Source: Sinimarinibacterium flocculans
GTDB lineage: Bacteria; Pseudomonadota; Gammaproteobacteria; Nevskiales; Nevskiaceae
Direction: 5' to 3'
Assembly: GCF_003201205.1 (NCBI RefSeq)
Contig: NZ_QICN01000002.1
Location: 111,780 to 175,779, forward strand
DNA length: 64,000 nucleotides
Positions 1 to 64,000 of this stretch are shown piece by piece. How positions within the stretch are numbered: the stretch's first letter is position 1; each line of letters begins with the position of its first letter. The translations under genes were made by a program, and so were the position numbers. The notes beneath the pieces are model-generated. The model had not been told where the DNA came from. It did no database searches and was given only the letters and a program-made list of their open reading frames with translations.

Positions 1-1
1 C

Positions 2-3000
2 ACCCTCAGCGCCGTGCTGGCGGAACTCGGCACGCTCGAACCCGCCACAGCGTCGATCGCCGAAGCAGGCGCGGCGCCCCGGACCACGCCGACGCCGACG
101 GCCAGCATCGACTATCAGTCGACGCTGCTCGCCATCGTCGGCGAGCGCACCGGCTATCCGACCGAGGTGCTCGACCTCGACGCCGATCTCGAAGCCGATC
201 TGGGCATCGACTCGATCAAGCGCGTCGAGATCATCGGCGCGCTGCAGAAGGCGCTGCCGGACACGCTGGCCGCCGGCATCAAGTCGCGGATGGAGCACTA
301 CACCAAGGCGCGCACGCTCAGCGCCGTGCTGGCGGAACTCGGCACGCTCGAACCCGCCACAGCGTCGATCGCCGAAGCAGGCGCGGCGCCCCGGACCACG
401 CCGACGCCGACGGCCAGCATCGACTATCAGTCGACGCTGCTCGCCATCGTCGGCGAGCGCACCGGCTATCCGACCGAGATGCTCGACCTCGACGCCGATC
501 TCGAAGCCGATCTGGGCATCGACTCGATCAAGCGCGTCGAGATCATCGGCGCGCTGCAGAAGGCGCTGCCGGACACGCTGGCCGCCGGCATCAAGTCGCG
601 GATGGAGCACTACACCAAGGCGCGCACGCTCAAGGCGGTGCTCGACGAGCTTGCCGCGAACGCAGCGCCGGTAGCGGCGGAGGCAGACACGTCGGCGCCG
701 CAGTCCGCTGAGCCGACCGCGTCGCATGCAGCCGGGGCCTTGCCTCGCTATGTGATCAAGTCGCGGGCGGCGCCACTGGCGACTGCCAGTGTCGAACTGC
801 GTGGCCTTGCGCTGCTGCTTGGCGCCGACGATGCGATCCGCGCCGGCCTCGCGTCGCAGCTGGCGGCGCGCGGACTGACGCCGGTGCTCATCGACGCCAC
901 CGACGCCCAGACCCTGCGCAGTGCAATCGACGCGGCGCGTGCTCAACATGGCCCGGTACGCGCGCTGCTGCATCTGCACGGCCTGGGCGCCGCGGCGGCC
1001 GACGACCTCGACGCCTGGCGGGCGATCTGGCGGCGCGACCTGATGAGCCTGTTCCACGCAGTGCAGGCCTGCCACGATGAACTTTCGGGCGCACGTGTGC
1101 TCGCCGCGAGTCGTCTGGGCGGCACTTTCGGCCGCGACGCCATCGGCGAAGGCGGACCGCTCGCCGGTGGCGTCTGCGGCATCCTCAACTGTCTGCGTAT
1201 CGAACTGGCCGGCTGCGTCGCGCGTGCGGTCGACTTCGACGGCCATGCCGACCACGAGGTCGTCGAACTGCTCGGCGCCGAATTGTTCGCCGCGGATCCC
1301 GAAACCGAAGCCGGCTACATTGGCCGCGAACGCTACGGCACCGCGACACTCGAACAGGCATTGACCGCCACGCCCTTCCCTGCCGGCCTGACGCCCGCCG
1401 GCGATTGGGTGGTGCTGGCCACCGGCGGCGCACGCGGCATCACCGCGCGCATCATCGAGGCGATGGCGCGTCCGGACATGCGCCTGGTGCTGCTCGGCCG
1501 CACCGGCGAGCCGGGCCCGGAGCCCGAGGCGACCGCCCGCCATGCGCACGCCGATTCGCTGCGCAAGGCGCTGCTCGCCGAGCGCCTGGCCAGCGGCGAA
1601 CGCCCGCGCCCGATCGAGATCGCGCAAGCGGTCAACCGGGTCCTGGTCGATCGCGAGCTGCGCAACAACCTGGCGCGGCTGCGTGCGACCGGTGCACAGG
1701 TCGACTACCGCGCCGTCGATGCCCGCGACGGCGATGCCCTCGGTGCGCTGATCGACGAACTCTATGCACGCCATGGCCGCATCGACGCGGTGCTGCATGC
1801 AGCGGGGGTGATCGAGGACAAGCTGCTCGCCGACAAGAGCGCCGACTCCTTCGCGCGCGTCCTCGGCACCAAGCTCGACCCGGCGTTCGTGCTGACCCGG
1901 AAGCTTCGTTCCGAATCGCTGCAGCTGATCGCGTTCTTCACTTCGGTCGCCGGTCGCTACGGCAATCGCGGTCAGGCCGACTACGCCGCGGCCAACGAGG
2001 CGCTCAATCGTCTTGCCTGGGAGCTGCACCGGCGCTGGACCGACACCCGGGTCATCGCGGTGAACTGGGGACCGTGGGACGGTGGCATGGCCAGCGAGGA
2101 CGTCCAGCGCCAGTTGCGCGAACGTGGCTTGGCGCCGATCGGCATCGACGCCGGCTGTGGCTTCTTCATCGATGAACTCGCCAACGGCCCGCGACACGAT
2201 GTCGAACTGGTCGCCGGCCAGGGACCGTGGGGCGCGCTTGCACAGCCCTTGCCGGCGTCGACGGCGTCGGCGTCAACGGCGCGTCAGGTGTTCGTGCGCA
2301 AGCCCGCACGCGTCGGCATCGGTGGCGCGATGTCGGTCGACCAGCATCTGAGTCTCGGCGACGACCCGTGGCTGCGCGATCACGTCATCGACGGCCAGCC
2401 GGTCGTGCCGCTCGGGATCGCGCTCGAAACCATGGCGCAGTTCGTCGCCGGCAGCTGGCCGGGCTGGCAGATTGCCGAGGTCCGCGATCTGCGCATGCTC
2501 GCGCCGCTGCGCGTGGATCCCGAACTCGGCGCCGATGTGCAGTTGCGCGCGCGCGCCGGCACCCACTCCGAGGCCGGCAGCCAGCACGTGTCCGTGCAGT
2601 ACGGCAGCCCGAAACGCGGCGTCGAGCCGTGGTTCCAGGCGAGCTTCGTGCTGCGCGAGGTCCTGAGCGCGCCCGCGACGCCGCGGCTGGCGAGTCTCAC
2701 CGAACTCGAACCGATCGACGCGGGCGAGGCCTATGCGCGACACCTGTGCCGCGGCGAGCGCCTGCGTTGCCTGCAGCGCATCGACGCGCTCGCGGCGAAC
2801 GGCGCGGTCGCCAGGCTGCAGCCGTCGCGCGCGCAACAGTTCTGCGCGGACAGTACCGCCAACTGGCTGTTCGATCCGGCACTGCTCGATGCCTTGACCC
2901 AGCTGGCCTTCGTCTGGGCGCAGCAGCAGCACCAGCAGGGCGTGCAGCCGCTGCGGATCGGTCGCGTGCGGCGCTACGACGGGGCGACCGTCGGGCCGGT

Positions 3001-3190
3001 CACGCTGGTGCAGCACTTCACGCGTGACATCGACGGCGACAGGCTGCGGGGCAATGCCGAGTTCGTCGATGCCAGCGGCGCGCTGCGCTATGCGGTCGAC
3101 GACATCGAGAACCGGATCGGCATCGAGTTCAACCGGCTCGCGCCGAGTTCGCCGGACTACGTGAAGCCCGCCGTCGGTCTGCGGCGCTGA
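2..3190 (+). CDS. Pfa-type lipid/polyketide megasynthase, C-terminal part (ACP-ACP-KR-DH), 5' partial
   Basis: The frame is open at the left edge, so only the last 1062 residues are visible (numbered from base 2). Two acyl carrier domains carry the LGIDSIKRVEI signature of PUFA-synthase ACPs, with phosphopantetheine serines near 71 and 175. A ketoreductase follows: dinucleotide-binding GGARGIT near 475, then catalytic S648, Y661 and N665. A hotdog dehydratase lies near 780-1055, with H794 in DHVIDGxxVVP and the second-lobe D963/Q967. The order ACP(n)-KR-DH matches the 3' half of PfaA, so KS, AT and further ACPs are expected upstream. It would act in the cytoplasm on carrier-bound acyl chains. 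No enoyl reductase of the PfaD kind is visible here. The family call is firm; the product is unknown and need not be a PUFA. Confidence 0.9.
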   Translation, partial: TLSAVLAELGTLEPATASIAEAGAAPRTTPTPTASIDYQSTLLAIVGERTGYPTEVLDLDADLEADLGIDSIKRVEIIGALQKALPDTLAAGIKSRMEHYTKARTLSAVLAELGTLEPATASIAEAGAAPRTTPTPTASIDYQSTLLAIVGERTGYPTEMLDLDADLEADLGIDSIKRVEIIGALQKALPDTLAAGIKSRMEHYTKARTLKAVLDELAANAAPVAAEADTSAPQSAEPTASHAAGALPRYVIKSRAAPLATASVELRGLALLLGADDAIRAGLASQLAARGLTPVLIDATDAQTLRSAIDAARAQHGPVRALLHLHGLGAAAADDLDAWRAIWRRDLMSLFHAVQACHDELSGARVLAASRLGGTFGRDAIGEGGPLAGGVCGILNCLRIELAGCVARAVDFDGHADHEVVELLGAELFAADPETEAGYIGRERYGTATLEQALTATPFPAGLTPAGDWVVLATGGARGITARIIEAMARPDMRLVLLGRTGEPGPEPEATARHAHADSLRKALLAERLASGERPRPIEIAQAVNRVLVDRELRNNLARLRATGAQVDYRAVDARDGDALGALIDELYARHGRIDAVLHAAGVIEDKLLADKSADSFARVLGTKLDPAFVLTRKLRSESLQLIAFFTSVAGRYGNRGQADYAAANEALNRLAWELHRRWTDTRVIAVNWGPWDGGMASEDVQRQLRERGLAPIGIDAGCGFFIDELANGPRHDVELVAGQGPWGALAQPLPASTASASTARQVFVRKPARVGIGGAMSVDQHLSLGDDPWLRDHVIDGQPVVPLGIALETMAQFVAGSWPGWQIAEVRDLRMLAPLRVDPELGADVQLRARAGTHSEAGSQHVSVQYGSPKRGVEPWFQASFVLREVLSAPATPRLASLTELEPIDAGEAYARHLCRGERLRCLQRIDALAANGAVARLQPSRAQQFCADSTANWLFDPALLDALTQLAFVWAQQQHQQGVQPLRIGRVRRYDGATVGPVTLVQHFTRDIDGDRLRGNAEFVDASGALRYAVDDIENRIGIEFNRLAPSSPDYVKPAVGLRR
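8..631 (+). repeat. Tandem 312-bp ACP-encoding repeats, two copies
   Basis: Copy 1 (8-319) and copy 2 (320-631) each encode one ACP plus its Pro/Thr-rich linker, 104 codons. By eye they differ at one base (G167 versus A479, Val to Met). Bases 2-7 look like the end of a slightly different earlier copy. Tandem ACPs are normal in Pfa synthases; identity this high, silent sites included, implies recent duplication or ongoing gene conversion. Confidence 0.93.
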
Positions 3191-3400
3191 GGCTCGCGCG
3201 AATGGTTGATCGTCATGATCTGTCGACGGCCCGCAGCGCTCACGGCGCTGCCTCGGCTCCGTGCGCGAGCGTGGTGCACCGGGTCTGTTGCACGCCCGCG
3301 GCGAATCCTGCGCAATCATCAGGGCTGTCCCTCTCGACAGCGTCGCAGCGACGTCCGACAATCCCAGCGTCGATCGCGATGATTGAATCCGCCTACGTAC

Positions 3401-4552
3401 ATGAGCAGTCGCAGCACGCAAGCTCACGCCGACGAGTCTGGACCGGCGTCGACCGCTGCGGTCCAGCCACCCCGGCCCGCCGAGCAGACGCCCAGCCCAG
3501 AGGTGTTGCTCGAATTCCAGCAGACAATGCGGCAGTTCCTGAAGATGCAGGAGCGCATCCTCGTGCAGTTTCTGCAGCCGGTCGCGACCGACGAAGCGCG
3601 CGCGGCGCCCGCAACGACATCGCCCGCCCCGTCGAGCGTCCTGATCCGCGCGACGCCGAACGTCGGCGCGGACGGCGGCGTGGTCCTGCATCAGCCGCTG
3701 ACGCTCGCCTCGGACCCTTACCTCGCCGACCATGTCATCGATGGCCGCGCGGTGCTGCCGATGGCGATGGCCCTCGAGTACATCGCCCAGTTCGCGGCAC
3801 GTTGCTGGCCGCAGCGGCACGTCAGCGAGGTGCGCCAGCTGCAGCTGATGTCCGGGGTGACGGTCGATGCCGAGCGCCCGCCCCGGCTCGAACTGCGCGC
3901 CAGTGCGCCCTCGGTCGACGAGGGGGGGGTGCTGACGAGCGCGATCGAACTGTGGACCGCCGTCGAACGTCCGCGGCTGCACTACCGCGCGAGCGTGCGA
4001 CTCACCGATGCCCGGATCGCAGCACCGCCGTCGCGACTGAGCGTGCCGTCCGGCGCACCGATGGCAGGCATGCAGGCGTACACGACGCTGCTGTTTCACG
4101 GGCCGCGGTTCCGCTGCATCGAACAGATTCCGGCGCTGGGCGAATCCGGTGCACTGGCCATGCTGCGGACGTCGACACCGGCGCAGCTGATGGGGGCAGA
4201 CACGCACGCCGATGCCCGCTGGCTGTTCGATCCGGCGGCGCTCGACGCCGCGCCGCAGCTGGCGTGGATCTGGGGCTTCACCCATCGCAACGCCGCTGCA
4301 TTGCCGACACTGATGCCATCGGTGCGCCGCTACGGCCCGGCAACGGGCGCCGAGCGTCTGCAACTGATCCAGTCGATCAGCGCTGCCGCCGGCAGCACGA
4401 CCCTGCGCTACGAAGCGGAGTATCTCGACGACAGCGGCCGGGTCCGCTACGCGATCAGCGCCGGCGAGAGCACCTTGAGCCCGGCGCTGAACCGACTGGT
4501 CCCGGCCTCGCCGGCCTTCGCGCGCCGCGCACCCGACGACCGCCTGTCCTGA
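3401..4552 (+). CDS. Stand-alone hotdog dehydratase-like protein of the Pfa-type locus
   Basis: A 383-residue protein homologous to the DH domain that ends the preceding gene. It has H111 in DHVIDGRAVLP, an FHGPRF motif near 230 and the second-lobe pair D282/Q286, so both DH catalytic elements are present. The first 80 residues are a Pro-rich linker followed by an amphipathic helix (about 38-60, FQQTMRQFLKMQERIL). A similar helix precedes the DH in the next gene, suggesting a docking or dimerisation element. I chose the ATG at 3401; an upstream TTG at 3383 in the same frame is less likely. It lies 210 bp after the KR-DH gene and 25 bp before the next, so co-transcription is likely. Role inferred: dehydration of 3-hydroxyacyl intermediates, or a structural DH partner. 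Confidence 0.8.
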   Translation: MSSRSTQAHADESGPASTAAVQPPRPAEQTPSPEVLLEFQQTMRQFLKMQERILVQFLQPVATDEARAAPATTSPAPSSVLIRATPNVGADGGVVLHQPLTLASDPYLADHVIDGRAVLPMAMALEYIAQFAARCWPQRHVSEVRQLQLMSGVTVDAERPPRLELRASAPSVDEGGVLTSAIELWTAVERPRLHYRASVRLTDARIAAPPSRLSVPSGAPMAGMQAYTTLLFHGPRFRCIEQIPALGESGALAMLRTSTPAQLMGADTHADARWLFDPAALDAAPQLAWIWGFTHRNAAALPTLMPSVRRYGPATGAERLQLIQSISAAAGSTTLRYEAEYLDDSGRVRYAISAGESTLSPALNRLVPASPAFARRAPDDRLS

Positions 4553-4577
4553 GCGTGCTGCCCGCGGGGCGGCGCGC

Positions 4578-7500
4578 ATGAGCAGGCCACTCGACGTCGC
4601 CATCGTCGGCCTCGCCGGCGTCTATCCGTCGGCGCCGAACGCGTCGGCGTTCTGGCGCAACATCTGCGCGAAGGTCGACGCAATCTCCGACGCCGGTCCG
4701 GAATGGGCGGGGCCGTACTTCGATCCGGACTCGGACGACGACGACCGCATCTACACGACCCGGGGCGGCTTCCTGCGCGAACTCGCGCAGGTCGACCCGC
4801 TCGAGATCGGCCTGATGCCGGCGATCGCGGCCGGCGCCGACCCCGATCACCTGATCGCGCTGAAGTGCGCGCGCGATGCGCTGCGCGATGCCGGCTATCT
4901 CGACAAGGGATTCGATGGCGACCGCGCCGGCGTGATCGTGGCCCGCGGCACCTACGGCAACCGCGGCTTCGCCAGCATGCTCGCCCGCGGCTTGTTCCTC
5001 GATCAGATGATGGACGTGGTGCGTGAGCTGCGGCCGGACTTCAGCGCGCAGGAAGTCCGCGCGCTGCACCGCGACCTGCGCAAGCAGCTGCCGCCCTACG
5101 GCGGCGAGGTCGTCGGCCTGCTGACACCGAACGCGATCGCCGGCGTCATCGCCAACCGCCTCAACCTGATGGGGCCGAGCTACATCGTCGATGCCGCCTG
5201 TGCGTCGTCGCTGATCGCGATCAACGCCGCGGCGCAGGAGATCGCGTCGGGGCGCTGCGATCTGATGCTCGCCGGCGGCACCCAGGTGCAGACGCCGGCG
5301 ATGCTGTACATCCAGTTCACCCAGATCAGCGCGCTGTCGCGCGGTCAGCTGCGGCCGTTCCAGAAAGGCGCCGACGGCACCCTGCTCGGCGAAGGCTGCG
5401 GCATGCTGGTGCTCAAGCGCCTCGATCACGCCGAGCGCGACGGCGATCGCATCTATGCCGTCATCAAGGGTATCGGCGTGTCCTCGGACGGCAAGGCCAA
5501 GGGCCTGCTCGCGCCGCGCCTCGAAGGCGAGGTGCTGGCGATGCGCCGCGCCTACGACAGCAGCGGCATCGACCCGTTGACGGTGGACCTGATCGAGGCC
5601 CACGGCACTGGCACCGCCATCGGCGACAAGACCGAGATCGAGGCCCTGACCGAGATCTTCGGTGGGCGCGGCGCCGGCCCGCAGATCGCAATCTCGGCAG
5701 TCAAGTCGATGATCGGCCACTGCCTGCCGGCCACCGGCACCGCGTCGATGATCAAGACCGCGCTGGCCCTGCACCACAAGGTGTTGCCGCCGATGCTGTG
5801 CGACGAGCCCGACCCGGCGCTGCATCTCGAACGCACGCCGCTGTACATCAACAACCAGACGCGGCCGTGGGTCCACGGCGGCCAGACCCCGCGCCGCGCC
5901 GGCGTCAATGCCTTCGGCTTCGGCGGCATCAATGCGCATGTCGTGCTCGAAGAGTATGTGCCCGCGCCATCGAAGACGCAGCTCAGCGTGCTCATCACGC
6001 CGGAATCCGGCGAAGTGTTCCTGCTCGCAGCCGACCGTCGCGAACGCCTGGTCGAACTGGCGCGGACCGCGCTGGCGCGGCTCGATGGACCACAGGCATT
6101 GACGCTGGCCGAGGTCGCACGCGCCGCAAGCGCGCACGCAGTCGGTACGCACCGGCTCGCAATCGTCTGCGACAACCTGACCGAGCTGCACAAGAAGCTC
6201 GGCGGTGCGCTCGACAGGCTCGCGCAAGCAGACGTCGCGCCGTTCCGTACCCGCAACGGTGTGCATTACGGCCACGGCCCTGCCGCCGGCAAGCTGTGTC
6301 TGCTGTTCCCCGGCGAGGGCTCGCAGTATCCGGACATGCTGCGTGATCTCGCGTTGCGCTTTCCGCAGGTGCGCGAGGGCTTCGATTTCATCGAGGACGC
6401 GGCGCGCCGTCGTGGCAGTCGCTCACGCGCCGCACTGCTGTATGCGGCGCCGACCGGCTACGACGACGCGCAGCGCTCGGAACTCGAGGGCGAGCTGCAG
6501 GCGATGGACGTCGGCGCCGAAAGCGTGTTCGCCGCGAGTCTCGCGCTGCAGCGGCTCTACGACGATCTCGGCCTGCAGTTCGACGCGATGCTCGGCCACT
6601 CGACCGGCGAGAACACCGCGCTGACGGCCTGCGGCGTGCGTCGCTACGCGTCGACCGACGAACTCGCCGAAGCGGTGCAGGTCGTGCATGGCCTGTACCG
6701 CCAGCTCGATGCCGAGGGCCGCATCGTCCAGGGCACGCTGCTGTCGGTCGGCGGCCTCGATGCGGCGACGCGCGCCGCGCTGCTTGCCGGCGATCACGGC
6801 CTTCAGCTGGCGATGGACAACTGCCCGAACCAGCTCGTGCTGTTCGGCACGCCCGAAGACGCGGAACGACTGCGCGAGCAGCTGTCGGCGCAGGGTGCGA
6901 TCTGTCAGGCACTGCCGTTCGGCCGCGCCTATCACACGCCGTTGTTCAAGCCGATGGCGGATGCCTTCCGCGATTACTTCCGCGATCTCGAGTTCGGCCC
7001 CGGCCGCGTGCCGCTGTACAGCGCACGCAGCGGCGCCCCGTTCCCCGACGACGAGGCGGCGATCCGCGAGCTGACTGCGCAGCAGTGGGAAAACCCGGTG
7101 CGCTTCACCCAGACCGTGCAGCGCCTGTACGACGACGGCCATCGCGTGTTCCTCGAAGTCGGCCCCGGCGGCAATCTGACCTCGTTCGTGACCGACACCC
7201 TGCGCGACCGGCCGGACGTGATTGCCGTGGCCAGCGACAACCGTCGCCGCGGCAGCCTCGCCCAGTTCCACACTGCGCTGGCGACACTGTTCGCTGCCGG
7301 CAGCGTCTTCGATCCGCGCAAGCTGTACGCGCATCGCGATGTCGCCGAACACGACCTTCTCGCGCCGCGTGCGGCGAAGAAGGCCGCGCCGAAGCAGCCG
7401 TTGCGCATGCCGAAGATCGAACTGCCGGAGCAGTGGAAGCGGCCATTGCCTGCCGCTGGCGCTGACGATGTTTCTTCTCCTTCTCCCCGCTCGCGGGGAG

Positions 7501-9515
7501 AAGGTGCCCGAAGGGCGGATGAGGGGCAGTTGGCAGGTGCCGCGCCTAGCCCCTCACCGCGTTTGGACACGCTGGGGAATGACTCAATGTCATTCCCAGG
7601 TAGCCAAACGCCCTCTCCCCGCATGCGGGGAGAGGGGGAAGAGAACGACCCGCGCCTACAACTGCTGCGCAGCCACTTCGCGCTGATGCAGGATTTCCTC
7701 GACAGCCAGGCGCGCGTGCTCGGCTTGGTTTCGAGCACAGCACCGGCAGCATCCATGCCGGCGGCCCCGGCCCCGGGCCTCGACCCCAATTTCCCGCTGC
7801 TCGGCGGCGTCCACGAACACAGCGACACCCGGCTGGTGATGGAGCGTCGCTACACGCTCGACAGCGATCCGTTCCTGCGCGATCACTGCATTGGCGGTGC
7901 GCCGAGCGTCCGCGACCGCTCGCTGCTGGCGATTCCGGTCATTCCGTTCACCTTCAGCCTTGAGATCTGCGCCGAGGCTGCGGTGAAACTGATCGGCCGC
8001 GCCGATCTCAAGGTGATCGCGCTCGAACAGGCGCGCGGCAGCCGCTGGCTGTCGCTGGACGAGGGTGCGATCGATCTGCGCATCGCTGCCGAACGCGTCG
8101 CCGTGCAGGGCGACGAGATCGCACGCGTGCATGTACGCCTGTTCCTGCTCGGCAGCGGCGCGCCGGCCAGTGGGCTGATCGTGTTCGAAACCCAGGTGCT
8201 GCTCGCGACCGGCTACGCCGCTGCGCCGCCGCCGGCCTTGTCGTGGCCCGGCACCGACGCTCGCGCGCCGCATTTCAATGCCGACGATGCGCTGTATGTG
8301 CGCGGCATGTTCCACGGCCCACGCCTGCAGGGCGCGAAGCGACTGTTGCGCTGGAACAGCCGCGCGATCGACATGGCGCTGGAGACGCTACCGACGCAGG
8401 ACTACTTCGGCTTCACCCAGGCACCGCGACTGCAACTCGACCCGGCGCTCGCCGACGTGCTCGGTCAGACGTTCTACTACTGGCTGCAGGAACAGCAGGG
8501 CGGTCTGATCAACTGTTTCCCGTATGCGATCGGGCGGTTGACGCTGCACGCGCCGCCGCTGCCGGCGGGCACGCCGCTGCACAGCCGTGCGCTGCTGCAG
8601 GTGCCCGCACCGGATCGGCTCAGCGCCGACGTCGAGGCCTGCGACGAACAGGGCCGCGTCGTCATGCGCGCGACCCAATGGGAAGACCGGACCTTCGAGG
8701 TGCCGGAACGCTTCTACCGTTTCCGCCTGCAGCCGGCGCAGGGCTTTGTCGGCGACATCTGGATGGATGGCCTGCTGCCCCCGGGGCTGCACGCACGGCG
8801 GGTGGCGCCGTTCGAAAACGATCTGCTCGCCTCGGGTGGCGGCATCTGGGGTCGCGGACTTGCGCACATGGTGCTGAACCGCGACGAGCGCGCGCGCTGG
8901 TATGCGCTACCGGCGGCAGGCCCGCGCCGTGACGAGTGGCTGCTTGGCCGCATCGCCGCCAAGGAGGCCGCGCGCGACTGGCTGCGCACGCGTCATCAGA
9001 TCGATCTCGCCAGCGCCGATATCGAGATCGTTGGCGACGATCGTGGCCGCCCGCAGATCCGCATCGCCGCGCTCGCGCAGGCGCCGACGCCGGCGCTGTC
9101 GATTTCGCACAGCCAGGGCTGGGCCGCGGCCGTGGTCGCGGACCCGGGTCTTGCGGTCGGTTTCGACTACCAGCGCCTGCGCTCGGTGCGCGCCGCCGAG
9201 CTGATCCAGGGTGCGTTCGGCGACGCCGAACAGCACTGGTTCGCGCAGGTCGACGAGGCCGAGCGCGGCCTGGTCGCCGCGGCGCTGTGGTGCGCGAAGG
9301 AAGCGGCGTCGAAGGCCGCAGGCAGCGGCCTCGAGGGCAGACCGCTGGATTGGGTCGTCAGCGCCTGCCAGCTCGACCCGCGCACCGTCGCCTTCGGTTC
9401 GGCACAGATCGTGCGCGGAGCTCAGACGTATGATGTCGCCCTGCAGTTCGAGGACCGCGATGCGATCAGCGCGCTGTGCATCGTTGCTGCTTCCGCCCGC
9501 CAGCCTGTGTCATGA
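4578..9515 (+). CDS. Megasynthase KS-AT-DH with C-terminal phosphopantetheinyl transferase
   Basis: A 1645-residue multidomain enzyme. The ketosynthase (1-450) has C208 in DAACASS, H342 in EAHGTGT and H381 in IGHCLPATG. The acyltransferase (about 570-880) has S675 in GHSTGE. A low-complexity linker with an inserted repeat (about 965-1023) and an amphipathic helix come next. The dehydratase-like hotdog region (about 1080-1400) has H1103 and an FHGPR motif. The end (about 1420-1644) is a Sfp-like phosphopantetheinyl transferase with D1530 in GFDYQ and WCAKEAASK (K1574, E1575). A built-in PPTase would activate the ACPs of the first gene and the discrete ACP downstream. There is no ACP or KR in this protein, so it must work with the PfaA-like partner. 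Domain calls are firm; the end product is unknown. Confidence 0.9.
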   Translation: MSRPLDVAIVGLAGVYPSAPNASAFWRNICAKVDAISDAGPEWAGPYFDPDSDDDDRIYTTRGGFLRELAQVDPLEIGLMPAIAAGADPDHLIALKCARDALRDAGYLDKGFDGDRAGVIVARGTYGNRGFASMLARGLFLDQMMDVVRELRPDFSAQEVRALHRDLRKQLPPYGGEVVGLLTPNAIAGVIANRLNLMGPSYIVDAACASSLIAINAAAQEIASGRCDLMLAGGTQVQTPAMLYIQFTQISALSRGQLRPFQKGADGTLLGEGCGMLVLKRLDHAERDGDRIYAVIKGIGVSSDGKAKGLLAPRLEGEVLAMRRAYDSSGIDPLTVDLIEAHGTGTAIGDKTEIEALTEIFGGRGAGPQIAISAVKSMIGHCLPATGTASMIKTALALHHKVLPPMLCDEPDPALHLERTPLYINNQTRPWVHGGQTPRRAGVNAFGFGGINAHVVLEEYVPAPSKTQLSVLITPESGEVFLLAADRRERLVELARTALARLDGPQALTLAEVARAASAHAVGTHRLAIVCDNLTELHKKLGGALDRLAQADVAPFRTRNGVHYGHGPAAGKLCLLFPGEGSQYPDMLRDLALRFPQVREGFDFIEDAARRRGSRSRAALLYAAPTGYDDAQRSELEGELQAMDVGAESVFAASLALQRLYDDLGLQFDAMLGHSTGENTALTACGVRRYASTDELAEAVQVVHGLYRQLDAEGRIVQGTLLSVGGLDAATRAALLAGDHGLQLAMDNCPNQLVLFGTPEDAERLREQLSAQGAICQALPFGRAYHTPLFKPMADAFRDYFRDLEFGPGRVPLYSARSGAPFPDDEAAIRELTAQQWENPVRFTQTVQRLYDDGHRVFLEVGPGGNLTSFVTDTLRDRPDVIAVASDNRRRGSLAQFHTALATLFAAGSVFDPRKLYAHRDVAEHDLLAPRAAKKAAPKQPLRMPKIELPEQWKRPLPAAGADDVSSPSPRSRGEGARRADEGQLAGAAPSPSPRLDTLGNDSMSFPGSQTPSPRMRGEGEENDPRLQLLRSHFALMQDFLDSQARVLGLVSSTAPAASMPAAPAPGLDPNFPLLGGVHEHSDTRLVMERRYTLDSDPFLRDHCIGGAPSVRDRSLLAIPVIPFTFSLEICAEAAVKLIGRADLKVIALEQARGSRWLSLDEGAIDLRIAAERVAVQGDEIARVHVRLFLLGSGAPASGLIVFETQVLLATGYAAAPPPALSWPGTDARAPHFNADDALYVRGMFHGPRLQGAKRLLRWNSRAIDMALETLPTQDYFGFTQAPRLQLDPALADVLGQTFYYWLQEQQGGLINCFPYAIGRLTLHAPPLPAGTPLHSRALLQVPAPDRLSADVEACDEQGRVVMRATQWEDRTFEVPERFYRFRLQPAQGFVGDIWMDGLLPPGLHARRVAPFENDLLASGGGIWGRGLAHMVLNRDERARWYALPAAGPRRDEWLLGRIAAKEAARDWLRTRHQIDLASADIEIVGDDRGRPQIRIAALAQAPTPALSISHSQGWAAAVVADPGLAVGFDYQRLRSVRAAELIQGAFGDAEQHWFAQVDEAERGLVAAALWCAKEAASKAAGSGLEGRPLDWVVSACQLDPRTVAFGSAQIVRGAQTYDVALQFEDRDAISALCIVAASARQPVS
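7479..7636 (+). repeat. Composite REP-like palindromic element inside the megasynthase linker
   Basis: Three perfect hairpins lie in a row: 7479-7504 (12-bp arms, 2-nt loop, arm CCTTCTCCCCGC), 7575-7597 (9-bp arms GGGAATGAC/GTCATTCCC) and 7611-7636 (12-bp arms, 2-nt loop, arm CCCTCTCCCCGC). The outer hairpins are near-copies of each other. The stretch is read in frame as roughly 55 Pro/Ser/Arg/Gly-rich residues between the AT and DH domains. Such CTCCCC-GGGGAG palindromes are typical intergenic repeats of xanthomonad-like genomes, so an insertion tolerated in a linker is the best explanation. Confidence 0.85.
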
Positions 9516-9536
9516 GCCAGCACGGCATCCATTCCG

Positions 9537-9563
9537 CGTCATCCTGAGCGCAGCGAAGGATCC
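9537..9563 (+). repeat. Intergenic repeat of the GTCATCCTGAGCG type
   Basis: The 129-bp gap between the megasynthase and the next gene contains CGTCATCCTGAGC followed by GCAGCGAAGGATCC. This sequence family recurs between genes in many unrelated high-GC bacterial genomes. It holds a small imperfect inverted repeat around AGCG/CGCA. Function unknown; only one copy was noticed in this window. Confidence 0.6.
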
Positions 9564-9644
9564 GTCGTTCGTGTCGTTCGACGCCGACACCCGGATTCTC
9601 CACGCCGCCCAGACTGACCATCGACTGATTTTCTGCCTTTCGTC

Positions 9645-11264
9645 ATGACCGATACCCCCCGCAAGACCAAGACCCTGTTCATCGGCCTCGATGGCTGCAC
9701 CTACACGGTGCTCGACCAGATGACGCGAGACCTGCCGGGCACCGGCATCACGATGCCGTTCATGAAGTCGCTGCTCGAACGCGGCACCCGCGCCAAGCTG
9801 CGCTCGACGCCGAATCCGCTGACACCGCCGGCCTGGTGCTCGATCATGACCGGCCGCAATCCGGGCGAGCACGGCGTGTTCGACTTCATCCGTGCCGAGG
9901 ATCGTGGCGGCGAGGTCTACTGGACGCTGTACGACGCCCGCGATATCGACTGCGAGACGATCTGGTCGATCTGTTCGCGCAAGAACGTCTCGGTCGCGGC
10001 GCTGAATTTCCCCCTGACCGCACCGGCCGCCGAGAACCTCAAGGGCTCGATCGTGCCGGGCTTCATTCCGGCCAAGCACCTGCGTCGCAACACCCATCCA
10101 CGCGAGCTGTTCGAGCGGATCAAGACCGAGATTCCGGGATTCGATCCGAAGGAACTTGCCTGGGACTTCGACAAGGAAAAGCAGGCGATGGAGTCGCTGT
10201 CGGCCGACGAGACCGCGAAGTGGGTGCGCTACCACCTGCCGCGCGAGGAACAGTGGTTCAAGGTCGCCGAGTTCATTCTCCAGAACGATCAGCCGGACTT
10301 CATGGCGGTGATGTTCGACGGCACCGACAAGATCCAGCATCAGGCATGGCCTTGGCTCGATCTCGACCTGCTGCCCGACAACCCGCAGGGCCATGACAAG
10401 GAGATGCGCGAGGTCTGCCTCGAATACTTCCGCAATCTCGATGGCTACATCGAGAAGCTGGTGACACTCGCCGGTCCGGACACCCAGGTGTTTTTCGCAT
10501 CGGATCACGGCTTCACCGCGTCGACCTACGTGCTGCGCATCAATGCCTTCCTCGAAGAGAAGGGCTATCTCGCGTGGGCGCAGAGCGACGGCAGCGACAT
10601 GGCGGTCCGTCGCGAGGCCGCCGACTTCGCCAACCTCGACTGGTCGAAGACCACCGCCTACTGCCGCACGCCGTCAAGCAACGGCATTCATATCCGCGTC
10701 GCCGAAAAGCCGGGCGATCCGGGGATCCGGCCCGAGGACTACGCGTCCTTCCGCGACAAGCTGATCGACGACCTGAAGTCGCTGAAGCATCCGGTCACCG
10801 GGGTGCAGATCGTCGCCGACGTGCTCAAGCGCGAGGCGCATTTTCCCGGCCAGCACATGACCCGCGCCTGCGATCTGACGCTGGTGCTGTCGGACAACGG
10901 CTTCGTATCGATCAAGAACCTCAAGCCCTGCGTCGCCGACCGCCCGCTGGCGATCGGCACCCATCACCCGGACGGCATCTTCATGGCTGCCGGCCCGGGC
11001 ATCGCCGCCGCAGGCATGGTCGACACGCGGCAGATCGTCGATGTCGCGCCGACCCTGCTGCACAGCCTCGGCCTGCCGGTGCCGACCGACTTCGAAGGCG
11101 AGGTTCCGTCGCCGTTCTTCGACGCGGCATGGCTGGCCGCGCATCCGGTGAAGAAGGGGGCACGCACGCGTGCACCACAGCGGCGCGAGCTCGAACAGGA
11201 AATGGACGCCGGCGAGCAGAAGCAGATCATCGAACAGCTGCAGATGCTCGGTTACATGGAATAG
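9645..11264 (+). CDS. Alkaline-phosphatase-superfamily phosphodiesterase/phosphotransferase
   Basis: A 539-residue protein of the type I phosphodiesterase/nucleotide pyrophosphatase group. The N-terminal metal-binding segment FIGLDGCT comes at 12-19. A nucleophile Thr lies in the NPLTPPAWCSIMTGRNPGEHGV region (about 55-75). Further metal ligands are in FDGTDK, FASDHGF (about 285) and GTHHPDG (about 440). There is no signal peptide, so it is probably cytoplasmic. It is co-oriented with the synthase genes and the downstream acetyltransferase/ACP. It may hydrolyse or transfer a phospho-headgroup on the lipid product, but that is inference from position. Substrate unknown. Confidence 0.8.
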   Translation: MTDTPRKTKTLFIGLDGCTYTVLDQMTRDLPGTGITMPFMKSLLERGTRAKLRSTPNPLTPPAWCSIMTGRNPGEHGVFDFIRAEDRGGEVYWTLYDARDIDCETIWSICSRKNVSVAALNFPLTAPAAENLKGSIVPGFIPAKHLRRNTHPRELFERIKTEIPGFDPKELAWDFDKEKQAMESLSADETAKWVRYHLPREEQWFKVAEFILQNDQPDFMAVMFDGTDKIQHQAWPWLDLDLLPDNPQGHDKEMREVCLEYFRNLDGYIEKLVTLAGPDTQVFFASDHGFTASTYVLRINAFLEEKGYLAWAQSDGSDMAVRREAADFANLDWSKTTAYCRTPSSNGIHIRVAEKPGDPGIRPEDYASFRDKLIDDLKSLKHPVTGVQIVADVLKREAHFPGQHMTRACDLTLVLSDNGFVSIKNLKPCVADRPLAIGTHHPDGIFMAAGPGIAAAGMVDTRQIVDVAPTLLHSLGLPVPTDFEGEVPSPFFDAAWLAAHPVKKGARTRAPQRRELEQEMDAGEQKQIIEQLQMLGYME

Positions 11265-11349
11265 ATGTGATCGTCGAACTCGCAGGCCGGCTGCCGTTGC
11301 GAAGCTTCCGGCAGGTGGTCGTGCAGGACAGTCCAGGGAACCCCCACCC

Positions 11350-12168
11350 ATGAGCAGCCATATCGGCCTGACGGCCCAGGACCTGATCGGTTTCGGTCTC
11401 AAGGTCTACGAAGGCAAGTCGATTGCCGGCAGCCTTGTCTACGAGAGCCCGGCCTTCATTCTCGATCCTCGCCGGATCAAGAACTGCAGAGTCGGCGCCT
11501 TCACCTACTTCAACGGTCATTCCACCTCGAGCATGTATGCGACCGAGGTCGGGCGGTACGGCCAGATCGGCGAGTCCTGCATCATCGGCCCGCCCGAGCA
11601 CCCGATGGACTGGTTCAGCACGCACATGTTCGCGTTCACCCAGCGCCAGCATCTGCCGCGCTTCTACGAACTCGAGGACGCGGAACGCCTCGCACCGGAT
11701 GGGCCGACGCCGACGCGCTTCACGATTCCGATGAAGACGGTGATCGGCCACGATGCCTATGTCGGCGCCGGCGCCTTCGTCAAACGCGGCGTCACCATCG
11801 GCGTCGGTGCCGTCGTTGCCGCACGCGCCGTCGTCACCAAGGATGTGCCGCCCTATGCGATCGTCGCCGGCACGCCGGCGCGGATCATGCGCTATCGCAT
11901 GCCCGAGCACCTGATCGAGCGGATGCTCGCACTCGAGTGGTGGCGCTACGATCTCGCACCGCACAAGCACAACGTCGACTTTGCCGACATCGACGGCACC
12001 CTCGGCTACCTCGAAGAGGCGCATGAAGCAGGTAAACTACAGCCTCTGATGCCCCGGACCTACCGGGTCGAGCGCACCCGGGAAGGCTTCAATCTCGACC
12101 GGATGCCGCAACCGCTCTACTTCTCAGAAACCGCATGTCCGTCAGCGACGCCTACTTCGAACGACTAG
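11350..12168 (+). CDS. CatB-like hexapeptide-repeat O-acetyltransferase
   Basis: A 272-residue left-handed beta-helix acyltransferase. Hexapeptide repeats run from about 35 to 75 and again from about 130 to 185 (VIGHDAYVGAGAFVKRG, IGVGAVVAARAVVTKDVPPYAIVAGTPAR). The last segment is the hallmark of CatB/NodL/LacA-type acetyltransferases. The loop with EHPMDWFSTHMF is CatB/Vat-like and usually carries the catalytic His. The ATG at 11350 is preferred: upstream in-frame sequence overlaps the previous gene and reads as unconserved Arg-rich peptide. The 3' end overlaps the ACP gene by 34 bp, a sign of translational coupling. It probably uses an acyl-CoA or acyl-ACP donor; the acceptor is unknown. 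Confidence 0.83.
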   Translation: MSSHIGLTAQDLIGFGLKVYEGKSIAGSLVYESPAFILDPRRIKNCRVGAFTYFNGHSTSSMYATEVGRYGQIGESCIIGPPEHPMDWFSTHMFAFTQRQHLPRFYELEDAERLAPDGPTPTRFTIPMKTVIGHDAYVGAGAFVKRGVTIGVGAVVAARAVVTKDVPPYAIVAGTPARIMRYRMPEHLIERMLALEWWRYDLAPHKHNVDFADIDGTLGYLEEAHEAGKLQPLMPRTYRVERTREGFNLDRMPQPLYFSETACPSATPTSND

Positions 12169-12419
12169 TTACTCTCCTCGAGGACTTCACTCAGGACTGG
12201 GACCACGAATTTGCCGGCGTGATGGGCCGCGATACGCGACTGCTCGCCGACCTGGGCTTCGAGTCGATCGACATCATCCAGCTCGTCGTTGCGATCCAGG
12301 AAGAACTGCTCAAGCGCAAGCTGTCCTTCGACAAGCTGCTGATGAAAGATGGCCGCTACGTCGATGACCTGTCGATCGGTCAGATCGCCGACTACCTGAC
12401 GGCGAACCATCCCGGCTGA
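12135..12419 (+). CDS. Discrete acyl carrier protein
   Basis: A 94-residue acidic helical protein with the phosphopantetheine site in LADLGFESIDIIQLV, Ser near 42. It is a stand-alone type II ACP, unlike the LGIDS tandem ACPs of the megasynthase. It starts inside the 3' end of the acetyltransferase gene in another frame, so the two are likely translated together. The helix II sequence after the serine (IDIIQLVVAIQEEL) resembles ACPs of specialised pathways more than AcpP. It could be loaded by the PPTase at the end of the KS-AT-DH protein and serve as carrier for the neighbouring acetyltransferase. The partner assignment is inference. Confidence 0.88.
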   Translation: MSVSDAYFERLVTLLEDFTQDWDHEFAGVMGRDTRLLADLGFESIDIIQLVVAIQEELLKRKLSFDKLLMKDGRYVDDLSIGQIADYLTANHPG

Positions 12420-12496
12420 GCTCCGCCCGACAGCCGTGTCGGCGCCGCTGTGCGCCGGTTCCGATATGCCGCATACTTCCGGCACATTTTGTCGGG

Positions 12497-13135
12497 GTGT
12501 CACTTTTGTCCCCATCGCCGAAGAAGAAGCCTGCAGCGCGCAAGCGCGACAGTGAACCCAAGCGGGCCTATCTGAGTCGCGACAAGCGCCGGCAGACGCT
12601 GCTGGACGTCGCCTCGACGATCGTTGAGCAGCATGGCTGGGCCGCGCTGACGATGAGCGCACTGGCCGAGCGCGGCGGCACCAGCCGCCAGCTCGTCTAC
12701 CAGCACTTCCCGAGCCTGGAGAAACTGCTGGCCGACACGGCGTGGCACATCTTCCAGGGGACGATGCACGACACCCGTGCGTCGGTTGCGGCACACCCAA
12801 GCAATCTCAGCGAGGCCGCCCGCGCCTCCGAGTCCTTCACGCTCGACCTGCCCCCCGGTCGCGGCGACGCCCTGTGGCAGCTGGTCGCCGGTACCGCCGC
12901 ATCGACGCCGGAACTCGAGAAGATCCGCCATAACCTGCGCCAGCTCATCGTCGGCCTGTGGGCCCCGCTGGTGCGCAAGCAGCTCGGCCTGAATGCCGCC
13001 GACGCCCGTGCCTATGCGTGGATGGCGATCATGTCGTTCTGGGGCATGCGCCAGCTGATCCGTGACGGCGAGGTCAGCCGCAGCCGTGGCGTGCGGCTGT
13101 TCGGCGAGTTTCTCGACCGCCTTTCGCAGCCGTAG
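12497..13135 (+). CDS. TetR-family transcriptional regulator
   Basis: A 212-residue protein with a basic N-terminal tail (KKKPAARKR) and a TetR helix-turn-helix at about 30-75: LLDVASTIVEQHGWAALTMS, then GGTSRQLVYQHFPSLEKLL. The rest is a helical ligand/dimerisation domain. Translation is placed at the GTG at 12497. It directly follows the lipid-synthase locus and lies 1.3 kb from the nearest copy of the 17-bp inverted repeat found at GST loci. It is therefore a candidate regulator of either, but nothing in the sequence proves which. Confidence 0.85.
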   Translation: MSLLSPSPKKKPAARKRDSEPKRAYLSRDKRRQTLLDVASTIVEQHGWAALTMSALAERGGTSRQLVYQHFPSLEKLLADTAWHIFQGTMHDTRASVAAHPSNLSEAARASESFTLDLPPGRGDALWQLVAGTAASTPELEKIRHNLRQLIVGLWAPLVRKQLGLNAADARAYAWMAIMSFWGMRQLIRDGEVSRSRGVRLFGEFLDRLSQP

Positions 13136-13182
13136 CGACGCCAGCGCCCGTATCATGGGCGTTCATCGTCACAGGCTCACCC

Positions 13183-13749
13183 ATGCGCCGTCGCCCATCC
13201 TCCGAAGAAATCGCTGCCGGCGAACGTCCGCCGAGCAAGAGCCAGCTCAAGCGCGAGGACGAGGCGCTGCTCGCGCTGGGCACCGCCCTGCTCGACCTGC
13301 CCGAGAGCCAGCTCGATTCGATCCCGATGTCAGACCGCCTGCGGGCGGCCTTCGCCGACTACCGACGCTTTCCGACGATGGAAGCCCGACGCCGGCAGAT
13401 GCAGTTCATCGGCAAGCTGCTGCGCAGCGAGGACGCCGATCCGCTGCAACACGCCCTCGACGCCCATCAGCGCCTGCGCGACCACGACACCCGCACCCTG
13501 CACGATGCCGAACAATGGCGCGACCGGATCCTTGCCGGCGACGATGGCTGGCAGGCCTGGCTTGCGGTCTATCCGGCCGGTGACACGCGTGCGCTGCGTG
13601 GCCTGATCACCAATGCGCGCCGCGAGATGGAGCAGGCCGAAGACGTCGCGCGACAGCGCGGCCAGGCTCCGCGCAAGGGCAAGCTCTACCGCGAGTTGTT
13701 CCAGAAACTGCGCGCCGTCATGAGCGCCGACGACGCGGTGTCGGACTGA
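13183..13749 (+). CDS. darP: DarP (YjgA/DUF615), ribosome-associated 50S assembly factor
   Basis: A 188-residue basic, helical protein matching the whole DUF615 family. It has the N-terminal PSKSQLKREDEALLALG segment, the central RRRQMQFIGKLLR and the C-terminal YRELFQKLR. In E. coli this protein associates with late 50S ribosomal precursors. It is a housekeeping gene of gamma- and betaproteobacteria and supports the taxonomic placement. No link to the flanking biosynthetic genes is expected. Confidence 0.92.
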   Translation: MRRRPSSEEIAAGERPPSKSQLKREDEALLALGTALLDLPESQLDSIPMSDRLRAAFADYRRFPTMEARRRQMQFIGKLLRSEDADPLQHALDAHQRLRDHDTRTLHDAEQWRDRILAGDDGWQAWLAVYPAGDTRALRGLITNARREMEQAEDVARQRGQAPRKGKLYRELFQKLRAVMSADDAVSD

Positions 13750-13779
13750 CGACGGGCCGCGCCGGCGGATCGGCGTATG

Positions 13780-13796
13780 ATTGACAACCTGTCATC
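13780..13796. promoter_or_regulatory. Putative operator, site A: ATTGACA-ACC-TGTCATC
   Basis: A 17-bp inverted repeat (7-3-7; the TGACA/TGTCA core is perfect) 18 bp upstream of the GST start at 13815. It is strikingly AT-richer than its surroundings and matches three other sites in the window (18809, 27416, 41803). The geometry suits a TetR-type dimer; the regulator is not identified. Confidence 0.6.
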
Positions 13797-13814
13797 TTCA
13801 ATCCGGACATCCCC

Positions 13815-14432
13815 ATGAAGCTCCATACCTCCAGGGGCGCGGTCAGCCCGGCGCGTGTGCAGTTCTTTCTCGCCGAGAAGGGCATCGAGATCGAATGCGC
13901 ACAGGTCAACCTGATGAAGGGCGAGCACAAGACGCCGGAGTACCGCGCGATCTCGCCGAACGGCCGCAGTCCGGCACTCCAGCTCGACGACGGCCGCGTG
14001 ATCTGCGAGACCTCCGCGATCTGCCGCTACATCGAGGCGCTGCAGCCGGAGCCGCCGCTGTGCGGCACGACGCCGGTCGAACGCGCGCATATCGAGATGT
14101 GCGATCGCATGATGGAGTTCGAGTTGATGATGCCGATGGCGATGACCTTCCGGCACACCTTCCCGGCGATGAAGGCACTTGAGGACCAGGTGCCGGAGTT
14201 CGGCGAGAAGCAGCGCGGCGTCGCGCGCAAGCGCGCCGTGCGGCTCGACAAGCAGCTGGTGACGCAGGACTACATCGCCGGCAGCGAGTTCAGCATCGCC
14301 GACATCACCGCGTGGTGCTCGTTCCGCTTCTTCCGCGTCGCCGGCTTCGAGATCACCGACGAGACGCCGCATCTGAAAGCATGGTTCGCGCGGATCAAGG
14401 CGCGGCCGGCGGCGGCGGTGGCGTTCAGTTGA
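13815..14432 (+). CDS. Glutathione S-transferase, classical two-domain
   Basis: A 205-residue cytosolic GST. The N-terminal thioredoxin-like domain (1-80) has SRGAVSPARVQFFLAEKG, the cis-proline region NGRSPALQLDDG, and ETSAICRYIE for glutathione binding. The C-terminal helical domain has GSEFSIADITAWC, with the conserved Asp of the N-capping box near 160. It probably conjugates or reduces electrophilic substrates with glutathione. The ATG at 13815 is preceded by operator-like site A, so expression is likely repressor-controlled. Confidence 0.88.
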   Translation: MKLHTSRGAVSPARVQFFLAEKGIEIECAQVNLMKGEHKTPEYRAISPNGRSPALQLDDGRVICETSAICRYIEALQPEPPLCGTTPVERAHIEMCDRMMEFELMMPMAMTFRHTFPAMKALEDQVPEFGEKQRGVARKRAVRLDKQLVTQDYIAGSEFSIADITAWCSFRFFRVAGFEITDETPHLKAWFARIKARPAAAVAFS

Positions 14433-14540
14433 TCCGCGCTCGCACCGCTCGGGTCGGGTAGCGCCGGCAGACGCGTGCATGCCCCTCGATCCACCGCGCC
14501 CGTGGCGCGGCACTCGGGGCGAACGATCAAGCCGCGGCGA

Positions 14541-16193
14541 TCAGTTCTGCCAGTAAACGTACTCGTCGTCCTCGCTTTCCTCATCGACGAGCGTCTTGTC
14601 GACGAGCACCGGCAGTTCGACGAAGCTCGGCCACATCGGCTCGGCCATCTGTGCCGCGTGTGCATCGAGCAGCGCGCGCAACTCGGCGACCTTGTCCGGA
14701 TGCTGCGCCGAAACCTCGTTCTGCTCGGTGGGATCGATATCGAGGTGGAACAGCCAGATCTTGTCCGGACGCTCGGCGACCTGCAGCTTCCAGCCCGCCG
14801 ATAACACCATCCGGTAGCTGCCGTCGCGCCAGAACAGCGTGTCGTGCGGCGGCGTCCCGGTCTCGCCGAGCAGATGCGGCAGCAGGTTGGCGCCATCGAT
14901 CGGGCGATCATCCGGCAGTGCGGCGCCGGCCGCGGCAACCGCCGTCGGCACGATGTCGATGCTCGACACCGGATGCGCGAAGTCGACGCCCGCGGGAATC
15001 CGCGCAGGCCACTGCGCGACGTAGGGCACGTGCACGCCACCCTCGAACAGCGTCAGCTTCCAGCCGCGGAATGGCCGGTTCACCTCGGGCAGGCCGATGC
15101 AGTTCGGCGCGCCGTTGTCGCTGGTGACGATCAGCAGCGTGTTGTCGGTCAGCCCCTGCGCCTCCAGCGCCTCGCGCACGCGGCCGACGCTGCGGTCCAC
15201 GCCGCGCAGCATCGCGCCGTAGACACGGCGGCGATGATCGGGAATGTGCGCCAGCGCGTCGTAGTCGGCCTTCGCCGCCTGCAGCGGTGTGTGCGGCGCC
15301 CAATGCGCCAGATAGAGAAAAAACGGACGATGACGGTTGGCCTCGATCACCTTCACCGCCTCGTCGCTGTAGTAATCGGTCAGATAAGCGCCCGGTTCGA
15401 ACCAGTCGCCGGCGTTGTAGCTGGTCGCGTAGCGCATGTTCGCCCACAGGAAGCGATCGATCGGATCGAAGTCCTGGCGCGAGTTGACGACGCCGGAATC
15501 ATCGACCGGCAGATACAGCCCGTTCTCCATGTACAGGCTCTCGTCAAAGCCCTGGTTCAGCGGACGCAGCTCCGGGGTGCCGCCGAGATGCCATTTGCCG
15601 ATATGCACGTTGTGATAACCCGCCGGCTTGAGCATCTCGGCCAGCGTGATCTCGGAGGGCGGCAGTCCCAGTTCATCGAAGCCGGCGATGTCCTTCGCGC
15701 GCTCGGCATGCACGACGATCGGCAGGCGCCGGTTGCCTTCGGCATAGATCGTCGAGGCCATCCGCGCCATGTTGCCCGGCGTCGGCGTGTACTCGAAGCC
15801 GAAGCGCGAGTGGTAGCGTCCGGTCAGCAGCTAGGCCCGTGACGGCGAGCACACCGCATTCGCCGAATAGCCGTTGCGAAAGCGCACGCCGGCGGCGGCC
15901 ACGGCGTCGATGTTCGGCGTCGGCACCTCGGGCATGCCGCCGCCGTAGGTGCTGACGTCGTTGTAGCCGAGATCGTCGAACAGGATCACGACGATGTTCG
16001 GCGGCCGCTCGCCAGCCGGTGCCGACGGCGCCTCGGGGCCGCGTTGCCAGTGCACCTCCCGGTTCGGAGCAACCGGATTCCGGATTGCCGATACCCAGCC
16101 GCTGATGTGCAGCAGGACCGGCAGGCGCGCCGCGTACAGGCCCGCAGCGAGCGCGACGACGACGAGCAGCACGATCGGCAGGCGGCGGCTCAT
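14541..16193 (-). pseudogene. Arylsulfatase-type sulfatase interrupted by in-frame TAG
   Basis: Read from the ATG at 16193, the frame encodes a membrane-anchored sulfatase of 550 residues if the stop is read through. It has an N-terminal hydrophobic anchor (about 6-35), metal site [10 protein letters not shown], the sulfatase signature CSPSRA, then KWHLGG and TSDNGAPN. A TAG at 15833-15831 falls directly after CSPSRA, and the frame continues perfectly as LLTGRYHSRFGFEYTPTPGN. Family members have an amino acid (often Q, A or S) at this spot; TAG is one base from CAG or TCG. Ordinary translation would give a dead 120-residue fragment; reinitiation at 15770 would lack the catalytic Cys. The start overlaps the upstream gene by ATGA. 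The cognate maturase gene at 16883-17749 looks intact. Confidence 0.88.
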
Positions 16194-16864
16194 GGACGCG
16201 CTCCGGCATACCACGGCTGCCGTCGCAGCAGACGATGCAGCAGGCCGCCGAGCGCGATCAGCAGCACGGCGACCGGCATCCGCACGAAGAACAGGCTGAA
16301 CACCGGCCTCGTCGGAAACACCTGCGTCTTCTCGATCGCCGCCCACTTGTGGATGCCGACACCGGCACCGGCGAGGTCGACGACCATCTCGACGAGGTCG
16401 CGCCGGCTGCGGTAGCGCACCAGCGCGACGCGTTCCCAGCTCGTGTGGTCGCCCGGCTCGTCGAGAAAGCGACCCGTCGGCGTGGCGAGGAACAGCGGAT
16501 GGCCGCCGTGCGCAAGCAGCACCGGCACGATCGCGCGGTTGTAGCGCGCGTCCGCCTCGAGCGCACTGCCGCCGTAGCCGGCACCCGGCGGATACTGCGC
16601 CTGCTCGCGGAAGTCGATCAGGTTGAGCATGTAGAGCTCGTCGCCGTCGTCGTTCTCGGCGAGCCGGCGCAGTTCCTCGAACAGGCGCGCCTGCCCATGA
16701 CCTTCGCCTTCTGCAGTGCCGGCGCGTTCGCGGATCTGCGCGAAGTAGGCGTCGAGATCGGCGGCATCGAGCACCTCGGCATCGGCGTCGTACCACGCGA
16801 GGAAACCGGCATAGCACAGCGCCAGCACGGCGACGAGGACACGGGGACCGGTGATCAGGGACAT
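16190..16864 (-). CDS. Membrane-anchored DUF1330/ABM-like hypothetical protein
   Basis: A 224-residue protein with an N-terminal transmembrane segment (about 5-24) and a second hydrophobic segment near 185-207. The middle has the pattern [16 protein letters not shown], similar to the MVNWLRFRERAEYP segment of the protein encoded at 22237-23151. This suggests a dimeric alpha/beta-barrel (DUF1330-like) fold. Its TGA overlaps the sulfatase ATG (ATGA), and it starts 18 bp after the FGE gene, so it belongs to the FGE-sulfatase operon. Function unknown. Confidence 0.65.
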
Positions 16865-16882
16865 GAAGGTTCTCAGCAGGAA

Positions 16883-17749
16883 TCAGCCGACGGGGTCACG
16901 GGCACAACGGAAACCGACGTGCATCAGCGTTGAATCCGGTGTCGCGTGCGCACGGCCGCTGACGCGAAAGCCGTAGCAGACGTCCGGATCGCAGAGGAAC
17001 GAGCCGCCCCTCTGAGCCTTCTCGCGGGCCGGCGTCGCGGCCGGTACGCCGTAGGGCGCATACCAGTCGGCGGTCCATTCCCAGACGTTGCCCGCGAGGT
17101 CCTCGAAGCCGAGTCCATCGCGACCGTAGGCACCGACCGGCGACGTCGCCTTGTAGCCGTCGGCGCCGGTGTTGAGCGCCGGAAACGCGCCGGTCCAGAC
17201 ATTGGCGCGATAGCGGCCGTCGCGCCGCAGCGCATCGCCGAAGGCATGCCGGCCGCCATGGCCGGCGAGGCGCGCGGCATGCTCGAACTCGACCTCGGTC
17301 GGCAGGCGCTTGCCTTGCGCCGTGCAGTAGGCCTGCGCGTCGTGCCAGCTCACCTGCGTCACCGGATGGGTCTCGGTCGCCGCGGGGCCGTCCGGCCCCA
17401 GCGGCCTGCGCCAGTTCGCGCCGGCGACGAGCTGCCAGCGCCCGCTGCCATAGGTCATCACCGAGGCGCTGCCGATGCGCTCCGCCTCGGTGACGATGTG
17501 CTGGCGCGCGACGTGGCGTGCGAATGCCGCCACCGTGACCGGCCCGCGATCCAGCTCGAAAGCCGCGACCGCGGCGACGAAGGACGGCCTTTCGTCCGCG
17601 CGGCTGGCGTCGTCGCCGATGCGTGTCTGTCCGCCGGGCACGCGGATCATGTCGGCCGCTGCGATCACCGGCAACGCCGTCAGCGCAAGCGCGACGACGC
17701 CCGTGCGGCAGCGTCTCCGGCGCGCGTCGATGGGCGGGCGGACCTTCAT
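16883..17749 (-). CDS. Formylglycine-generating enzyme (sulfatase-modifying factor, SUMF1/FGE type)
   Basis: A 288-residue protein with an N-terminal hydrophobic export/anchor segment (about 15-32) followed by a full FGE-sulfatase domain. Hallmarks are the MIRVPGG start, [38 protein letters not shown] and the C-terminal [15 protein letters not shown] with two cysteines (C253, C258) placed as in aerobic copper-dependent FGEs. RAHATPDS and GFRCA complete the family pattern. These enzymes oxidise the Cys of CxPSR in sulfatases to formylglycine, and the partner sulfatase is two genes downstream. The ATG overlaps the stop of the upstream GST-like gene by 4 bp. An intact FGE beside a broken sulfatase is odd. 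Confidence 0.88.
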
Positions 17750-18774
17750 GGCGCCAGCAAGACCTCGCAGCCGCTGCCGCGCAGTGCCTGCGCCAGCCAT
17801 GCCCGATCGTCGTCGTCCAGCGCCGCCGCCTGCGCGCGCAGCGCGTTCAGGCACTTCACCTGGTACGCGAACACCTTCTGCCGCCAGCGCCCGCCCTGCA
17901 CCGCGCACTCCACCCACTCGCCACCCTCGGCACGGGCCTGTGCATTGGCCAGCAGGAACGGCACGTAACTGCCGCCGATCTCGGCGAGCAGCGGCCCCAG
18001 CGTGACGAGCACGGTGTCGCGGTCCAGCCATTGCGCATCGTCGACGCGCCAGCCGCTCAGGTCCTCGCAACGCGCGGTCCAGGCCACGACGCGCGGCGCC
18101 TCGCGCTCGGCCAGCCGCGCCGAGCCGGGATCGAAGGCGCAGAGCTGCGTGAGCTGTCCGTACAGACCGAAATCGCCGGCCGCGGGACGTTCGCCGAACA
18201 GGAACCGGCGTTGTTCCAGCAGGGACTCCAGCATGCCGAGCAGTCGCCGGTAGCCGGCCTCGAGCATCGCCGCGGTCGCGTCGCTGGAACCGACGATCTC
18301 GCGCCGTCCGATCTGGCGGTCGCCGAACCACTGCGCAAACCGTTCGAGCTGCGCCGCCGGCACGGCGGGGTCGATCTGCCGCATCAGCTGCCGCCGCGCC
18401 CAGTCGATGCCGGCGGCGTCGGCCCAGCGGTAGTGGAACATGAACTTGGTGCACCACTCGTCGCCGTAGTCCTCGACCAGTGCGCTGAGGAAGGCCACGA
18501 CCGGATCGGGCGGCAGCAGCGAGCGTTGCGCGTACTCGCGCTCCAGACGCGCGATCAGCGGCGTCGAGTCCACCGCCGCCTCGCGCATCGCCCCCGTCGC
18601 GTCGTGCCAGACGAGCACCGGAATCACCTGGACCGGCACCGGCGGCGGCGCGACGTACTCCGGACCGTTGCCGACGACCCAGACATGCGCGATGCGCCGA
18701 TAGCGCAGCACCGCCCGCAGCTTGCGCGAGTACGGCGAGCCTTCGTTGCCGATGAGGGTCAGCGGCTGGGTCAT
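17746..18774 (-). CDS. Long atypical GST-like protein (paralogue 1)
   Basis: A 342-residue protein with an N-terminal thioredoxin-like GST domain (GSPYSRKLRAVLRYRRI, then PVLVWHD and DSTPLIARLE) and an extended helical C-terminal part with EDYGDEWCTKFMFHYRW (about 105-120). The later ERPAAGDFGLYGQL has the GST helical-domain Asp. About 100 residues longer than a normal GST. The DEW...RW motif recurs in the proteins at 23182, 24383 and 44134, defining a local family. It starts 35 bp downstream of operator-like site B and overlaps the FGE gene by 4 bp. No CxxC is seen, so glutathione or another thiol ligand is likely; substrate unknown. Confidence 0.75.
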   Translation of the reverse strand: MTQPLTLIGNEGSPYSRKLRAVLRYRRIAHVWVVGNGPEYVAPPPVPVQVIPVLVWHDATGAMREAAVDSTPLIARLEREYAQRSLLPPDPVVAFLSALVEDYGDEWCTKFMFHYRWADAAGIDWARRQLMRQIDPAVPAAQLERFAQWFGDRQIGRREIVGSSDATAAMLEAGYRRLLGMLESLLEQRRFLFGERPAAGDFGLYGQLTQLCAFDPGSARLAEREAPRVVAWTARCEDLSGWRVDDAQWLDRDTVLVTLGPLLAEIGGSYVPFLLANAQARAEGGEWVECAVQGGRWRQKVFAYQVKCLNALRAQAAALDDDDRAWLAQALRGSGCEVLLAP

Positions 18775-18808
18775 GGAACTCTCCTCTCCGCCGCGATGGT
18801 GTGACGAA

Positions 18809-18825
18809 CTTTACATCCTGTCAAT
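18809..18825. promoter_or_regulatory. Putative operator, site B: CTTTACA-TCC-TGTCAAT
   Basis: A 17-bp imperfect inverted repeat matching sites A, C and D. It overlaps the stop codon of the ABC1 kinase gene and lies 35 bp upstream of the GST-like gene that reads leftward from 18774. Its position between two co-oriented genes suggests an internal regulated promoter for the GST-FGE-sulfatase segment. Confidence 0.5.
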
Positions 18826-20118
18826 TCCGCGCCGGTCGCCGTCGACGTACCGCGCGAACAGCGTGCGCATCGGCAGCCGCGCGCCGAGCGCGCGCAGCAT
18901 CCAGTACTGGCCGCTGAGCGCACGCATCACGAAGGCGAGCTCCGACACCGGCTGGAACTTGAACGCACTCGACCAGTGCCGGCGCCCGGCGGCGCGCAGG
19001 TTGTCGATGAACGCCGGGTCGGCGCAGTCGAAGCGTTCGCGCGCGAGCAGGCGGTCCAGTCCCAGCGCGACGAACTCGCGATACACCGGCAGCAGCGCAT
19101 CGAAGTCCGCGTCCGCACGCACGCCGCCGAGTTCCGCGAGGGCGGTGTGCAGGCCGTGCCAGTCGTGTGCGCGCGCCGCGCGCAGCAGACGGCGTCCGGT
19201 CTCCACCGTTTGCGGACGCACCTGCTTTACGCAGCCCATGTCGTAGACGACGACGCTGCCGTCGGCACGGAACGCGAAATTGCCCGGATGCGGATCGGCA
19301 TGCACGGCGCGGCCGTCGAAGAAGCTGTGCAGCAGCCAGTGCGCGAGTGTGTCGGCCAGCCGTCCGCGCAGATCGGCGTTCCAGCCGGCCGCGGTTTCCA
19401 GCGTCTCGCCGGACTCCTCGCCGAGCACCAGCACGCTCTCGCCGCACAGTTCCGGCACCGCCTGCGGATAGACGATGCCCGGGACCGCGCAGTCGCGCGC
19501 CAGCGTGTGCAGGTGTTCGAGCTCGATGCGGTAGTCGGTTTCCTCGAGCACGCGCGCGCGCACTTCGGCCATCACCGCGTCCACCGCCGCGGCGTCGACC
19601 GGCAGCAGCCGCGAGGTCTTCAGCAGGCGCCGGAACTGGGTGAGATCGGCGTCGACCGCCTCGCGCACGCCGGGGTAGCGCACCTTGACCACGACCGCGC
19701 ACCCGTCCGCGAGCCGCGCGCGATGCACCTGACCGATGCTCGCCGACGCGAGTGCCACGGGTTCGATGTGTGCCAGCCGTGCCCACTGCGACTTGGTCCA
19801 CTCCGCATCGAGCACGGCCTTGATGTCGGCATACGGCAGCGGCTCGGCGCTGCGCTGCAGCTTGCGCAGCTGGTCGCCCAGCGCCGGCGGCAGCAGCTCG
19901 GCGTACTGCGAGGCGAGCTGCCCCATCTTCATCGCCGCGCCGCGCAGTTCGCCGAGGGTCTCGGCCCAGTCGCGTCCGACCGTCTCCCAGTGCCGCGCGC
20001 GGCGCTCGATCTCGTCGCCCATCGGCAGCTTCTGCAGCACGCTGCGCCCGAGCGTGCGCACACTGGCGCCGAGCAGCTTCATCGTGCGCGACGCCGGGCG
20101 GCGACTCTTGATGCTCAT
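18811..20118 (-). CDS. ABC1/UbiB-family atypical kinase-like protein
   Basis: A 435-residue protein of the AarF/UbiB/ADCK fold. It has the KxGQ-type motif GAAMKMGQLASQYAELLPP (about 60-80), the Ala-rich loop ASASIGQVHRARL (about 120) in place of a Gly-rich P-loop, a Lys in VVVKVRYPG, catalytic HADPHPGNF (about 290) and metal-binding VVYDMG. The family binds nucleotide and lipid and often supports isoprenoid/ubiquinone lipid handling. It has no C-terminal UbiB transmembrane pair, so it is not the housekeeping ubiB. Its ATG overlaps the TGA of the SbtA-type permease gene (ATGA). A role in the GST/permease operon is inference. Confidence 0.85.
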   Translation of the reverse strand: MSIKSRRPASRTMKLLGASVRTLGRSVLQKLPMGDEIERRARHWETVGRDWAETLGELRGAAMKMGQLASQYAELLPPALGDQLRKLQRSAEPLPYADIKAVLDAEWTKSQWARLAHIEPVALASASIGQVHRARLADGCAVVVKVRYPGVREAVDADLTQFRRLLKTSRLLPVDAAAVDAVMAEVRARVLEETDYRIELEHLHTLARDCAVPGIVYPQAVPELCGESVLVLGEESGETLETAAGWNADLRGRLADTLAHWLLHSFFDGRAVHADPHPGNFAFRADGSVVVYDMGCVKQVRPQTVETGRRLLRAARAHDWHGLHTALAELGGVRADADFDALLPVYREFVALGLDRLLARERFDCADPAFIDNLRAAGRRHWSSAFKFQPVSELAFVMRALSGQYWMLRALGARLPMRTLFARYVDGDRRGIDRM

Positions 20119-21062
20119 GCCAGTGCGCGCGCCACGCTGGCGTACAAGCCGATGCCGATGAGCAGGTTGAACGGGAAGGTCAGCGCCATCGGCAGGCCCA
20201 GATACAGGGCCGGGCTCGCATCGGGCAGCGCATGGCGCAGCACCGCCGGCGCGACGATGTAGCTGGCGCTGGCCGACAGCGTTGCCAGCAGGGCAAGGTC
20301 GCCGGCGCCCAGTCCGAGCAGCGTGCCCAAGCCCATCGCGGTCGCGGCGGCCGCCAGCGGAATCGCGAGGGCCAGTACCAGCAGCCACGGCGACAGGCCG
20401 CGCAGGTCGCCGAAGCGACGCGCCACGTCGAGCCCCATCTGCAGCAGGAACAGGGCCAGCATGCCCTTGAACAGGTCGCCGGAGAACGGCTCCATGACGG
20501 TGGCGCCGCGCTCGCCGGTCACCCAGCCGATCAGCAGGCTGCCCATCAGCAGCAGCGGCGCGCCGTCACGTGCGCTGTCCTTGAGCAGGTGGCCCCACGG
20601 CGTGGCCTGGGCACCGGCGTCGCCGCGGCGCGCCAGCGCGATGCCCAGCAGCACCGCCGGCATCTCCATGATCACCAGCGCGACCGACATCGTGCCGCTG
20701 AACGACACGGCGTTCTGCTGCAGGTGCTGGGTCGCGGCGACGAAGGTCACCACGCTGACCGAGCCGTAGCTCGCGGCGAGCGCGCCGGCCTGCAGCACGC
20801 TGGTCACCAGGCGAAAGGCCGCGAACGCGATCAGCGGGACGAGCAGTGCCATCACCAGCGACGCGCCCAGCGCCGCCGCCGCATCGGCATCGATGCCCGA
20901 TCGCGCCAGCGTGAAGCCGCCCTTGAGGCCGACGGCCATCAGCAGGTACAGCGTCAGCCAGCGCACCACCGGCTGCGGCACTTCCAGGTTGGAGCGCAGC
21001 AGACCGGCACCGATACCGAGCACGAAGAACAGTACCGCGGGGTCCAGCAGGGCATCGGTCAT
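20115..21062 (-). CDS. SbtA-type (DUF897) sodium-dependent bicarbonate-transporter-family permease
   Basis: A 315-residue very hydrophobic protein with about ten membrane segments in two inverted halves. Family features include LLDPAVLFFVLGIGAGL at the start, LYLLMAVGLKGG near 45, YGSVSVVTFVAA near 110, and ATLSASASYIVAPAVLRHALP near 260. This matches SbtA, the cyanobacterial Na+/HCO3- symporter family, whose non-cyanobacterial members are functionally uncertain. The ATG at 21062 is preferred over the GTG/TTG-type extension upstream. Coupled by overlap to the ABC1 kinase. Transport substrate here is unproven. Confidence 0.82.
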   Translation of the reverse strand: MTDALLDPAVLFFVLGIGAGLLRSNLEVPQPVVRWLTLYLLMAVGLKGGFTLARSGIDADAAAALGASLVMALLVPLIAFAAFRLVTSVLQAGALAASYGSVSVVTFVAATQHLQQNAVSFSGTMSVALVIMEMPAVLLGIALARRGDAGAQATPWGHLLKDSARDGAPLLLMGSLLIGWVTGERGATVMEPFSGDLFKGMLALFLLQMGLDVARRFGDLRGLSPWLLVLALAIPLAAAATAMGLGTLLGLGAGDLALLATLSASASYIVAPAVLRHALPDASPALYLGLPMALTFPFNLLIGIGLYASVARALA

Positions 21063-21271
21063 GGGGACGCGAAACGGGGGGCAGGAAAAGGGCGCGTCAT
21101 TGCAGCAGATCGGCAGGCACCGCGACAGTCCGCGGGAGTGCAACGCGACGGATGATGCGTGGCAGGCGGCCCAGGGGTCGCGAACGGGCGCGATCCTCCA
21201 CCCGGGGCACCCGAACCGATGCGGCTATCCGTCCCCGCGGCGCTGGCGCCGGAGTGCGAAGCGCGGTTTCG

Positions 21272-22138
21272 TCAGATCGCGCAGCCGGCCGATCGCAGCG
21301 CGCGGCGCAGGTTCGCGTAGTCGCGCGCATGCGCCAGGGCGAGCGGCGGCGTGCTCTCTTCCACGCGACCCATCTCGATCAGCGCCCATTGCACGGCGCG
21401 GGGAACGTTGTCCGCCGGCTGCGCGTCGAGCACCGTCCTGAGCTGCGGCTGCAAGGCCTCGGCCTTCGCACGATCGCCCGACAATGCCGCGTCGTGCAGC
21501 GTGCGCACCAGGCGCGGTACGAGATTGCCGGCGGTCGAGATGCCGCCGGCGAAACCTTCGAGGACGAAGTGGGCCGTGGTGAGGTCGCTGCCGGCGTACA
21601 GCGCAAAGCCCTCGGGCAGCGGCAGGGCGCGCAGCTCGCGCGCCCGCGCCACGTCGGGTGCGCAGTCGACGAAGCCGCTGACACCATCGATGCGCGCGAT
21701 CGCCTCGACCACGGCCGCGGGGATGCGCTGCGCGCTCGATCGCACGATCAGGTGCTGCCGGGCGGCCGCGGCCACCACCTCGACCTGCTCCAGGATCTTC
21801 TCCGTGGACGGCCACGGCGTGGTCGGCAGCGTCAGCAGGACCGCATCGGCTCCCGCCTCGTCGGCAATCTGCGCGAACTCCAGCGAGGTCTCCAGCGCGT
21901 CGGCACTCAGACCGGCAATGATCGCGATGCGCCCCTCGGCCTGCCAGATCGCCCTGCGCAGGAGTTCCAGGCGCTCCTCGGCGTCGAGGTCCAGCGCGGC
22001 GTCGAGCGTGTCGCCCAGCAGCAGCGCCGCACTGCCCTCCACGACGTGCCAGTCGACCAGTGCTTCCAGGCTTTGATACTTGATCGCGCCGTTCGGCTCG
22101 GTGGGGGCCACCAGTTCGACGATGCTGCCCTTGATCAT
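21272..22138 (-). CDS. DapA-family aldolase homologue lacking catalytic residues
   Basis: A 288-residue TIM-barrel protein alignable end to end with dihydrodipicolinate synthase: MIKGSIVELVAPTEPNG start, LVDWHVVEGSAALLL, then DGVSGFVDC and AGSDLTTAHFVLEGFAGGIST. The Schiff-base lysine position (GIKEA in DapA) is a Val (GFVDC), the catalytic Tyr (YNVP) is replaced (LIVRS), and TTGES is GDTLD. By sequence it should not perform class I aldolase chemistry, so it may be a binding or regulatory paralogue. It lies between a DUF1330-like gene (98 bp) and the SbtA permease (209 bp). The ATG at 22138 matches the family start. Confidence 0.75.
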   Translation of the reverse strand: MIKGSIVELVAPTEPNGAIKYQSLEALVDWHVVEGSAALLLGDTLDAALDLDAEERLELLRRAIWQAEGRIAIIAGLSADALETSLEFAQIADEAGADAVLLTLPTTPWPSTEKILEQVEVVAAAARQHLIVRSSAQRIPAAVVEAIARIDGVSGFVDCAPDVARARELRALPLPEGFALYAGSDLTTAHFVLEGFAGGISTAGNLVPRLVRTLHDAALSGDRAKAEALQPQLRTVLDAQPADNVPRAVQWALIEMGRVEESTPPLALAHARDYANLRRALRSAGCAI

Positions 22139-22236
22139 CCGGAGGGTTCCTGGCGCAGACGGAGCCCGGAGTATAACCAAGGAGACCGGGCCTTCCGGGT
22201 GTCGGTGTGCCTTGCCACGACGCTGCGGGCGGACGC

Positions 22237-23151
22237 TCAGACGCCCGTCGTCGTCACCACCAGGCCCTGCCCGCCGTCGGCCAGTCCGGCCGCCCGGTGG
22301 TGCAGCGCGGCCCGGTAGCGCCGCAGCGCCGTCATCCGCCGGAATCCGGCGCGGCCGAGATACTCGACCATCGCGAACTCGTGCCAGAGATCGACGCCGG
22401 GATCGCCACCGTTGCCGACGAGCATCTGCCGGTAGCGACTGACGAACAGCGCCCGCGCACCGAGACTGTGCAGCGCGACGAAGGCACGCTTGCCGTAGCG
22501 GTAATAGGCCGTCTGGCCGGACACGGCCTCGCCGTCAGCGACGGTGTCCGCCGGGTACTCCGCCCGCTCGCGAAAGCGCAGCCAGTTGACCATCACGACG
22601 GGCGCCTGCGGGTCCGGGTGGGCGACGAAGGCATCGTAAGCCGCCTGGGTCGGCATGATGCGGGTGCCGATGCCCGGCTCGGGAGCGGAGTCGGCGCGGT
22701 TGTCGAAGAACGGCCAGCGCGGCAGGGCCAGGGCCATCAGGCGCATGGCGAGGCGTGCGCCGCGCGGCTGTTCGTTGAGCACGGCGATTTCCAGCGCCAC
22801 CGCCTCATCGAACAGCTCGCCGTGCGCCGGGCTCTGCACCATCTCGAGCGCCGCCGCGCGCGTCGCAAAGTGCAGGCGCGCACAGTGCCGGTACAACGGC
22901 AGTACCCCGATGAGGACTTGCTCCTCGGTGCCGGACCAGCGCAAACGGCCGCGATGCGCGGATGCCAGGGCCGCGAGCTTCGTGACGGTTTCTGCGCGGG
23001 TGACGTCGGCACCCAGGCCGAAGCGGTAGAACAGCACGACGGGGCGTTCGGCGTTGCGGCGACGGTACGCGTCGAGTTGGGCGGAACTGGGGATCGGGGC
23101 GGGCATGGGCGGCGGTGGTGCGTCGGCGCGGCGATGCGATCGTTTCGCCAT
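22237..23151 (-). CDS. DUF1330/ABM-like hypothetical protein, probably two repeats
   Basis: A 304-residue protein from the ATG at 23151; an alternative ATG at 23106 drops a short basic tail. Two regions look like dimeric alpha/beta-barrel domains: about 35-120 (PVVLFYRFGL...) and about 165-290 (APVVMVNWLRFRERAEYP, then FVALHSLGARALFVSRY). The second shares the VNxLxFRExAxYP pattern with the protein at 16190-16864. A hydrophobic, non-cleaved segment near 125-140 separates them. Function unknown; co-oriented in the GST-rich operon. Confidence 0.6.
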   Translation of the reverse strand: MAKRSHRRADAPPPPMPAPIPSSAQLDAYRRRNAERPVVLFYRFGLGADVTRAETVTKLAALASAHRGRLRWSGTEEQVLIGVLPLYRHCARLHFATRAAALEMVQSPAHGELFDEAVALEIAVLNEQPRGARLAMRLMALALPRWPFFDNRADSAPEPGIGTRIMPTQAAYDAFVAHPDPQAPVVMVNWLRFRERAEYPADTVADGEAVSGQTAYYRYGKRAFVALHSLGARALFVSRYRQMLVGNGGDPGVDLWHEFAMVEYLGRAGFRRMTALRRYRAALHHRAAGLADGGQGLVVTTTGV

Positions 23152-23181
23152 CGCGGGGAGCGAGCCGTTTCAGGGCATGCG

Positions 23182-24342
23182 CTATTCGGGGCGGACCGGC
23201 TCGGAGCGGATCGGCGGCTCGGGGAGGTCCCAGGGCGTGCCCTGCATGACGCGCAGGCCGTACCAGCGCGTGCCGGGATAGCGTTGCCGCAGCGGCAGCT
23301 CGAACTCGGCATCGAGCCCTGCGGGAACGTCGGCGGCGTCCTGCAGCCAGGATGCGACGCCACTGTCGCGCGTGCGCCCGAGCACGGCCTGCTGCGCGTC
23401 GGGCGGCAGCGCCCGGTAGGCCTTCAGCAGCTGTTCGCGGCAGGCCACGCGATAGCGCACGACCGGCATGCGCGGGTAGTGCGCATCGTCGAGGGTCAGG
23501 TCGAAGCGCCGGCGACCGGCGGCGTAAGCCCGTGCATTGGCATCGAGATAGCGCAGATAGTCACGACCGATCTCGGCGAAGACGGCGTCCCAGGCCGCAT
23601 CGTCGAACGAGGCGAACGCACCGCACCCTTCGCGATCCGCACGCGCCGCCCAGACGCGGCCGACCCAGGCGTAGACGTTCGGCGCAGTGTCGACCATCTG
23701 CTTCGCCGAGTGCGGGTCGAGCGCGAAATGCCGGAACATCGACGCGAAGTAGCCGAAGTCGACGATGCCCGGCCGCGAGCCGAGCAGGAAGGGGCGCTCG
23801 CGCAGCAGCTCTTCGAGCTGCGCCAGCGTGCGCGCATACAGCGCCTGCACCGCGGATGCGTTGTGACGACGCACGCCGTCGCCGCGCACGTAGACGAGGT
23901 ACTGGCGCCAGCGCATGAACCAGCCGAGCAAGGCGGCGGAATGCCAGGTGCCGGCGGACAGGTCGCGCCCGAGGCGGCGGCGCAGCAGACCGTGCGAGTC
24001 GCCGAAGTTCCAACGGAAGTACATCGCCGGCCGCCACAGCCATTCGTCGGCGTAGTCCTCGACCAGCAGGGCAAGGAAGCGCTGCGCCGGATCGTCCGGA
24101 TAGATCGACGGCGCGCCGTGCTGCGCATCGAGCCAGGCGATCATCGGCGTGGTGTCCTTGAGCCAGCGCCCGTCCGGGCACTGCATGCACGGCACCTTCA
24201 TGAAGCCGGTTGCCGGCAGGATGGTCTCGCGCATCACGCGCGTGTTGATCTCGACGCGCCGGTACGCGATCCGGGCATAGCGCAGATAGGCTTCGAGCTT
24301 GCCGCTGTAGTAGGACACGTCGGAAACGTAGGCGGTGTACAT
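23182..24342 (-). CDS. Long atypical GST-like protein (paralogue 2)
   Basis: A 386-residue protein with an N-terminal thioredoxin-like GST domain (DVSYYSGKLEAYLRYARIAYR, then MKVPCMQCPDG and KDTTPMIAWLD). The helical domain has EDYADEWLWRPAMYFRWNFGD (about 105-125) and LLGSRPGIVDFGYFAS. It shares the extended length and DEW...RW motif with paralogues 1, 3 and 4. Start at the ATG at 24342. It follows paralogue 3 by 40 bp on the same strand, so a tandem pair. CMQC near 55 is not at the usual thioredoxin active-site position. Substrate unknown. Confidence 0.75.
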   Translation of the reverse strand: MYTAYVSDVSYYSGKLEAYLRYARIAYRRVEINTRVMRETILPATGFMKVPCMQCPDGRWLKDTTPMIAWLDAQHGAPSIYPDDPAQRFLALLVEDYADEWLWRPAMYFRWNFGDSHGLLRRRLGRDLSAGTWHSAALLGWFMRWRQYLVYVRGDGVRRHNASAVQALYARTLAQLEELLRERPFLLGSRPGIVDFGYFASMFRHFALDPHSAKQMVDTAPNVYAWVGRVWAARADREGCGAFASFDDAAWDAVFAEIGRDYLRYLDANARAYAAGRRRFDLTLDDAHYPRMPVVRYRVACREQLLKAYRALPPDAQQAVLGRTRDSGVASWLQDAADVPAGLDAEFELPLRQRYPGTRWYGLRVMQGTPWDLPEPPIRSEPVRPE

Positions 24343-24382
24343 CCCGCCAGTCGCTGGCGCGGCGGATTGCGGGCGCACCGGT

Positions 24383-25480
24383 CTATTCCGGCGCGACGCG
24401 CAGCGCCATGCGCCTGAGGCGCGGGACCGGCAGGCGCATCGCGTCCGCGGCACCGACCGCCGCCAGCCAGTCGTCGACCGCGGTGCGTCCCGCGTCATCG
24501 AGTCCCCGGTAGGCGTCGAGCACGCGTTGCGCCATCCACAGGCTGTACGGCCGCGCGCTGAGCCCGAAGTCGCTGCCGGCCAGCGTCGTCCGGACCCGAC
24601 CCAGCGCGCGCGCATAGCCGCGGCCCGGCGCTAGGTCCGGCGTCGCCTTCTGCACCTCGTCCAGCGTGCCGCGCAGATACGGCCAGAACTCGCCGAAGAC
24701 CGATGCGAACAGCGGCGCCAGTGTCGCCGGCACGTCATCGTCCGGCAGGAAGCCGCCGCGCGCATCGGCCGGCGGATCGCACATGCGCCGCACCCAGTCG
24801 GCGAGATGCCGGCGCGGCGCGATCAGCGTGCGCGCCGGCACCGGATCGCGACCCAGGTGCGCATACAACGGGCCGATCAGGCCGTAGTCGCCGAGGCTCG
24901 CGCGCGTGCCGAAGAGGTAGGGATGCCGGGCGAAGTGTGCGTCGAGGGCGTCGCACATCGAGACGGTCCAGCGTTCGATACTGTCTGTCTGTGCCGGCAC
25001 GACGCCGAGCACCGGCAGGAAGCCGCGCATCGCCCCCGCCGCACGCGCGACGACGCGGTTCTTCAGGAACCGCGGCGCGAACGGCAGCAGGTTGTCGCCG
25101 CCCTCCGGCGCAAAGACCGCGCGATAGTTCTCGTCGAAGTGCCAGCGGTAGTGCATCGCGCTCGGCAGCCAGAACTCGTCGCCCCAGGCTTCGAGCAGAC
25201 AGGCCGCGACACGCTGGCGCGGCGTCTCCGGCACCACCGGCTGGTCGGCGAAGCGCGTCTCCAACACGTCGATGATGTGCGAGGTGTCCTGCAGCCATTC
25301 GTCCTGCGGCGTGACCACCACCGGCATGACGTTGGCGCCGGTCCGGCACCGGATCTCGCGCATGTCCCACAGCGTCACGCGCTTCTCGCGGAACGCGATC
25401 CGCTTGTGCCGCAGGTAGGCGCGGACCTTGCCGCTGTAGAGCGAGAGTTCCCAGCCGTAGAGCAGGTGGGGACGCGTCAT
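24383..25480 (-). CDS. Long atypical GST-like protein (paralogue 3)
   Basis: A 365-residue protein. The N-terminal GST domain shows GWELSLYSGKVRAYLRHKRIAFRE, MPVVVTPQDEW and QDTSHIIDVLE. The helical part shows LEAWGDEFWLPSAMHYRWHFDE (about 95-115) and LFGTRASLGDYGLIGPL. It belongs to the same extended family as the neighbours at 23182 and 17746. It is 22 bp downstream of the nu-class GST gene, in the same operon-like run. A detoxification or glutathione-dependent catabolic role is plausible; nothing in the sequence names the substrate. Confidence 0.75.
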   Translation of the reverse strand: MTRPHLLYGWELSLYSGKVRAYLRHKRIAFREKRVTLWDMREIRCRTGANVMPVVVTPQDEWLQDTSHIIDVLETRFADQPVVPETPRQRVAACLLEAWGDEFWLPSAMHYRWHFDENYRAVFAPEGGDNLLPFAPRFLKNRVVARAAGAMRGFLPVLGVVPAQTDSIERWTVSMCDALDAHFARHPYLFGTRASLGDYGLIGPLYAHLGRDPVPARTLIAPRRHLADWVRRMCDPPADARGGFLPDDDVPATLAPLFASVFGEFWPYLRGTLDEVQKATPDLAPGRGYARALGRVRTTLAGSDFGLSARPYSLWMAQRVLDAYRGLDDAGRTAVDDWLAAVGAADAMRLPVPRLRRMALRVAPE

Positions 25481-25502
25481 TCCACGCCGCCGCGCCCGGC
25501 GG

Positions 25503-26201
25503 TCACTTCTGCAGCATGGTCTGCGCGCCCTTGACGAAGGCCCGCGTGGCGTCGGTCTCCTCGTCGAGCGACGGCAGCTTGACCGGCACCTCGATGCCCT
25601 TGACGCAGGCGGGCCGTGCGTACATTGCGTCGAGCCAGCGCTTGAGGTTCACCAGGCCGTCGATCTTCACGCCCGACCACTTGTACGTGCGCACCCACGG
25701 CCAGGTGGCGATGTCGGCAATCGAATACTCGTCCGCCAGCCACTCGCTCTCGCCCAGATGCCGGTCCAGCACCTCGAACAGCCGGCGACACTCGTTCTGG
25801 TAGCGGTCGATCGCCGGCTGGATCTTCTCCGGGAAGTAGCGGAAGAAGACATTGGCCTGGCCCATCATCGGGCCGACGCCGCCCATCTGGAACATCAGCC
25901 ACTGCAGGGCACGCGAACGGCCCTTGGCATCCTGCGGCAGGAGCTTGCCGGTCTTCTCCGCCAGGTAGATCAGGATCGCCCCGGACTCGAAGACGGTGAA
26001 GTCGCCGTTGTCGGTGTCGACGATCGTCGGGATGCGGCCGTTGGGATTCAGCTTCAGGTACTCGGGCTTCTTCTGCTGCCCCTGCATCAGGTCGATGGCG
26101 TGTACGTTGTACGGCAGCCCCAGCTCCTCGAGCACGATGGAGACCTTGTGTCCGTTGGGTGTCGCGGCGGTGTAGAGCTCGATCATCTCGGTACTCGGCA
26201 T
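25503..26201 (-). CDS. Nu-class GST / YfcG-YghU-like disulfide-bond oxidoreductase
   Basis: A 232-residue GST of ordinary length. The N-terminal [21 protein letters not shown] is typical of the YfcG/YghU (nu) class, whose TPN motif binds glutathione or glutathione disulfide. [12 protein letters not shown] and [17 protein letters not shown] follow, then a C-terminal domain with [14 protein letters not shown]. Family members reduce disulfides or peroxides with glutathione. Translation from the ATG at 26201; longer readings add a basic peptide overlapping the neighbouring gene. It sits 25 bp after the MBL-fold gene on the same strand. Confidence 0.88.
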
Positions 26202-26226
26202 GTGGGGAAAACGGAAGGGTGGACGC

Positions 26227-27300
26227 TCAGCCGCGTCGCCGCAAGCGTACGTCCGCGCCGTTCTCCGGCAACTGGACCCAAGTGCCGTCGCGGCCGACGG
26301 TCGCGGGACCGTCATAGACCTCGGCAACGCCGCGCACGAACAGCTTCTCCAGGCGCCGCAGCGGCAGCGCCGGCACGATGTGGTAGTACAGCAGGTGCTT
26401 CGCCCCCGCGGCCTGCGCCAGCTCCGCGACCTCGACCGGCGTCGCGTGATAGTCGTGGATGTCGAGCGAGATCTGCGCCATGTTCTCCGCACCTGCCTCG
26501 CGCGCACCGGCCGTGATCACGTCGACCAGATGCACCGCCAGTGCCTCGTGCACCAGCAGGTCCACGCCTTGGGCGAAGCGCGCGAGGTTGTCCGACTTGA
26601 CCGTGTCGCCGGAGATCACCGCGCTGCGGCCGCGATAGTCGATGCGATAGCCCACCGCCGGCGCGACCGGTGCATGCGTCACCGAGAAGGCCATGATGCG
26701 CAAGCCGTCGTCGTCGAACACCACGTGGCTGTCGCCTTCGGCCGGCATCGCGAACGGCACCGCCCGGGCACCGGCACCGGAGGGCGGAATCACCCCGGGA
26801 CCGTGGTGCGCCACGCGATAGCCGAAGTCAGGCGCGTAGGCGGTGTTGAACCCCTCGACGATCCTCTCCACGCCTTCCGGCCCGTGCACCGGCAACGGCG
26901 TGTCGCGCGAACCGCCGGCCCAGCGCTGCAGCATCAGCTCGCCGATGCCGTCGATGTGGTCGGAATGAAAATGCGTCAGCAGCAGGGCCTCGACGCGCCC
27001 GGGCGGAAGGCCGAACCGCGGTAAGTTGCGCGTTGCGCCGCTGCCGACGTCGATGACGACGATGCGGCCGCCGGCGACGACCGCCACGCAGGGGCCCGCC
27101 CGCGCCGGATCGGGCATCGGCGAGCCGGCACCGCAGAGCAAGATGTTCAGGCCGTCGGCGTACTGCGCGAAGTCCTCGCCGGACAGCGTCGAGACCACTT
27201 GCGCGCGCATCGCCCTGAGCAGGACGCGGTCGCCGACGGCCGCGGCGACCGCCAGCAGGAGCAGCAGGATGAGCGCTCCGATCGCGAGCTTGCGTCTCAT
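26227..27300 (-). CDS. Metallo-beta-lactamase-fold hydrolase, membrane-anchored or exported
   Basis: A 357-residue protein starting with a hydrophobic signal or anchor ([19 protein letters not shown], about 5-23). The MBL domain has [14 protein letters not shown] and the zinc motif [13 protein letters not shown] (about 110), then a GDT segment ([10 protein letters not shown]) and a late His (LLYYHIVPA). This resembles the RNase Z/arylsulfatase-like MBL subgroup. It is first in the minus-strand GST run and divergent from the TonB receptor, with operator-like site C between them. Substrate unknown. The ATG at 27300 is chosen because it starts the signal sequence; an upstream ATG at 27423 lies over the operator. 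Confidence 0.82.
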
Positions 27301-27415
27301 GTCGCAGCGCGCGCCGGGCGGGACTTCACCTGCACGTGCGCCGGCGGCGCGGCCCGGCCTGTCGAGGGATGCATCGGAGCTCCGCAATCGTGTGACGCGC
27401 GCATCCTTTCGGTTT

Positions 27416-27432
27416 ATTGACAATCTGTCAAT
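27416..27432. promoter_or_regulatory. Putative operator, site C: perfect ATTGACA-ATC-TGTCAAT
   Basis: A perfect 17-bp inverted repeat (7-bp arms, 3-bp centre) in the 277-bp gap between the divergent MBL gene and the TonB receptor. It is the best match to the four-site family and could control both directions. The surrounding bases are also AT-rich, consistent with a promoter region. Confidence 0.68.
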
Positions 27433-27577
27433 ATTGATGATGAAAGCAGTCGTTCAGCGCCACCCGGACCGGTTGACGACGGACTTCCGCTGATACAAAG
27501 TGGACACCATGTAAATCTCGGTAGCCGGCGTCCGCCGCTCCGCGTGGTCCGCAAGCGCGGCGCTGGAGGAGAGGAAC

Positions 27578-30164
27578 ATGCGATCGAGCCGGAGACTGCC
27601 GCACACGGCGGCCGCCATGCTGCTGCTGGGCGGCATCGGCCGCCTCGCCGCGAACGACACCGGCGGTGACGAACTCGACGCCCTGCTGGGTCCGGCCGAC
27701 GACGCCGGCGCCGCTGCCGCGGTGCAGCCGACACCCGACGGCGATGCACCGCTGGCCGTCGTGCCGGTCGCGCCGCTGCGCACCGAAGCGCCACCCGCGG
27801 CGCCGCAGGGCGGCGGCCGCGTGATCGAGGAGATCGTCGTCACCGCGCAGAAAACCGAGCAGAGCCTGCAGGACGTGCCGATCTCGGTGTCGGCCATCGG
27901 CGGCGACCAGATCCGGGACGCTGCCGTCACCGAGCCGCAGGAGCTGTTCCAGTACATGCCGAACGTCAAGTTCTCGCAGGGCGCGAGCCTGATTCCGACG
28001 ATCAACATCCGCGGCTTCGGCTCGCCGCCGCTCGGTCGCAACCTGGAACCCTCGGTCGGCCTGTCGATCGACGATGTCTTCTACGGCCGCTCCACGTTCA
28101 GCGCCGACGGCATCTTCGACGTCGACCGGGTGGAGGTACTGCGCGGCCCGCAGGGCACGCTGTTCGGCAAGAACACGGTGGCGGGCGTGCTGAACTTCAC
28201 CACGGCGCCGGCGGCCTACGATCCCGGCGGCTTCGTCACCGTCGCCGCCGGCAGCCTCGGCGAGAGGCGCGTCGAGGGCGGCGTCGGCTTCGGCCTGATC
28301 GACGACGTGCTCGCCGCGCGGGTCTCGTTCCGCGCCCGCGAACGCGATCTGGGCATGTACAACACCACGCGCGACGAGCACGGCGAAACCGACGACCTGG
28401 CCGGCCGCGTCAAGCTGCGCTGGCACGCCACCGACACGCTGACCGCCGATCTCAACGCCTTCGTCGCGCGCTCGCGCGCCGACGGCACCGTCTTCGAGCT
28501 GCAGCACGCCTCCGAGCGATCGCTCGCACGCTACCGCCAGGCCGACCCGCAGACCGAGGACGAACCCTTCAACGGCCGCCAGTCCTTCAACGAGCAGACC
28601 TATACCGATCGCGATTCGTACAGCGTCGCGCTCAAGCTCAACCAGCACCTGGGCACGCTCGGCGCGATCGACGACGCGGACGTCCAGCTGATCCTCGCGC
28701 AGGCCGAGGTCGTAACGCCCTACCGCTTCGACACCGACTTCTCGCCCATCGACGCTCAGTCGCTGGAATCGGACGGCGCCGATCGCTACGGACAGCAGTC
28801 CTTCGAGCTGCGCGCGACCGCGCTCACGCCAGGACCGTTCGGTGTCGGCGGCGACATGCGCTGGATCGCCGGCGTCTTCGGCATGCGGAGCGAGTCGCGC
28901 GTCTCGCAGTTCTCGACGATCAATCTCAACGGCGTGATCGACCTCGTGCTCGGCGGCGCCTCCTTCGCCGGCCGCGTGCCGACGGCGCCCGAGGCGATCA
29001 GCGCCCTGCTCGAACAGCTCGGCCTGCCGGACGACTTCAGCGATGCCCCGGGCCCGATCCAGCTCATCCCGGACGAGCTGGCCAACGAGATCTCGATCAA
29101 CCGCACCGATGTCGACTCGCGAACACTGGCACTGTTCTTCCAGACGAGCTGGGCGCTGACCGAACGCCTGGAACTCACGCTCGGCTATCGCTTCGGCCGC
29201 GAACGCAAGCACGGCGACCAGTCGTCGCGGTGCGACAACCGGCCGGTGTGCACGGCGCTGGCCATCTTCGCCGGCCAGCGCGACTTTGCCAGCACGTCGT
29301 CGCGCGACGAGACCGAACGCTCGCCGAAAGTCGCCGTGAGCTATGCCTTCAGCGATGCCGTCACCGGCTTCGCCAACGTGACGCGCGGCTTCAAGAGCGG
29401 CGGCTACTCCGGCCCGCTGATGTCGCCGAGCCGCCTCGAGTACGGCCCCGAGAGCGCGCTGTCCTGCGAGGCTGGCGTGAAGTCCCGCCTGTTCTCGGGC
29501 AGCCTGGTACTGAACGCCGCCGTCTACCGCGTGGCCTTCGACGACCTGCAGGTCAACCTGTTCGACGGCACCAACATCAGCACGATCAACGCGGCGAGTG
29601 CGGTGTCGCAGGGCCTGGAGATCGACTGGCAATGGCTGCCGCCGCTGGAGTGGCTGAGCCTGGCCGGCAGCCTCGGCCTCAGCGACGTGTCCTACGGCCG
29701 CTTCGTCTGCGGCCCGGCCACCGCCGAGGACACCGACACCTCGCCGGAATGCAATCCGGACAACGATCCGCGGCCACCGCCGACGCAGGATCTCAGCGGC
29801 CGCGAAACGCCGTTCGCGCCGCGCATGACCGCGAGCTTCACGCCCTCCGTCCGCTTCCCGCTGTGGCCGCGGAGGAACCTGGGCGGCGTCTTCGGCGTCG
29901 ACGTGCTCTACCAGGGCGAGCAGTACCTCGATGCCCACCTCGACCCGGCGAGCTTCCAGAAGGCGACGACCAAGATCAACGCGACTGGGCATCGCTCCCG
30001 GCGACCGTCGCTGGTCGATCATGTTCAACGCCAAGAACCTCGGCGGCGCCCGCGAGCGCGTGCTGTTCGTCGACCAGCCGGTGCTCGCCGGCAACTACGT
30101 CACCATCGCCGTGCCCGACGAGCCGCAGTACGCGCTGGACCTGCGCTACACCTTCGGCGAGTAG
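27578..30164 (+). pseudogene. TonB-dependent receptor with a 2-bp frameshift near its 3' end
   Basis: This encodes an outer-membrane receptor of about 862 residues if the frame is restored. It has a signal-like N-terminus, a long Ala/Pro-rich segment, the plug start IEEIVVTAQKTEQSLQDVPISVSAIGG (near 86), RVEVLRGPQGTLFGKNTVAGVLN, and a long beta-barrel with the NVTRGFKSGGYSG strand. At about 29981-29984 the sequence shifts. The conserved ending LGIAPGDRRWSIMFNAKNLGG up to LDLRYTFGE lies in another frame, as if one GC pair had been lost from a GCGCG run. Without repair the frame runs through the natural stop into the next gene. The last strands are needed for membrane insertion, so the allele is probably inactive unless this is a base-call error. 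The family most resembles receptors of sphingomonads and steroid degraders; ligand unknown. Confidence 0.85.
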
Positions 30165-30247
30165 CGGCGAGTGACGGACCGGCCCGTGACGAGGATCAGG
30201 CGATGCGCGACGCCTTGCCGCATGATGGGCGTTCGCAAGGAAGGCAC

Positions 30248-31522
30248 ATGACCGCACCCACACCCCCGCTGCGCTGGCTGCCGATCTCCGGCCTGCCACG
30301 CTCCTTCAAGTCGCGCATCGCCGAGCGCGTCGCGCGCTCGCGCGATCCGCTCGCGCGCCTGCGCGCGGGCCGCCGCCTGGAGCTGTACTACGAGGTGGGC
30401 GACCCGCACTCGCAGCTCGCCGCGGCACTGGCGCGGCGCATCCACGCGCGCCTGCCGACCGGCCTGGACCTGCGTCTCGTCCCCCCGCCGGACGCGCACA
30501 CCTATCCGGAGGAAGCGAAGCAGCGCGACTTCGCCGCGCGCGACGCCGCGCGGCTGGCGCCCTGCCACGACCTGCCTGCGCCCGTCCCCGTGCCGCCGGC
30601 GCAGCGCGCCGCCATGCAGGCGCGGCTGGCGCAGGCGCCCGACGCCGCCACGTTTCTCGCCGTCGAGCGCGACTGCCTCGACGCGCTGCGCGACGGCCGC
30701 CCGCTGGCCCCGCCTCCCGGCGAGGACCGCACGGCGCTGGTATTGCAGGCCAACGCCGAGCGCCGCCGCCGGCTCGGCCACTACCTGCCGGCCATGTGGC
30801 AGTACCGCGGCGAATGGTTCTGGGCGCTGGATCGGCTCGACTTCCTGCACGCCCGCCTGCAGGCGGACAATGCGCTGCAAGGCGACGATCCGCTGTCGCC
30901 GCTCGATGCCCGTCGGCTGGTGACGGACGACCGCGATCCGTCGGCGCCGCTGGAGTGCTGGTTCAGCTTCCGCAGCCCGTACTCGTATCTCGCGGTGGTG
31001 GAGCTGCTGCGGCAGCGCGAGGCCGGCCGCCACCCGACGCTGCAGCCGCGCCCGGTGTTGCCGATGATCATGCGCGGCCTGCCGGTGCCGGCGGTCAAGC
31101 GGCTCTACATCGTGCGTGACGTGCATCGCTGCGCCGCCGCGCAGGGCATCCCCTTCGGCCGCATCCACGACCCGGTGGGCGACGGCGTGCTGCGCGTGCT
31201 CACCGTCTACCCCTACGACGCCGATCCCGACACCCAGCTGCGCTTCGCAGCCATCGCCATGCAGAGCATCTGGGCCGAAGGGCTCGACCTGTGCCTCGAC
31301 GCCAACCTCGCGTCAGTGTTCGCCCGCTGCGGGCTGGATTGGCCGGCCGCCCAGCGCACGCTCGCGCAGGGCATCGACACCGCCCGCGCGGAAGCCAACC
31401 GCGACGCCCTGTTCGACGCCGGCCTGTGGGGCGTGCCGAGCTTCCGCCAGGGCGCCTTCACCACCTGGGGACAGGACCGCATCTGGATGCTGGACCGGCC
31501 TGCGGCCGGGCCGTCGTCATAG
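30248..31522 (+). CDS. DsbA-fold / HCCA-isomerase-like protein with two related regions
   Basis: A 424-residue protein. The C-terminal 200 residues form a DSBA-type thioredoxin domain of the 2-hydroxychromene-2-carboxylate isomerase group: CWFSFRSPYSYLA near 236, PVLPMIMRG, then AGLWGVPSF with the cis-proline. The N-terminal half (LELYYEVGDPHSQLAAALARRI) looks like a second, degenerate copy. Such proteins use glutathione to isomerise or reduce substrates and fit the GST-rich setting. It starts at its own ATG at 30248, 83 bp after the natural receptor stop. Because of the receptor frameshift, the two genes share one open frame. Confidence 0.78.
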   Translation: MTAPTPPLRWLPISGLPRSFKSRIAERVARSRDPLARLRAGRRLELYYEVGDPHSQLAAALARRIHARLPTGLDLRLVPPPDAHTYPEEAKQRDFAARDAARLAPCHDLPAPVPVPPAQRAAMQARLAQAPDAATFLAVERDCLDALRDGRPLAPPPGEDRTALVLQANAERRRRLGHYLPAMWQYRGEWFWALDRLDFLHARLQADNALQGDDPLSPLDARRLVTDDRDPSAPLECWFSFRSPYSYLAVVELLRQREAGRHPTLQPRPVLPMIMRGLPVPAVKRLYIVRDVHRCAAAQGIPFGRIHDPVGDGVLRVLTVYPYDADPDTQLRFAAIAMQSIWAEGLDLCLDANLASVFARCGLDWPAAQRTLAQGIDTARAEANRDALFDAGLWGVPSFRQGAFTTWGQDRIWMLDRPAAGPSS

Positions 31523-31592
31523 CACGCCGCGATCCTCCGGGCGGGGCCGGGCAAGACCCTCTACACTGCACGCCCCCTCCCGTGGATCGGAC

Positions 31593-31763
31593 ATGCCCAA
31601 GCCCAACTATCGCTTCGACAAGCGGCAGCGCGAGATGAAGAAGGCGCAGCAGCTCGAGGAGAAGCGTCTCAAGAAGCTCGCGCGGGCCGCGCAGCCGCCG
31701 GCCGACGGCAGCGAGAGCGCCGCGCAGCAGGCGCCGGACGACGCCGAGGACTCGCGGTCATGA
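31593..31763 (+). CDS. Small Lys/Arg-rich hypothetical protein (56 aa)
   Basis: A 56-residue highly charged protein starting MPKPNYRFDKRQREMKK, with a helical basic stretch (QLEEKRLKKLARAAQ) and an acidic tail. Small proteins with this MPKPNY..KRQRE start recur in pseudomonads and xanthomonads. Its TGA overlaps the ATG of the next micro-gene (ATGA), so the two are coupled. Nucleic-acid or ribosome binding is plausible from charge; function unknown. Confidence 0.72.
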   Translation: MPKPNYRFDKRQREMKKAQQLEEKRLKKLARAAQPPADGSESAAQQAPDDAEDSRS

Positions 31764-31864
31764 GCAAGGGCATGGATCGCAAGAAGGAAACGAAGAAGAA
31801 GCCGGCGAAGACCCTGCTCGAAAAGCGCGCGGCCAAGGCCGAGAAGAACAAGACCAGAAGGTAG
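31760..31864 (+). CDS. Lys-rich micro-protein (34 aa)
   Basis: A 34-residue peptide, MSKGMDRKKETKKKPAKTLL then EKRAAKAEKNKTRR, translated from an ATG overlapping the previous stop. More than half the residues are Lys, Arg or Glu. It resembles the short MSKGxDxKKxTKKKPAKT proteins of gammaproteobacteria. It lies 48 bp before the RIO kinase. Function unknown. Confidence 0.65.
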   Translation: MSKGMDRKKETKKKPAKTLLEKRAAKAEKNKTRR

Positions 31865-31912
31865 TTGCCCGGATCGGGCCCCAGGGCCTGATCCGCATCC
31901 ACACGCCGTTCC

Positions 31913-32767
31913 ATGAAGATTCCCCGGGGCCTGCAACCGCTGATCGACGACGGCATCGTCGATGCCGTGCTGCGCCAGCTCAAGAGCGGCAAGGAAGCCT
32001 CGGTGTTCCTGGTCGACTGCGGCGGGCAGCTCCGGTGCGCCAAGGTCTACAAGGACGCCGAGCACCGCGGGTTCCACAAGCTGGCCGCGTATCAGGAAGG
32101 CCGCAAGGCGCGCGGCAGCCGCGATGCACGCGCATTGGCCGGCCGTGGCCACCAGGGGCGCAAGCTCCAGGAAACGCAATGGAAGAACGCGGAAGTGGAT
32201 GCGCTGTACCGCCTCGCAGCCGCCGGCGTGCGCGTGCCGCAGCCGTACGGCGTCTTCGATGGCGTGCTGCTGATGGAGTTCATCCGCGACGAGCACGACC
32301 AGCCGGCGCCGCGCCTGAACGAGGTCGACCTCACCGCCGGGCAATCGCGCGAATGGCACGCCTTCCTACTCCGGCAGATCGTCCGCATGCTGTGCAGCGG
32401 CCTGATCCATGGCGACCTCTCGGCGTTCAACGTGCTCGTCGACGCGGCCGGCCCGGTCATCATCGACCTGCCGCAGGCGGTCGACGCCGCGAGCAACAAC
32501 AACGCGTTCCGCATGTTCGAGCGCGACGTCAACAACATGCGCGATGCCTTCGTGCACGCATGGCCCGAGCTGGCGCAGACCCAGTACGCGCATGAAATCT
32601 GGTCGCTGTACGAACGCGGCGAACTGCGCCCCGACTCGGCGCTCACAGGGCACTTCGAACACCCGTCGGGGGCCGCCGATGTCGACGCGGTCCTCGCGCA
32701 AATCGACGAGGCGCGTCGCGAGGCGGAGGCCCGCGAGCAAGGCCGTCGACGGGCCGAGGCCGAATAG
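31913..32767 (+). CDS. RIO1-type serine/threonine protein kinase
   Basis: A 284-residue kinase with the short RIO-type ATP loop SGKEASVFLV (about 26-35), the anchoring Lys in CAKVYKD, the catalytic loop HGDLSAFNVL (about 165-174) and the metal-binding IDLPQAVD (about 183-190). A charged C-terminal helix follows. Bacterial RIO kinases are mostly uncharacterised serine kinases; the archaeal and eukaryal relatives act in ribosome maturation. The preceding basic micro-proteins could be partners or substrates, by proximity only. Confidence 0.88.
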   Translation: MKIPRGLQPLIDDGIVDAVLRQLKSGKEASVFLVDCGGQLRCAKVYKDAEHRGFHKLAAYQEGRKARGSRDARALAGRGHQGRKLQETQWKNAEVDALYRLAAAGVRVPQPYGVFDGVLLMEFIRDEHDQPAPRLNEVDLTAGQSREWHAFLLRQIVRMLCSGLIHGDLSAFNVLVDAAGPVIIDLPQAVDAASNNNAFRMFERDVNNMRDAFVHAWPELAQTQYAHEIWSLYERGELRPDSALTGHFEHPSGAADVDAVLAQIDEARREAEAREQGRRRAEAE

Positions 32768-32924
32768 GCCGGCGCCCGAAGGCGTATGATCGTCTGCTGA
32801 TCCACGCACGTCGCGCACGGCCTGCGCTCACGGGCCGGCCCTTCCGGCGCTAGGCCCCACATTCCCCGAAGGCTGCGGCAGGCCCGGACGAAAGCCGCCC
32901 CACCTTCCGGCACAGGAGTCACCC

Positions 32925-33308
32925 GTGGCCAATAATCCGCGCGCCTTCGACGCCCGCGCCCGCGAGGCGCGTCAGCTTGCCTACGAAGCGACGACGACGG
33001 TGGGCAGGCGGTACTCCAGCGTTGCCGAGATCGGCATCTCGCTGCAGTTCACGCTGCCGGATGGCAAGCCGCATTCCTCGCCGCATCGCCGCCTATTCAC
33101 ACCCGACATGCAGGCGTTCTTCGATGTGCAGTGCACCGACCGCGACTGCAGCGACGGCGGTTTCGACCTGAGCCCCGCCGTCGACTCGGCCGTGCGCAGC
33201 GATCGCCACGAAGTCGCCGGACACCTCCGGTGCAGAGGAACGCGCAGCCGGCAAGAGTGCGGCATCGCGCTCGACTACGCCGTTTCGGTGCAGATGCGGG
33301 ACGACTGA
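32925..33308 (+). CDS. Hypothetical Cys-containing protein (127 aa)
   Basis: A 127-residue soluble protein starting at a GTG. A beta-rich middle (GISLQFTLPDGKPHSSPHRRLFTPDMQAFF) precedes two cysteine pairs: C-x4-C (CTDRDC) near 71 and C-x8-C (CRGTRSRQEC) near 102, which could bind zinc. The last part (GIALDYAVSVQ) looks like a terminal strand. I do not recognise the family. It is followed after 4 bp by the 9-bp minisatellite. Confidence 0.6.
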   Translation: MANNPRAFDARAREARQLAYEATTTVGRRYSSVAEIGISLQFTLPDGKPHSSPHRRLFTPDMQAFFDVQCTDRDCSDGGFDLSPAVDSAVRSDRHEVAGHLRCRGTRSRQECGIALDYAVSVQMRDD

Positions 33309-33312
33309 CCGG

Positions 33313-33372
33313 CCGCCCCATCCGCCCCATCCGCCCCATCCGCCCCATCCGCCCCATCCGCCCCATCCGCCC
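33313..33372 (+). repeat. 9-bp minisatellite, six perfect CCGCCCCAT units plus a partial unit
   Basis: Six identical 9-bp units (33313-33366) and a partial seventh fill most of the 108-bp gap before the dioxygenase gene. The period is a multiple of three. It lies outside both genes. Identical units suggest slippage and possible length variation between strains, which would change the spacing upstream of the dioxygenase start. Confidence 0.92.
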
Positions 33373-33416
33373 GGGACTATGATGCACCCCGAGGAGATGA
33401 CACGAGGACCGGGCCG

Positions 33417-34271
33417 ATGGACGACGGCAGCCCCCCGTTCGACGTCACGCCGCATCTGCAGCAGCTGCGGCGCGACGGTTACAGCATCATCGAGGACTTC
33501 CTGGGTCCGGACGAGCTGCGCGCCGTGCGCGAGGCGCTGGCGCCGCACCTGGACCGCCATGCCGGCCGCAACAACTTCGAAGGACATCGCACCGAGCGCG
33601 TGTACGCACTGGTCGCGCGCGGCGCGATCTTCGAGCGCATCACCGAAGACCCGCGCGTGCTCGCGCTGCTGGACCGCCTGCTGCAGCCGGGCTACCAGCT
33701 CACCGCCAGCCAGGCGATCCGCATCCTGCCCGGCGAGACGCCGCAGCCGATCCACTACGACGACCAGTTCTACCCGGTTCCGCGCCCGCGCCCGGCGATC
33801 AGCATCTCCACCATCGTCGCCGTGGATGCCTTCACCGCCGAGAACGGCGGCACCGAGATCCTGCCCGGCAGCCACGCGATGAGCGATACCGAGGTCGCCG
33901 GCATCTACGACGGCTTCGATGCGGATGCGCCGACGCGTGCCGATCTGGAATCCCGCCTCGTGCCGGTGCAGATGCCGGCCGGTGCCTGCGTGGTCTTCCA
34001 GGGCACGCTGCTGCATCGCGGCGTCGGCAACCGCAGCACCGCGCCGCGGCTCGCCTTCTCCAACCAGTACTGCGAACCCTGGGCACGCACGCAGGAGAAC
34101 TATTTCCTCGCGATTCCGCCGCAGATCGCGCGCCGCTTCTCGCCGCGGCTGCGGACCCTGCTCGGCTATCACATCTGGCCGCCGTTCATGGGTCACGTCA
34201 GCGCGCTGCATCCCCGCAAGGCGCTGGCCGAGGACTGGGTGCCGCCGGTGCTGCGCGGCCCGGGTGACTAG
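33417..34271 (+). CDS. Phytanoyl-CoA dioxygenase-family Fe(II)/2-oxoglutarate oxygenase
   Basis: A 284-residue PhyH-family protein. The iron ligands are the HxD pair in IHYDDQFYP (about 120) and the distal His in LLHRGVGNRS (about 200), followed by the 2-oxoglutarate-binding Arg in APRLAFSNQY. TENGGTEILPGSHA-like sequence (ENGGTEILPGSH) is typical of the family. It would hydroxylate a lipid or other small molecule in the cytoplasm. The start is placed at the ATG at 33417 just after the minisatellite. Substrate unknown. Confidence 0.87.
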   Translation: MDDGSPPFDVTPHLQQLRRDGYSIIEDFLGPDELRAVREALAPHLDRHAGRNNFEGHRTERVYALVARGAIFERITEDPRVLALLDRLLQPGYQLTASQAIRILPGETPQPIHYDDQFYPVPRPRPAISISTIVAVDAFTAENGGTEILPGSHAMSDTEVAGIYDGFDADAPTRADLESRLVPVQMPAGACVVFQGTLLHRGVGNRSTAPRLAFSNQYCEPWARTQENYFLAIPPQIARRFSPRLRTLLGYHIWPPFMGHVSALHPRKALAEDWVPPVLRGPGD

Positions 34272-34345
34272 CGCCGCCCGCTGTTGCACCCGCCGACGTG
34301 CGGATCAACAATGTTTCGGCGCTTCGCAAGCACACGCCGCCCCCC

Positions 34346-34564
34346 ATGACCGAGCCTGAAGACATCGTCACCGCCGCCAGGAAACTGTCCCCGGCCGCGC
34401 GCCTGAAGATCGTCGAGGAGATCCTGGACAGCGTGGACGTCGCCGACGCGACCGTCGATGCCGCATGGGCACGCGAGGCCGAGGACCGGGTGGCTGCATA
34501 CCGGCGCGGCGATCTGCGCGCGCTCTCGCTGTCGGACGTGCTCGCCAGGTACGCGAAGACGTGA
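34346..34564 (+). CDS. Antitoxin of a ParE/RelE-type module (addiction-module component family)
   Basis: A 72-residue acidic helical protein: EDIVTAARKLSPAARLKIVEEILDSVD followed by AWAREAEDRVAAYRRGDL. This is the pattern of the CHP02574 'putative addiction module component' antitoxins that precede ParE-like toxins. The ATG at 34346 is chosen over an upstream start at 34298. Its TGA overlaps the toxin GTG (GTGA), typical of TA operons. Confidence 0.82.
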   Translation: MTEPEDIVTAARKLSPAARLKIVEEILDSVDVADATVDAAWAREAEDRVAAYRRGDLRALSLSDVLARYAKT

Positions 34565-34869
34565 CCGTCCGCCTGCTCGAACCCGCGCAGGCCGAACTCG
34601 ATGATGCGATCCGCTGGTACGACGAACAGGCGCCGGGCCTGGGGTCCGCCTTCCTGGTCGAAATCCTGGACGCCTTCAGACTGATCGAGAGCCATCCACA
34701 GGCGTGGCACCCGCTGAGTGCGAACACCCGCCGTTGCCGGCTTCGACGCTTTCCATATGGCGTCGTCTACACCGATGTCGAGGGTGACATTCTGGTCGTT
34801 GCCATCGCCCATCTTCACCGTCACCCCAACTACTGGCACGACCGGCCCTTCGAATCCGGGCGACAATAG
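34561..34869 (+). CDS. ParE/RelE-family toxin
   Basis: A 102-residue protein with the RelE/ParE fold pattern: LLEPAQAELDDAIRWYDEQAPGLGSAFLVEI, then RRCRLRRFPYGVVYTDVEGDILVVAIAHLHRHPNYW. The GTG start overlaps the antitoxin stop. ParE members poison gyrase and RelE members cleave mRNA; the long N-terminal helices and FPYGVVY segment fit the ParE-like group better. The pair looks intact and chromosomal. Confidence 0.85.
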   Translation: MTVRLLEPAQAELDDAIRWYDEQAPGLGSAFLVEILDAFRLIESHPQAWHPLSANTRRCRLRRFPYGVVYTDVEGDILVVAIAHLHRHPNYWHDRPFESGRQ

Positions 34870-34897
34870 CGCCTCACTCGCATCCGGATGATCCCTC

Positions 34898-36025
34898 GTG
34901 GCGGTTGATTCTCCTGTCGATCCCGGCGGCCTGGCCGAGTTCTCGGTCGTGTTCACCGGCCGTGCCCTCAACCACATGTCGCGCAACTTCCAGCAGGTGA
35001 TGCGCGACATCTCCGGCCTGCTCCGCTCGGTCTACCAGGCCGATGCCGTCGCGGTGGTGCCCGGCGGCGGCAGCTACGGCATGGAGGCCATCGCCCGCCA
35101 GTTCGCGCAGGACGCGACCGTGCTCGTCATCCGCAACGGCTGGTTCAGCTATCGCTGGAGCCAGATCTTCGAGATGGGCCGCATCCCGGCGCGCGAGACC
35201 GTGCTCAAGGCGCGCCGCAGCGGCGAGGCACCGCAGTCGCCGTTCGCACCGCCCGCGATCGAGGACGTGGAAGCCGCCATCGCCCGCGAAAAGCCCGACC
35301 TGGTCTTTGCCGCGCACGTGGAAACCGCCTCCGGCATCCTGCTGCCCGACGACTATCTCGACCGCGTCGCCGCGGCGGTCCACGCGCACGGCGGCCTGTT
35401 CGTGCTGGATTGCGTCGCCTCCGGCGCAGTCTGGGTGGACATGCGCGCACGCGGCGTGGACGTGCTGCTGTCCGCGCCGCAGAAGGCCTGGAGCGCGCCA
35501 CCGAGCAGCGCACTGGTGATGCTCGGCGCGCGCGCTGTCGAACGGCTGGAACAGACACAGAGCAGCAGCTTTGCCGCCGACCTGCGCAAGTGGCGCCAGA
35601 TCATGCAGGCCTACGAGAACGGCGGCCACGCCTACCACGCGACCATGCCCACCGACGCGCTGCGCCGCTTTCGCGACGCCGCGCAGGAAACCGTAAATCT
35701 GGGCCTGGAGCACGTGCGCGAGCGCCAGCTCACGCTCGGCGCGCGCGTGCGCGCCCTGCTCGCCGAACACGGCTACCCGAGCGTCGCCGCGCCGGGATTC
35801 GAGGCACCGGGCGTCGTCGTCAGCTACACGAGCGATCCCGACCTCAGCTCCGCGAAGCGCTTCGTCGACGTCGGCATCCAGGCCGCCGCCGGCGTGCCGT
35901 TGATGTGCGACGAACCGGCGGACTTCCGGACCTTCCGCATCGGCCTGTTCGGGCTCGACAAGTTTGCGGACGTGGATGGCACCGTCGAGCGGCTCGCGCA
36001 AGGGCTGCGCGCCCTGCGGGCCTGA
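34898..36025 (+). CDS. Class V PLP aminotransferase (alanine-glyoxylate/serine-pyruvate type)
   Basis: A 375-residue fold-type I PLP enzyme. PGGGSYGMEAIARQF (about 50-65) is the phosphate-binding start. The PLP-stacking region HVETASGILLP lies near 130, the Asp in VLDCVASGAVW near 170, and the Schiff-base Lys is K196 in SAPQKAWSAPPSSA. FRIGLFGLDKF marks the C-terminal domain. Translation begins at a GTG, 28 bp after the toxin gene. Likely amino-group transfer to glyoxylate or pyruvate. Confidence 0.87.
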   Translation: MAVDSPVDPGGLAEFSVVFTGRALNHMSRNFQQVMRDISGLLRSVYQADAVAVVPGGGSYGMEAIARQFAQDATVLVIRNGWFSYRWSQIFEMGRIPARETVLKARRSGEAPQSPFAPPAIEDVEAAIAREKPDLVFAAHVETASGILLPDDYLDRVAAAVHAHGGLFVLDCVASGAVWVDMRARGVDVLLSAPQKAWSAPPSSALVMLGARAVERLEQTQSSSFAADLRKWRQIMQAYENGGHAYHATMPTDALRRFRDAAQETVNLGLEHVRERQLTLGARVRALLAEHGYPSVAAPGFEAPGVVVSYTSDPDLSSAKRFVDVGIQAAAGVPLMCDEPADFRTFRIGLFGLDKFADVDGTVERLAQGLRALRA

Positions 36026-36128
36026 CGGCACGCGGGCCCGTGCCGCGATTCAGTCCGGCAGCGGGTCTTTCACCCCGCGGTAACTGACGCGGACCGCGCA
36101 TCGCCTCATGGATGCGCACGCCGCCGCC

Positions 36129-36671
36129 TCAGGCAGCGGTTGCATGCACGTAGGCGATGAAGTCGGTCACGCCCGGGTCCTTGCCGAGCTGGTGGAGCAG
36201 CGTGGTGATCTGCCCGCGGTGATGCGTCTGGTGGTTGAACAGATGCGCCGCCGCGACCCAGGCGGGGTGCACGCGCTCGCGGCCCGAGGACATGCGGTAG
36301 CGCATCGTCTGCGCCAGCAGCGTTTCATCGAGCTCTTCCACCCAGGCCACCAGCACATCGTCGGTCTCGGCACGAGCGCGACGCAGCGCGTCGAAATCCG
36401 CATACAGCTCGTCGGCCAGCGAGCCGAAGCCGTGCAGCACCGCCGCGCCCTGCAGCGACGCCAGCCCCGGAAACACCGTCGAGAAACGCCCGAGCCACAC
36501 GCGGTCCGCCAGCAGGATGTGGTTCAAGGTGGCATGCACGGAGCCGAAGAACGCCCCGCGATCCTGCTTGCGCACCTCGTCTGGCAGTTCCGCCGCCACC
36601 TCATACAGGCGACGGTTGAACGTCCGGTTGTACTCGGCAAAACCGCGAAGCTGGTCCTGATGCGTGCCCAT
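36129..36671 (-). CDS. DinB-family protein
   Basis: A 180-residue four-helix protein. FAEYNRTFNRRLYEVAAELPDE begins helix 1, VHATLNHILLADRVWLGRF carries the first metal-ligand His, and HLFNHQTHHRGQITTLLHQLG carries the two others. DinB proteins of this kind are often mycothiol/bacillithiol-type transferases or metal hydrolases. In gammaproteobacteria the cofactor is unclear. Start at the ATG at 36671. Confidence 0.88.
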   Translation of the reverse strand: MGTHQDQLRGFAEYNRTFNRRLYEVAAELPDEVRKQDRGAFFGSVHATLNHILLADRVWLGRFSTVFPGLASLQGAAVLHGFGSLADELYADFDALRRARAETDDVLVAWVEELDETLLAQTMRYRMSSGRERVHPAWVAAAHLFNHQTHHRGQITTLLHQLGKDPGVTDFIAYVHATAA

Positions 36672-36751
36672 GGTGGATTTCCGTTGTAGCGCCCGATCCG
36701 TGTGGCCGGCATCACCCGTCAGATGCCAGGCCGCCTCACGCCGATCCGCGC

Positions 36752-37063
36752 TCAGACGCTGCCCTCGTGCTCCACCACCAGGATGCGCGCCTCGCCCTGC
36801 GGATGCGCGACGTGCTCGCAGCCAACGCCGGCAAAGAACACGTCCCCGGTCCGCAAGGTGACGACATGCTCCGCACCGCTCTCGCGATAGTGCATGTCGA
36901 CGACACCGTCGAGCACGGCGAACACCTCCTCGCCGTCGTTGACGTGCCACTTGTACGGCTGGTCCGTCCAGTGCAGCCGCGTCGTGATGGCCTTCATGTT
37001 GGCGATGTCGAGCGCGCCCCAGGCCCGCTCCGCCGTGAACGACTTGCTGCGAACGATCTTCAT
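36752..37063 (-). CDS. Small single-domain cupin
   Basis: A 103-residue protein made of one cupin barrel: TRLHWTDQPYKWHVNDGEEVFAVLDG is cupin motif 1 with H/E metal ligands, and GDVFFAGVGCEHVAHPQG is motif 2 with a His. It lies 80 bp upstream of the DinB gene on the same strand. Substrate unknown. Confidence 0.82.
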   Translation of the reverse strand: MKIVRSKSFTAERAWGALDIANMKAITTRLHWTDQPYKWHVNDGEEVFAVLDGVVDMHYRESGAEHVVTLRTGDVFFAGVGCEHVAHPQGEARILVVEHEGSV

Positions 37064-37147
37064 GGACCTGCCCCGATCGGATTCCGACGGTTCGCGTGCC
37101 AGGCACCCTGCCCTGCGAGCCTCCTCAAGCTTCGCATTGTCGTCGAT

Positions 37148-37567
37148 TCAGCCAAGCCGCCCAAGGACGATGCTCGCCACATAGCACCCCAGCGCCACGG
37201 CAATCCCCAAGAACGGCGCGCTGAACCAGTACAACCAGCCCAGCACCAGGAACCCGAGCAGCATGCAAAGGCCCACGAGCTGCAGATACGTCGATCCGAA
37301 CAGCAGGGCGGGATGGACGAGCGCCAGATAGCCGAACACGAGGCCGAACAGGATCGCGGCCATGCTGTGGCTCGCGTTGAAGCCGATCCATGCGTTCCAG
37401 ACCGACGTTTCCTTCGTGATCACCAGCGTAGTCGCCTTCATCGACGCGATCACGCCGGGATCGCGGGGTAGCAGCTTCGGCCCGAAGAAGGTGTAGAGCA
37501 GATGGACGCAGCCGAGCACGAGGATGATCGCGGCGCTGGCGAGCATCAGGACGGTTCTGGCGCCCAC
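37148..37567 (-). CDS. Four-helix integral membrane protein, unknown function
   Basis: A 139-residue protein from a GTG start with four predicted membrane helices: about 5-27, 63-83, 89-111 and 115-135. The segment between helices 1 and 2 contains SVWNAWIGFNASHS, a conserved-looking polar motif seen in small uncharacterised membrane proteins of the LIC_13387 type. It is co-oriented with the cupin and DinB genes. Confidence 0.7.
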   Translation of the reverse strand: MGARTVLMLASAAIILVLGCVHLLYTFFGPKLLPRDPGVIASMKATTLVITKETSVWNAWIGFNASHSMAAILFGLVFGYLALVHPALLFGSTYLQLVGLCMLLGFLVLGWLYWFSAPFLGIAVALGCYVASIVLGRLG

Positions 37568-37754
37568 GCGCGGCCTCCGTCAGCCGAGGGACCGCGCAGC
37601 ATCCACAGGCCACCCGTCCCTCACGAAAGCGGGTTCGCAGGCGTTGGCTCCGGCCCTCACCGTTCGAAATCCAGGTTCGCCGGAACGGCGAGCAGTGCCG
37701 TGCGCGCAGGTCCGTGGACCGATACCGGCGCGTCGACCGTCTCCAGCCGTGCTG

Positions 37755-37949
37755 TTATACAAAATAGATTCCCCATACCTGCCGCCGTTTCTTGTCCGCG
37801 TCGTGAGTCTCGAACACTTGTTGCTGCGCAAGATTCGGCGAATTCACACCGCAATGCGGACAGCGCGACAAGTCAAGCTGCTTGTTCAGCTGCAACACTG
37901 ATGTTTCTCCGATGCATAACGCCCAATTGAGGAACCAAACCGGCTCCAT
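37755..37949 (-). pseudogene. Truncated zinc-ribbon protein fragment in a low-GC patch
   Basis: From the ATG at 37949, 64 residues read as a real protein N-terminus: WFLNWALCIGETSVLQLNKQ, DLSRCPHCGVNSPNL and RRQVWGIYF, then a stop. In proteins with this CPHC..PNL start, a second CxxC normally follows the W.xY segment. Here it is missing, so the zinc ribbon is incomplete. No other frame restores it. Base composition is clearly lower in GC than the neighbours, suggesting transferred DNA. A 6-4-6 palindrome (TAGGTT-CCAC-AACCTA, 37960-37975) sits just upstream of the ATG. Confidence 0.6.
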
Positions 37950-37975
37950 GACTCGGCCATAGGTTCCACAACCTA

Positions 37976-38339
37976 GGCACGCTCGTCGCAAGCGCTTGAT
38001 CCACAAGCACGTCCCTCGCTCGCCTTCTCGGAAAGGAACTTGAAACGGAAGCGCGGCCGCGGAACGGGCGTAAGCACGTGCGACGCCGCTGGCGATGCAG
38101 GGCGACTGACGAGGCGGTTCGGCATGCTCCCTCCCTTTCAGGGATGCAGGGTCCGAATGTAGCGCGATGCCGGCGGCTTGAACATCGGCGAAATCAGGCG
38201 AATTCGCGCCCTCTCGCACCCTGTTGGTGGATGTTCTGGATGGCGCGACGGGGCGCGATGGGTCAGGGTTACGCTTTGTGCCGCATTCGGGGGCCGCGCG
38301 ATCCGCGGGGCGGCACCGGCAAATCAGGGGGCTGATGCA
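37976..38339. other. Intergenic region before the symporter, no gene seen
   Basis: About 360 bp between the truncated zinc-ribbon fragment and the symporter. Open frames here give Arg-rich or unconserved peptides and no recognisable domain. GC content rises from left to right, as though the low-GC patch around 37740-38030 were foreign. No clear promoter, riboswitch or terminator could be supported by eye. Confidence 0.5.
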
Positions 38340-39779
38340 GTGGAATCGTTCGTCAACGCGGTCAACGGGCTGATCTGGAGCAAGGCGCTGATCGCGCTGT
38401 GCCTGGGGGCGGGGCTGTATTTCTCGATCCGCACGCGCTTCATGCAGGTGCGCGGCGTCGGCGAGATGCTGCGGCTGCTGGGGAGCGGCAAGGCATCGGC
38501 GTCCGGCGTGTCGACGTTCCAGGCGCTGGCGATGTCGCTGTCCGGGCGCGTGGGCACGGGCAACATCGCCGGGGTGGCGACGGCGATCACCTTCGGCGGG
38601 CCGGGCGCGGTGTTCTGGATGTGGGTGGTGGCGTTTCTCGGCGCCTCGACGGCCTACGTGGAGTCCACGCTCGCGCAGATCTACAAGGAGCGCGACGACA
38701 GCGGCCAGTATCGCGGCGGCCCGGCGTACTACATCGAGAAGGCGATGGGCAGCCGTGTGTATGCCTGGCTGTTCGCGGTCTCCACGGTGATCGCGACCGG
38801 ACTGCTGCTGCCGGGCGTGCAGGCGAACAGCATCGCGCTGAGCATGAATGTGGCCTGGGGCGTGGCACCGGCGGTAACGGCGGCGGGCATCGTCGTGGCG
38901 CTGGGTTTCATCATCTTCGGCGGGGTCAAGCGCATCGCGCACTTTGCGCAGATCGTGGTGCCGTTCATGGCGCTGGCGTACATCCTCGTGGCGCTGACGA
39001 TCATGTTCCTCAACATCCACCAGGTGCCGGAGGTGGTGTCGCTGATCCTGCGCAGCGCCTTCGGCGCGGAGGCGGCGTTCGGCGCGGTGCTGGGCCTGGC
39101 GGTGGAATGGGGCGTGAAGCGCGGCATCTATTCCAACGAGGCCGGACAGGGCACCGGCCCGCATCCGGCGGCGGCGGCGGAGGTTTCGCACCCGGCCAAG
39201 CAGGGATACGTGCAGGCGTTCTCGGTCTACGTGGACACGCTGCTGGTGTGCTCGGCCACGGCGTTCATGATCCTGTCCACCGGCATGTACAACGTAATGG
39301 GACAGGCCGGCGCCGTGATCGTCGAGAACCTGCCGGGCGTGGAGGCCGGCCCCGGCTACACGCAGGCGGCGGTGGAGGCGGTGCTGCCGGGCTACGGCGC
39401 GGGCTTCGTCGCGCTGGCGCTGCTGTTCTTCGCGTTCACGACCATCGTCGCCTACTACTACATGGCGGAGACCAACGTCAGCTACATCAACCGGCAGGTG
39501 CACCGGCCGTGGATGGTGCTGCTGCTGCGCATCGGCATCCTCGCCGCGGTGACCTACGGCACGGTGCGCAGCGCCAACCTCGCCTGGGCGCTGGGCGACA
39601 TCGGCGTGGGGCTGATGGCGTGGCTGAACATCGTGGCCATCCTCATCCTGCAGAAGCCGGCGCTGGCGGCGCTGCGCGATTACGAGCGGCAGAAGAAAGC
39701 CGGCGCCGAGCCGGTGTTCGACCCGCAGGCGCTGGGCATCCGCAACGCGGCGTTCTGGGAGGAACGGCTCAAGCGCTGA
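38340..39779 (+). CDS. AGCS-family amino acid:cation symporter (sodium/alanine type)
   Basis: A 479-residue protein with about 11 membrane segments and full AGCS signatures: SALxxSxSGRVGTGNIAGVA-like sequence (MSLSGRVGTGNIAGVATAI near 63), EMGVKRGIYSNEAGQG-like EWGVKRGIYSNEAGQGTGPH near 260, and FFAFTTIVAYYYMAETN near 365. The family imports alanine or glycine with Na+. The GTG at 38340 is chosen because it gives the family's usual length and start (VESFVNAVNGLIW), with a purine-rich AGGGGG about 10 bases upstream. Longer readings add non-conserved sequence. Confidence 0.9.
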   Translation: MESFVNAVNGLIWSKALIALCLGAGLYFSIRTRFMQVRGVGEMLRLLGSGKASASGVSTFQALAMSLSGRVGTGNIAGVATAITFGGPGAVFWMWVVAFLGASTAYVESTLAQIYKERDDSGQYRGGPAYYIEKAMGSRVYAWLFAVSTVIATGLLLPGVQANSIALSMNVAWGVAPAVTAAGIVVALGFIIFGGVKRIAHFAQIVVPFMALAYILVALTIMFLNIHQVPEVVSLILRSAFGAEAAFGAVLGLAVEWGVKRGIYSNEAGQGTGPHPAAAAEVSHPAKQGYVQAFSVYVDTLLVCSATAFMILSTGMYNVMGQAGAVIVENLPGVEAGPGYTQAAVEAVLPGYGAGFVALALLFFAFTTIVAYYYMAETNVSYINRQVHRPWMVLLLRIGILAAVTYGTVRSANLAWALGDIGVGLMAWLNIVAILILQKPALAALRDYERQKKAGAEPVFDPQALGIRNAAFWEERLKR

Positions 39780-39787
39780 GGCTACGC

Positions 39788-39815
39788 GCCCGGAGCCCGG
39801 GTCCGGGCCGGGCCC
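39788..39815. terminator. Possible bidirectional hairpin between convergent genes
   Basis: The 39-bp gap between the convergent symporter and HupE genes holds a GC-rich inverted repeat (GCCCGG at 39795-39800, CCGGGC at 39808-39813). There is no U-tract, so Rho-independent action is uncertain. Confidence 0.3.
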
Positions 39816-39818
39816 GAC

Positions 39819-40955
39819 TCAGGCGATGCGCTGGAAGAACCAGGCGCAGCCCAGCGCGAGCATCAGCGCCGGCAGCCACGGCCGGTGCAGCGCGGGCCAG
39901 CGGCGGGCGAGCCACCACAGCGGCAGCACGAACAGGAGCTGACCGAGTTCCACGCCCAGGTTGAAGCCGGCCAGCGGCAGCGCCGGCACCGCCTGCCCGG
40001 CGTTGAGTTCGCCGAGCACCCCGGCGAAGCCGAAGCCGTGGAACAGGCCGAACAGCCCCGTGCGCAGGCTGTCGAGTCGCGTGTCGAGCCCGCCGCCCAG
40101 GATCAGCAGCACCGCAGCGGCAGCGAGCGGCCCAGGCAGCGCGCCGGCAATCCAGCCGACCAGCGCCAGCGCGCCGGTCAACGTCGCGATATGTGCCGCC
40201 GCCCGCGCCTGCCCGGCCAGCACGCGCTCGGCGGCGAAGCAGGCGATGGTCAGCGCGATGAAGCTTTCCACCATCAGCGCCGGCGGGCGCACCGCGCCCA
40301 GCGTGGCCAGGATCAGCGTCGCGCTGTGCCCCACCGTGAAGCCGGTGATGCGCCACGCAAGCTGGCGCAGCGAGGCGGCACCGAGCAGCAGCACGACCAG
40401 GAACGCCAGATGATCCCAGCCGATGAGGATGTGCTCCGCTCCCAGCCACAGATAGCGCGAGAACGCCGGTTCGGGAACGGCTGCGCCGTACGCGCCGACC
40501 CTCACCCGCGGGCGTGCGGCGCTCAACGCGAATGGGCCGATCAGGCCGTCGCCCGTGCGCATCTGCAGCAAGTGCAGATGGCCAGCAATCGCGTCGAGCA
40601 AAAAGCGCGTCTCGATCTGCTGCGGCGGCCCGTCGCAGCGCCAGCGCGCCTCGACGATGAAGTCCGCGCCGCTACGGCGCGCCTGGGCGGAGGCGTCCGT
40701 GCAATGGCCCGCTGCCGATGACGGCACGAAGCCATTGCGCACGCGGCTGGCCAGCTCATCGAGGATGCGCGGGTCCTGCGGGTGCAGGCTGGCGCGGTTC
40801 AGCTCCACGCCGGGCAGCCGCACCTGGGCGTGCAGCACGGCATCCTCGACCGTCCATGTCGAGTACGACACCGAGCGGTTGTGGGCCTGCGCCGGCAGCG
40901 CCGCGCACAGCAGCACGCACAGCAGCAGGCCGCGCCGGGCGGCGTCAGCGCGCAT
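39819..40955 (-). CDS. HupE/UreJ-family membrane protein with N-terminal exported domain
   Basis: A 378-residue protein. A signal peptide (LLLCVLLCAALPAQA) leads to an exported beta-rich domain (about 25-165, SVSYSTWTVEDAVLHAQV). The HupE/UreJ_2 membrane region follows (about 185-375), with LGAEHILIGWDHLAFLVVLLL, FTVGHSATLILATLG and GLFHGFGFAGVLGEL. The conserved His/Asp in the first and third motifs are HupE hallmarks linked to metal transport in hydrogenase and urease systems. It overlaps the PpiC gene by 11 bp and reads leftward from it. Confidence 0.85.
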   Translation of the reverse strand: MRADAARRGLLLCVLLCAALPAQAHNRSVSYSTWTVEDAVLHAQVRLPGVELNRASLHPQDPRILDELASRVRNGFVPSSAAGHCTDASAQARRSGADFIVEARWRCDGPPQQIETRFLLDAIAGHLHLLQMRTGDGLIGPFALSAARPRVRVGAYGAAVPEPAFSRYLWLGAEHILIGWDHLAFLVVLLLGAASLRQLAWRITGFTVGHSATLILATLGAVRPPALMVESFIALTIACFAAERVLAGQARAAAHIATLTGALALVGWIAGALPGPLAAAAVLLILGGGLDTRLDSLRTGLFGLFHGFGFAGVLGELNAGQAVPALPLAGFNLGVELGQLLFVLPLWWLARRWPALHRPWLPALMLALGCAWFFQRIA

Positions 40956-41802
40956 CGCTGGCGTAGCGGATCGCCGCGTCGCGGCGCAGCTCGGTGAGCA
41001 GCGCCTCCAGCGCCTTCTCGGCCTCGCGGCGCTGCCACTCGCTGCGCACGGCGTCAGCCACGTCCTCGTAGCGCACGGCATCGGCATAGCGCTGGCGCAG
41101 CAGCACGTACAGCGCGCCGCGCCCCTGCACGAACGGTCCCAGCAGCTCGCCGGCCGTGGCCCGGTGCAGCGCGCCGGCCGCGGCGCCGCCGAGGCGCTGC
41201 GCGATCTGCGGCAGCGGCAGCGGTTCTTCGGGTAGCGCCACGGGCTCGAAGCCGGCAGGCAATGGGCGCCCCTCGCGCAGCGCGTCCTGCAGAACCTCGC
41301 CCAGCGCCCCACGAGCAGCGGTGGCGTCATCCTGCGCCGCCGCGTCGTTCGTCCGCACGGCGACCACGGCCAGCCGCGGCTGCGCTGCGAAATACGCCGG
41401 ATCGCGCGCAAACAGCGCCCGCGCCGCATCCTCGTCGACGGCGCCGCCCGCGGTCGTCGCGTCAATCAGCGCCGCGACCAGGGTCTTGCGCAGGCCCGGA
41501 TCGTCGCGCGCCAGGCCGCTGTCGAGCGCGTGCTGGAACAGCAGTTCCTCGTCGATGAGCCGGTCGAGCACGGCGCGTCGTTCTTCGCCGTCGAGCGCCC
41601 GTGCGCGATCGCCCTCTACGGCCTGCACGGCGCGCTGCCACTGGTCGCGACCGATCGCCTGGTCGCCGACGACAGCCGCGGCGCCGGCCGGCAGGGGCTT
41701 GCCCCGCCCCTCGTAAAGCAGCGACAGTGCGGCCAGCAGGCCGCCCGCGGCGACCGCAAGCCAGGCCAGGCGGATGCGGCCGGCGTCGGTTTCGTTCAAC
41801 AT
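40945..41802 (-). CDS. Membrane-anchored PpiC/parvulin-type peptidyl-prolyl isomerase
   Basis: A 285-residue protein with an N-terminal membrane anchor (about 10-30) and a SurA-like helical chaperone region (VVGDQAIGRDQWQRAV, then LDRLIDEELLFQHALDSGLA). The parvulin-like domain near 140-235 shows an ALREGRPLPAGFEP...LGPFVQGRGALYVLL pattern typical of PpiC domains found beside HupE and DUF3604 proteins. It probably folds an exported client in the periplasm. Its ATG (41802) abuts operator-like site D. Confidence 0.8.
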   Translation of the reverse strand: MLNETDAGRIRLAWLAVAAGGLLAALSLLYEGRGKPLPAGAAAVVGDQAIGRDQWQRAVQAVEGDRARALDGEERRAVLDRLIDEELLFQHALDSGLARDDPGLRKTLVAALIDATTAGGAVDEDAARALFARDPAYFAAQPRLAVVAVRTNDAAAQDDATAARGALGEVLQDALREGRPLPAGFEPVALPEEPLPLPQIAQRLGGAAAGALHRATAGELLGPFVQGRGALYVLLRQRYADAVRYEDVADAVRSEWQRREAEKALEALLTELRRDAAIRYASDAR

Positions 41803-41819
41803 ATTGACGCAGTGTAAAT
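41803..41819. promoter_or_regulatory. Putative operator, site D: ATTGACG-CAG-TGTAAAT
   Basis: A 17-bp imperfect inverted repeat directly against the PpiC start codon and 45 bp upstream of the DUF3604 ATG, between divergent genes. It matches sites A-C in length, spacing and most positions. Bound here, a repressor would cover the leftward ribosome-binding region and probably the rightward promoter. Confidence 0.52.
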
Positions 41820-41864
41820 TAGATTCCGTGCGCAGCGCCGCCGATGCGGCGCAGGGGAAGAACG

Positions 41865-44126
41865 ATGAAAGCCTTGTCGAAGATGGTCGTCGTGCTCGCG
41901 GTGCTCGCCGCGGCAGTGGTGGCGCTGGTGTGGTGGGACCGGCAGGTGGAACCCGAAGGGGCCGGCACCGTAGCCGCGACGCGCGTGGATGCGCAGAGCC
42001 TGCGCGAGCGGCAGCAGCCTCATGCCGATGCGCGCGAAGGGGACGGCCAGGTGCTCTACGGCGATCTGCATGTGCACACCACGTTCTCGATGGACGCCTT
42101 CGTCTGGGCGCTGCCGCTGATGCACGGCCCTGGTGCGCGACCGCCGGCCGATGCCTGCGACTATGCCCGCTTCTGTTCGTCGCTGGACTTCTACGCGCAC
42201 ACCGACCATTCCGAGAGCCTGACACCGCGGCACTGGTCGATGATCAAGGACACGGTCCGCGCCTGCAACGACGCCGCCGGCCCCGCCGACAACCCCGACG
42301 TGGTCGCGTTTCTCGGCTGGGAATGGACGCAGATGGGCAACACGCCGGAGACCCACTACGGCCACAAGAACGTGATCCTCTACGAGACTGCCGAGGACCG
42401 GGTGCCCAGGCGACCGATCATCGCCGGCGGCATCGCCTACAACGCGATGCGCGTGAACTCGCTGCCGTTCACCGACCGCTTCGTCGGTCCGTACCTGACC
42501 GACTTCGAGAACCGCGACCGCCAGTTCCTGCAGGACGACAAGCGCATGGAGCTGGCCTCGATCCCCACCTGCGCGCAAGACGTGAACTCGCGTGACCTGC
42601 CGGCGGACTGCATCGAGTTCGCGACCGAGCCGGCGGACCTGTTCCGCAAGCTCGACGAATGGGGCGGCAATGCGCTGGTGATTCCGCACGGCACCACCTG
42701 GGGCTACTACACGCCGCCGGGTTCCTCGTGGAAGAAGCAGCTCACACGCAAGCAGCACGACCCCAGGCGGCAGAAGCTCATCGAGATCTTCTCCGGACAC
42801 GGCAACGCCGAGGAGTACCGCGACTGGCGCGCCGTGGCCTATGACGCCGACGGCGGCCTGGTGTGCCCCGAGGCGAGCGACGACTACCTGCCGTGCTGCA
42901 AGCGCGCCGGCCAGATCATCCGCTCGCGCTGCGACGATCCGGATTCCGCGGACTGCGCGGCACGCGTCGCGGAGGTGGAGTCCAACTACCTCAGGGCCGG
43001 CCGCGCCGGGCATCTGGTCGTGGCCGACGTGCAGCCCGAGGACTGGCTCAACTGCGGGCAGTGCACGGACTGCTTCATGCCGCCGCTGAACCATCGCCCG
43101 GCGAGTTCGGTGCAGGCGATCATGGCCTACAACAATCCGGACGAAGTCGATGACGACGGCGGTGCGCTGCGCTTCCGCTTCGGCTTCATCGGCTCCAGCG
43201 ACAATCACGCCGCCGAGGCCGGCACCGGCTTCAAGCAGGTGAACCGGCACACCAGCACCGAGGCGCGCGGCGCCGCGAACGAGCTGGTGCAGAAGCGCTT
43301 CGTCGATGCCGCCAAGCCCACCGGCGATCCGGCGCGTCCGCGCAGCTTTGAGCTCGGCAACACGCCGTACAACTTCCTGCAGATCGCCGAAACCGAGCGG
43401 CAGGCCTCGTTCTTCTACACCGGCGGCCTGGTGGCCGTGCACGCGCCGACGCGCACGCGCGACGCGATCTGGGACGCGTTGCAGCGCAAGGAGGTGTTCG
43501 GCACCTCGGGTCCGCGCATGCAGCTGTGGTTCGATCTCGTCGGCGCCGACGGCACGCGCCATCCGATGGGCTCGGAGCTGCAGGGCAGCGACGTGCCGCG
43601 CTTTCGCGTCCGCGCGCTCGGTGCCTTCGAGCAGAAGCCCGGATGCCCGGCGTGGACCGTCGATGCCATCGGCGATCAGCGCGTCGAGCAGCTCTGCGGC
43701 GGCGAGTGCTACAACCCGGGCGATGCGCGCACGCCGGTCGAGCGCATCGAGATCGTGCGCATCCGCCGTCAGCAGGACCTGGACGAAGCACTGGAACCGC
43801 TGATCGAGGACCCGTGGAAGGTCCTGCAATGCGCCGACGAGGGCGACGGCTGCGCGGTGGAGTTCGACGATCCGGAGTATCCGCAGATCGGCCGCGAGGT
43901 GCTGTACTACGCGCGGGCGATCCAGCGTGCGGAACCGACGATCAACGGCGCGCAGCTGCGGTGCGAGTTCGACGAGCAGGGCCGCTGCATCGCGGTGAAT
44001 CCCTGCCACGGCGACAGCGCGCGCACGCCGCTGGACGAGCGCTGCCTGGCCGAGGTGCAGCACCGCGCATGGTCGAGCCCGATCTTCATCCGCCCGCCGG
44101 CCGCCGACGCCGCACCGCCCGGCTGA
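41865..44126 (+). CDS. DUF3604 protein, exported or anchored putative metal-dependent hydrolase
   Basis: A 753-residue protein with an N-terminal anchor (about 5-24). It shows PHP-like metal motifs: YGDLHVHTTFSMD (about 63-75), FYAHTDHSE (about 112) and GSSDNH (near 445). DUF3604 members have PHP-related phosphoesterase features, but their reaction is not established. The ATG at 41865 is preceded by AGGGGAA. It is divergent from PpiC/HupE, a grouping seen in other gammaproteobacteria. A long GST-like gene follows after 7 bp. Confidence 0.85.
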   Translation: MKALSKMVVVLAVLAAAVVALVWWDRQVEPEGAGTVAATRVDAQSLRERQQPHADAREGDGQVLYGDLHVHTTFSMDAFVWALPLMHGPGARPPADACDYARFCSSLDFYAHTDHSESLTPRHWSMIKDTVRACNDAAGPADNPDVVAFLGWEWTQMGNTPETHYGHKNVILYETAEDRVPRRPIIAGGIAYNAMRVNSLPFTDRFVGPYLTDFENRDRQFLQDDKRMELASIPTCAQDVNSRDLPADCIEFATEPADLFRKLDEWGGNALVIPHGTTWGYYTPPGSSWKKQLTRKQHDPRRQKLIEIFSGHGNAEEYRDWRAVAYDADGGLVCPEASDDYLPCCKRAGQIIRSRCDDPDSADCAARVAEVESNYLRAGRAGHLVVADVQPEDWLNCGQCTDCFMPPLNHRPASSVQAIMAYNNPDEVDDDGGALRFRFGFIGSSDNHAAEAGTGFKQVNRHTSTEARGAANELVQKRFVDAAKPTGDPARPRSFELGNTPYNFLQIAETERQASFFYTGGLVAVHAPTRTRDAIWDALQRKEVFGTSGPRMQLWFDLVGADGTRHPMGSELQGSDVPRFRVRALGAFEQKPGCPAWTVDAIGDQRVEQLCGGECYNPGDARTPVERIEIVRIRRQQDLDEALEPLIEDPWKVLQCADEGDGCAVEFDDPEYPQIGREVLYYARAIQRAEPTINGAQLRCEFDEQGRCIAVNPCHGDSARTPLDERCLAEVQHRAWSSPIFIRPPAADAAPPG

Positions 44127-44133
44127 GGCCGCC

Positions 44134-45312
44134 ATGCGTGCGGTGCTGTGGAGCTCGGTGCTGTCGCCCTACGGCCTGAAGCTCGAGGCCCTGTGCCGGC
44201 ACGCGGGCCTGCCACTGGACCTGCGCCCGGCGGATGGCGGCACGCTCGAAAACCTGCGCCTGGCCGCGCGCATCCGGCGTGCGCAGCACCGCGGCACGGT
44301 GCAGCGCTGGCCGCGGCGCGACGCGCTCGACGAGTATCCGCTGGTGCCCTACCTGCTGACGGCGGACGGCAGCGTGCACATGGACAGCAGTGCCATCGCC
44401 GCATGGCTGGACGCGCATCCGCCGGCACAGGCGGCGCCGCTGCTGCCGGACGATGCATTGCAGCGCTTCGCCTGCCAGTTGCTCGACGAGGCGATCGACG
44501 AGATCGGCCTGTACTGCGTGCACCACCACCGCTGGGTCGTCTCACACGACGACAACGATGCCGGCGCGCGCCTCGCGCACGAGTTCCGCAGCCTGGTGCC
44601 GGGGCCGCTGCGGCCGTGGCTGGCGGCACGCTTCTCGCGCCGGCAGATCCGGCGCCTGCCCTACCTGTTCTCGGTGGCGTCGCCGGACGCACCGCAGGCG
44701 CCAGGCACGCGAGGCGCGGGGCGACCGCCGCCGCCGTGGCGCGCCGGCTTTCCGGAAACGCACACCCGCCTCGCCGCCGCCTGGGATGAACTGGTCGACG
44801 CCGCCGCGCAGGCATTGTCACGACAACCCTGGCTGCTCGGCGGGCGCTTCACACTGGCCGACGCCGCGCTCTACGGCCAGCTCGGCATGAACCTCAGCGA
44901 TCCGTCATCGGAACGCCGACTGCGCGAGCGTGCACCGCGGCTGCGCGACTGGCTCGGACGCATCGCCGCCGGCGCGCACGGGGGCAGCGACGGCGCGCTG
45001 CAGTTGCACGAGGACCTGGCCCCGCTGCTCGCGTGGGTGGCGCGGCATTTCATCCCGCTGATGCGCGCCAACGCCGCCGCGCACGCGCGCCATCGCGCAC
45101 AGGGGCAGATACGCTGGAACGAGGCGGCCTTCGATCGCAACGAGGCGCTGTTCGATGTCGACTGGTGCGGCGCGCCGGCACGCACCGTGGTCAAGACCTT
45201 CCAGCTGCGCGTCTGGCAGGACCTGGTCGCGCAGGCCCGCGCCCTGCCGCCCGCGGCGGCGGACCGCTGCGCGATGCTGCGCCCGCTGGTCGAGGCCTGC
45301 CGCTCAGGCTGA
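44134..45312 (+). CDS. Long atypical GST-like protein (paralogue 4)
   Basis: A 392-residue protein with an N-terminal GST-like domain (SVLSPYGLKLEALCRHAGL, VPYLLTADG, MDSSAIAAWLDAH). The extended helical part has DEAIDEIGLYCVHHHRWVVS (about 115-135) and LLGGRFTLADAALYGQLGM. It is the most divergent of the four long GST-like proteins, but the spacing of the acidic and RW motifs is kept. It starts 7 bp after DUF3604, so both fall under site D. Its stop overlaps the opposing methyltransferase stop by 9 bp within a GCTCA-GGC-TGAGC palindrome. Confidence 0.72.
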   Translation: MRAVLWSSVLSPYGLKLEALCRHAGLPLDLRPADGGTLENLRLAARIRRAQHRGTVQRWPRRDALDEYPLVPYLLTADGSVHMDSSAIAAWLDAHPPAQAAPLLPDDALQRFACQLLDEAIDEIGLYCVHHHRWVVSHDDNDAGARLAHEFRSLVPGPLRPWLAARFSRRQIRRLPYLFSVASPDAPQAPGTRGAGRPPPPWRAGFPETHTRLAAAWDELVDAAAQALSRQPWLLGGRFTLADAALYGQLGMNLSDPSSERRLRERAPRLRDWLGRIAAGAHGGSDGALQLHEDLAPLLAWVARHFIPLMRANAAAHARHRAQGQIRWNEAAFDRNEALFDVDWCGAPARTVVKTFQLRVWQDLVAQARALPPAAADRCAMLRPLVEACRSG

Positions 45313-46143
45313 GCCGCGCGCCGACTCCGCCTTGCGCGCGACGACGAGCACGTAGTCCTCGCCGGCGTCGACCACGGCCTGCAGCTTGTCGGCATGGGCC
45401 AGCACCTTGTCGCCGTCGACCGTCGTCGGCCGCTGCGCGTACTCGCGGCAGGCCGGGATGAAGCGCGCCAGCGTCCACGGCAGGATCGAGTCGATGCGCA
45501 CCTCGGCAAATCCCGACTCGCGCAGGTAGCCGGCGTAGACCTCGGCGTCGTAGGCGTTCTTCGGGTTGTACATCTCGATATCGGCGGCGAGCCGGTTCTC
45601 GACTTCGACGTATCGGGACAGATCCGCGTCGCGCTTCGGAATCAGGTCGGTCAGCACCAGCGTGCCGCCGGGCTTGAGGACTCGGCCGGCTTCGCGCAGA
45701 AAGTCGCGGCGCGTGTCGAAATGGAAGGCGCATTCGACTGCGATCAGCTTGTCGAACTGGCCGGCGGCGAAGTCGAGTTTGGTCGCGTCGCCGAGGCGCA
45801 GCGTGATCGTGTCCGCCAGGCCGTTCTGCTTCACGTACTCATTGCCGTGCTCGACGCGCGTCGGCGTGATGTCGATGCCGATGATCGACTTCGCGCCGAA
45901 GGCCGTCGCGTAGCGCACTGCGCAGGCGCCGTAGCCGCAACCCACCTCGAGAACCTCGTCCTCGGGACACAGGCCCGCCGCGCCGGCGACGAGGCCGGCC
46001 ATTGCCTCGGCGGCGTCCGACATCGACAGCCCCGGACGCGTCCAGTAGCCGTAGTTCGCATACGGCCGGTCGAAGGCATCGCGGCGCTGCGTGTGGCGGC
46101 GCGTGTAGTATTTGACGATGCCTTGCGTGTGCTCCGAACTCAT
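45304..46143 (-). CDS. Class I SAM-dependent methyltransferase (copy 1)
   Basis: A 279-residue methyltransferase. The SAM-binding motif I is LEVGCGYGACAV (about 68-79). IGIDITPTRVEHG is motif II, KLIAVECAFHFDTRRDFLREAGRVLKPGGTLVLTD covers motifs III and post-III. It resembles UbiE/sterol-methyltransferase-like small-molecule methylases. It is a clear paralogue of the gene at 46199, with the same YTRRH..YANYGYWTR start. It is 55 bp downstream of that copy on the same strand. Substrate unknown. Confidence 0.87.
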   Translation of the reverse strand: MSSEHTQGIVKYYTRRHTQRRDAFDRPYANYGYWTRPGLSMSDAAEAMAGLVAGAAGLCPEDEVLEVGCGYGACAVRYATAFGAKSIIGIDITPTRVEHGNEYVKQNGLADTITLRLGDATKLDFAAGQFDKLIAVECAFHFDTRRDFLREAGRVLKPGGTLVLTDLIPKRDADLSRYVEVENRLAADIEMYNPKNAYDAEVYAGYLRESGFAEVRIDSILPWTLARFIPACREYAQRPTTVDGDKVLAHADKLQAVVDAGEDYVLVVARKAESARGSA

Positions 46144-46198
46144 GGAACCGCTCTCCGATCGAGGGGGGTCGGGTGGATCTACAGATCTGGTTTGCGGA

Positions 46199-47023
46199 TC
46201 AGCGCGCGCGCCGGGCGACGACGAGCACGTAGTCCTCGCCGAGCTCGACGAATTCGCGCAGCCGCGCCGCCGACCGACGCCATGCCGCGCCGCGTTCGCC
46301 GCCATCGCGCTCACCCATCGCATCGAGGCAGCGCGCGAACGGCAGCCGCGTCCAGTCGATGATGGATTCGATGCGCACCGCCTCGAAACCGGCGTCGCGC
46401 AGATGCGCCGCGTAGACGTCGGCATCGTAGGCGTTGGCCGGGTTGTCGAGGCACACGCCGCTGTTGAGGGTTTTCTCGCCGCGCAGGTAGGCCCCGGGAT
46501 CGGTGCCGCGACGCGGAATCATGTCGGTGAGCGCCAGCGTGCCGCCGGGCTTGAGCACGCGCGCGGCCTCGCGCAGGAAATCGGCGCGCGTGTCGAAGTG
46601 GAAGGCGCATTCGACCGAGACCAGCTTGTCGAAGGACGCATCGGCAAAGTCCATCGCGGTCGCGCTGCCGAGCTGCAGCGTGATCACGTCGGCAAGACCG
46701 TGGCCGGCCACGTACTTGCGCCCTTCGTCGATGCGCACCGGCGTGATGTCGATGCCGGTGATCGCCGCCGGTCGGCAGCGCTTCGCATAGATCACCGCGC
46801 CGGCACCGTAGCCGGCACCGACGTCGAGCACCGTGTCGCCGGGCCGCAGGCCGGCTGCGGTGGCCACGAGCTCGGTCAGCGCCTCGGCGGCCTGCTCCAG
46901 CGTCATATCGTCGCGCGTCCAGTAGCCGTAGTTGGCGAACGGCTGGTCGCCGAACAGGCCGTCGCGTCCGCCGTGGCGACGCGTGTAGTGGGCGACGACG
47001 TCCTGACTGTGAGCCGACAACAT
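46199..47023 (-). CDS. Class I SAM-dependent methyltransferase (copy 2)
   Basis: A 274-residue methyltransferase with motif I LDVGAGYGAGAV and GIDITPVRIDEG, ECAFHFDTRADFLREAARVLKPGGTLALTD as in copy 1. The ATG at 47023 is chosen because GGAGG lies seven bases upstream; an ATG at 47041 would add six residues without a good ribosome-binding site. Divergent from the alpha/beta hydrolase, with a small palindrome between (GTCAT-TCC-ATGAC, 47037-47049). Confidence 0.87.
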   Translation of the reverse strand: MLSAHSQDVVAHYTRRHGGRDGLFGDQPFANYGYWTRDDMTLEQAAEALTELVATAAGLRPGDTVLDVGAGYGAGAVIYAKRCRPAAITGIDITPVRIDEGRKYVAGHGLADVITLQLGSATAMDFADASFDKLVSVECAFHFDTRADFLREAARVLKPGGTLALTDMIPRRGTDPGAYLRGEKTLNSGVCLDNPANAYDADVYAAHLRDAGFEAVRIESIIDWTRLPFARCLDAMGERDGGERGAAWRRSAARLREFVELGEDYVLVVARRAR

Positions 47024-47036
47024 CTGCAACCTCCGG

Positions 47037-47049
47037 GTCATTCCATGAC
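47037..47049. promoter_or_regulatory. Small palindrome between divergent methyltransferase and hydrolase genes
   Basis: A perfect GTCAT-TCC-ATGAC inverted repeat occupies the 35-bp gap between the two divergent starts. It could be an operator, but the spacing leaves little room for promoters and the match is short. Confidence 0.3.
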
Positions 47050-47058
47050 GACAGCGGT

Positions 47059-47901
47059 GTGGGCGTGAGTGCGCGGCCGAAGCTCGCCGCGCAACAGCTC
47101 GGCGAAGGCCCGGACCTGGTGCTGATCCACGGTCTCGCGACCAATCGCGCGTTCTGGTATGCGACCGCGGTCGCCTTACAGGAGCGCTACCGCGTGACGA
47201 TCTTCGATCTGCGCGGTCACGGCTACAGCGAGCGGCCGGCGCGCGGCTACCGCCCCGTCGATTTCGCCGAGGATACACTGGGGTTGATGGATGCGCTGCA
47301 GATCCGGCGCGCTGCGCTGGTCGGACACAGCTACGGCGGCGCCGCGGCGCTCGAGGCGTCGGGGATCGCCCCCGGGCGTGTCAGTCATCTCGCACTGATC
47401 GACACGCGCGTGGCCCGCATACAACCGCTGCTGCGGCTGCACGATGCCCCGGTGATCAGCGAGGCCGAGAAGGAGGTCGCCGCGACGCATGCGGCCGACT
47501 GGGCGGCGCTGCCGCAGGTCGGGTATCTGTTTCTTGAGGCGGCGGCGCGCATGCGCCTGGCCGGCAAGCTGCCGCAGGCGCGCGATGACTTCACGCCATT
47601 CGGCGAAGGCCGTGGTGCCGCGCGTGCGGCGCGCGCCTGGCTTGAGCTGCTCGACCACACCTCGGCGCGCGAGGAGCTCGACCAGCCGGGCATGTCCGCG
47701 GACGCGATCGCCGCCCTGCCGATGCCGGTACTGCTGATGTACGGCGCGCTGTCGCGCTGTGTACATTCCGGACGCGCGCTGCACGCGCTGCTGCCGCAGT
47801 CCCGCTACGTCGAGGTGGCGGAAGCCGGCCACTTCTTTCCGCTGAGCCGGCCGCAGCTCGTGCTCGACGCGCTCGACAACTTTCTTTGCACATCGCGATG
47901 A
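47059..47901 (+). CDS. Alpha/beta-hydrolase
   Basis: A 280-residue alpha/beta-fold hydrolase. The oxyanion region is LVLIHGLATNRAFW (about 20-33), the nucleophile elbow GHSYGGAAAL (Ser near 96), and the catalytic His is in AEAGHFFPLSRP near 260; the acid is probably in the MYGALS region. It starts at a GTG (47059, or 47065 six bases later). Its TGA overlaps the ATG of the CoA-transferase fusion, so the two are translationally coupled and may act in one pathway, for example thioester or ester hydrolysis. Confidence 0.85.
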   Translation: MGVSARPKLAAQQLGEGPDLVLIHGLATNRAFWYATAVALQERYRVTIFDLRGHGYSERPARGYRPVDFAEDTLGLMDALQIRRAALVGHSYGGAAALEASGIAPGRVSHLALIDTRVARIQPLLRLHDAPVISEAEKEVAATHAADWAALPQVGYLFLEAAARMRLAGKLPQARDDFTPFGEGRGAARAARAWLELLDHTSAREELDQPGMSADAIAALPMPVLLMYGALSRCVHSGRALHALLPQSRYVEVAEAGHFFPLSRPQLVLDALDNFLCTSR

Positions 47902-50219
47902 CCATCTCGTTTCCCTTCGCCGCGCTGCAGGTCGTCGAACTCAGTGGCCACGTCGCCGGCGCCTGCTGCGGCAAGCTCATGGCCGGCTTCGGCGCCGAGG
48001 TCGTGCAGATCGACGGCGGGCACGACGCCGCACTCGACGCGGCCGCGCAGACCTGGTTCCACAGCGGCAAGCGCCGGCTGCCGGCGCGGCCGGATCGCGC
48101 GACGCTGGAGCGCCTGCTGCGACGGGCCGACATCGTCATCGATGCCTGGGGTGTCGACGTACTCGCCGGGGCGGGCTTCGATGCCGCGACGCTGCGACAG
48201 CTCAATTCACAGGCCATCGTCTGCCGCATCACGCCCTATGGCCTGAACGGGCCGAAACGCGACTGGGTGGCAGACGACATCACGCTGTACGCCAGCGCCG
48301 GGCTGATGCATTCGACCGGCGACGGCCGCCGCGCACCGCTCAACGCCGGCCCGCGCATCGCCGAGTTGAGCGCCGGCATGAACGCCTGCTTCGCCTGTGT
48401 CGGCGCGCTGCTGCGCCGCCGGCGCGACGGCGGCGGCGATGACATCGATCTGGCCATCGTCGAGGCCGCGATGGACAACTACGAGGTCGCGCTCATGGAG
48501 GCGCTGGCGCTCGGCAGGATCGCGCGCCGCAACGGCGATGAGCATGCGATGGTGCCGTGGCGCACCTATCCCTGCGCCGACGGCGAGGCCGCGATCATCG
48601 GCGGGCCGATCCGCCACTGGCTCAAGGCCGCGGCGATGTTCGAGGCCCCCGGCCTGCTCGACCCGAAACTGGCGACGATGGCCGATCGCATCGCCCGACG
48701 CGCCGAGACCGAGGCCCTGATGCGGCCGTGGCTGGCGACGCAGACCCGGCAGGCCCTGTTCCATGCCGGACAGAAAGCGGGCCTGGCCTGGGCGCCGCTG
48801 GCGTCGATCAGCGACGCGCTCACCGATCCGCAGCACGCGGCGCGCGGCTATTTCATCGACGCGCCCGGCGGCGGGCGCATGCCCGGTGCGCCGTTCCGGC
48901 TGCAGCGCGGCGCGTGGTCGGAGGACGCTCTACCCGCCGCAGTGGGCGGCGGCGAGGACCGCGCACATGCACAGACGCCGGCTGCGCCGGCGCCCTCTTC
49001 TGTCCCTGCGGGACATCCTCTCCCGCAAGCGGGAGAGGAAAACGGCGCCGCCCCCTTCGCCGGTTTGCGCGTGCTCGACTTCAGCCACGACTGGGCCGGT
49101 CCGCATGCAGCGCGGCTGTTCGCGGACTATGGCGCCGAGGTCATCAAGATCGAATACCCGCGGCGACTCGACGGCATGCGCGGCGGCTATGTCGAGCGCG
49201 TCGACGCGCATCCGCGCTTCTGGCAGCTGCATCGCGGCAAGCAGTCGCTGACGCTGGATCTCAAGCGCGACGCCGACCGCGCCGTGCTCGACCAGCTCGT
49301 GGGCGACGCCGATCTGGTGATCGAAAACTCGCGACCCGGCGTGATGGCGCGCAAGGGCTACGACTATGCGCGCCTGCAAGCGCTCAATCCGCGCCTCGTG
49401 CTGCTGTCGATGTCGGCCTTCGGCGCCAGCGGTCCGTACGCACCGTACTGCGGCTACGGCGGCACGCTGGAGGCCGCCAGCGGCCTGCAATCGCTGACCG
49501 CCTATGACGCGCACAGCCGCTGGTTCCGGGTGCGCGAGATGGACGTCATGAACGGCATCATGGGCGCCTGCGCGGCGGCGATCGCGCTGTGGCAGCGTGC
49601 GCAGGACGGCCCCGGCCAGTGGATCGACCTGTCGGAGAACGAGACCACGGCGTGGTTTGCCGGCGAGTTCTTCCTGCGGGCCGCGCGGACCGGGCAGCAG
49701 CCCGCGCCGCGCGGCAACCGCCACGACGTCCACGCGCCGCAGGGCTGTTACGCCTGTGCCGGCGAGGACCGCTGGCTGACGCTGTGCGTGCGCTCGGATG
49801 AGGAATGGCGGCGCCTGGCGACGCGGATCGGTGGCGCGGCGACGGCGGCGCGCTGGTCCACGGCCGCGCAACGCCGCGCGCATCATGACGAGATCGACGC
49901 GCTGCTGGCGAACTGGCTGCGCCCGCGCGAGGCCGCGCAGGCCGCCGCCGAGCTGCAGGCGCTGGGCATCGCCGCGGCGCCGGTGATGAACGCGGCCGAA
50001 CTGATCGCCGACGCGCAGCTCGCGGCGCGCGGCTGGTTTCTGCAGGTGGGCGACGACCGCCTGCCCGGCCTGCCGTTCCGCTACGCGCGCGGCGGCGGCG
50101 CAGTGCGCGCGCGCGGGCCGCGGCTCGGCGACGCCAACGCGCACTGGTTCGGCGCCGCCGGACAGACACCGCCGGCCCTGCATCCGGATTCGATCGGCAC
50201 CGCCTACGCGATCGCTTGA
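47898..50219 (+). CDS. Fused double family III CoA-transferase (CaiB/BaiF-CaiB/BaiF)
   Basis: A 773-residue protein with two CaiB domains. Domain 1 (about 1-350) begins FPFAALQVVELSGHVAGACCGKLMAGFGAEVVQID; domain 2 (about 386-765) begins APFAGLRVLDFSHDWAGPHAARLFADYGAEVIKIE. The catalytic Asp region reads MDVMNGIMG in domain 2, but in domain 1 it is IAELSAGM, with Glu where family III enzymes have Asp. This suggests that domain 2 is the active one. Fused forms exist in steroid and terpene catabolism, and this fits the lipid-degrading theme. The linker contains an inserted palindromic repeat. Coupled by ATGA to the alpha/beta hydrolase. CoA donor and acceptor unknown. Confidence 0.85.
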   Translation: MTISFPFAALQVVELSGHVAGACCGKLMAGFGAEVVQIDGGHDAALDAAAQTWFHSGKRRLPARPDRATLERLLRRADIVIDAWGVDVLAGAGFDAATLRQLNSQAIVCRITPYGLNGPKRDWVADDITLYASAGLMHSTGDGRRAPLNAGPRIAELSAGMNACFACVGALLRRRRDGGGDDIDLAIVEAAMDNYEVALMEALALGRIARRNGDEHAMVPWRTYPCADGEAAIIGGPIRHWLKAAAMFEAPGLLDPKLATMADRIARRAETEALMRPWLATQTRQALFHAGQKAGLAWAPLASISDALTDPQHAARGYFIDAPGGGRMPGAPFRLQRGAWSEDALPAAVGGGEDRAHAQTPAAPAPSSVPAGHPLPQAGEENGAAPFAGLRVLDFSHDWAGPHAARLFADYGAEVIKIEYPRRLDGMRGGYVERVDAHPRFWQLHRGKQSLTLDLKRDADRAVLDQLVGDADLVIENSRPGVMARKGYDYARLQALNPRLVLLSMSAFGASGPYAPYCGYGGTLEAASGLQSLTAYDAHSRWFRVREMDVMNGIMGACAAAIALWQRAQDGPGQWIDLSENETTAWFAGEFFLRAARTGQQPAPRGNRHDVHAPQGCYACAGEDRWLTLCVRSDEEWRRLATRIGGAATAARWSTAAQRRAHHDEIDALLANWLRPREAAQAAAELQALGIAAAPVMNAAELIADAQLAARGWFLQVGDDRLPGLPFRYARGGGAVRARGPRLGDANAHWFGAAGQTPPALHPDSIGTAYAIA
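48977..49038 (+). repeat. REP-like palindromes inside the CoA-transferase linker
   Basis: Three small perfect inverted repeats follow one another: 48977-48991 (GCCGGC-TGC-GCCGGC), 49001-49015 (TGTCCC-TGC-GGGACA) and 49017-49038 (10-bp arms CCTCTCCCGC/GCGGGAGAGG, 2-nt loop). They are read in frame as a Pro/Ala-rich linker between the two CaiB domains. The last hairpin is closely related to those inside the megasynthase at 7479-7636. Confidence 0.8.
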
Positions 50220-50294
50220 TCGCGGGCAGGCTTCATGCTTCATTCACCGCTGGCGTCGAATACTCGCCCGACCGCGCCCACCCCGAGAACCGAA

Positions 50295-51209
50295 ATGACC
50301 GCCAATCTGACCCGCAGACTGCGCCGCGTACCGCTGATGCTCGTGACGCTGCTGCTCGGCGCCTGCGTGGCCGCCCCGGACGTCCATGCCCAGCAGCCCG
50401 GCGCCGCCAGCGAACACGAGCTGCGTTCCGGCCAGCTTGAGCGCAGCTACCGTCTCTACGTGCCGCGCAGCTACGACAAGAGCAAGCCGATGCCGCTGCT
50501 GGTCGCACTGCACGGCGGCCTCGGCACCGGCAAGTCCATGGCCGAGGTCAGCGGCTTCGACCGCGTCGCCGAGGCGCGCGGCCTGATCGTCGCCTACCCG
50601 GATGGCATCGGCCGCGGCTGGAACGCCGGAAGCTGCTGCGGCAAGCCGATGAAGAACCGCGTCGACGACGTTGGTTTCATGAAGAACCTGATCGCCGACG
50701 TCAAGCGCAAGGTGGCAATCGACGATGGCCGCGTCTACGGCGCCGGCTTTTCCAATGGCGCGATGCTGGTGCATCGGGTCGCCTGCGAGGCGCCGGGCAC
50801 GTTCACGGCCATCGCCGCGGTCGCCGGCGGCATCATGATCAAGGACTGCAACACGTCGAAAGGCACACCGACGCTGCTGATCCAGGGACGCAACGACCCG
50901 CGCATCCCCTGGAACGGCGGCGAGTTCGACGGCACCTACCGGCCGTCGATCGCCGAGATCGTGGCGACGCTCGGCAAGCGCAATCGCTGCAGCGGCGGCG
51001 AGACCGTGGTCAGCGAGGACGACACCGTGAGCTGCCGCAAGCTCGGCGGCTGCGTCGACGGCAACGAGGTGCAGTGGTGCGGACTCAGGGGCGTCGGCCA
51101 CCAGTGGCCCGGCGGCAAGACCCTGCTGCCGCTGCTGCTCGGCGACAACACCAACCGCTACAACGCCTCGCTGCGCATCGTCGACTTCTTCCTGCAGCAC
51201 CGGCGATAA
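50295..51209 (+). CDS. Lipoprotein esterase of the PHB-depolymerase/feruloyl-esterase-like family
   Basis: A 304-residue protein with a lipoprotein signal ending LLLGAC (lipobox Cys near 24). The esterase domain has PLLVALHGGLGTGKSM, YPDGIGRGWNAGSCCGKPMKN, the nucleophile motif GAGFSNGAMLVHR (Ser near 152), LLIQGRNDPRIPW and a late GVGHQWPGG His. Several cysteines could form disulfides in the periplasm. It probably cleaves polyester, feruloyl or similar esters on the outer membrane. The ATG at 50295 is chosen because it starts the signal peptide. Confidence 0.85.
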   Translation: MTANLTRRLRRVPLMLVTLLLGACVAAPDVHAQQPGAASEHELRSGQLERSYRLYVPRSYDKSKPMPLLVALHGGLGTGKSMAEVSGFDRVAEARGLIVAYPDGIGRGWNAGSCCGKPMKNRVDDVGFMKNLIADVKRKVAIDDGRVYGAGFSNGAMLVHRVACEAPGTFTAIAAVAGGIMIKDCNTSKGTPTLLIQGRNDPRIPWNGGEFDGTYRPSIAEIVATLGKRNRCSGGETVVSEDDTVSCRKLGGCVDGNEVQWCGLRGVGHQWPGGKTLLPLLLGDNTNRYNASLRIVDFFLQHRR

Positions 51210-51257
51210 CGCAGGCCCGGCGCGCGTGCAAGTGTCGGCGCGCGCCGTCGTCACTCG

Positions 51258-51392
51258 CAAGCGTTCCCGCAGGCCGGTCGTGCCGGCACCGCCGAAGAGG
51301 TCGCGCAGGCGGTGCTGTGGTTGCGCTCGGACGAATCGCGCTACGTGCACGGCCATCTGCTCGCCGTCGACGGCGGCTACGGCGCGCGCTGA
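51258..51392 (+). pseudogene. C-terminal remnant of a short-chain dehydrogenase (SDR)
   Basis: The last 44 codons before TGA read QAFPQAGRAGTAEEVAQAVL, WLRSDESRYV and HGHLLAVDGGYGAR, the typical end of a classical SDR (EEVA.AVLWL.SDES.YVTG..L.VDGG). There is no Rossmann start, catalytic YxxxK or start codon upstream; the sequence before it does not resemble an SDR. So this is the tail of a deleted gene, and it explains most of the gap after the esterase. Confidence 0.8.
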
Positions 51393-51416
51393 ACCAGCGG
51401 CAGCACCGTCACTCCC

Positions 51417-51507
51417 GGTGGATTTCGCTTGCGCTCAATCCACCCTGCGGGCTCAGGCCTCAGGACCCGCCGTGACGGTAGGTGGATGGAGCGTAGCGAT
51501 ATCCACC
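51417..51507. repeat. Pair of GGTGGAT...ATCCACC palindromic intergenic repeats
   Basis: Two related imperfect palindromes, 51417-51446 and 51481-51507, each begin GGTGGAT and end ATCCACC with a GCTTGCGC- or GCGTAGCG-type centre. They lie between the SDR remnant and the sulfotransferase gene. The family resembles the GGTGGAT/ATCCACC repeats scattered between genes in many gammaproteobacteria. Confidence 0.7.
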
Positions 51508-51515
51508 GGCGAGGT

Positions 51516-52406
51516 TCACCGATAGCCGTAGCGTCGCGCCCGCTCGACGAGCTGCGCATCGAAGCCGGCTCCGTCGGGGCGCCACGGCAGCGGTGCGGTG
51601 AGGGTCGCCGCGGTGGCTTGTTGAAGCACCTCGTCGTCGAAGCGTTCGAGTACGTCGGCTTCGAGGCCGTAGGGCGCGGCGCCGGGGCCGAAGCCGGCGT
51701 AGATCCAGCGCTCGGGTTCGCGCATCGCGGCGAGGGCGTCCGCGTCGACGCCGGCAAGCTCGCACAGGCGCGCGAGCGCGGCATCGTCCGGTGTCTCGAC
51801 GTCCTCGACGCGCAGACAGCGTGCGCGGCCGGCAAACACGGTCTCGATGTTGCGATTGCAGCGCAGCCACGGCACCTGCGGATCGACCAGCGCCGGGATG
51901 AACGCGTGGTCCTTGAAGTCCGGCGGCACGAACAGGCGATCGCGCGCCCACGCATCGAGCAGGCAGCCCTGGGTCCACGGATGGCGCGTGAGCTGCAGGA
52001 TGCCGGCCTGCGGGAAACCCCGGTGCAGGCGGCGCAGGTCGAGCGGGCGCAGCGGCGCCTCGGTGTCGGGAACGACCAGGCGCCGCGGCGCGACGCGGGC
52101 GGCAATTTCCGCGAGCAGCCGCGCGGTGGTCCAGTCCGCGCGCTGCGCGAGCCATTCATGCGCCGCCGCGACGGCGTCGTCGTGCTGCGCGCCAAATTCC
52201 AGTTGCGCGATCGTGCGCAGCAGGCCGTCGGCCTGCGGGCCCTGACTGAGGTGGAAGATCTCGAGCAGCTCACCAACCGCGTCCGCCATCTGCAGACACA
52301 GCTCCGGCACCGCGTAAAGCCGCGGATGCACGCCCAGGCAGCCGGCGGCGTAGGAGGCGCCGCAGAACGGCGCCGCGAGTATGAACAGCGGCGGCGGCGC
52401 GCTCAC
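51516..52406 (-). CDS. Sulfotransferase-family protein
   Basis: A 296-residue protein. It starts PLFILAAPFCGASYAAGCLGVHP, the PAPS 5'-phosphosulfate loop pattern of sulfotransferases, followed by LLEIFHLSQGPQ. The middle ILQLTRHPWTQG matches the 3'-phosphate-binding region of the family, and RCLRVEDV lies in the second half. It would transfer sulfate from PAPS or be a sulfotransferase-fold relative. The GTG start overlaps the propeller gene stop (GTGA). The acceptor is unknown. Confidence 0.78.
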   Translation of the reverse strand: MSAPPPLFILAAPFCGASYAAGCLGVHPRLYAVPELCLQMADAVGELLEIFHLSQGPQADGLLRTIAQLEFGAQHDDAVAAAHEWLAQRADWTTARLLAEIAARVAPRRLVVPDTEAPLRPLDLRRLHRGFPQAGILQLTRHPWTQGCLLDAWARDRLFVPPDFKDHAFIPALVDPQVPWLRCNRNIETVFAGRARCLRVEDVETPDDAALARLCELAGVDADALAAMREPERWIYAGFGPGAAPYGLEADVLERFDDEVLQQATAATLTAPLPWRPDGAGFDAQLVERARRYGYR

Positions 52407-53899
52407 GCCTCACCGCCGGGCGAACCGAGCCAGACCTCGCAGCCGCCGCGCGGGTTGTGCACGTACTGCCAGCGGCGGCCACGCTTGACCGCGACATTGG
52501 GCGCGAACGGATTGGCGGTGCCGACGAACAGGCCATGCGGGGTCGACACCAGCGTGCGGATGCCCCAGTTGAACTTGTTGCCAAAGCCGTTGCGCGTAAC
52601 CGCCTCCCAGTGGATGCCGTCCTCGGTGCGCCACAGCTCGGCGCCGCCGAAACGCGCAAGCAGTTGCTCTTCGCCCCAGCGCCGCAGCAGTGCGATGACG
52701 TCCTCGGGCCACAGGCTCATCGGCAGGTAGGGCATGATGTTGGTCCAGTTCAGCGTGCCGGCGTAGAGCCAGCCGTCGTGCACGCATAAACGCCACACAT
52801 AGCCGTTGAACAGGCTGTCGAAGCCGGGCCCGAAACCGGACAGCGGATAGCGCAGACCCTCTTGCGTGCTGCGGGCGTCGCCGACCAGCAGTTCCCAGGA
52901 ATCGTCGGGCCAGACGCGGATGATTTCCGCCGCCGACGGCCCGATGTTGGCGCTGCGGTGGTAGCCGCCGTTGATGATGCCGTAGGCGACATAGAGCGCG
53001 CCCTTGAACTCGCACATCGCCGCCGTGGCCTCGTTGAGCGGGCCGCGACCGGCACCGTGGGTGATCACCGGCTGCCAGCGATACGGCATGTCGCCACCGG
53101 CGGTCTTCCACAGCTCGCTGCCGGTGACGGGGTTGATGGTGCCGCCGTACAGGTGCCCGGTGTAGTGCGCCATCTCGAACACGGTCGCATTGTCGGGATT
53201 GCCGAAGCCCTCTTCGCTGACCGCGGTCCACTCGTCCGTGCGCAGATCGGCGTTCGCATACACCACCGCCTCGGAACTGATGTCCTGCAAAAAGCCCTTC
53301 GCGGTGCCGGACGCCGTCGGGCTGATGTGCACGCGTCCCTGGAACGGCTGCAAGGTGCGGAATGCCCGCACGGTCTTGGCGAACGGCGGCCGCGGCACCG
53401 GCGCGAAATGCTCGCCGTCCTCGCTGCGCAGCAGATCCGGCGTATGCGCGGTGTGCGGCGACCAGGTGGTCACGTAGAGGCAGGGATGCGGATCGCCGAG
53501 ATCCTGGTGCACGGCCATGCCGCGCAGGCCGATGTAGCTCGGCACGTCGTCGCGCTGGTTGGTGCCGAGCACCTGCGGCGAACGGTAGACCAGGCGCCAC
53601 GACTGCGTGTCCGGCGTGTACGCCCAGATCTGCGCACGGCGGTCGATCTCGTAGAGATCGTTCGGCGCGAGGATCGGCCACGGATACAGCCGCGGCGTCG
53701 GCTGCGACAGGCGCAGCGCCGCCAGCGACGCGCGCGAGGTGCCGACGTACAGCCGCCCGCGGAACCACGCCATGCTGTGGGCATAGTGGTTCCAGCCGTC
53801 GCCGAAGCCGCTGTCGGCGGTGAGCCGGAAATCAGCCTGGCACAGGGCAGCCTGCACCGGCGGCCGGCCGGGCGGATCGTTCAGGGAATCCAGGACCAC
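52403..53899 (-). CDS. Beta-propeller-like protein of unknown function
   Basis: A 498-residue protein from a GTG at 53899, 19 bp inside the preceding gene. It contains repeated blades of the form LYVGTxN and LWRTxDGxxWExVTxxGFGxxxN: AWFRGRLYVGTSR, GHLYGGTINPVTGSELWKTAGG, GWLYAGTLNWTN, AELWRTEDGIHWEAVTRNGFGN, and GLFVGTANPF. This pattern suggests a six- or seven-bladed propeller. No signal peptide is visible, so it may be cytoplasmic or misassigned at the start. It is overlapped on both sides by genes of the same operon. Confidence 0.7.
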   Translation of the reverse strand: MVLDSLNDPPGRPPVQAALCQADFRLTADSGFGDGWNHYAHSMAWFRGRLYVGTSRASLAALRLSQPTPRLYPWPILAPNDLYEIDRRAQIWAYTPDTQSWRLVYRSPQVLGTNQRDDVPSYIGLRGMAVHQDLGDPHPCLYVTTWSPHTAHTPDLLRSEDGEHFAPVPRPPFAKTVRAFRTLQPFQGRVHISPTASGTAKGFLQDISSEAVVYANADLRTDEWTAVSEEGFGNPDNATVFEMAHYTGHLYGGTINPVTGSELWKTAGGDMPYRWQPVITHGAGRGPLNEATAAMCEFKGALYVAYGIINGGYHRSANIGPSAAEIIRVWPDDSWELLVGDARSTQEGLRYPLSGFGPGFDSLFNGYVWRLCVHDGWLYAGTLNWTNIMPYLPMSLWPEDVIALLRRWGEEQLLARFGGAELWRTEDGIHWEAVTRNGFGNKFNWGIRTLVSTPHGLFVGTANPFAPNVAVKRGRRWQYVHNPRGGCEVWLGSPGGEA

Positions 53900-56217
53900 A
53901 GCTCGACGAAGACGAAGCGCGCGATCGCACGCGTGAACACGATGCCCGTCAGGCTCCAGCCGGCGTCGACCTTGGCATTGCCGGTCATGCCAGTGCGCAG
54001 CCGGCCGTCGGGGTCCTGCAGCTCGACTTGCACGCGGATGATCTTGCCGTAGGTGTCGTCGTCGGCCGCCGGCGCGATTGCGCGCACGCGACCGTCGAAG
54101 CTGGTATGCGGGAACGCCCAGGGCTTGAGGCTGGCATCGGCGTCGATCGCCGTCTCGCCGATCGACGATTCGGGGATGCGGATGTCGGCATACAACGTGG
54201 CCGTGTCCTCGACCACCGCGAGCGGATCGCCGCGGTTGAGGTAGTGGCCACGCGCGAACTGCAGTTCGGAGGAAACGATGCGCCCGGCGATCGGCACCTT
54301 GATCCTGGTGTAGGCCAGCTCCTGGCGCGCGTACTCGAGCTCGGCCTGGATGCGCCGCTTCTCGGCTTCGATGCTCTGGATGCGCTCGGCGAGCGCCGGA
54401 CTCTCGATCAAGGCCAGCGCACGCTGCGCTTCGAGCAACTGCTGGCGCGCGACCTCGGCGGCGCCCTGCGCACGCTCGTACTCCTGCGGCGTGACCGACT
54501 TGCCGCGGAATGCGACGGCGACGCGCGCGGCGCTGCGCTCGGCGAGCTCGGCCGCTGCCTTGGCGGTCTCGACCTTGCTGCGCGCGAGCTCGATCTCCTC
54601 CTCGCGCGCGCCCATGCGCACGATCGCGAGTTCCGCCTCGAGACGCGCCAGCTCGGCTTCCGATACGGCGACGCGCGCACGCTGCGCCGAATCGTCGAGC
54701 CGCGCGATGACCTGGCCGGCGGCCACGGCGTCGCCTTCCGTGACCAGCACTTCGCGCACGTCGCCGGCCACCAGCGCGCGCACGTCGGCGCGATCGCGCG
54801 GCAGGATCTCGAACTCGCCGCTCGCCGAGTACGGGTAGGGCAACACGCAGACGATGGCGACGATCAGCGCCGTGATCTTCTGCCGGCGCGTGGGCCGCCA
54901 CGGCCGCTTGACGTGGCCCATCGTCGTGCGGTCGACCGCGGCGCGCGAATACTGCCTGACCATATAAACCCCCATCACGCTCAACAACACAAGAAAGCCG
55001 ACGCCGTGATAGCGCTCGGCGAGCCAGCCGCCGACGCCCCACAGGATCAGCCACAGCAGCACCAGCAGGAACACCGCCGCCGCGAACCCGTAAGCCAGCA
55101 ACGCACGATACGAGACGCGGCGCGTGCGCACGAGCCACGGCCGGCTGCGCGCACCGAGCAGCGCGCCGATGGCCTGTTCACGCAGATCCGGCGTGTCCAG
55201 CAGGTGGCACAGCAGGAAGTGGCCGTCGTAGTGCATCAGCGGATTGAGCCGCAGCACCAGCGAGATCGTCGTGACGACGGTCAGGCCGACGCAGAAGCGC
55301 GCGATCGAGACCTGCGAGTCGACGAACAGAAACCAGGTGAGCACGGCGATCGACGCCGCCGCGGCGCTGCCGACCAGGCCGCTGCCGACGATGCGCAGAC
55401 GCTCGACGCGACCGGCGCGCTCGGCGGCACCGGCGGTGTCGACAAACAGATGCGGAATGCCGAGCGCACCGCGGACCAGGCCGATGCGCGGCGTACTCGG
55501 TGTATAGCGTGCGACCGCCGCCGCGCGTGCCGACATCGACAGCAGGTTGATCAGCGCCGCGCCGACCAGTGCCGTCGCGATTGCGCGATAGCTGCCGAAC
55601 AGGCCCGCCGACATCAGCAGCCACCCGTAGCGGTGCGTGATCACCAGCGCGATCGCCAGCCCGCACAGCGCGATGAAAGCGCCCAGATGCAGGCGCGAGC
55701 GCAGCGGCCAGATCAGCAGGCGCCCGAGTATCACGAACGGCGTCGGCGGCAGCGGCCAGTCGATCTGGTTGGCCTGGCCGCGGCGGCCGGTGACCAGGCC
55801 GGTCAGGCCGCCGGTGAGTCCCGGACTGACGCGCGAACCGGGCACCGACGACGGCGGCAGACTCGCCGGCGGCGCGGCGGCCAGGACCGGCTCGAGTCCG
55901 GTCCAGCCGAGGCCGATGCGTTCCGCGTCGTTGTGCGCCGGCGGCGGCAGCGGCTCGTGGGTGCCGGCCTGCAGCAGCCGGTATACGGCCAGCTCGGCGG
56001 CCAGGCCCTCGATCGTGGCCGCCGTCCAGCCGGCGTCTGCGGCCGCTTCGAGGCGCGCGGCGGCGCTGCGCCGGCCGTCAAACAATTGCGCGGCGGCGTA
56101 CTCCGCCGCGCTCAGGCGCAGCACGAAGCCGCCGTCGGCGGCGTGGACCTCGGCACCGCCGTCCGCATGTTCGACAACACGCGCCGGCGCAAAGCGGCGG
56201 TAGCGGCTGTCGATCAT
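53881..56217 (-). CDS. PqqD-like / M50-like / HlyD-type membrane-fusion chimera
   Basis: A 778-residue protein. Residues 1-85 resemble a PqqD-like winged-helix domain (VVEHADGGAEVHAADGGFVLRLSAAEYAAA). Membrane helices near 160-430 match the M50 peptidase fold, ending in NPLMHYDGHFLL. However, the HExxH zinc site expected in the first helix is absent (NLLSMSARAAAVARY), so it should not be a protease. A transmembrane helix near 455 leads to a HlyD-type adaptor: lipoyl half DVREVLVTEGDAVAAGQVIARL, a coiled-coil hairpin (about 515-625) and IAGRIVSSELQFARGHYLNRGDPLAVVED. It is presumably the inner-membrane/adaptor part of an export system with the TolC upstream. Cargo unknown. Confidence 0.8.
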   Translation of the reverse strand: MIDSRYRRFAPARVVEHADGGAEVHAADGGFVLRLSAAEYAAAQLFDGRRSAAARLEAAADAGWTAATIEGLAAELAVYRLLQAGTHEPLPPPAHNDAERIGLGWTGLEPVLAAAPPASLPPSSVPGSRVSPGLTGGLTGLVTGRRGQANQIDWPLPPTPFVILGRLLIWPLRSRLHLGAFIALCGLAIALVITHRYGWLLMSAGLFGSYRAIATALVGAALINLLSMSARAAAVARYTPSTPRIGLVRGALGIPHLFVDTAGAAERAGRVERLRIVGSGLVGSAAAASIAVLTWFLFVDSQVSIARFCVGLTVVTTISLVLRLNPLMHYDGHFLLCHLLDTPDLREQAIGALLGARSRPWLVRTRRVSYRALLAYGFAAAVFLLVLLWLILWGVGGWLAERYHGVGFLVLLSVMGVYMVRQYSRAAVDRTTMGHVKRPWRPTRRQKITALIVAIVCVLPYPYSASGEFEILPRDRADVRALVAGDVREVLVTEGDAVAAGQVIARLDDSAQRARVAVSEAELARLEAELAIVRMGAREEEIELARSKVETAKAAAELAERSAARVAVAFRGKSVTPQEYERAQGAAEVARQQLLEAQRALALIESPALAERIQSIEAEKRRIQAELEYARQELAYTRIKVPIAGRIVSSELQFARGHYLNRGDPLAVVEDTATLYADIRIPESSIGETAIDADASLKPWAFPHTSFDGRVRAIAPAADDDTYGKIIRVQVELQDPDGRLRTGMTGNAKVDAGWSLTGIVFTRAIARFVFVELWSWIP

Positions 56218-56290
56218 TGGCGCGCGCCCGTGTGCACGAGCGCCGCCGGCACGACCGCGGGGAGAACGGCTCGCTGGAGCATGAATGCGC

Positions 56291-57697
56291 CTACGGCAGC
56301 CTCGGCGCCTCGAGCATGCGGTTGATCTGCGCGAGATCCGCGACCAGCAGATTTCCGGCCAGCGACTTCAGGCGCAGCGAGCTGATCAGGAAGCGGTAGC
56401 GCGCATTGGCGTGATCGCGCTCGGCGGCATAGCGCCGTTCCACCGCGGTCAGCAGCTCGGTATTGGACAGCGTGCCGGCCTCGAAGCCGGCGCGCGTCGA
56501 CTGCTCCGACGCGATCGTCGCCTCGAGCGCGCGCTTGAGCGCGTCGACGCGCTGCAGCCCCGCCGAGCTGTTGCGGTAGGCGATGCGCACGTCGCGCAGG
56601 ACCTGCGTGCGCGCATCGTCGCGCAACGCCTCGGCCTGGGTCTGCAGTGCCAGTGCCTGGCGCTTGGCCGATTCGAGCTGACCGCCGGTGTACAGCGGCA
56701 GCGTCAGCATGACGCCGATGCGCTCCTGATCCTCGTTGCGCTCGCCGGCGAGACCGCCGCTGGATTCCAGCGAGAACGCGTCGCCCACCAGATCGAGCGT
56801 CGGCCACTGCGCCTTGCGCGCGCGCTCGTAGCCCAGTTCGGCGATGTCGACCCCCAGCGCCTGCATGCGGATCAGAGTGTTCTCGGCCTCGGCACGCGCG
56901 ATCCACACCTCGACTTCGGCCGGCTGCGGCGGCACCAGCAGCAGATTGAGCGGCAGGCGCCAGAGCCGCTCGTAGCGCCGCCCGCCGATCGCCTCCAGTC
57001 GCGTCGTCGCGTTGGCCACCGCATCGAGCGCCTCGGTCTGGCGCGCGACCGCAATCTCGTAGCGCGCCTGCGCCGTCTTCAGATCGGCATCGGTGGCCAG
57101 GCCGGAGGCCTCGCGCGCGCGCACCTGAGCGAGCTGCTCGCGCAGGGCGAGGGTCTCGGCGCGCGCGAACAGCAGCGCGTCCTCGGCCGCCAGCACGGTG
57201 AAGTAGGCTTCGGCGACCGCCAGCAGCAGCGCGTCCTGGGCGCCGCGCAGCTTGTACTCGGCCTGCTGCACGCGCAGCGACGCCTGCGCCTTGCCGAGCA
57301 TCAGCCCCGGCTGGTACAGCGCCTGGCTCAGGCGCGCGCCGTACAGCAACTGGTCGAGATCGTCGTCGCGGTCGATGTCGACGATGCCGTAGTAGTCACC
57401 GGTGATGTGCTCGTGCAGCCAGTCGTACTGGGCGCGCACGCCGAGCTGTGGCAGCAGCTTGCCCTTGGCCTGCGGCAGCAGTTCGCGCGCGGCGAGGAAC
57501 TCGGCGCGCGCGGCGCGGTAGCCGGCATTGCCCTGCAGCGCATCGTTGCAGACCGCGAGCAGATCGCTGGCCGTGTCCTGCGCCATGACCGGCGCCCAGG
57601 CCGTGAGGAGCAGCGCCCGCGCCGCGGCGCGGGCCAGAACGCTGCGCCATGCCCTGACTGGCTGCGAGCGGCGCTGCGCGTTCGGTTCGACTCTCAT
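56291..57697 (-). CDS. TolC-family outer-membrane efflux protein
   Basis: A 468-residue protein with an N-terminal signal (about 20-40, AARALLLTAWAPVMAQ) and two TolC/OEP repeats. It has NAGYRAARAEFLAARELLPQAKGKLLPQLGV early, then the barrel strand LSQALYQPGLMLGKAQA and a second repeat with MLTLPLYTGGQLESAKRQA and RYRFLISSLRLKSLAG. The first gene of the TolC-HlyD-propeller-sulfotransferase operon, 73 bp before the next gene. It would form the outer-membrane exit duct. The ATG at 57697 is preferred; one codon pair upstream is possible. Confidence 0.87.
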   Translation of the reverse strand: MRVEPNAQRRSQPVRAWRSVLARAAARALLLTAWAPVMAQDTASDLLAVCNDALQGNAGYRAARAEFLAARELLPQAKGKLLPQLGVRAQYDWLHEHITGDYYGIVDIDRDDDLDQLLYGARLSQALYQPGLMLGKAQASLRVQQAEYKLRGAQDALLLAVAEAYFTVLAAEDALLFARAETLALREQLAQVRAREASGLATDADLKTAQARYEIAVARQTEALDAVANATTRLEAIGGRRYERLWRLPLNLLLVPPQPAEVEVWIARAEAENTLIRMQALGVDIAELGYERARKAQWPTLDLVGDAFSLESSGGLAGERNEDQERIGVMLTLPLYTGGQLESAKRQALALQTQAEALRDDARTQVLRDVRIAYRNSSAGLQRVDALKRALEATIASEQSTRAGFEAGTLSNTELLTAVERRYAAERDHANARYRFLISSLRLKSLAGNLLVADLAQINRMLEAPRLP

Positions 57698-57818
57698 GCG
57701 AATGCGATTATGGGGAATGTGTGCCGGGCTGTCGCGTCGGAAACCGCCGTGCCAGTGGCCCGACACCAGAGAGAAGAACCCCGCACCACCCGGGGTGCCG
57801 AACCCCACGCCGCAGCTC

Positions 57819-60392
57819 TCAGTTATTGGGCAGCTTCATCAGGAAGCGGCAGATCGCCGGGCAGACAAAGATCGCGCCGATCATGTTGGCGAAGAAGGCG
57901 AAGGTCAGCAGCAGGCCCATGTCGGCCTGGAACTGCAGGCCGGAGAACAGCCAGGTCGCGACCGATCCCGACAGCACCAGACCGGTGAAGATCACCGGCT
58001 TGCCGGTCATGCGCAGCGTCTCGTAGTAGGCGTCGGCGAGGCTCTTGCCCTTCTTCACGAACTCTTCGATCGTCGAGTAGATGTAGATGCCGTAGTCGAC
58101 GCCGATGCCCACCGCCAGCGCGGCGACCGGCAAGGTCGCCACCTTCATGCCGATGCCCTTGATCGCCATCAGCGCGAGGATCAGGTTCGACACCACGTAC
58201 AGCGGCACCAGGATCGAGAACACGCCGGCGGCGCTGCGGAAGCTCAGCCACAGAAAGACGATGATCACGGCGTAAACGTAGTAGACGATCGGCTTGTCCT
58301 TCTCCTTGACGACTTCGTTCGACGCCGCCATCACGCCGCCCTGGGCGCTGGCGAGGGCGAAGTTCACGGGGCACGGCTTGTCGAAGCTCTCGAGCTTGGC
58401 CTCCGCCGCTTCGACCTTCGCACGCAGATCGATGATCGAGGCGTCCCCGTCGACCTGGGTGTCGGTGAAGTCCCGCGCCTTGAGCGAGGTGATCTGGTTC
58501 TTCAGCGCAACCTCGTCGGCGCCGAGCGCGCGACGTGCGGCGTTCTTGTCGGCGCAGTAGGCGGCATCGACGCCGCTGTTGAGTTCGAACCACTGCTCGG
58601 CGTTGTGCTCGTTGAAGGCCTTGACCTTGTCGGTGAGCCGGTCGAGGGTCGTCGCCTTGTGGTCCTTGGTGAACAGGAACACCGCCATCGCCGAGCAGTC
58701 CGGGTTGAGCAGGCCGGACGAGGTCGGGATCGGCGTGATCGCCTGCACCATGACGTACTGGTTGCGCGGCAGCACCCGGAACTTGGGCGCGCCCTCGGAG
58801 AACGCCGAGTTCACCTGGCGCGCGGCCCACGGCAGCGACAGGATCGACGCGACGCCCGGGTCGTTCTCCATGTGCCAACCGAAGCGGTCGATCTGCTCCA
58901 TCACGTTGTACTTGATGCACGATTCCGGATCGGTCTCGGCGATGACCTTGAGGATGTCGGTACCGATCGTGAAGTTGGCGGTGATCGCGTCGGAGTCCTT
59001 GTTGTAGCGCGAATCCGGGCGCAGCTCGGGCACGCCGGACTGCGCGTCGCCGTAGATCATGCCCTCGCTCTTCCACAGCGCCCAGCCGTAGGCACCGGCG
59101 AGCGCGATGATGACCAGCGCCGCGGGCACCGGCTTGGTGACCACCGTCATCGCGCGGAACACCGGATTGAAGATCGCCTCGCGCGCATCCTGCTTCTTGA
59201 CGAAGGACTCGACGTCCTTGACGTTCATGTACGTCAGCCAGATCGGCATCAGGATCTTGTTGGTGACGATGATCGCGACCATGCCGTAGGAGGCGTTGAT
59301 CGCCATCTCGCGGATGATGTCGATCGGGATCAGCAGGATCGTCAGGAAGCCGGCGAGATCGGTGATCAGCGCCGTGGTGCCCGGAATCGCCAGACGGCGG
59401 AAGGTCTCGAGAGACGCCTCGTAGCCGTTCTTGCCGGTCGCCAGCTCGGACACCCATGAACTGGTGTACTGGACGCCGTGCGACACCGAGACCGACAGGA
59501 TCAGGAACGGCACCAGGATGGCGAACGGATCGAGGCCGAATCCGCTGGCCGTGAGCAGGCCGAACTCCCAGATCACCGCAATGAACGAACACACCAGCGG
59601 CAGCACCGACAGCTTGAAGCTGCCGAGGTAGAGGATCAGCAGCACGAAGGTCATGCCGAGCGCGACGAAGAAGTACATGATCACTTCGTTCGCGGCATCG
59701 GTGACGTCGCCGATGACCTTGGCGAAGCCGATGATGTGGATGTCGACCTGGTCGTCCTGGTAGGCGCCGCGGATCTTGTCCTCGAGCTGCCGGGCCACTT
59801 CGCGATAGTCGAGCTTCTTGCCCGAGACCGGGTCGATCTCGAGCAGCTCGGCGAAGACCATCGCACCGGTCTGGTCCTTCGATACGTAGCGGCCGACGTG
59901 ACCGCCCTTGCCGACGTTGGCACGCACCAGCGTGAACATTTCCTCGGTCGGCTGGTACTCGGCCGGGATCACGTTGCCGCCGGCGAACCCGCCTTCGACC
60001 ACCTCGACGTAGCGCACATCCGGCGTGAACAGCGAGGACACGCGTGAACGATCAACGCCGGGCAGGAAGAACACCTCGTCGGTGACCTGCTTGAGCTTGC
60101 TCAGGAAGTGCTCGTTGTAGATGTCGTGGCTCTTGTCCTTCTGGATCAGCGAGACAAGGATGGTGTTGGCACCACCGAAGTCATCCTCGTACTGCTTGAG
60201 CACCTTCATGTACGGATGCTCGAGCGGGATCGACTTGTCGAAGCCGGCATCCACGTGCGTGCCGGCGGCGAACCACGCGAACACCGCGGTGAGAACGCCG
60301 AGCAGCGCGAGCATGAGCATGCGCTTGCCGTAGACGATCGGTTCGACGACCGCAAGGATCTTTTCCTGCGAGAAGAGCGATGTGCCAGCCAT
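57819..60392 (-). CDS. RND/MMPL-family transporter of the DUF1302/DUF1329-associated type
   Basis: An 857-residue, roughly 12-helix protein of the RND superfamily. Periplasmic loops follow helix 1 (about 45-220) and helix 7 (about 445-700). Membrane blocks include VALGMTFVLLILYLGSFKLSVLPLVCSF, PFLILSVSVSHGVQYTSSW, ITDLAGFLTILLIPI, and near the end PVAALAVGIGVDYGIYIYSTI. It lacks the typical tripartite adaptor; its partners are YCF48-like, DUF1329 and DUF1302 proteins encoded upstream. The module is widespread in lipid- and hydrocarbon-using gammaproteobacteria and is thought to handle hydrophobic substrates. Direction of transport is not known. Confidence 0.88.
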   Translation of the reverse strand: MAGTSLFSQEKILAVVEPIVYGKRMLMLALLGVLTAVFAWFAAGTHVDAGFDKSIPLEHPYMKVLKQYEDDFGGANTILVSLIQKDKSHDIYNEHFLSKLKQVTDEVFFLPGVDRSRVSSLFTPDVRYVEVVEGGFAGGNVIPAEYQPTEEMFTLVRANVGKGGHVGRYVSKDQTGAMVFAELLEIDPVSGKKLDYREVARQLEDKIRGAYQDDQVDIHIIGFAKVIGDVTDAANEVIMYFFVALGMTFVLLILYLGSFKLSVLPLVCSFIAVIWEFGLLTASGFGLDPFAILVPFLILSVSVSHGVQYTSSWVSELATGKNGYEASLETFRRLAIPGTTALITDLAGFLTILLIPIDIIREMAINASYGMVAIIVTNKILMPIWLTYMNVKDVESFVKKQDAREAIFNPVFRAMTVVTKPVPAALVIIALAGAYGWALWKSEGMIYGDAQSGVPELRPDSRYNKDSDAITANFTIGTDILKVIAETDPESCIKYNVMEQIDRFGWHMENDPGVASILSLPWAARQVNSAFSEGAPKFRVLPRNQYVMVQAITPIPTSSGLLNPDCSAMAVFLFTKDHKATTLDRLTDKVKAFNEHNAEQWFELNSGVDAAYCADKNAARRALGADEVALKNQITSLKARDFTDTQVDGDASIIDLRAKVEAAEAKLESFDKPCPVNFALASAQGGVMAASNEVVKEKDKPIVYYVYAVIIVFLWLSFRSAAGVFSILVPLYVVSNLILALMAIKGIGMKVATLPVAALAVGIGVDYGIYIYSTIEEFVKKGKSLADAYYETLRMTGKPVIFTGLVLSGSVATWLFSGLQFQADMGLLLTFAFFANMIGAIFVCPAICRFLMKLPNN

Positions 60393-60432
60393 GAGCCGAG
60401 CCCCCGTTGTTCGTGGCTATGTATACGCGTGG

Positions 60433-61413
60433 TTACTGCAGCGCGATGCGCTGGACGCCCGACTCGCCGACGGCGAGCAGCACGTCGCCGAGCGGAATCA
60501 CCGACGACAGCGGCGTGCCGGCCGCGGACTTGAGCACCGTGATCTCGTCGATGCCGTTGGCCGACAGCATGACGTTGCCGTTGACGCCGACCATGGCCTT
60601 GCGTCCGTCGTCGAGCAGGGTGCCGCCGAACATCGACGCGACCGACCCGGTCGTGACCTCGCGCCACTCGCCCGAGCCCGCGTCCTCGCTGACGAAAACG
60701 TTGCCGCGCAGGCCGAAGATCACGACGCCCTTGTCGGCATACGGCAGTGCGCCGAAGAGCGAACTCTCGTACGGCGATTCCACCGCCGACCAAGTCTGTC
60801 CTTCGTCGGTCGAGATCGCCAGCGTGCCCGACTCGCCGGCGATGAACAGCGCGCCGTCGGCGAGCTGCGTCATCGAGTTGAAGTGCCACTCGTCCTCGCG
60901 GATCGGGCTGTCGACCTCCTCCCACGAAGCGCCGCCGTCGGTGGTCGCGTAGAACAGCCCGTAGGCACCGATCGCGAAGCCGCGCTCCTGGTCGAGGAAC
61001 AGCACGTCGAGCAGCGGCATCTCCAGCTCCGGCTCGAAGTTCTGGATCTCCCAGCTGCGCCCGCCGTCGGCGGTATGCAGGATCACCGCATCGTGGCCGA
61101 CCGCCCAGCCGTGATCGGCGTCGACGAAATCGACCGCCGTCAGCGGCGCACGGGTCGGTGTCTGCACCTGCGCCCACTTAACGCCGTCGTTGGAGACGAC
61201 GACCGCCCCGCGATCGCCGACGGCGATCAGGTGTTCGCCGGTGTTGACGATGTCGAGCAGCAGGCTGCCGGGCGTCAGCGGCATGATTTCCGACGGCAGC
61301 GGCTTGACCGTCGTCTCCACGCCGTCGTCGGCCTCGTCCTGGGCCACCGCGGGGCCAGCCGCCAGCCACAGGGCCAGCAGCAGGGTCGCATTGCGGGTTG
61401 CGCGCTTGTTCAT
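60433..61413 (-). CDS. YCF48-like/BNR-repeat exported protein
   Basis: A 326-residue protein with a signal peptide (LLLALWLAAGPAVAQ) and five or more sialidase-like blades: GVKWAQVQTPTRAPLTAVDFVDADHGWAVGHD, ADGGRSWEIQNFEPE, TTDGGASWEEVDSP, STDEGQTWSAVESP. This is the YCF48/photosystem assembly-factor type propeller usually found beside RND transporters with DUF1329/DUF1302. Periplasmic. The ATG at 61413 is chosen: GAGGGG ends six bases upstream, and an ATG six bases earlier would abut it. Confidence 0.85.
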   Translation of the reverse strand: MNKRATRNATLLLALWLAAGPAVAQDEADDGVETTVKPLPSEIMPLTPGSLLLDIVNTGEHLIAVGDRGAVVVSNDGVKWAQVQTPTRAPLTAVDFVDADHGWAVGHDAVILHTADGGRSWEIQNFEPELEMPLLDVLFLDQERGFAIGAYGLFYATTDGGASWEEVDSPIREDEWHFNSMTQLADGALFIAGESGTLAISTDEGQTWSAVESPYESSLFGALPYADKGVVIFGLRGNVFVSEDAGSGEWREVTTGSVASMFGGTLLDDGRKAMVGVNGNVMLSANGIDEITVLKSAAGTPLSSVIPLGDVLLAVGESGVQRIALQ

Positions 61414-61517
61414 GGTCATCCCCTCATCGGTGACGGCGCCTTCGGCCGCATCCGTGACTGATCGATTGTTGCCAGTGCCCCACGCCACCGGCCGCGAACC
61501 CGGCATCGACGGAGCGT

Positions 61518-62885
61518 TCATTTCTTCGCCAGCCGCGACACCTTGCGCGGCTCGAAGTGATCCTCGTCGAACACCCAGGTCGCGGTCTCCGGATCCTCGT
61601 TATTCAGCGCCTGGGCCAGATAGCGATTGCCCGGAAGATCGTACACCGTTTCGCACACCGGAAGCTCGTAGGGCTTGTCGTAGGCGATCACGGTGTGCGC
61701 TTCCTGGAGCTGCCAGAGCGCGCCGCGTGCGTCATATACGTCGACGATGCGAATCTGCCAGCCGTCCTCGTCGACGAAGAAGCGCCGGCGCTTGTAGCGA
61801 TGCCCGCTGCCCAGCCGCAGCGTCGCCTCGACCTCCCAGACCCGGCGCCGCTCGTAGCGGGTGTGCTCCTGCGCCAGGTGATGCTTGCCGACGATCTGGC
61901 TGTACTCGAGCGCGTCGCTGTGCAGGCGATAGCTGTTCGCCGGCACGAACATCTCGCGCTTGCCGATCAGTTTCCACTCGTAGCGCTCGGTCGGCCCGTT
62001 GAACATGTCGGCCTGGTCGTGGGTGCGCAGGCCGTCGGCGCCCAGCGCCGGCGTGTCGTGGCCGGCGTTGGGCACGCGGCGCAGGCGCTGCTGCCCGGGA
62101 CTGTGCTGCCAGATGCGTCGCGCTTCGGCGATCTGGTCGCGCGTCTCGTGCAGCAGCAGGATCGAGCCCTCGAGCCGGGGCGGTGCGGTCACCAGTTCCA
62201 ACGCGTGGTACAGGACCTCGCCAAGCGCCTCGGGCGCGAGCCCCGGACGCGAGTACATGAAGCGCAGGTCCTCGCGGATCGTCGTCTGGTTGTAGTCGCC
62301 GGACGCCGCCACCGCGAACTGGTTGTTCCAGCGTCGCACCGAGACGTCGCGGTAGCGCACCTTGTGGTTCCAGATGACCTCGAAGGCGTTGCCGGGGATC
62401 GGGAACGGCACGCCGGTGACGGCGCCGCTGAGCACCTCGCCGTTGCCCTGCAGTTCCGCGCGCAGGGCATTGGCGCGGCTGGCCTCGTAGACGAACACGG
62501 GGTTCGCGAAGCTGCGCCGCGTCGCATAGACAGGCATGCGATAGCTGTCCGGATACCGCCGCAGCAGGGCCGCCTGTGCCTCGCTCAGGTACTCCTCGTA
62601 CCGGGACAGGTTCTCCGCCGAGATCGTGAACAGCGGCGCATCGTCGGGGAATGGATCGCAATAGCGGCTGCCCGCGCCGGCGAAGCATTCCGGCGCGGCG
62701 ACCAGGCCGCCGTCCCATGCGGGGATGCTGCCGTCGGCGTTCGCCGCGGCCTCGGCGCCGACCGGCGTCAGCGAGGTGCCGAGCTGGGCAAGCTGCTCCT
62801 CGGCGACGCGCGCGTGCGCACCGGCAACCACCAGCAACAACAAGGCCGGCAGCGCCGAACGGTGGCCCTGCCGGCCGATACGCAT
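61518..62885 (-). CDS. DUF1329 outer-membrane-lipid-handling protein
   Basis: A 455-residue exported protein with a signal peptide (ALPALLLLVVAGAHA). DUF1329 features include AEEQLAQLGTSLTPVGAEAAANADGSIPAWDGG at the mature N-terminus, GVPFPIPGNAFEVIWNHKVRYRD, and DGLRTHDQADMFNGPTERYEWKLIGKREMFVPANSY. The domain is related to LolB-like lipoprotein-binding barrels, so transfer of a hydrophobic ligand across the periplasm is plausible. It starts right after the DUF1302 stop (ATG at 62885 or 62894). Confidence 0.87.
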   Translation of the reverse strand: MRIGRQGHRSALPALLLLVVAGAHARVAEEQLAQLGTSLTPVGAEAAANADGSIPAWDGGLVAAPECFAGAGSRYCDPFPDDAPLFTISAENLSRYEEYLSEAQAALLRRYPDSYRMPVYATRRSFANPVFVYEASRANALRAELQGNGEVLSGAVTGVPFPIPGNAFEVIWNHKVRYRDVSVRRWNNQFAVAASGDYNQTTIREDLRFMYSRPGLAPEALGEVLYHALELVTAPPRLEGSILLLHETRDQIAEARRIWQHSPGQQRLRRVPNAGHDTPALGADGLRTHDQADMFNGPTERYEWKLIGKREMFVPANSYRLHSDALEYSQIVGKHHLAQEHTRYERRRVWEVEATLRLGSGHRYKRRRFFVDEDGWQIRIVDVYDARGALWQLQEAHTVIAYDKPYELPVCETVYDLPGNRYLAQALNNEDPETATWVFDEDHFEPRKVSRLAKK

Positions 62886-62898
62886 TCCCGGCATTCGA

Positions 62899-64000
62899 TC
62901 AGAACTGATAACCGACCCAGAGCAGGAGGTTGTCGCGATCGTGCGCCGAATCGCGCGAGTGCGCACCGGTGAACCAGGTGTAGCGGATCTCGCCGGTGTA
63001 CCGGGACAGGTAGTCCCAGCGCACGCCGGCCAGGATCTGCTTGCGACCCTCGACGAAGTTCTGTCCGAGGCCGGGAGCCACACCCTCGACGTCGTGGAAC
63101 AGTGCGCCGAGCAGCTCGAGGTTGATGCCGGCGAACGCGCTGTCGTAGCGCGTCAGCGTCACCAGGCGGTAGCCGTACGAGATGTCGGTGCCGAAGCCGG
63201 CCAGATCGGGATGCGCGGTCGGGTTCTGACGCAGGTTCGGGTCGGTGCCGTTGGTGGTCGGATCGTTCGGATCGGTGCGCACGTCGATCGGGTTGATGCC
63301 CGTGCTGCCGTCGGCACCGCCCGACACGTGCGTGTTGACACCGGCGCCCTGGAACTGCAGCTCGTCGATGTCCGGCATGTCGAACACCTGGGTCATGCCC
63401 ATTTCGAGCAGGAAGATGATCTGGCTCGCGCCGATCGGGTTGTCGCCACCGAAGGTCTTGAGGAAGGTCGTGCCGAGCTGCCCGACCTTGAAGCGCTCGA
63501 AGCCCTGGATGTAATCACCGGGGCCGTACTCGACGCCGCGATAGACCGAGGTGAAGTCCGGCACCGCGGTGCGGCGACCCGGCAGCGTCGCGATCGGCGC
63601 AAGACTGAAGTCACTGGCCGGGAACGCCGGCTGCAGACCGGCGAACACCAGATCGGTGGTGTGGATCTGGATCGGCAGGTTCTCGCGGAACGCATACTCG
63701 CCCGACCAGGCCCAGTCGCCGAGCGTCGTGTTGAACGAGATCCCGTAGAGGCGGATGTCTTCCGGATACTCGGTGAAGTAGCGGATCGAACCGACCGGCA
63801 GCGGGTCGCGATAGCCAGGCTGGTCGTTGCCGGCGATCGGGCTCAGCGCCAAACCGGGCACGCCCGCCGCCGCGAGCAGGTTGCCGGCCGGAATGCCGCA
63901 ACCGCCAGCCGCCTGCGGCGCCAGCAGGGTGACGATGTTCAGCGCCGTATCCAGCGGCAGCGCCCCAAGCAGGCCATCGAGCGGGGCGCCGAGGACAGGC
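62899..64000 (-). CDS. DUF1302 outer-membrane beta-barrel protein, 5' partial
   Basis: The frame is open to the right edge, so only the C-terminal 366 residues are visible. Repeated amphipathic strands are evident: YGISFNTTLGDWAWSGEYAFRENLPIQ, FKVGQLGTTFLKTFG, GYRLVTLTRYDSAFAGINLELLGALFHDV, RWDYLSRYTGEIRYTWF, ending LLLWVGYQF with a terminal aromatic. This is the end of a DUF1302 barrel, the usual outer-membrane partner of DUF1329. The signal peptide and first strands lie outside the window. Confidence 0.86.
   Translation of the reverse strand, partial: PVLGAPLDGLLGALPLDTALNIVTLLAPQAAGGCGIPAGNLLAAAGVPGLALSPIAGNDQPGYRDPLPVGSIRYFTEYPEDIRLYGISFNTTLGDWAWSGEYAFRENLPIQIHTTDLVFAGLQPAFPASDFSLAPIATLPGRRTAVPDFTSVYRGVEYGPGDYIQGFERFKVGQLGTTFLKTFGGDNPIGASQIIFLLEMGMTQVFDMPDIDELQFQGAGVNTHVSGGADGSTGINPIDVRTDPNDPTTNGTDPNLRQNPTAHPDLAGFGTDISYGYRLVTLTRYDSAFAGINLELLGALFHDVEGVAPGLGQNFVEGRKQILAGVRWDYLSRYTGEIRYTWFTGAHSRDSAHDRDNLLLWVGYQF

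Follow-up and report, generated by a model that had tools for sequence, protein, structure and literature searches.

A Recurring Palindrome at Glutathione Transferase and Sulfatase Genes of Sinimarinibacterium flocculans Points to a Local TetR-Type Regulon

Introduction

Local regulons of the TetR family consist of one TetR repressor and of palindromes at several promoters, often including its own. A 64,000-nt stretch of Sinimarinibacterium flocculans (contig NZ_QICN01000002.1 of assembly GCF_003201205.1, contig positions 111,780–175,779; hereafter the window, with coordinates counted from its first letter) carries similar palindromes in front of glutathione S-transferase (GST), sulfatase and TonB receptor genes, raising the question of whether these are operators and, if so, of which regulator. 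A first-pass annotation had proposed a TetR-type regulon, with the TetR gene at 12497 as one candidate only. Clustering of the sites at promoters, their recurrence in other genomes and their co-occurrence with this TetR support that proposal, and genome comparison turns the candidate into the probable regulator. With a probability of about 0.87, the palindromes would be operators through which one local TetR-family repressor, encoded at 12497–13135, binds and represses these genes.

Palindromic Sites in the Window and Their Rarity

The four 17-bp palindromes of 7-3-7 layout listed by the first-pass annotation were all present with the letters given: ATTGACA-ACC-TGTCATC (13780–13796), CTTTACA-TCC-TGTCAAT (18809–18825), the perfect ATTGACA-ATC-TGTCAAT (27416–27432), and ATTGACG-CAG-TGTAAAT (41803–41819). 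These predicted operators, which like those below have no strand, scored 19.3, 27.8, 32.1, and 23.7, respectively, with a weight matrix derived from 43 sites (36 unique) of 26 out of 28 foreign TetR loci, the window being excluded from training. Together with a predicted fifth operator, GTGGACACCATGTAAAT (27500–27516; score 26.4, the third best), they made up the top five of the window. The sixth-best score (5.1) corresponded to a weak, degenerate predicted operator, TTTGTCGGGGTGTCACT (12488–12504), overlapping the TetR start; both additional copies had been overlooked before. A set of 400 simulated windows yielded matches at score 15 at a rate of 0.0025 per window and no match at score 19; a score of 5, as relevant to the copy at 12488, was reached somewhere in 16% of them.

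Matches with up to three mismatches to ATTGACANNNTGTCAAT were found six times in the window versus 0.40 expected, and none of 100 dinucleotide shuffles of the window reached six, in agreement with the earlier assertion that such AT-rich palindromes are unlikely by chance. Along the 4.40-Mb genome, a mismatch-pattern search (not a weight matrix) for ATTGACA-N3-TGTCAAT with up to two mismatches found only five places, four of them being the window sites, inside 28 kb, and no place for a reversed-pattern control. The fifth place (C10:16753) falls within ORFs; the other four are the promoter sites, which favours the proposed regulon. A relaxed word with up to two mismatches gave 12 places (control, 2), five of them in the window. 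At up to three mismatches, 31 places were found versus 8 for the control, so weak matches are uninformative. Among sites scoring at least 10, 36 of 74 were intergenic versus 8.7% of the DNA (p 4e-19) and 59 of 74 were promoter-proximal versus 20.7%, a test to be taken as descriptive because it used crude gene calls and the loci that trained the matrix.

Genes Downstream of the Sites

The site at 13780 lies 18 bp upstream of a GstA-like GST (13815–14432, + strand; Pfam GST_N/GST_C, NCBIfam GstA model below cut-off). The one at 18809 is found 34 bp upstream of a run on the − strand made up of a long GST (17746–18774; Pfam), a formylglycine-generating-enzyme (FGE)-like protein (domain extent 16883–17659; PF03781, amino acids 267–520 of ORF 16883–18457), and an interrupted type-I sulfatase (14541–16193; Pfam). 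The perfect site occupies the divergent gap between an MBL-fold hydrolase (26227–27300, −; Pfam) and a TonB-dependent receptor (27578–30161, +; Pfam), with the 27500 site 61 bp upstream of the receptor start. On the MBL side, three further Pfam-recognised GSTs are encoded on the − strand: one resembling GSH-dependent disulfide-bond oxidoreductases (25503–26507; NCBIfam below cut-off), a long one of 365 aa whose fold is nearest to StyI plus a C-terminal extension (24383–25480), and another long one (23182–24615). On the receptor side lies a DSBA/2-hydroxychromene-2-carboxylate-isomerase-like protein (30278–31522, +; PF01323), a relative of which (L054:17976–19199) matches 2imd. Finally, the site at 41803 abuts a start codon (CAT, 41800–41802) of a PpiC/SurA-N-type gene (40945–41802, −; PF13624), with a HupE/UreJ-type gene on the same strand (39819–41465; PF13795), and separates it from a divergent DUF3604 gene (41844–44126, +; PF12228, CehA/McbA metallohydrolase match below cut-off) followed by a long GST (44134–45312, +; Pfam). 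The six GST genes recognised by Pfam all belong to such runs, just as had been claimed for the six GST-type genes, and each site-headed run would form a single transcript.

Two target genes are broken in the window. Type-I sulfatases carry a Cys-x-Pro-Ser-Arg motif, and the window gene shows CSPSR in an interrupted frame, with an amber codon directly after CSPSRA; reading this stop as selenocysteine was rejected, the codon being TAG and the active-site Cys intact. The other is the TonB receptor, where the frame changes near position 29984, and an apparent 1314-aa TonB-DSBA “fusion” was rejected as a domain fusion in favour of this change. Regarding the MBL protein, the nearest solved sequence is 8gyg, annotated as an arylsulfatase (E 1.2e-23). 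Since there are further matches to RNase Z and PNGM-1 chains, the match denotes a likeness and arylsulfatase activity is at most putative. PKS/lipid genes to the left of the TetR gene, also weighed as possible targets, were dropped because the sites do not reach them, the sole match there (7578) being gene-internal with a score of 0.3.

The TetR-Family Protein and Its Co-Occurrence with the Sites

The protein encoded at 12497–13135 (+ strand) has a TetR_N domain (PF00440, E 3e-10, 40.2 bits versus a cut-off of 24), and its AlphaFold model (pLDDT 86) is all-helical with nine helices, an HTH N-terminus and a putative ligand-binding C-terminal domain, the 50 fold matches listed being mostly described as TetR- or LuxR/HapR-type. 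No further DNA-binding domain was detected in the Pfam-searched window ORFs between 12497 and 47278. From sequence comparison, this TetR is the probable regulator of the palindrome-marked genes, to whose sites it would bind.

In the window, the site at the TetR start is weak (12488). Among 33 mapped orthologs from gamma- and betaproteobacteria, 23 showed a site scoring at least 12 at the TetR start, many of them in training loci, and in Limnobacter-type loci a site lies immediately upstream of TetR in 14 of 14. Strong copies were present in these loci and in genomes G013, G051, and G019; copies stronger than that of the window were found in orthologs L047, L050, L051, and L053, with scores of about 20 in G004 and G008 (L047, L050). 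No good site was found at the TetR start of orthologs L066, L067, and L072–L074 (6.1, 5.3, −3.3, −1.0, and −18.8, respectively).

The first-pass annotation had made its proposal depend on conservation in related genomes, where the motif indeed reappears beside comparable types of gene and follows the presence of the 12497 TetR. Among 85 genomes of the order, the 17 with a TetR ortholog contained a mean of 4.24 sites with up to one mismatch versus 0.88 in the 68 without it (p = 1.1e-10), the reversed control pattern giving 0.41 and 0.65, respectively (p = 0.72); at least two sites were present in 12 of the 68 TetR-negative genomes. Orthologs of the TetR also exist in Limnobacter and Zhongshania. 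Eleven sites scoring 21–35 and one scoring 13 were present in four genomes that have the TetR but did not contribute to training. In G051, they are placed in the GST/TetR, DUF1329/DUF1302, and PpiC/DSBA gaps; in G011, in the DUF3604/PpiC gap and 1 kb upstream of MBL; in G015, upstream of MBL and at one other place. G019 has them at MBL/sulfatase, upstream of GSTs (that at L124:9703 preceding the ortholog of GST 13815), over the TetR start, and as two copies 72 bp apart upstream of the TonB receptor, where the window likewise has two; its TetR is on a separate contig, and the sites are nevertheless at target genes. The PpiC/DUF3604 gap also carries a site in G056, G004, G011, and G059.

Sites no more than about 330 bp away from the extrapolated start were found for 0 of 23 orthologs of GST23182, 0 of 9 of GST17746, 0 of 7 of GST25503, 0 of 5 of GST44134, 0 of 13 of FGE, 0 of 5 of PpiC, and only 4 of 29 of MBL, most such genes being run-internal and starts being badly extrapolated from over-long window ORFs (FGE, PpiC, MBL). 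No counterpart of the 18809 site was found at the same gene in orthologs. As a separate observation, loci L038–L043 and L045 present sites without homologs of window genes, except for DUF1302-type matches in L038, and one site of L046 adjoins a partial TonB match.

Alternative Explanations

The sites could be true operators that belong to a different TetR, encoded at another place in the genome and recognising a similar word. The genome contains 35 TetR_N matches, and a similar palindrome, TGTGACACTGTGTCAGA, starts 81 bp upstream of the HTH of another TetR (C3:272707). Moreover, of the 18 genomes from genus g3, all of which lack the 12497 TetR, 7 have a mismatch-free site, and TetR-negative G069 contains two target-type sites letter-identical to those of G019, one likewise 2.0 kb from MBL, with no TetR ortholog found in its draft. 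Against this, site number follows the 12497 TetR over the 85 genomes, and sites stand at the start of this type of TetR itself in 23 of the 33 mapped orthologs from gamma- and betaproteobacteria, which makes another owner unlikely. Ownership by the 12497 TetR is, accordingly, the reading that we retain.

Less probable still is that the sites are core-promoter −35 boxes facing both directions in divergent gaps. It is true that every half reads TTGACA, TTTACA, or a near form, and that in Limnobacter-type loci a TNTAAT-like hexamer follows the GST-facing half, TTGACA, at a distance of 18 bp, which would place a −35 box under the operator there. Over 87 unique pooled sites, −10-like matches exceeded control offsets with p 3e-5, a value confounded by AT-rich flanks; the clearest peak lies beyond the site edge at a spacing of 18, many of the best cases being similar Limnobacter promoters. 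However, both arms are conserved (in sites chosen with a two-arm, fixed-gap matrix), the window sites have no −10 box at the expected distance (none of the five agrees with TATAAT in more than 3 of its 6 letters at a spacing of 16–18 bp), a sigma-70 scan of 13000–28500, a range that leaves 41803 outside, returned no promoters, and plain −35 boxes are not expected to follow one TetR gene across genomes. A site could serve as an operator and still supply a −35 box with one of its halves. As for chance palindromes or a scattered repeat, the sites are few and two of the four have two mismatches to the strict word beyond one arm change, but the shuffles, the concentration of four of five genomic places inside 28 kb, and the recurrence along with TetR in other genomes render this explanation practically negligible.

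Proposed Mechanism and Pathway

What the data support directly is the motif itself, together with the way it clusters, is conserved at equivalent promoters, and co-occurs with the 12497 TetR; from sequence data of this kind we infer binding, repression rather than activation, a ligand, and the operon extents. A TetR dimer would recognise WTTKACA-N3-TGTMAAW, one 7-bp arm per subunit, and once bound would shut the promoters of the GST, MBL, sulfatase, TonB, and DUF3604 genes, until released by a ligand, for which a pathway substrate or intermediate is the likeliest candidate.

The predicted targets, which include MBL and type-I sulfatases, FGE, GSTs, and a TonB receptor, suggest that a sulfated, hydrophobic compound is degraded in a glutathione-dependent manner, and the regulated pathway most likely comprises uptake, desulfation, and glutathione-dependent conversion of such a putative substrate. 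A more tentative proposal, which we regard as possible rather than probable, is a catabolic route of aquatic proteobacteria that has so far not been described. Its starting compound, sulfated and hydrophobic (an algal sulfolipid, for example, and perhaps a halogenated one), would enter through TonB and DUF1302/DUF1329 proteins, lose its sulfate to MBL-type and formylglycine sulfatases alike, and be opened by several specialised GSTs, with a single TetR sensor in control that would have spread from order to order in company with its operators.

The analysis yields a candidate regulator, operator, and target list for the long GST, DUF3604, HupE/PpiC, and MBL sulfatase genes, whose purpose is obscure and which are found together again in Limnobacter, Zhongshania, and Solimonas-type gammaproteobacteria. 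With a single repressor and a single promoter, a screen for inducers could reveal the substrate of the pathway, which sequence alone does not.

Comparison with Known Systems

The best PDB match to the 12497 protein, by both sequence profile and fold, is FasR of Mycobacterium tuberculosis (6o6n/6o6o/6o6p), with 19–23% identity and an NCBIfam score of 40.3 bits versus a cut-off of 330. FasR targets fatty-acid synthesis, unlike the GST/sulfatase set assigned here to the 12497 TetR. Unlike members of curated TetR groups, the protein stays below NCBIfam cut-offs: nine TetR models match it and none reaches its own, the named groups FasR, BetI, KstR, SlmA, MftR, and ScbR included. Among its predicted targets, the 365-aa GST has StyI of Gordonia as its best fold match (248–249 columns), with 17% identity and about 115 extra residues; IsoI, like StyI a GST of an epoxide pathway, matches this protein weakly (26 bits), as it does GST 23182 (37 bits), versus a cut-off of 300.

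In the literature, as represented by titles and abstract openings and with most subscription journals outside its scope, no description of the regulon or of its target set was found. The locus shares with TetR local regulons the TetR_N domain, the all-helical fold, the palindromes in divergent promoters, and, in many relatives, the sites at the TetR start; it would represent a familiar kind of gene control of which this example, within that literature, is apparently new.

Predicted Operators in the Window and in the Whole Genome

The four 17-bp inverted repeats with a 7-3-7 layout that the first-pass annotation had placed at 13780, 18809, 27416 and 41803 were all found at these positions in the window sequence. 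A search for ATTGACANNNTGTCAAT with up to three mismatches gave six matches in the window against 0.40 expected, a number reached in 0 of 100 shuffles. In the whole genome (G000; 4.40 Mb, 39 contigs, the window being G000:C2:111780-175779), the same word with up to two mismatches appeared at five places, and the reversed control pattern at none. Four of these five are the repeats already named, all within 0.64% of the genome; the fifth falls within ORFs. At up to three mismatches, weak matches are uninformative, because 31 places were found versus 8 in the control. The relaxed word WTTKACANNNTGTMAAW, with up to two mismatches, was present at 12 places (control 2), five of them inside the window.

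A symmetric weight matrix was built on 43 sites (36 unique) from 26 of 28 foreign TetR loci, with the window sites excluded from training. The best window scores were those of 27416 (32.1), 18809 (27.8), 27500 (26.4), 41803 (23.7) and 13780 (19.3), followed by 12488 (5.1) and 7578 (0.3), and 400 simulated windows yielded a mean of 0.0025 hits at a score of at least 15 and none at 19. By this comparison, 27500, located 84 bp from 27416 upstream of the TonB receptor, is a fifth predicted operator. The region left of TetR (14-12419) encodes PKS-like KR/DH/ACP domains and a phosphodiesterase-type gene, and the matrix scan detected no operator there except the weak 7578.

Co-Occurrence of TetR and the Predicted Sites

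An ortholog of the TetR gene (12497-13135, + strand) was detected in 17 of 85 genomes of the order (cut-off E 1e-15; all accepted orthologs at 1.3e-70 or better). These carried 2-8 sites each (mean 4.24) versus 0-3 (mean 0.88) in the 68 TetR-negative genomes (p = 1.1e-10, or 2.8e-10 without the window's genome), values that overstate independence because the genomes compared are related. The reversed control pattern showed no difference (means 0.41 and 0.65, respectively). Site number follows the ortholog, which supports the proposal of a TetR-type regulon and makes the 12497 protein its probable regulator. The TetR-positive set covers families f1, f2 and f4 and, outside the order, Burkholderiales and Spongiibacteraceae; MBL matches at E 1e-60 occur in 27 genomes, all 17 TetR-positive ones included.

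Three sites each were counted in three TetR-negative genomes. One of these, G069, is a 93% complete draft from the genus of G019, with a 71% MBL ortholog and two sites letter-identical to sites of G019; hence, either the search missed its TetR or the sites outlasted the gene. In G020 and G083, every site is on a separate contig. Within genus g3 (G012, G030-G046), 7 of 18 genomes (G012, G032, G035-G038, G044) showed a mismatch-free site and 0 of 18 a TetR ortholog; these sites may be another regulator's. In the window's own genome, a similar palindrome, TGTGACACTGTGTCAGA (G000:C3:272626-272642, L135), starts 81 bp upstream of the HTH of a different TetR protein, which may be a second regulator that uses a comparable word.

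Orthologous Loci and Corresponding Promoters

A six-TetR alignment used as query against genome contigs recruited 48 loci, 28 of which (L047-L074, 35-68% identity) were taken as orthologs; 20 weaker ones from actinobacteria and Acidobacteria (L075-L094, at 27-48% over partial or full length) were left out. The orthologs come from Nevskiaceae (Solimonas, Sinimarinibacterium, Stagnimonas and others), Burkholderiales (Limnobacter and others), and Zhongshania and Spongiibacteraceae. In all 14 Limnobacter-type loci (L055-L065, L068, L070, L071), a site lies directly upstream of TetR and separates it from an opposed GST-type match. Among the nearest 20 genomes, scanned with the relaxed word and one mismatch, G004, G008, G011 and G015 showed grouped sites in stretches with several GST, MBL, DUF3604, HupE, PpiC and DSBA/TonB-side homologs, together with the TetR ortholog; G013 has a comparable gene stretch and ortholog with weaker sites. 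Conservation in related genomes, on which the regulon had been made to depend, was found: sites recur at the same kinds of genes and go with the TetR ortholog.

Promoter mapping covered 18 single or joined stretches from 16 genomes, 17 loci and the window, counting, outside the window, sites scoring at least 12 from 330 bp before to 60 after the extrapolated start; the fractions overlap much with the matrix training loci. Sites were common at DSBA-type (14/16), DUF1329 (9/12), TetR (23/33), GST24383 (18/27) and TonB (5/6) genes, less so at DUF3604 (4/10), Sulf14541 (4/21), MBL (4/29) and HupE (3/27), and present in the single matches of GST13815 and g22237 (1/1 each). No such site was detected for GST23182 (0/23), FGE (0/13), GST17746 (0/9), GST25503 (0/7), GST44134 (0/5), PpiC (0/5), Sulf15831 (0/3), NaAla (0/2), four one-match families or DUF1302 (0/13, with a C-terminal query); the extrapolated starts are poor for FGE, PpiC and MBL, whose window ORFs are over-long. 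A site of score 33 does lie upstream of the FGE-sulfatase run in G061, and the PpiC/DUF3604 gap contains a site in G056, G004, G011 and G059, like 41803 in the window.

Genomes G011, G015, G019 and G051, with no overlap with the training loci, together contain 11 sites scoring 21-35 and one of 13. G019, from another family, carries TetR on contig 2, where a site covers the start of the gene; contig 1 has sites between MBL and a sulfatase, two before the TonB receptor and one before the GST13815 ortholog. Upstream of DUF1329/DUF1302 genes, six loci showed paired sites 16 bp apart with one base in common (L048:12277/12293, L049:12294/12310, L051:12085/12101, L053:12041/12057, L054:12174/12190 and L070:13941/13957), possibly bound by side-by-side dimers.

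Predicted Targets

The best match of MBL is 8gyg, a chain deposited as arylsulfatase; the run after 18809 includes a type-I sulfatase and an FGE homolog; a relative of the DSBA-type gene matches 2-hydroxychromene-2-carboxylate isomerase; and the model predicted for the 365-aa GST (pLDDT 92) has StyI as its best match. The 20 kb before site C4:89580 of G055 encode a P450, an alcohol dehydrogenase, a flavin reductase-type protein and an SDR, along with MBL, DUF3604 and PpiC-type genes. Taken together, these matches suggest that a hydrophobic compound is desulfated and processed in a glutathione-dependent way, an algal sulfolipid being our guess for this compound.

Two predicted target genes of the window are broken. 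The sulfatase (14541-16193, - strand) has an in-frame amber codon (15831-15833) after the CSPSRA active-site motif; its G019 ortholog (L123:4098-5750; 550 aa, 72.5% identical) is unbroken. The frame of the TonB receptor (+ strand) shifts near 29984, close to the C-terminus, so that a 1314-aa ORF runs on into the DSBA-type gene; the G019 receptor is a separate gene of 868 aa. With two genes of one regulon broken, decay or an assembly error may be the cause.

The Probable Regulator and Its Relatives

Over the GTG start of TetR in the window lies a poor copy of the site (12488, score 5.1). ATTGTC-type copies near the TetR start score 10.3-21.9 in L047-L054, and those of L066 and L067 only 6.1 and 5.3; weak autoregulation is likely, judging from these sequences. 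We infer repression, a ligand and the operon extents: most likely, TetR on its operator would block the promoter until the ligand freed it. In Limnobacter-type loci, one half-site resembles the GST promoter's -35 box, so a bound TetR would cover it and repression would be explained; no corresponding -10 box was found at the window sites.

No NCBIfam model (0 of 9 matching) reached its cut-off for TetR 12497, which is a TetR protein outside any named group. Chains of the FasR entry were the first PDB match both of its profile (E 3e-11) and by fold. The conserved TetR regulon is very probably real, new in its details and ordinary in kind.
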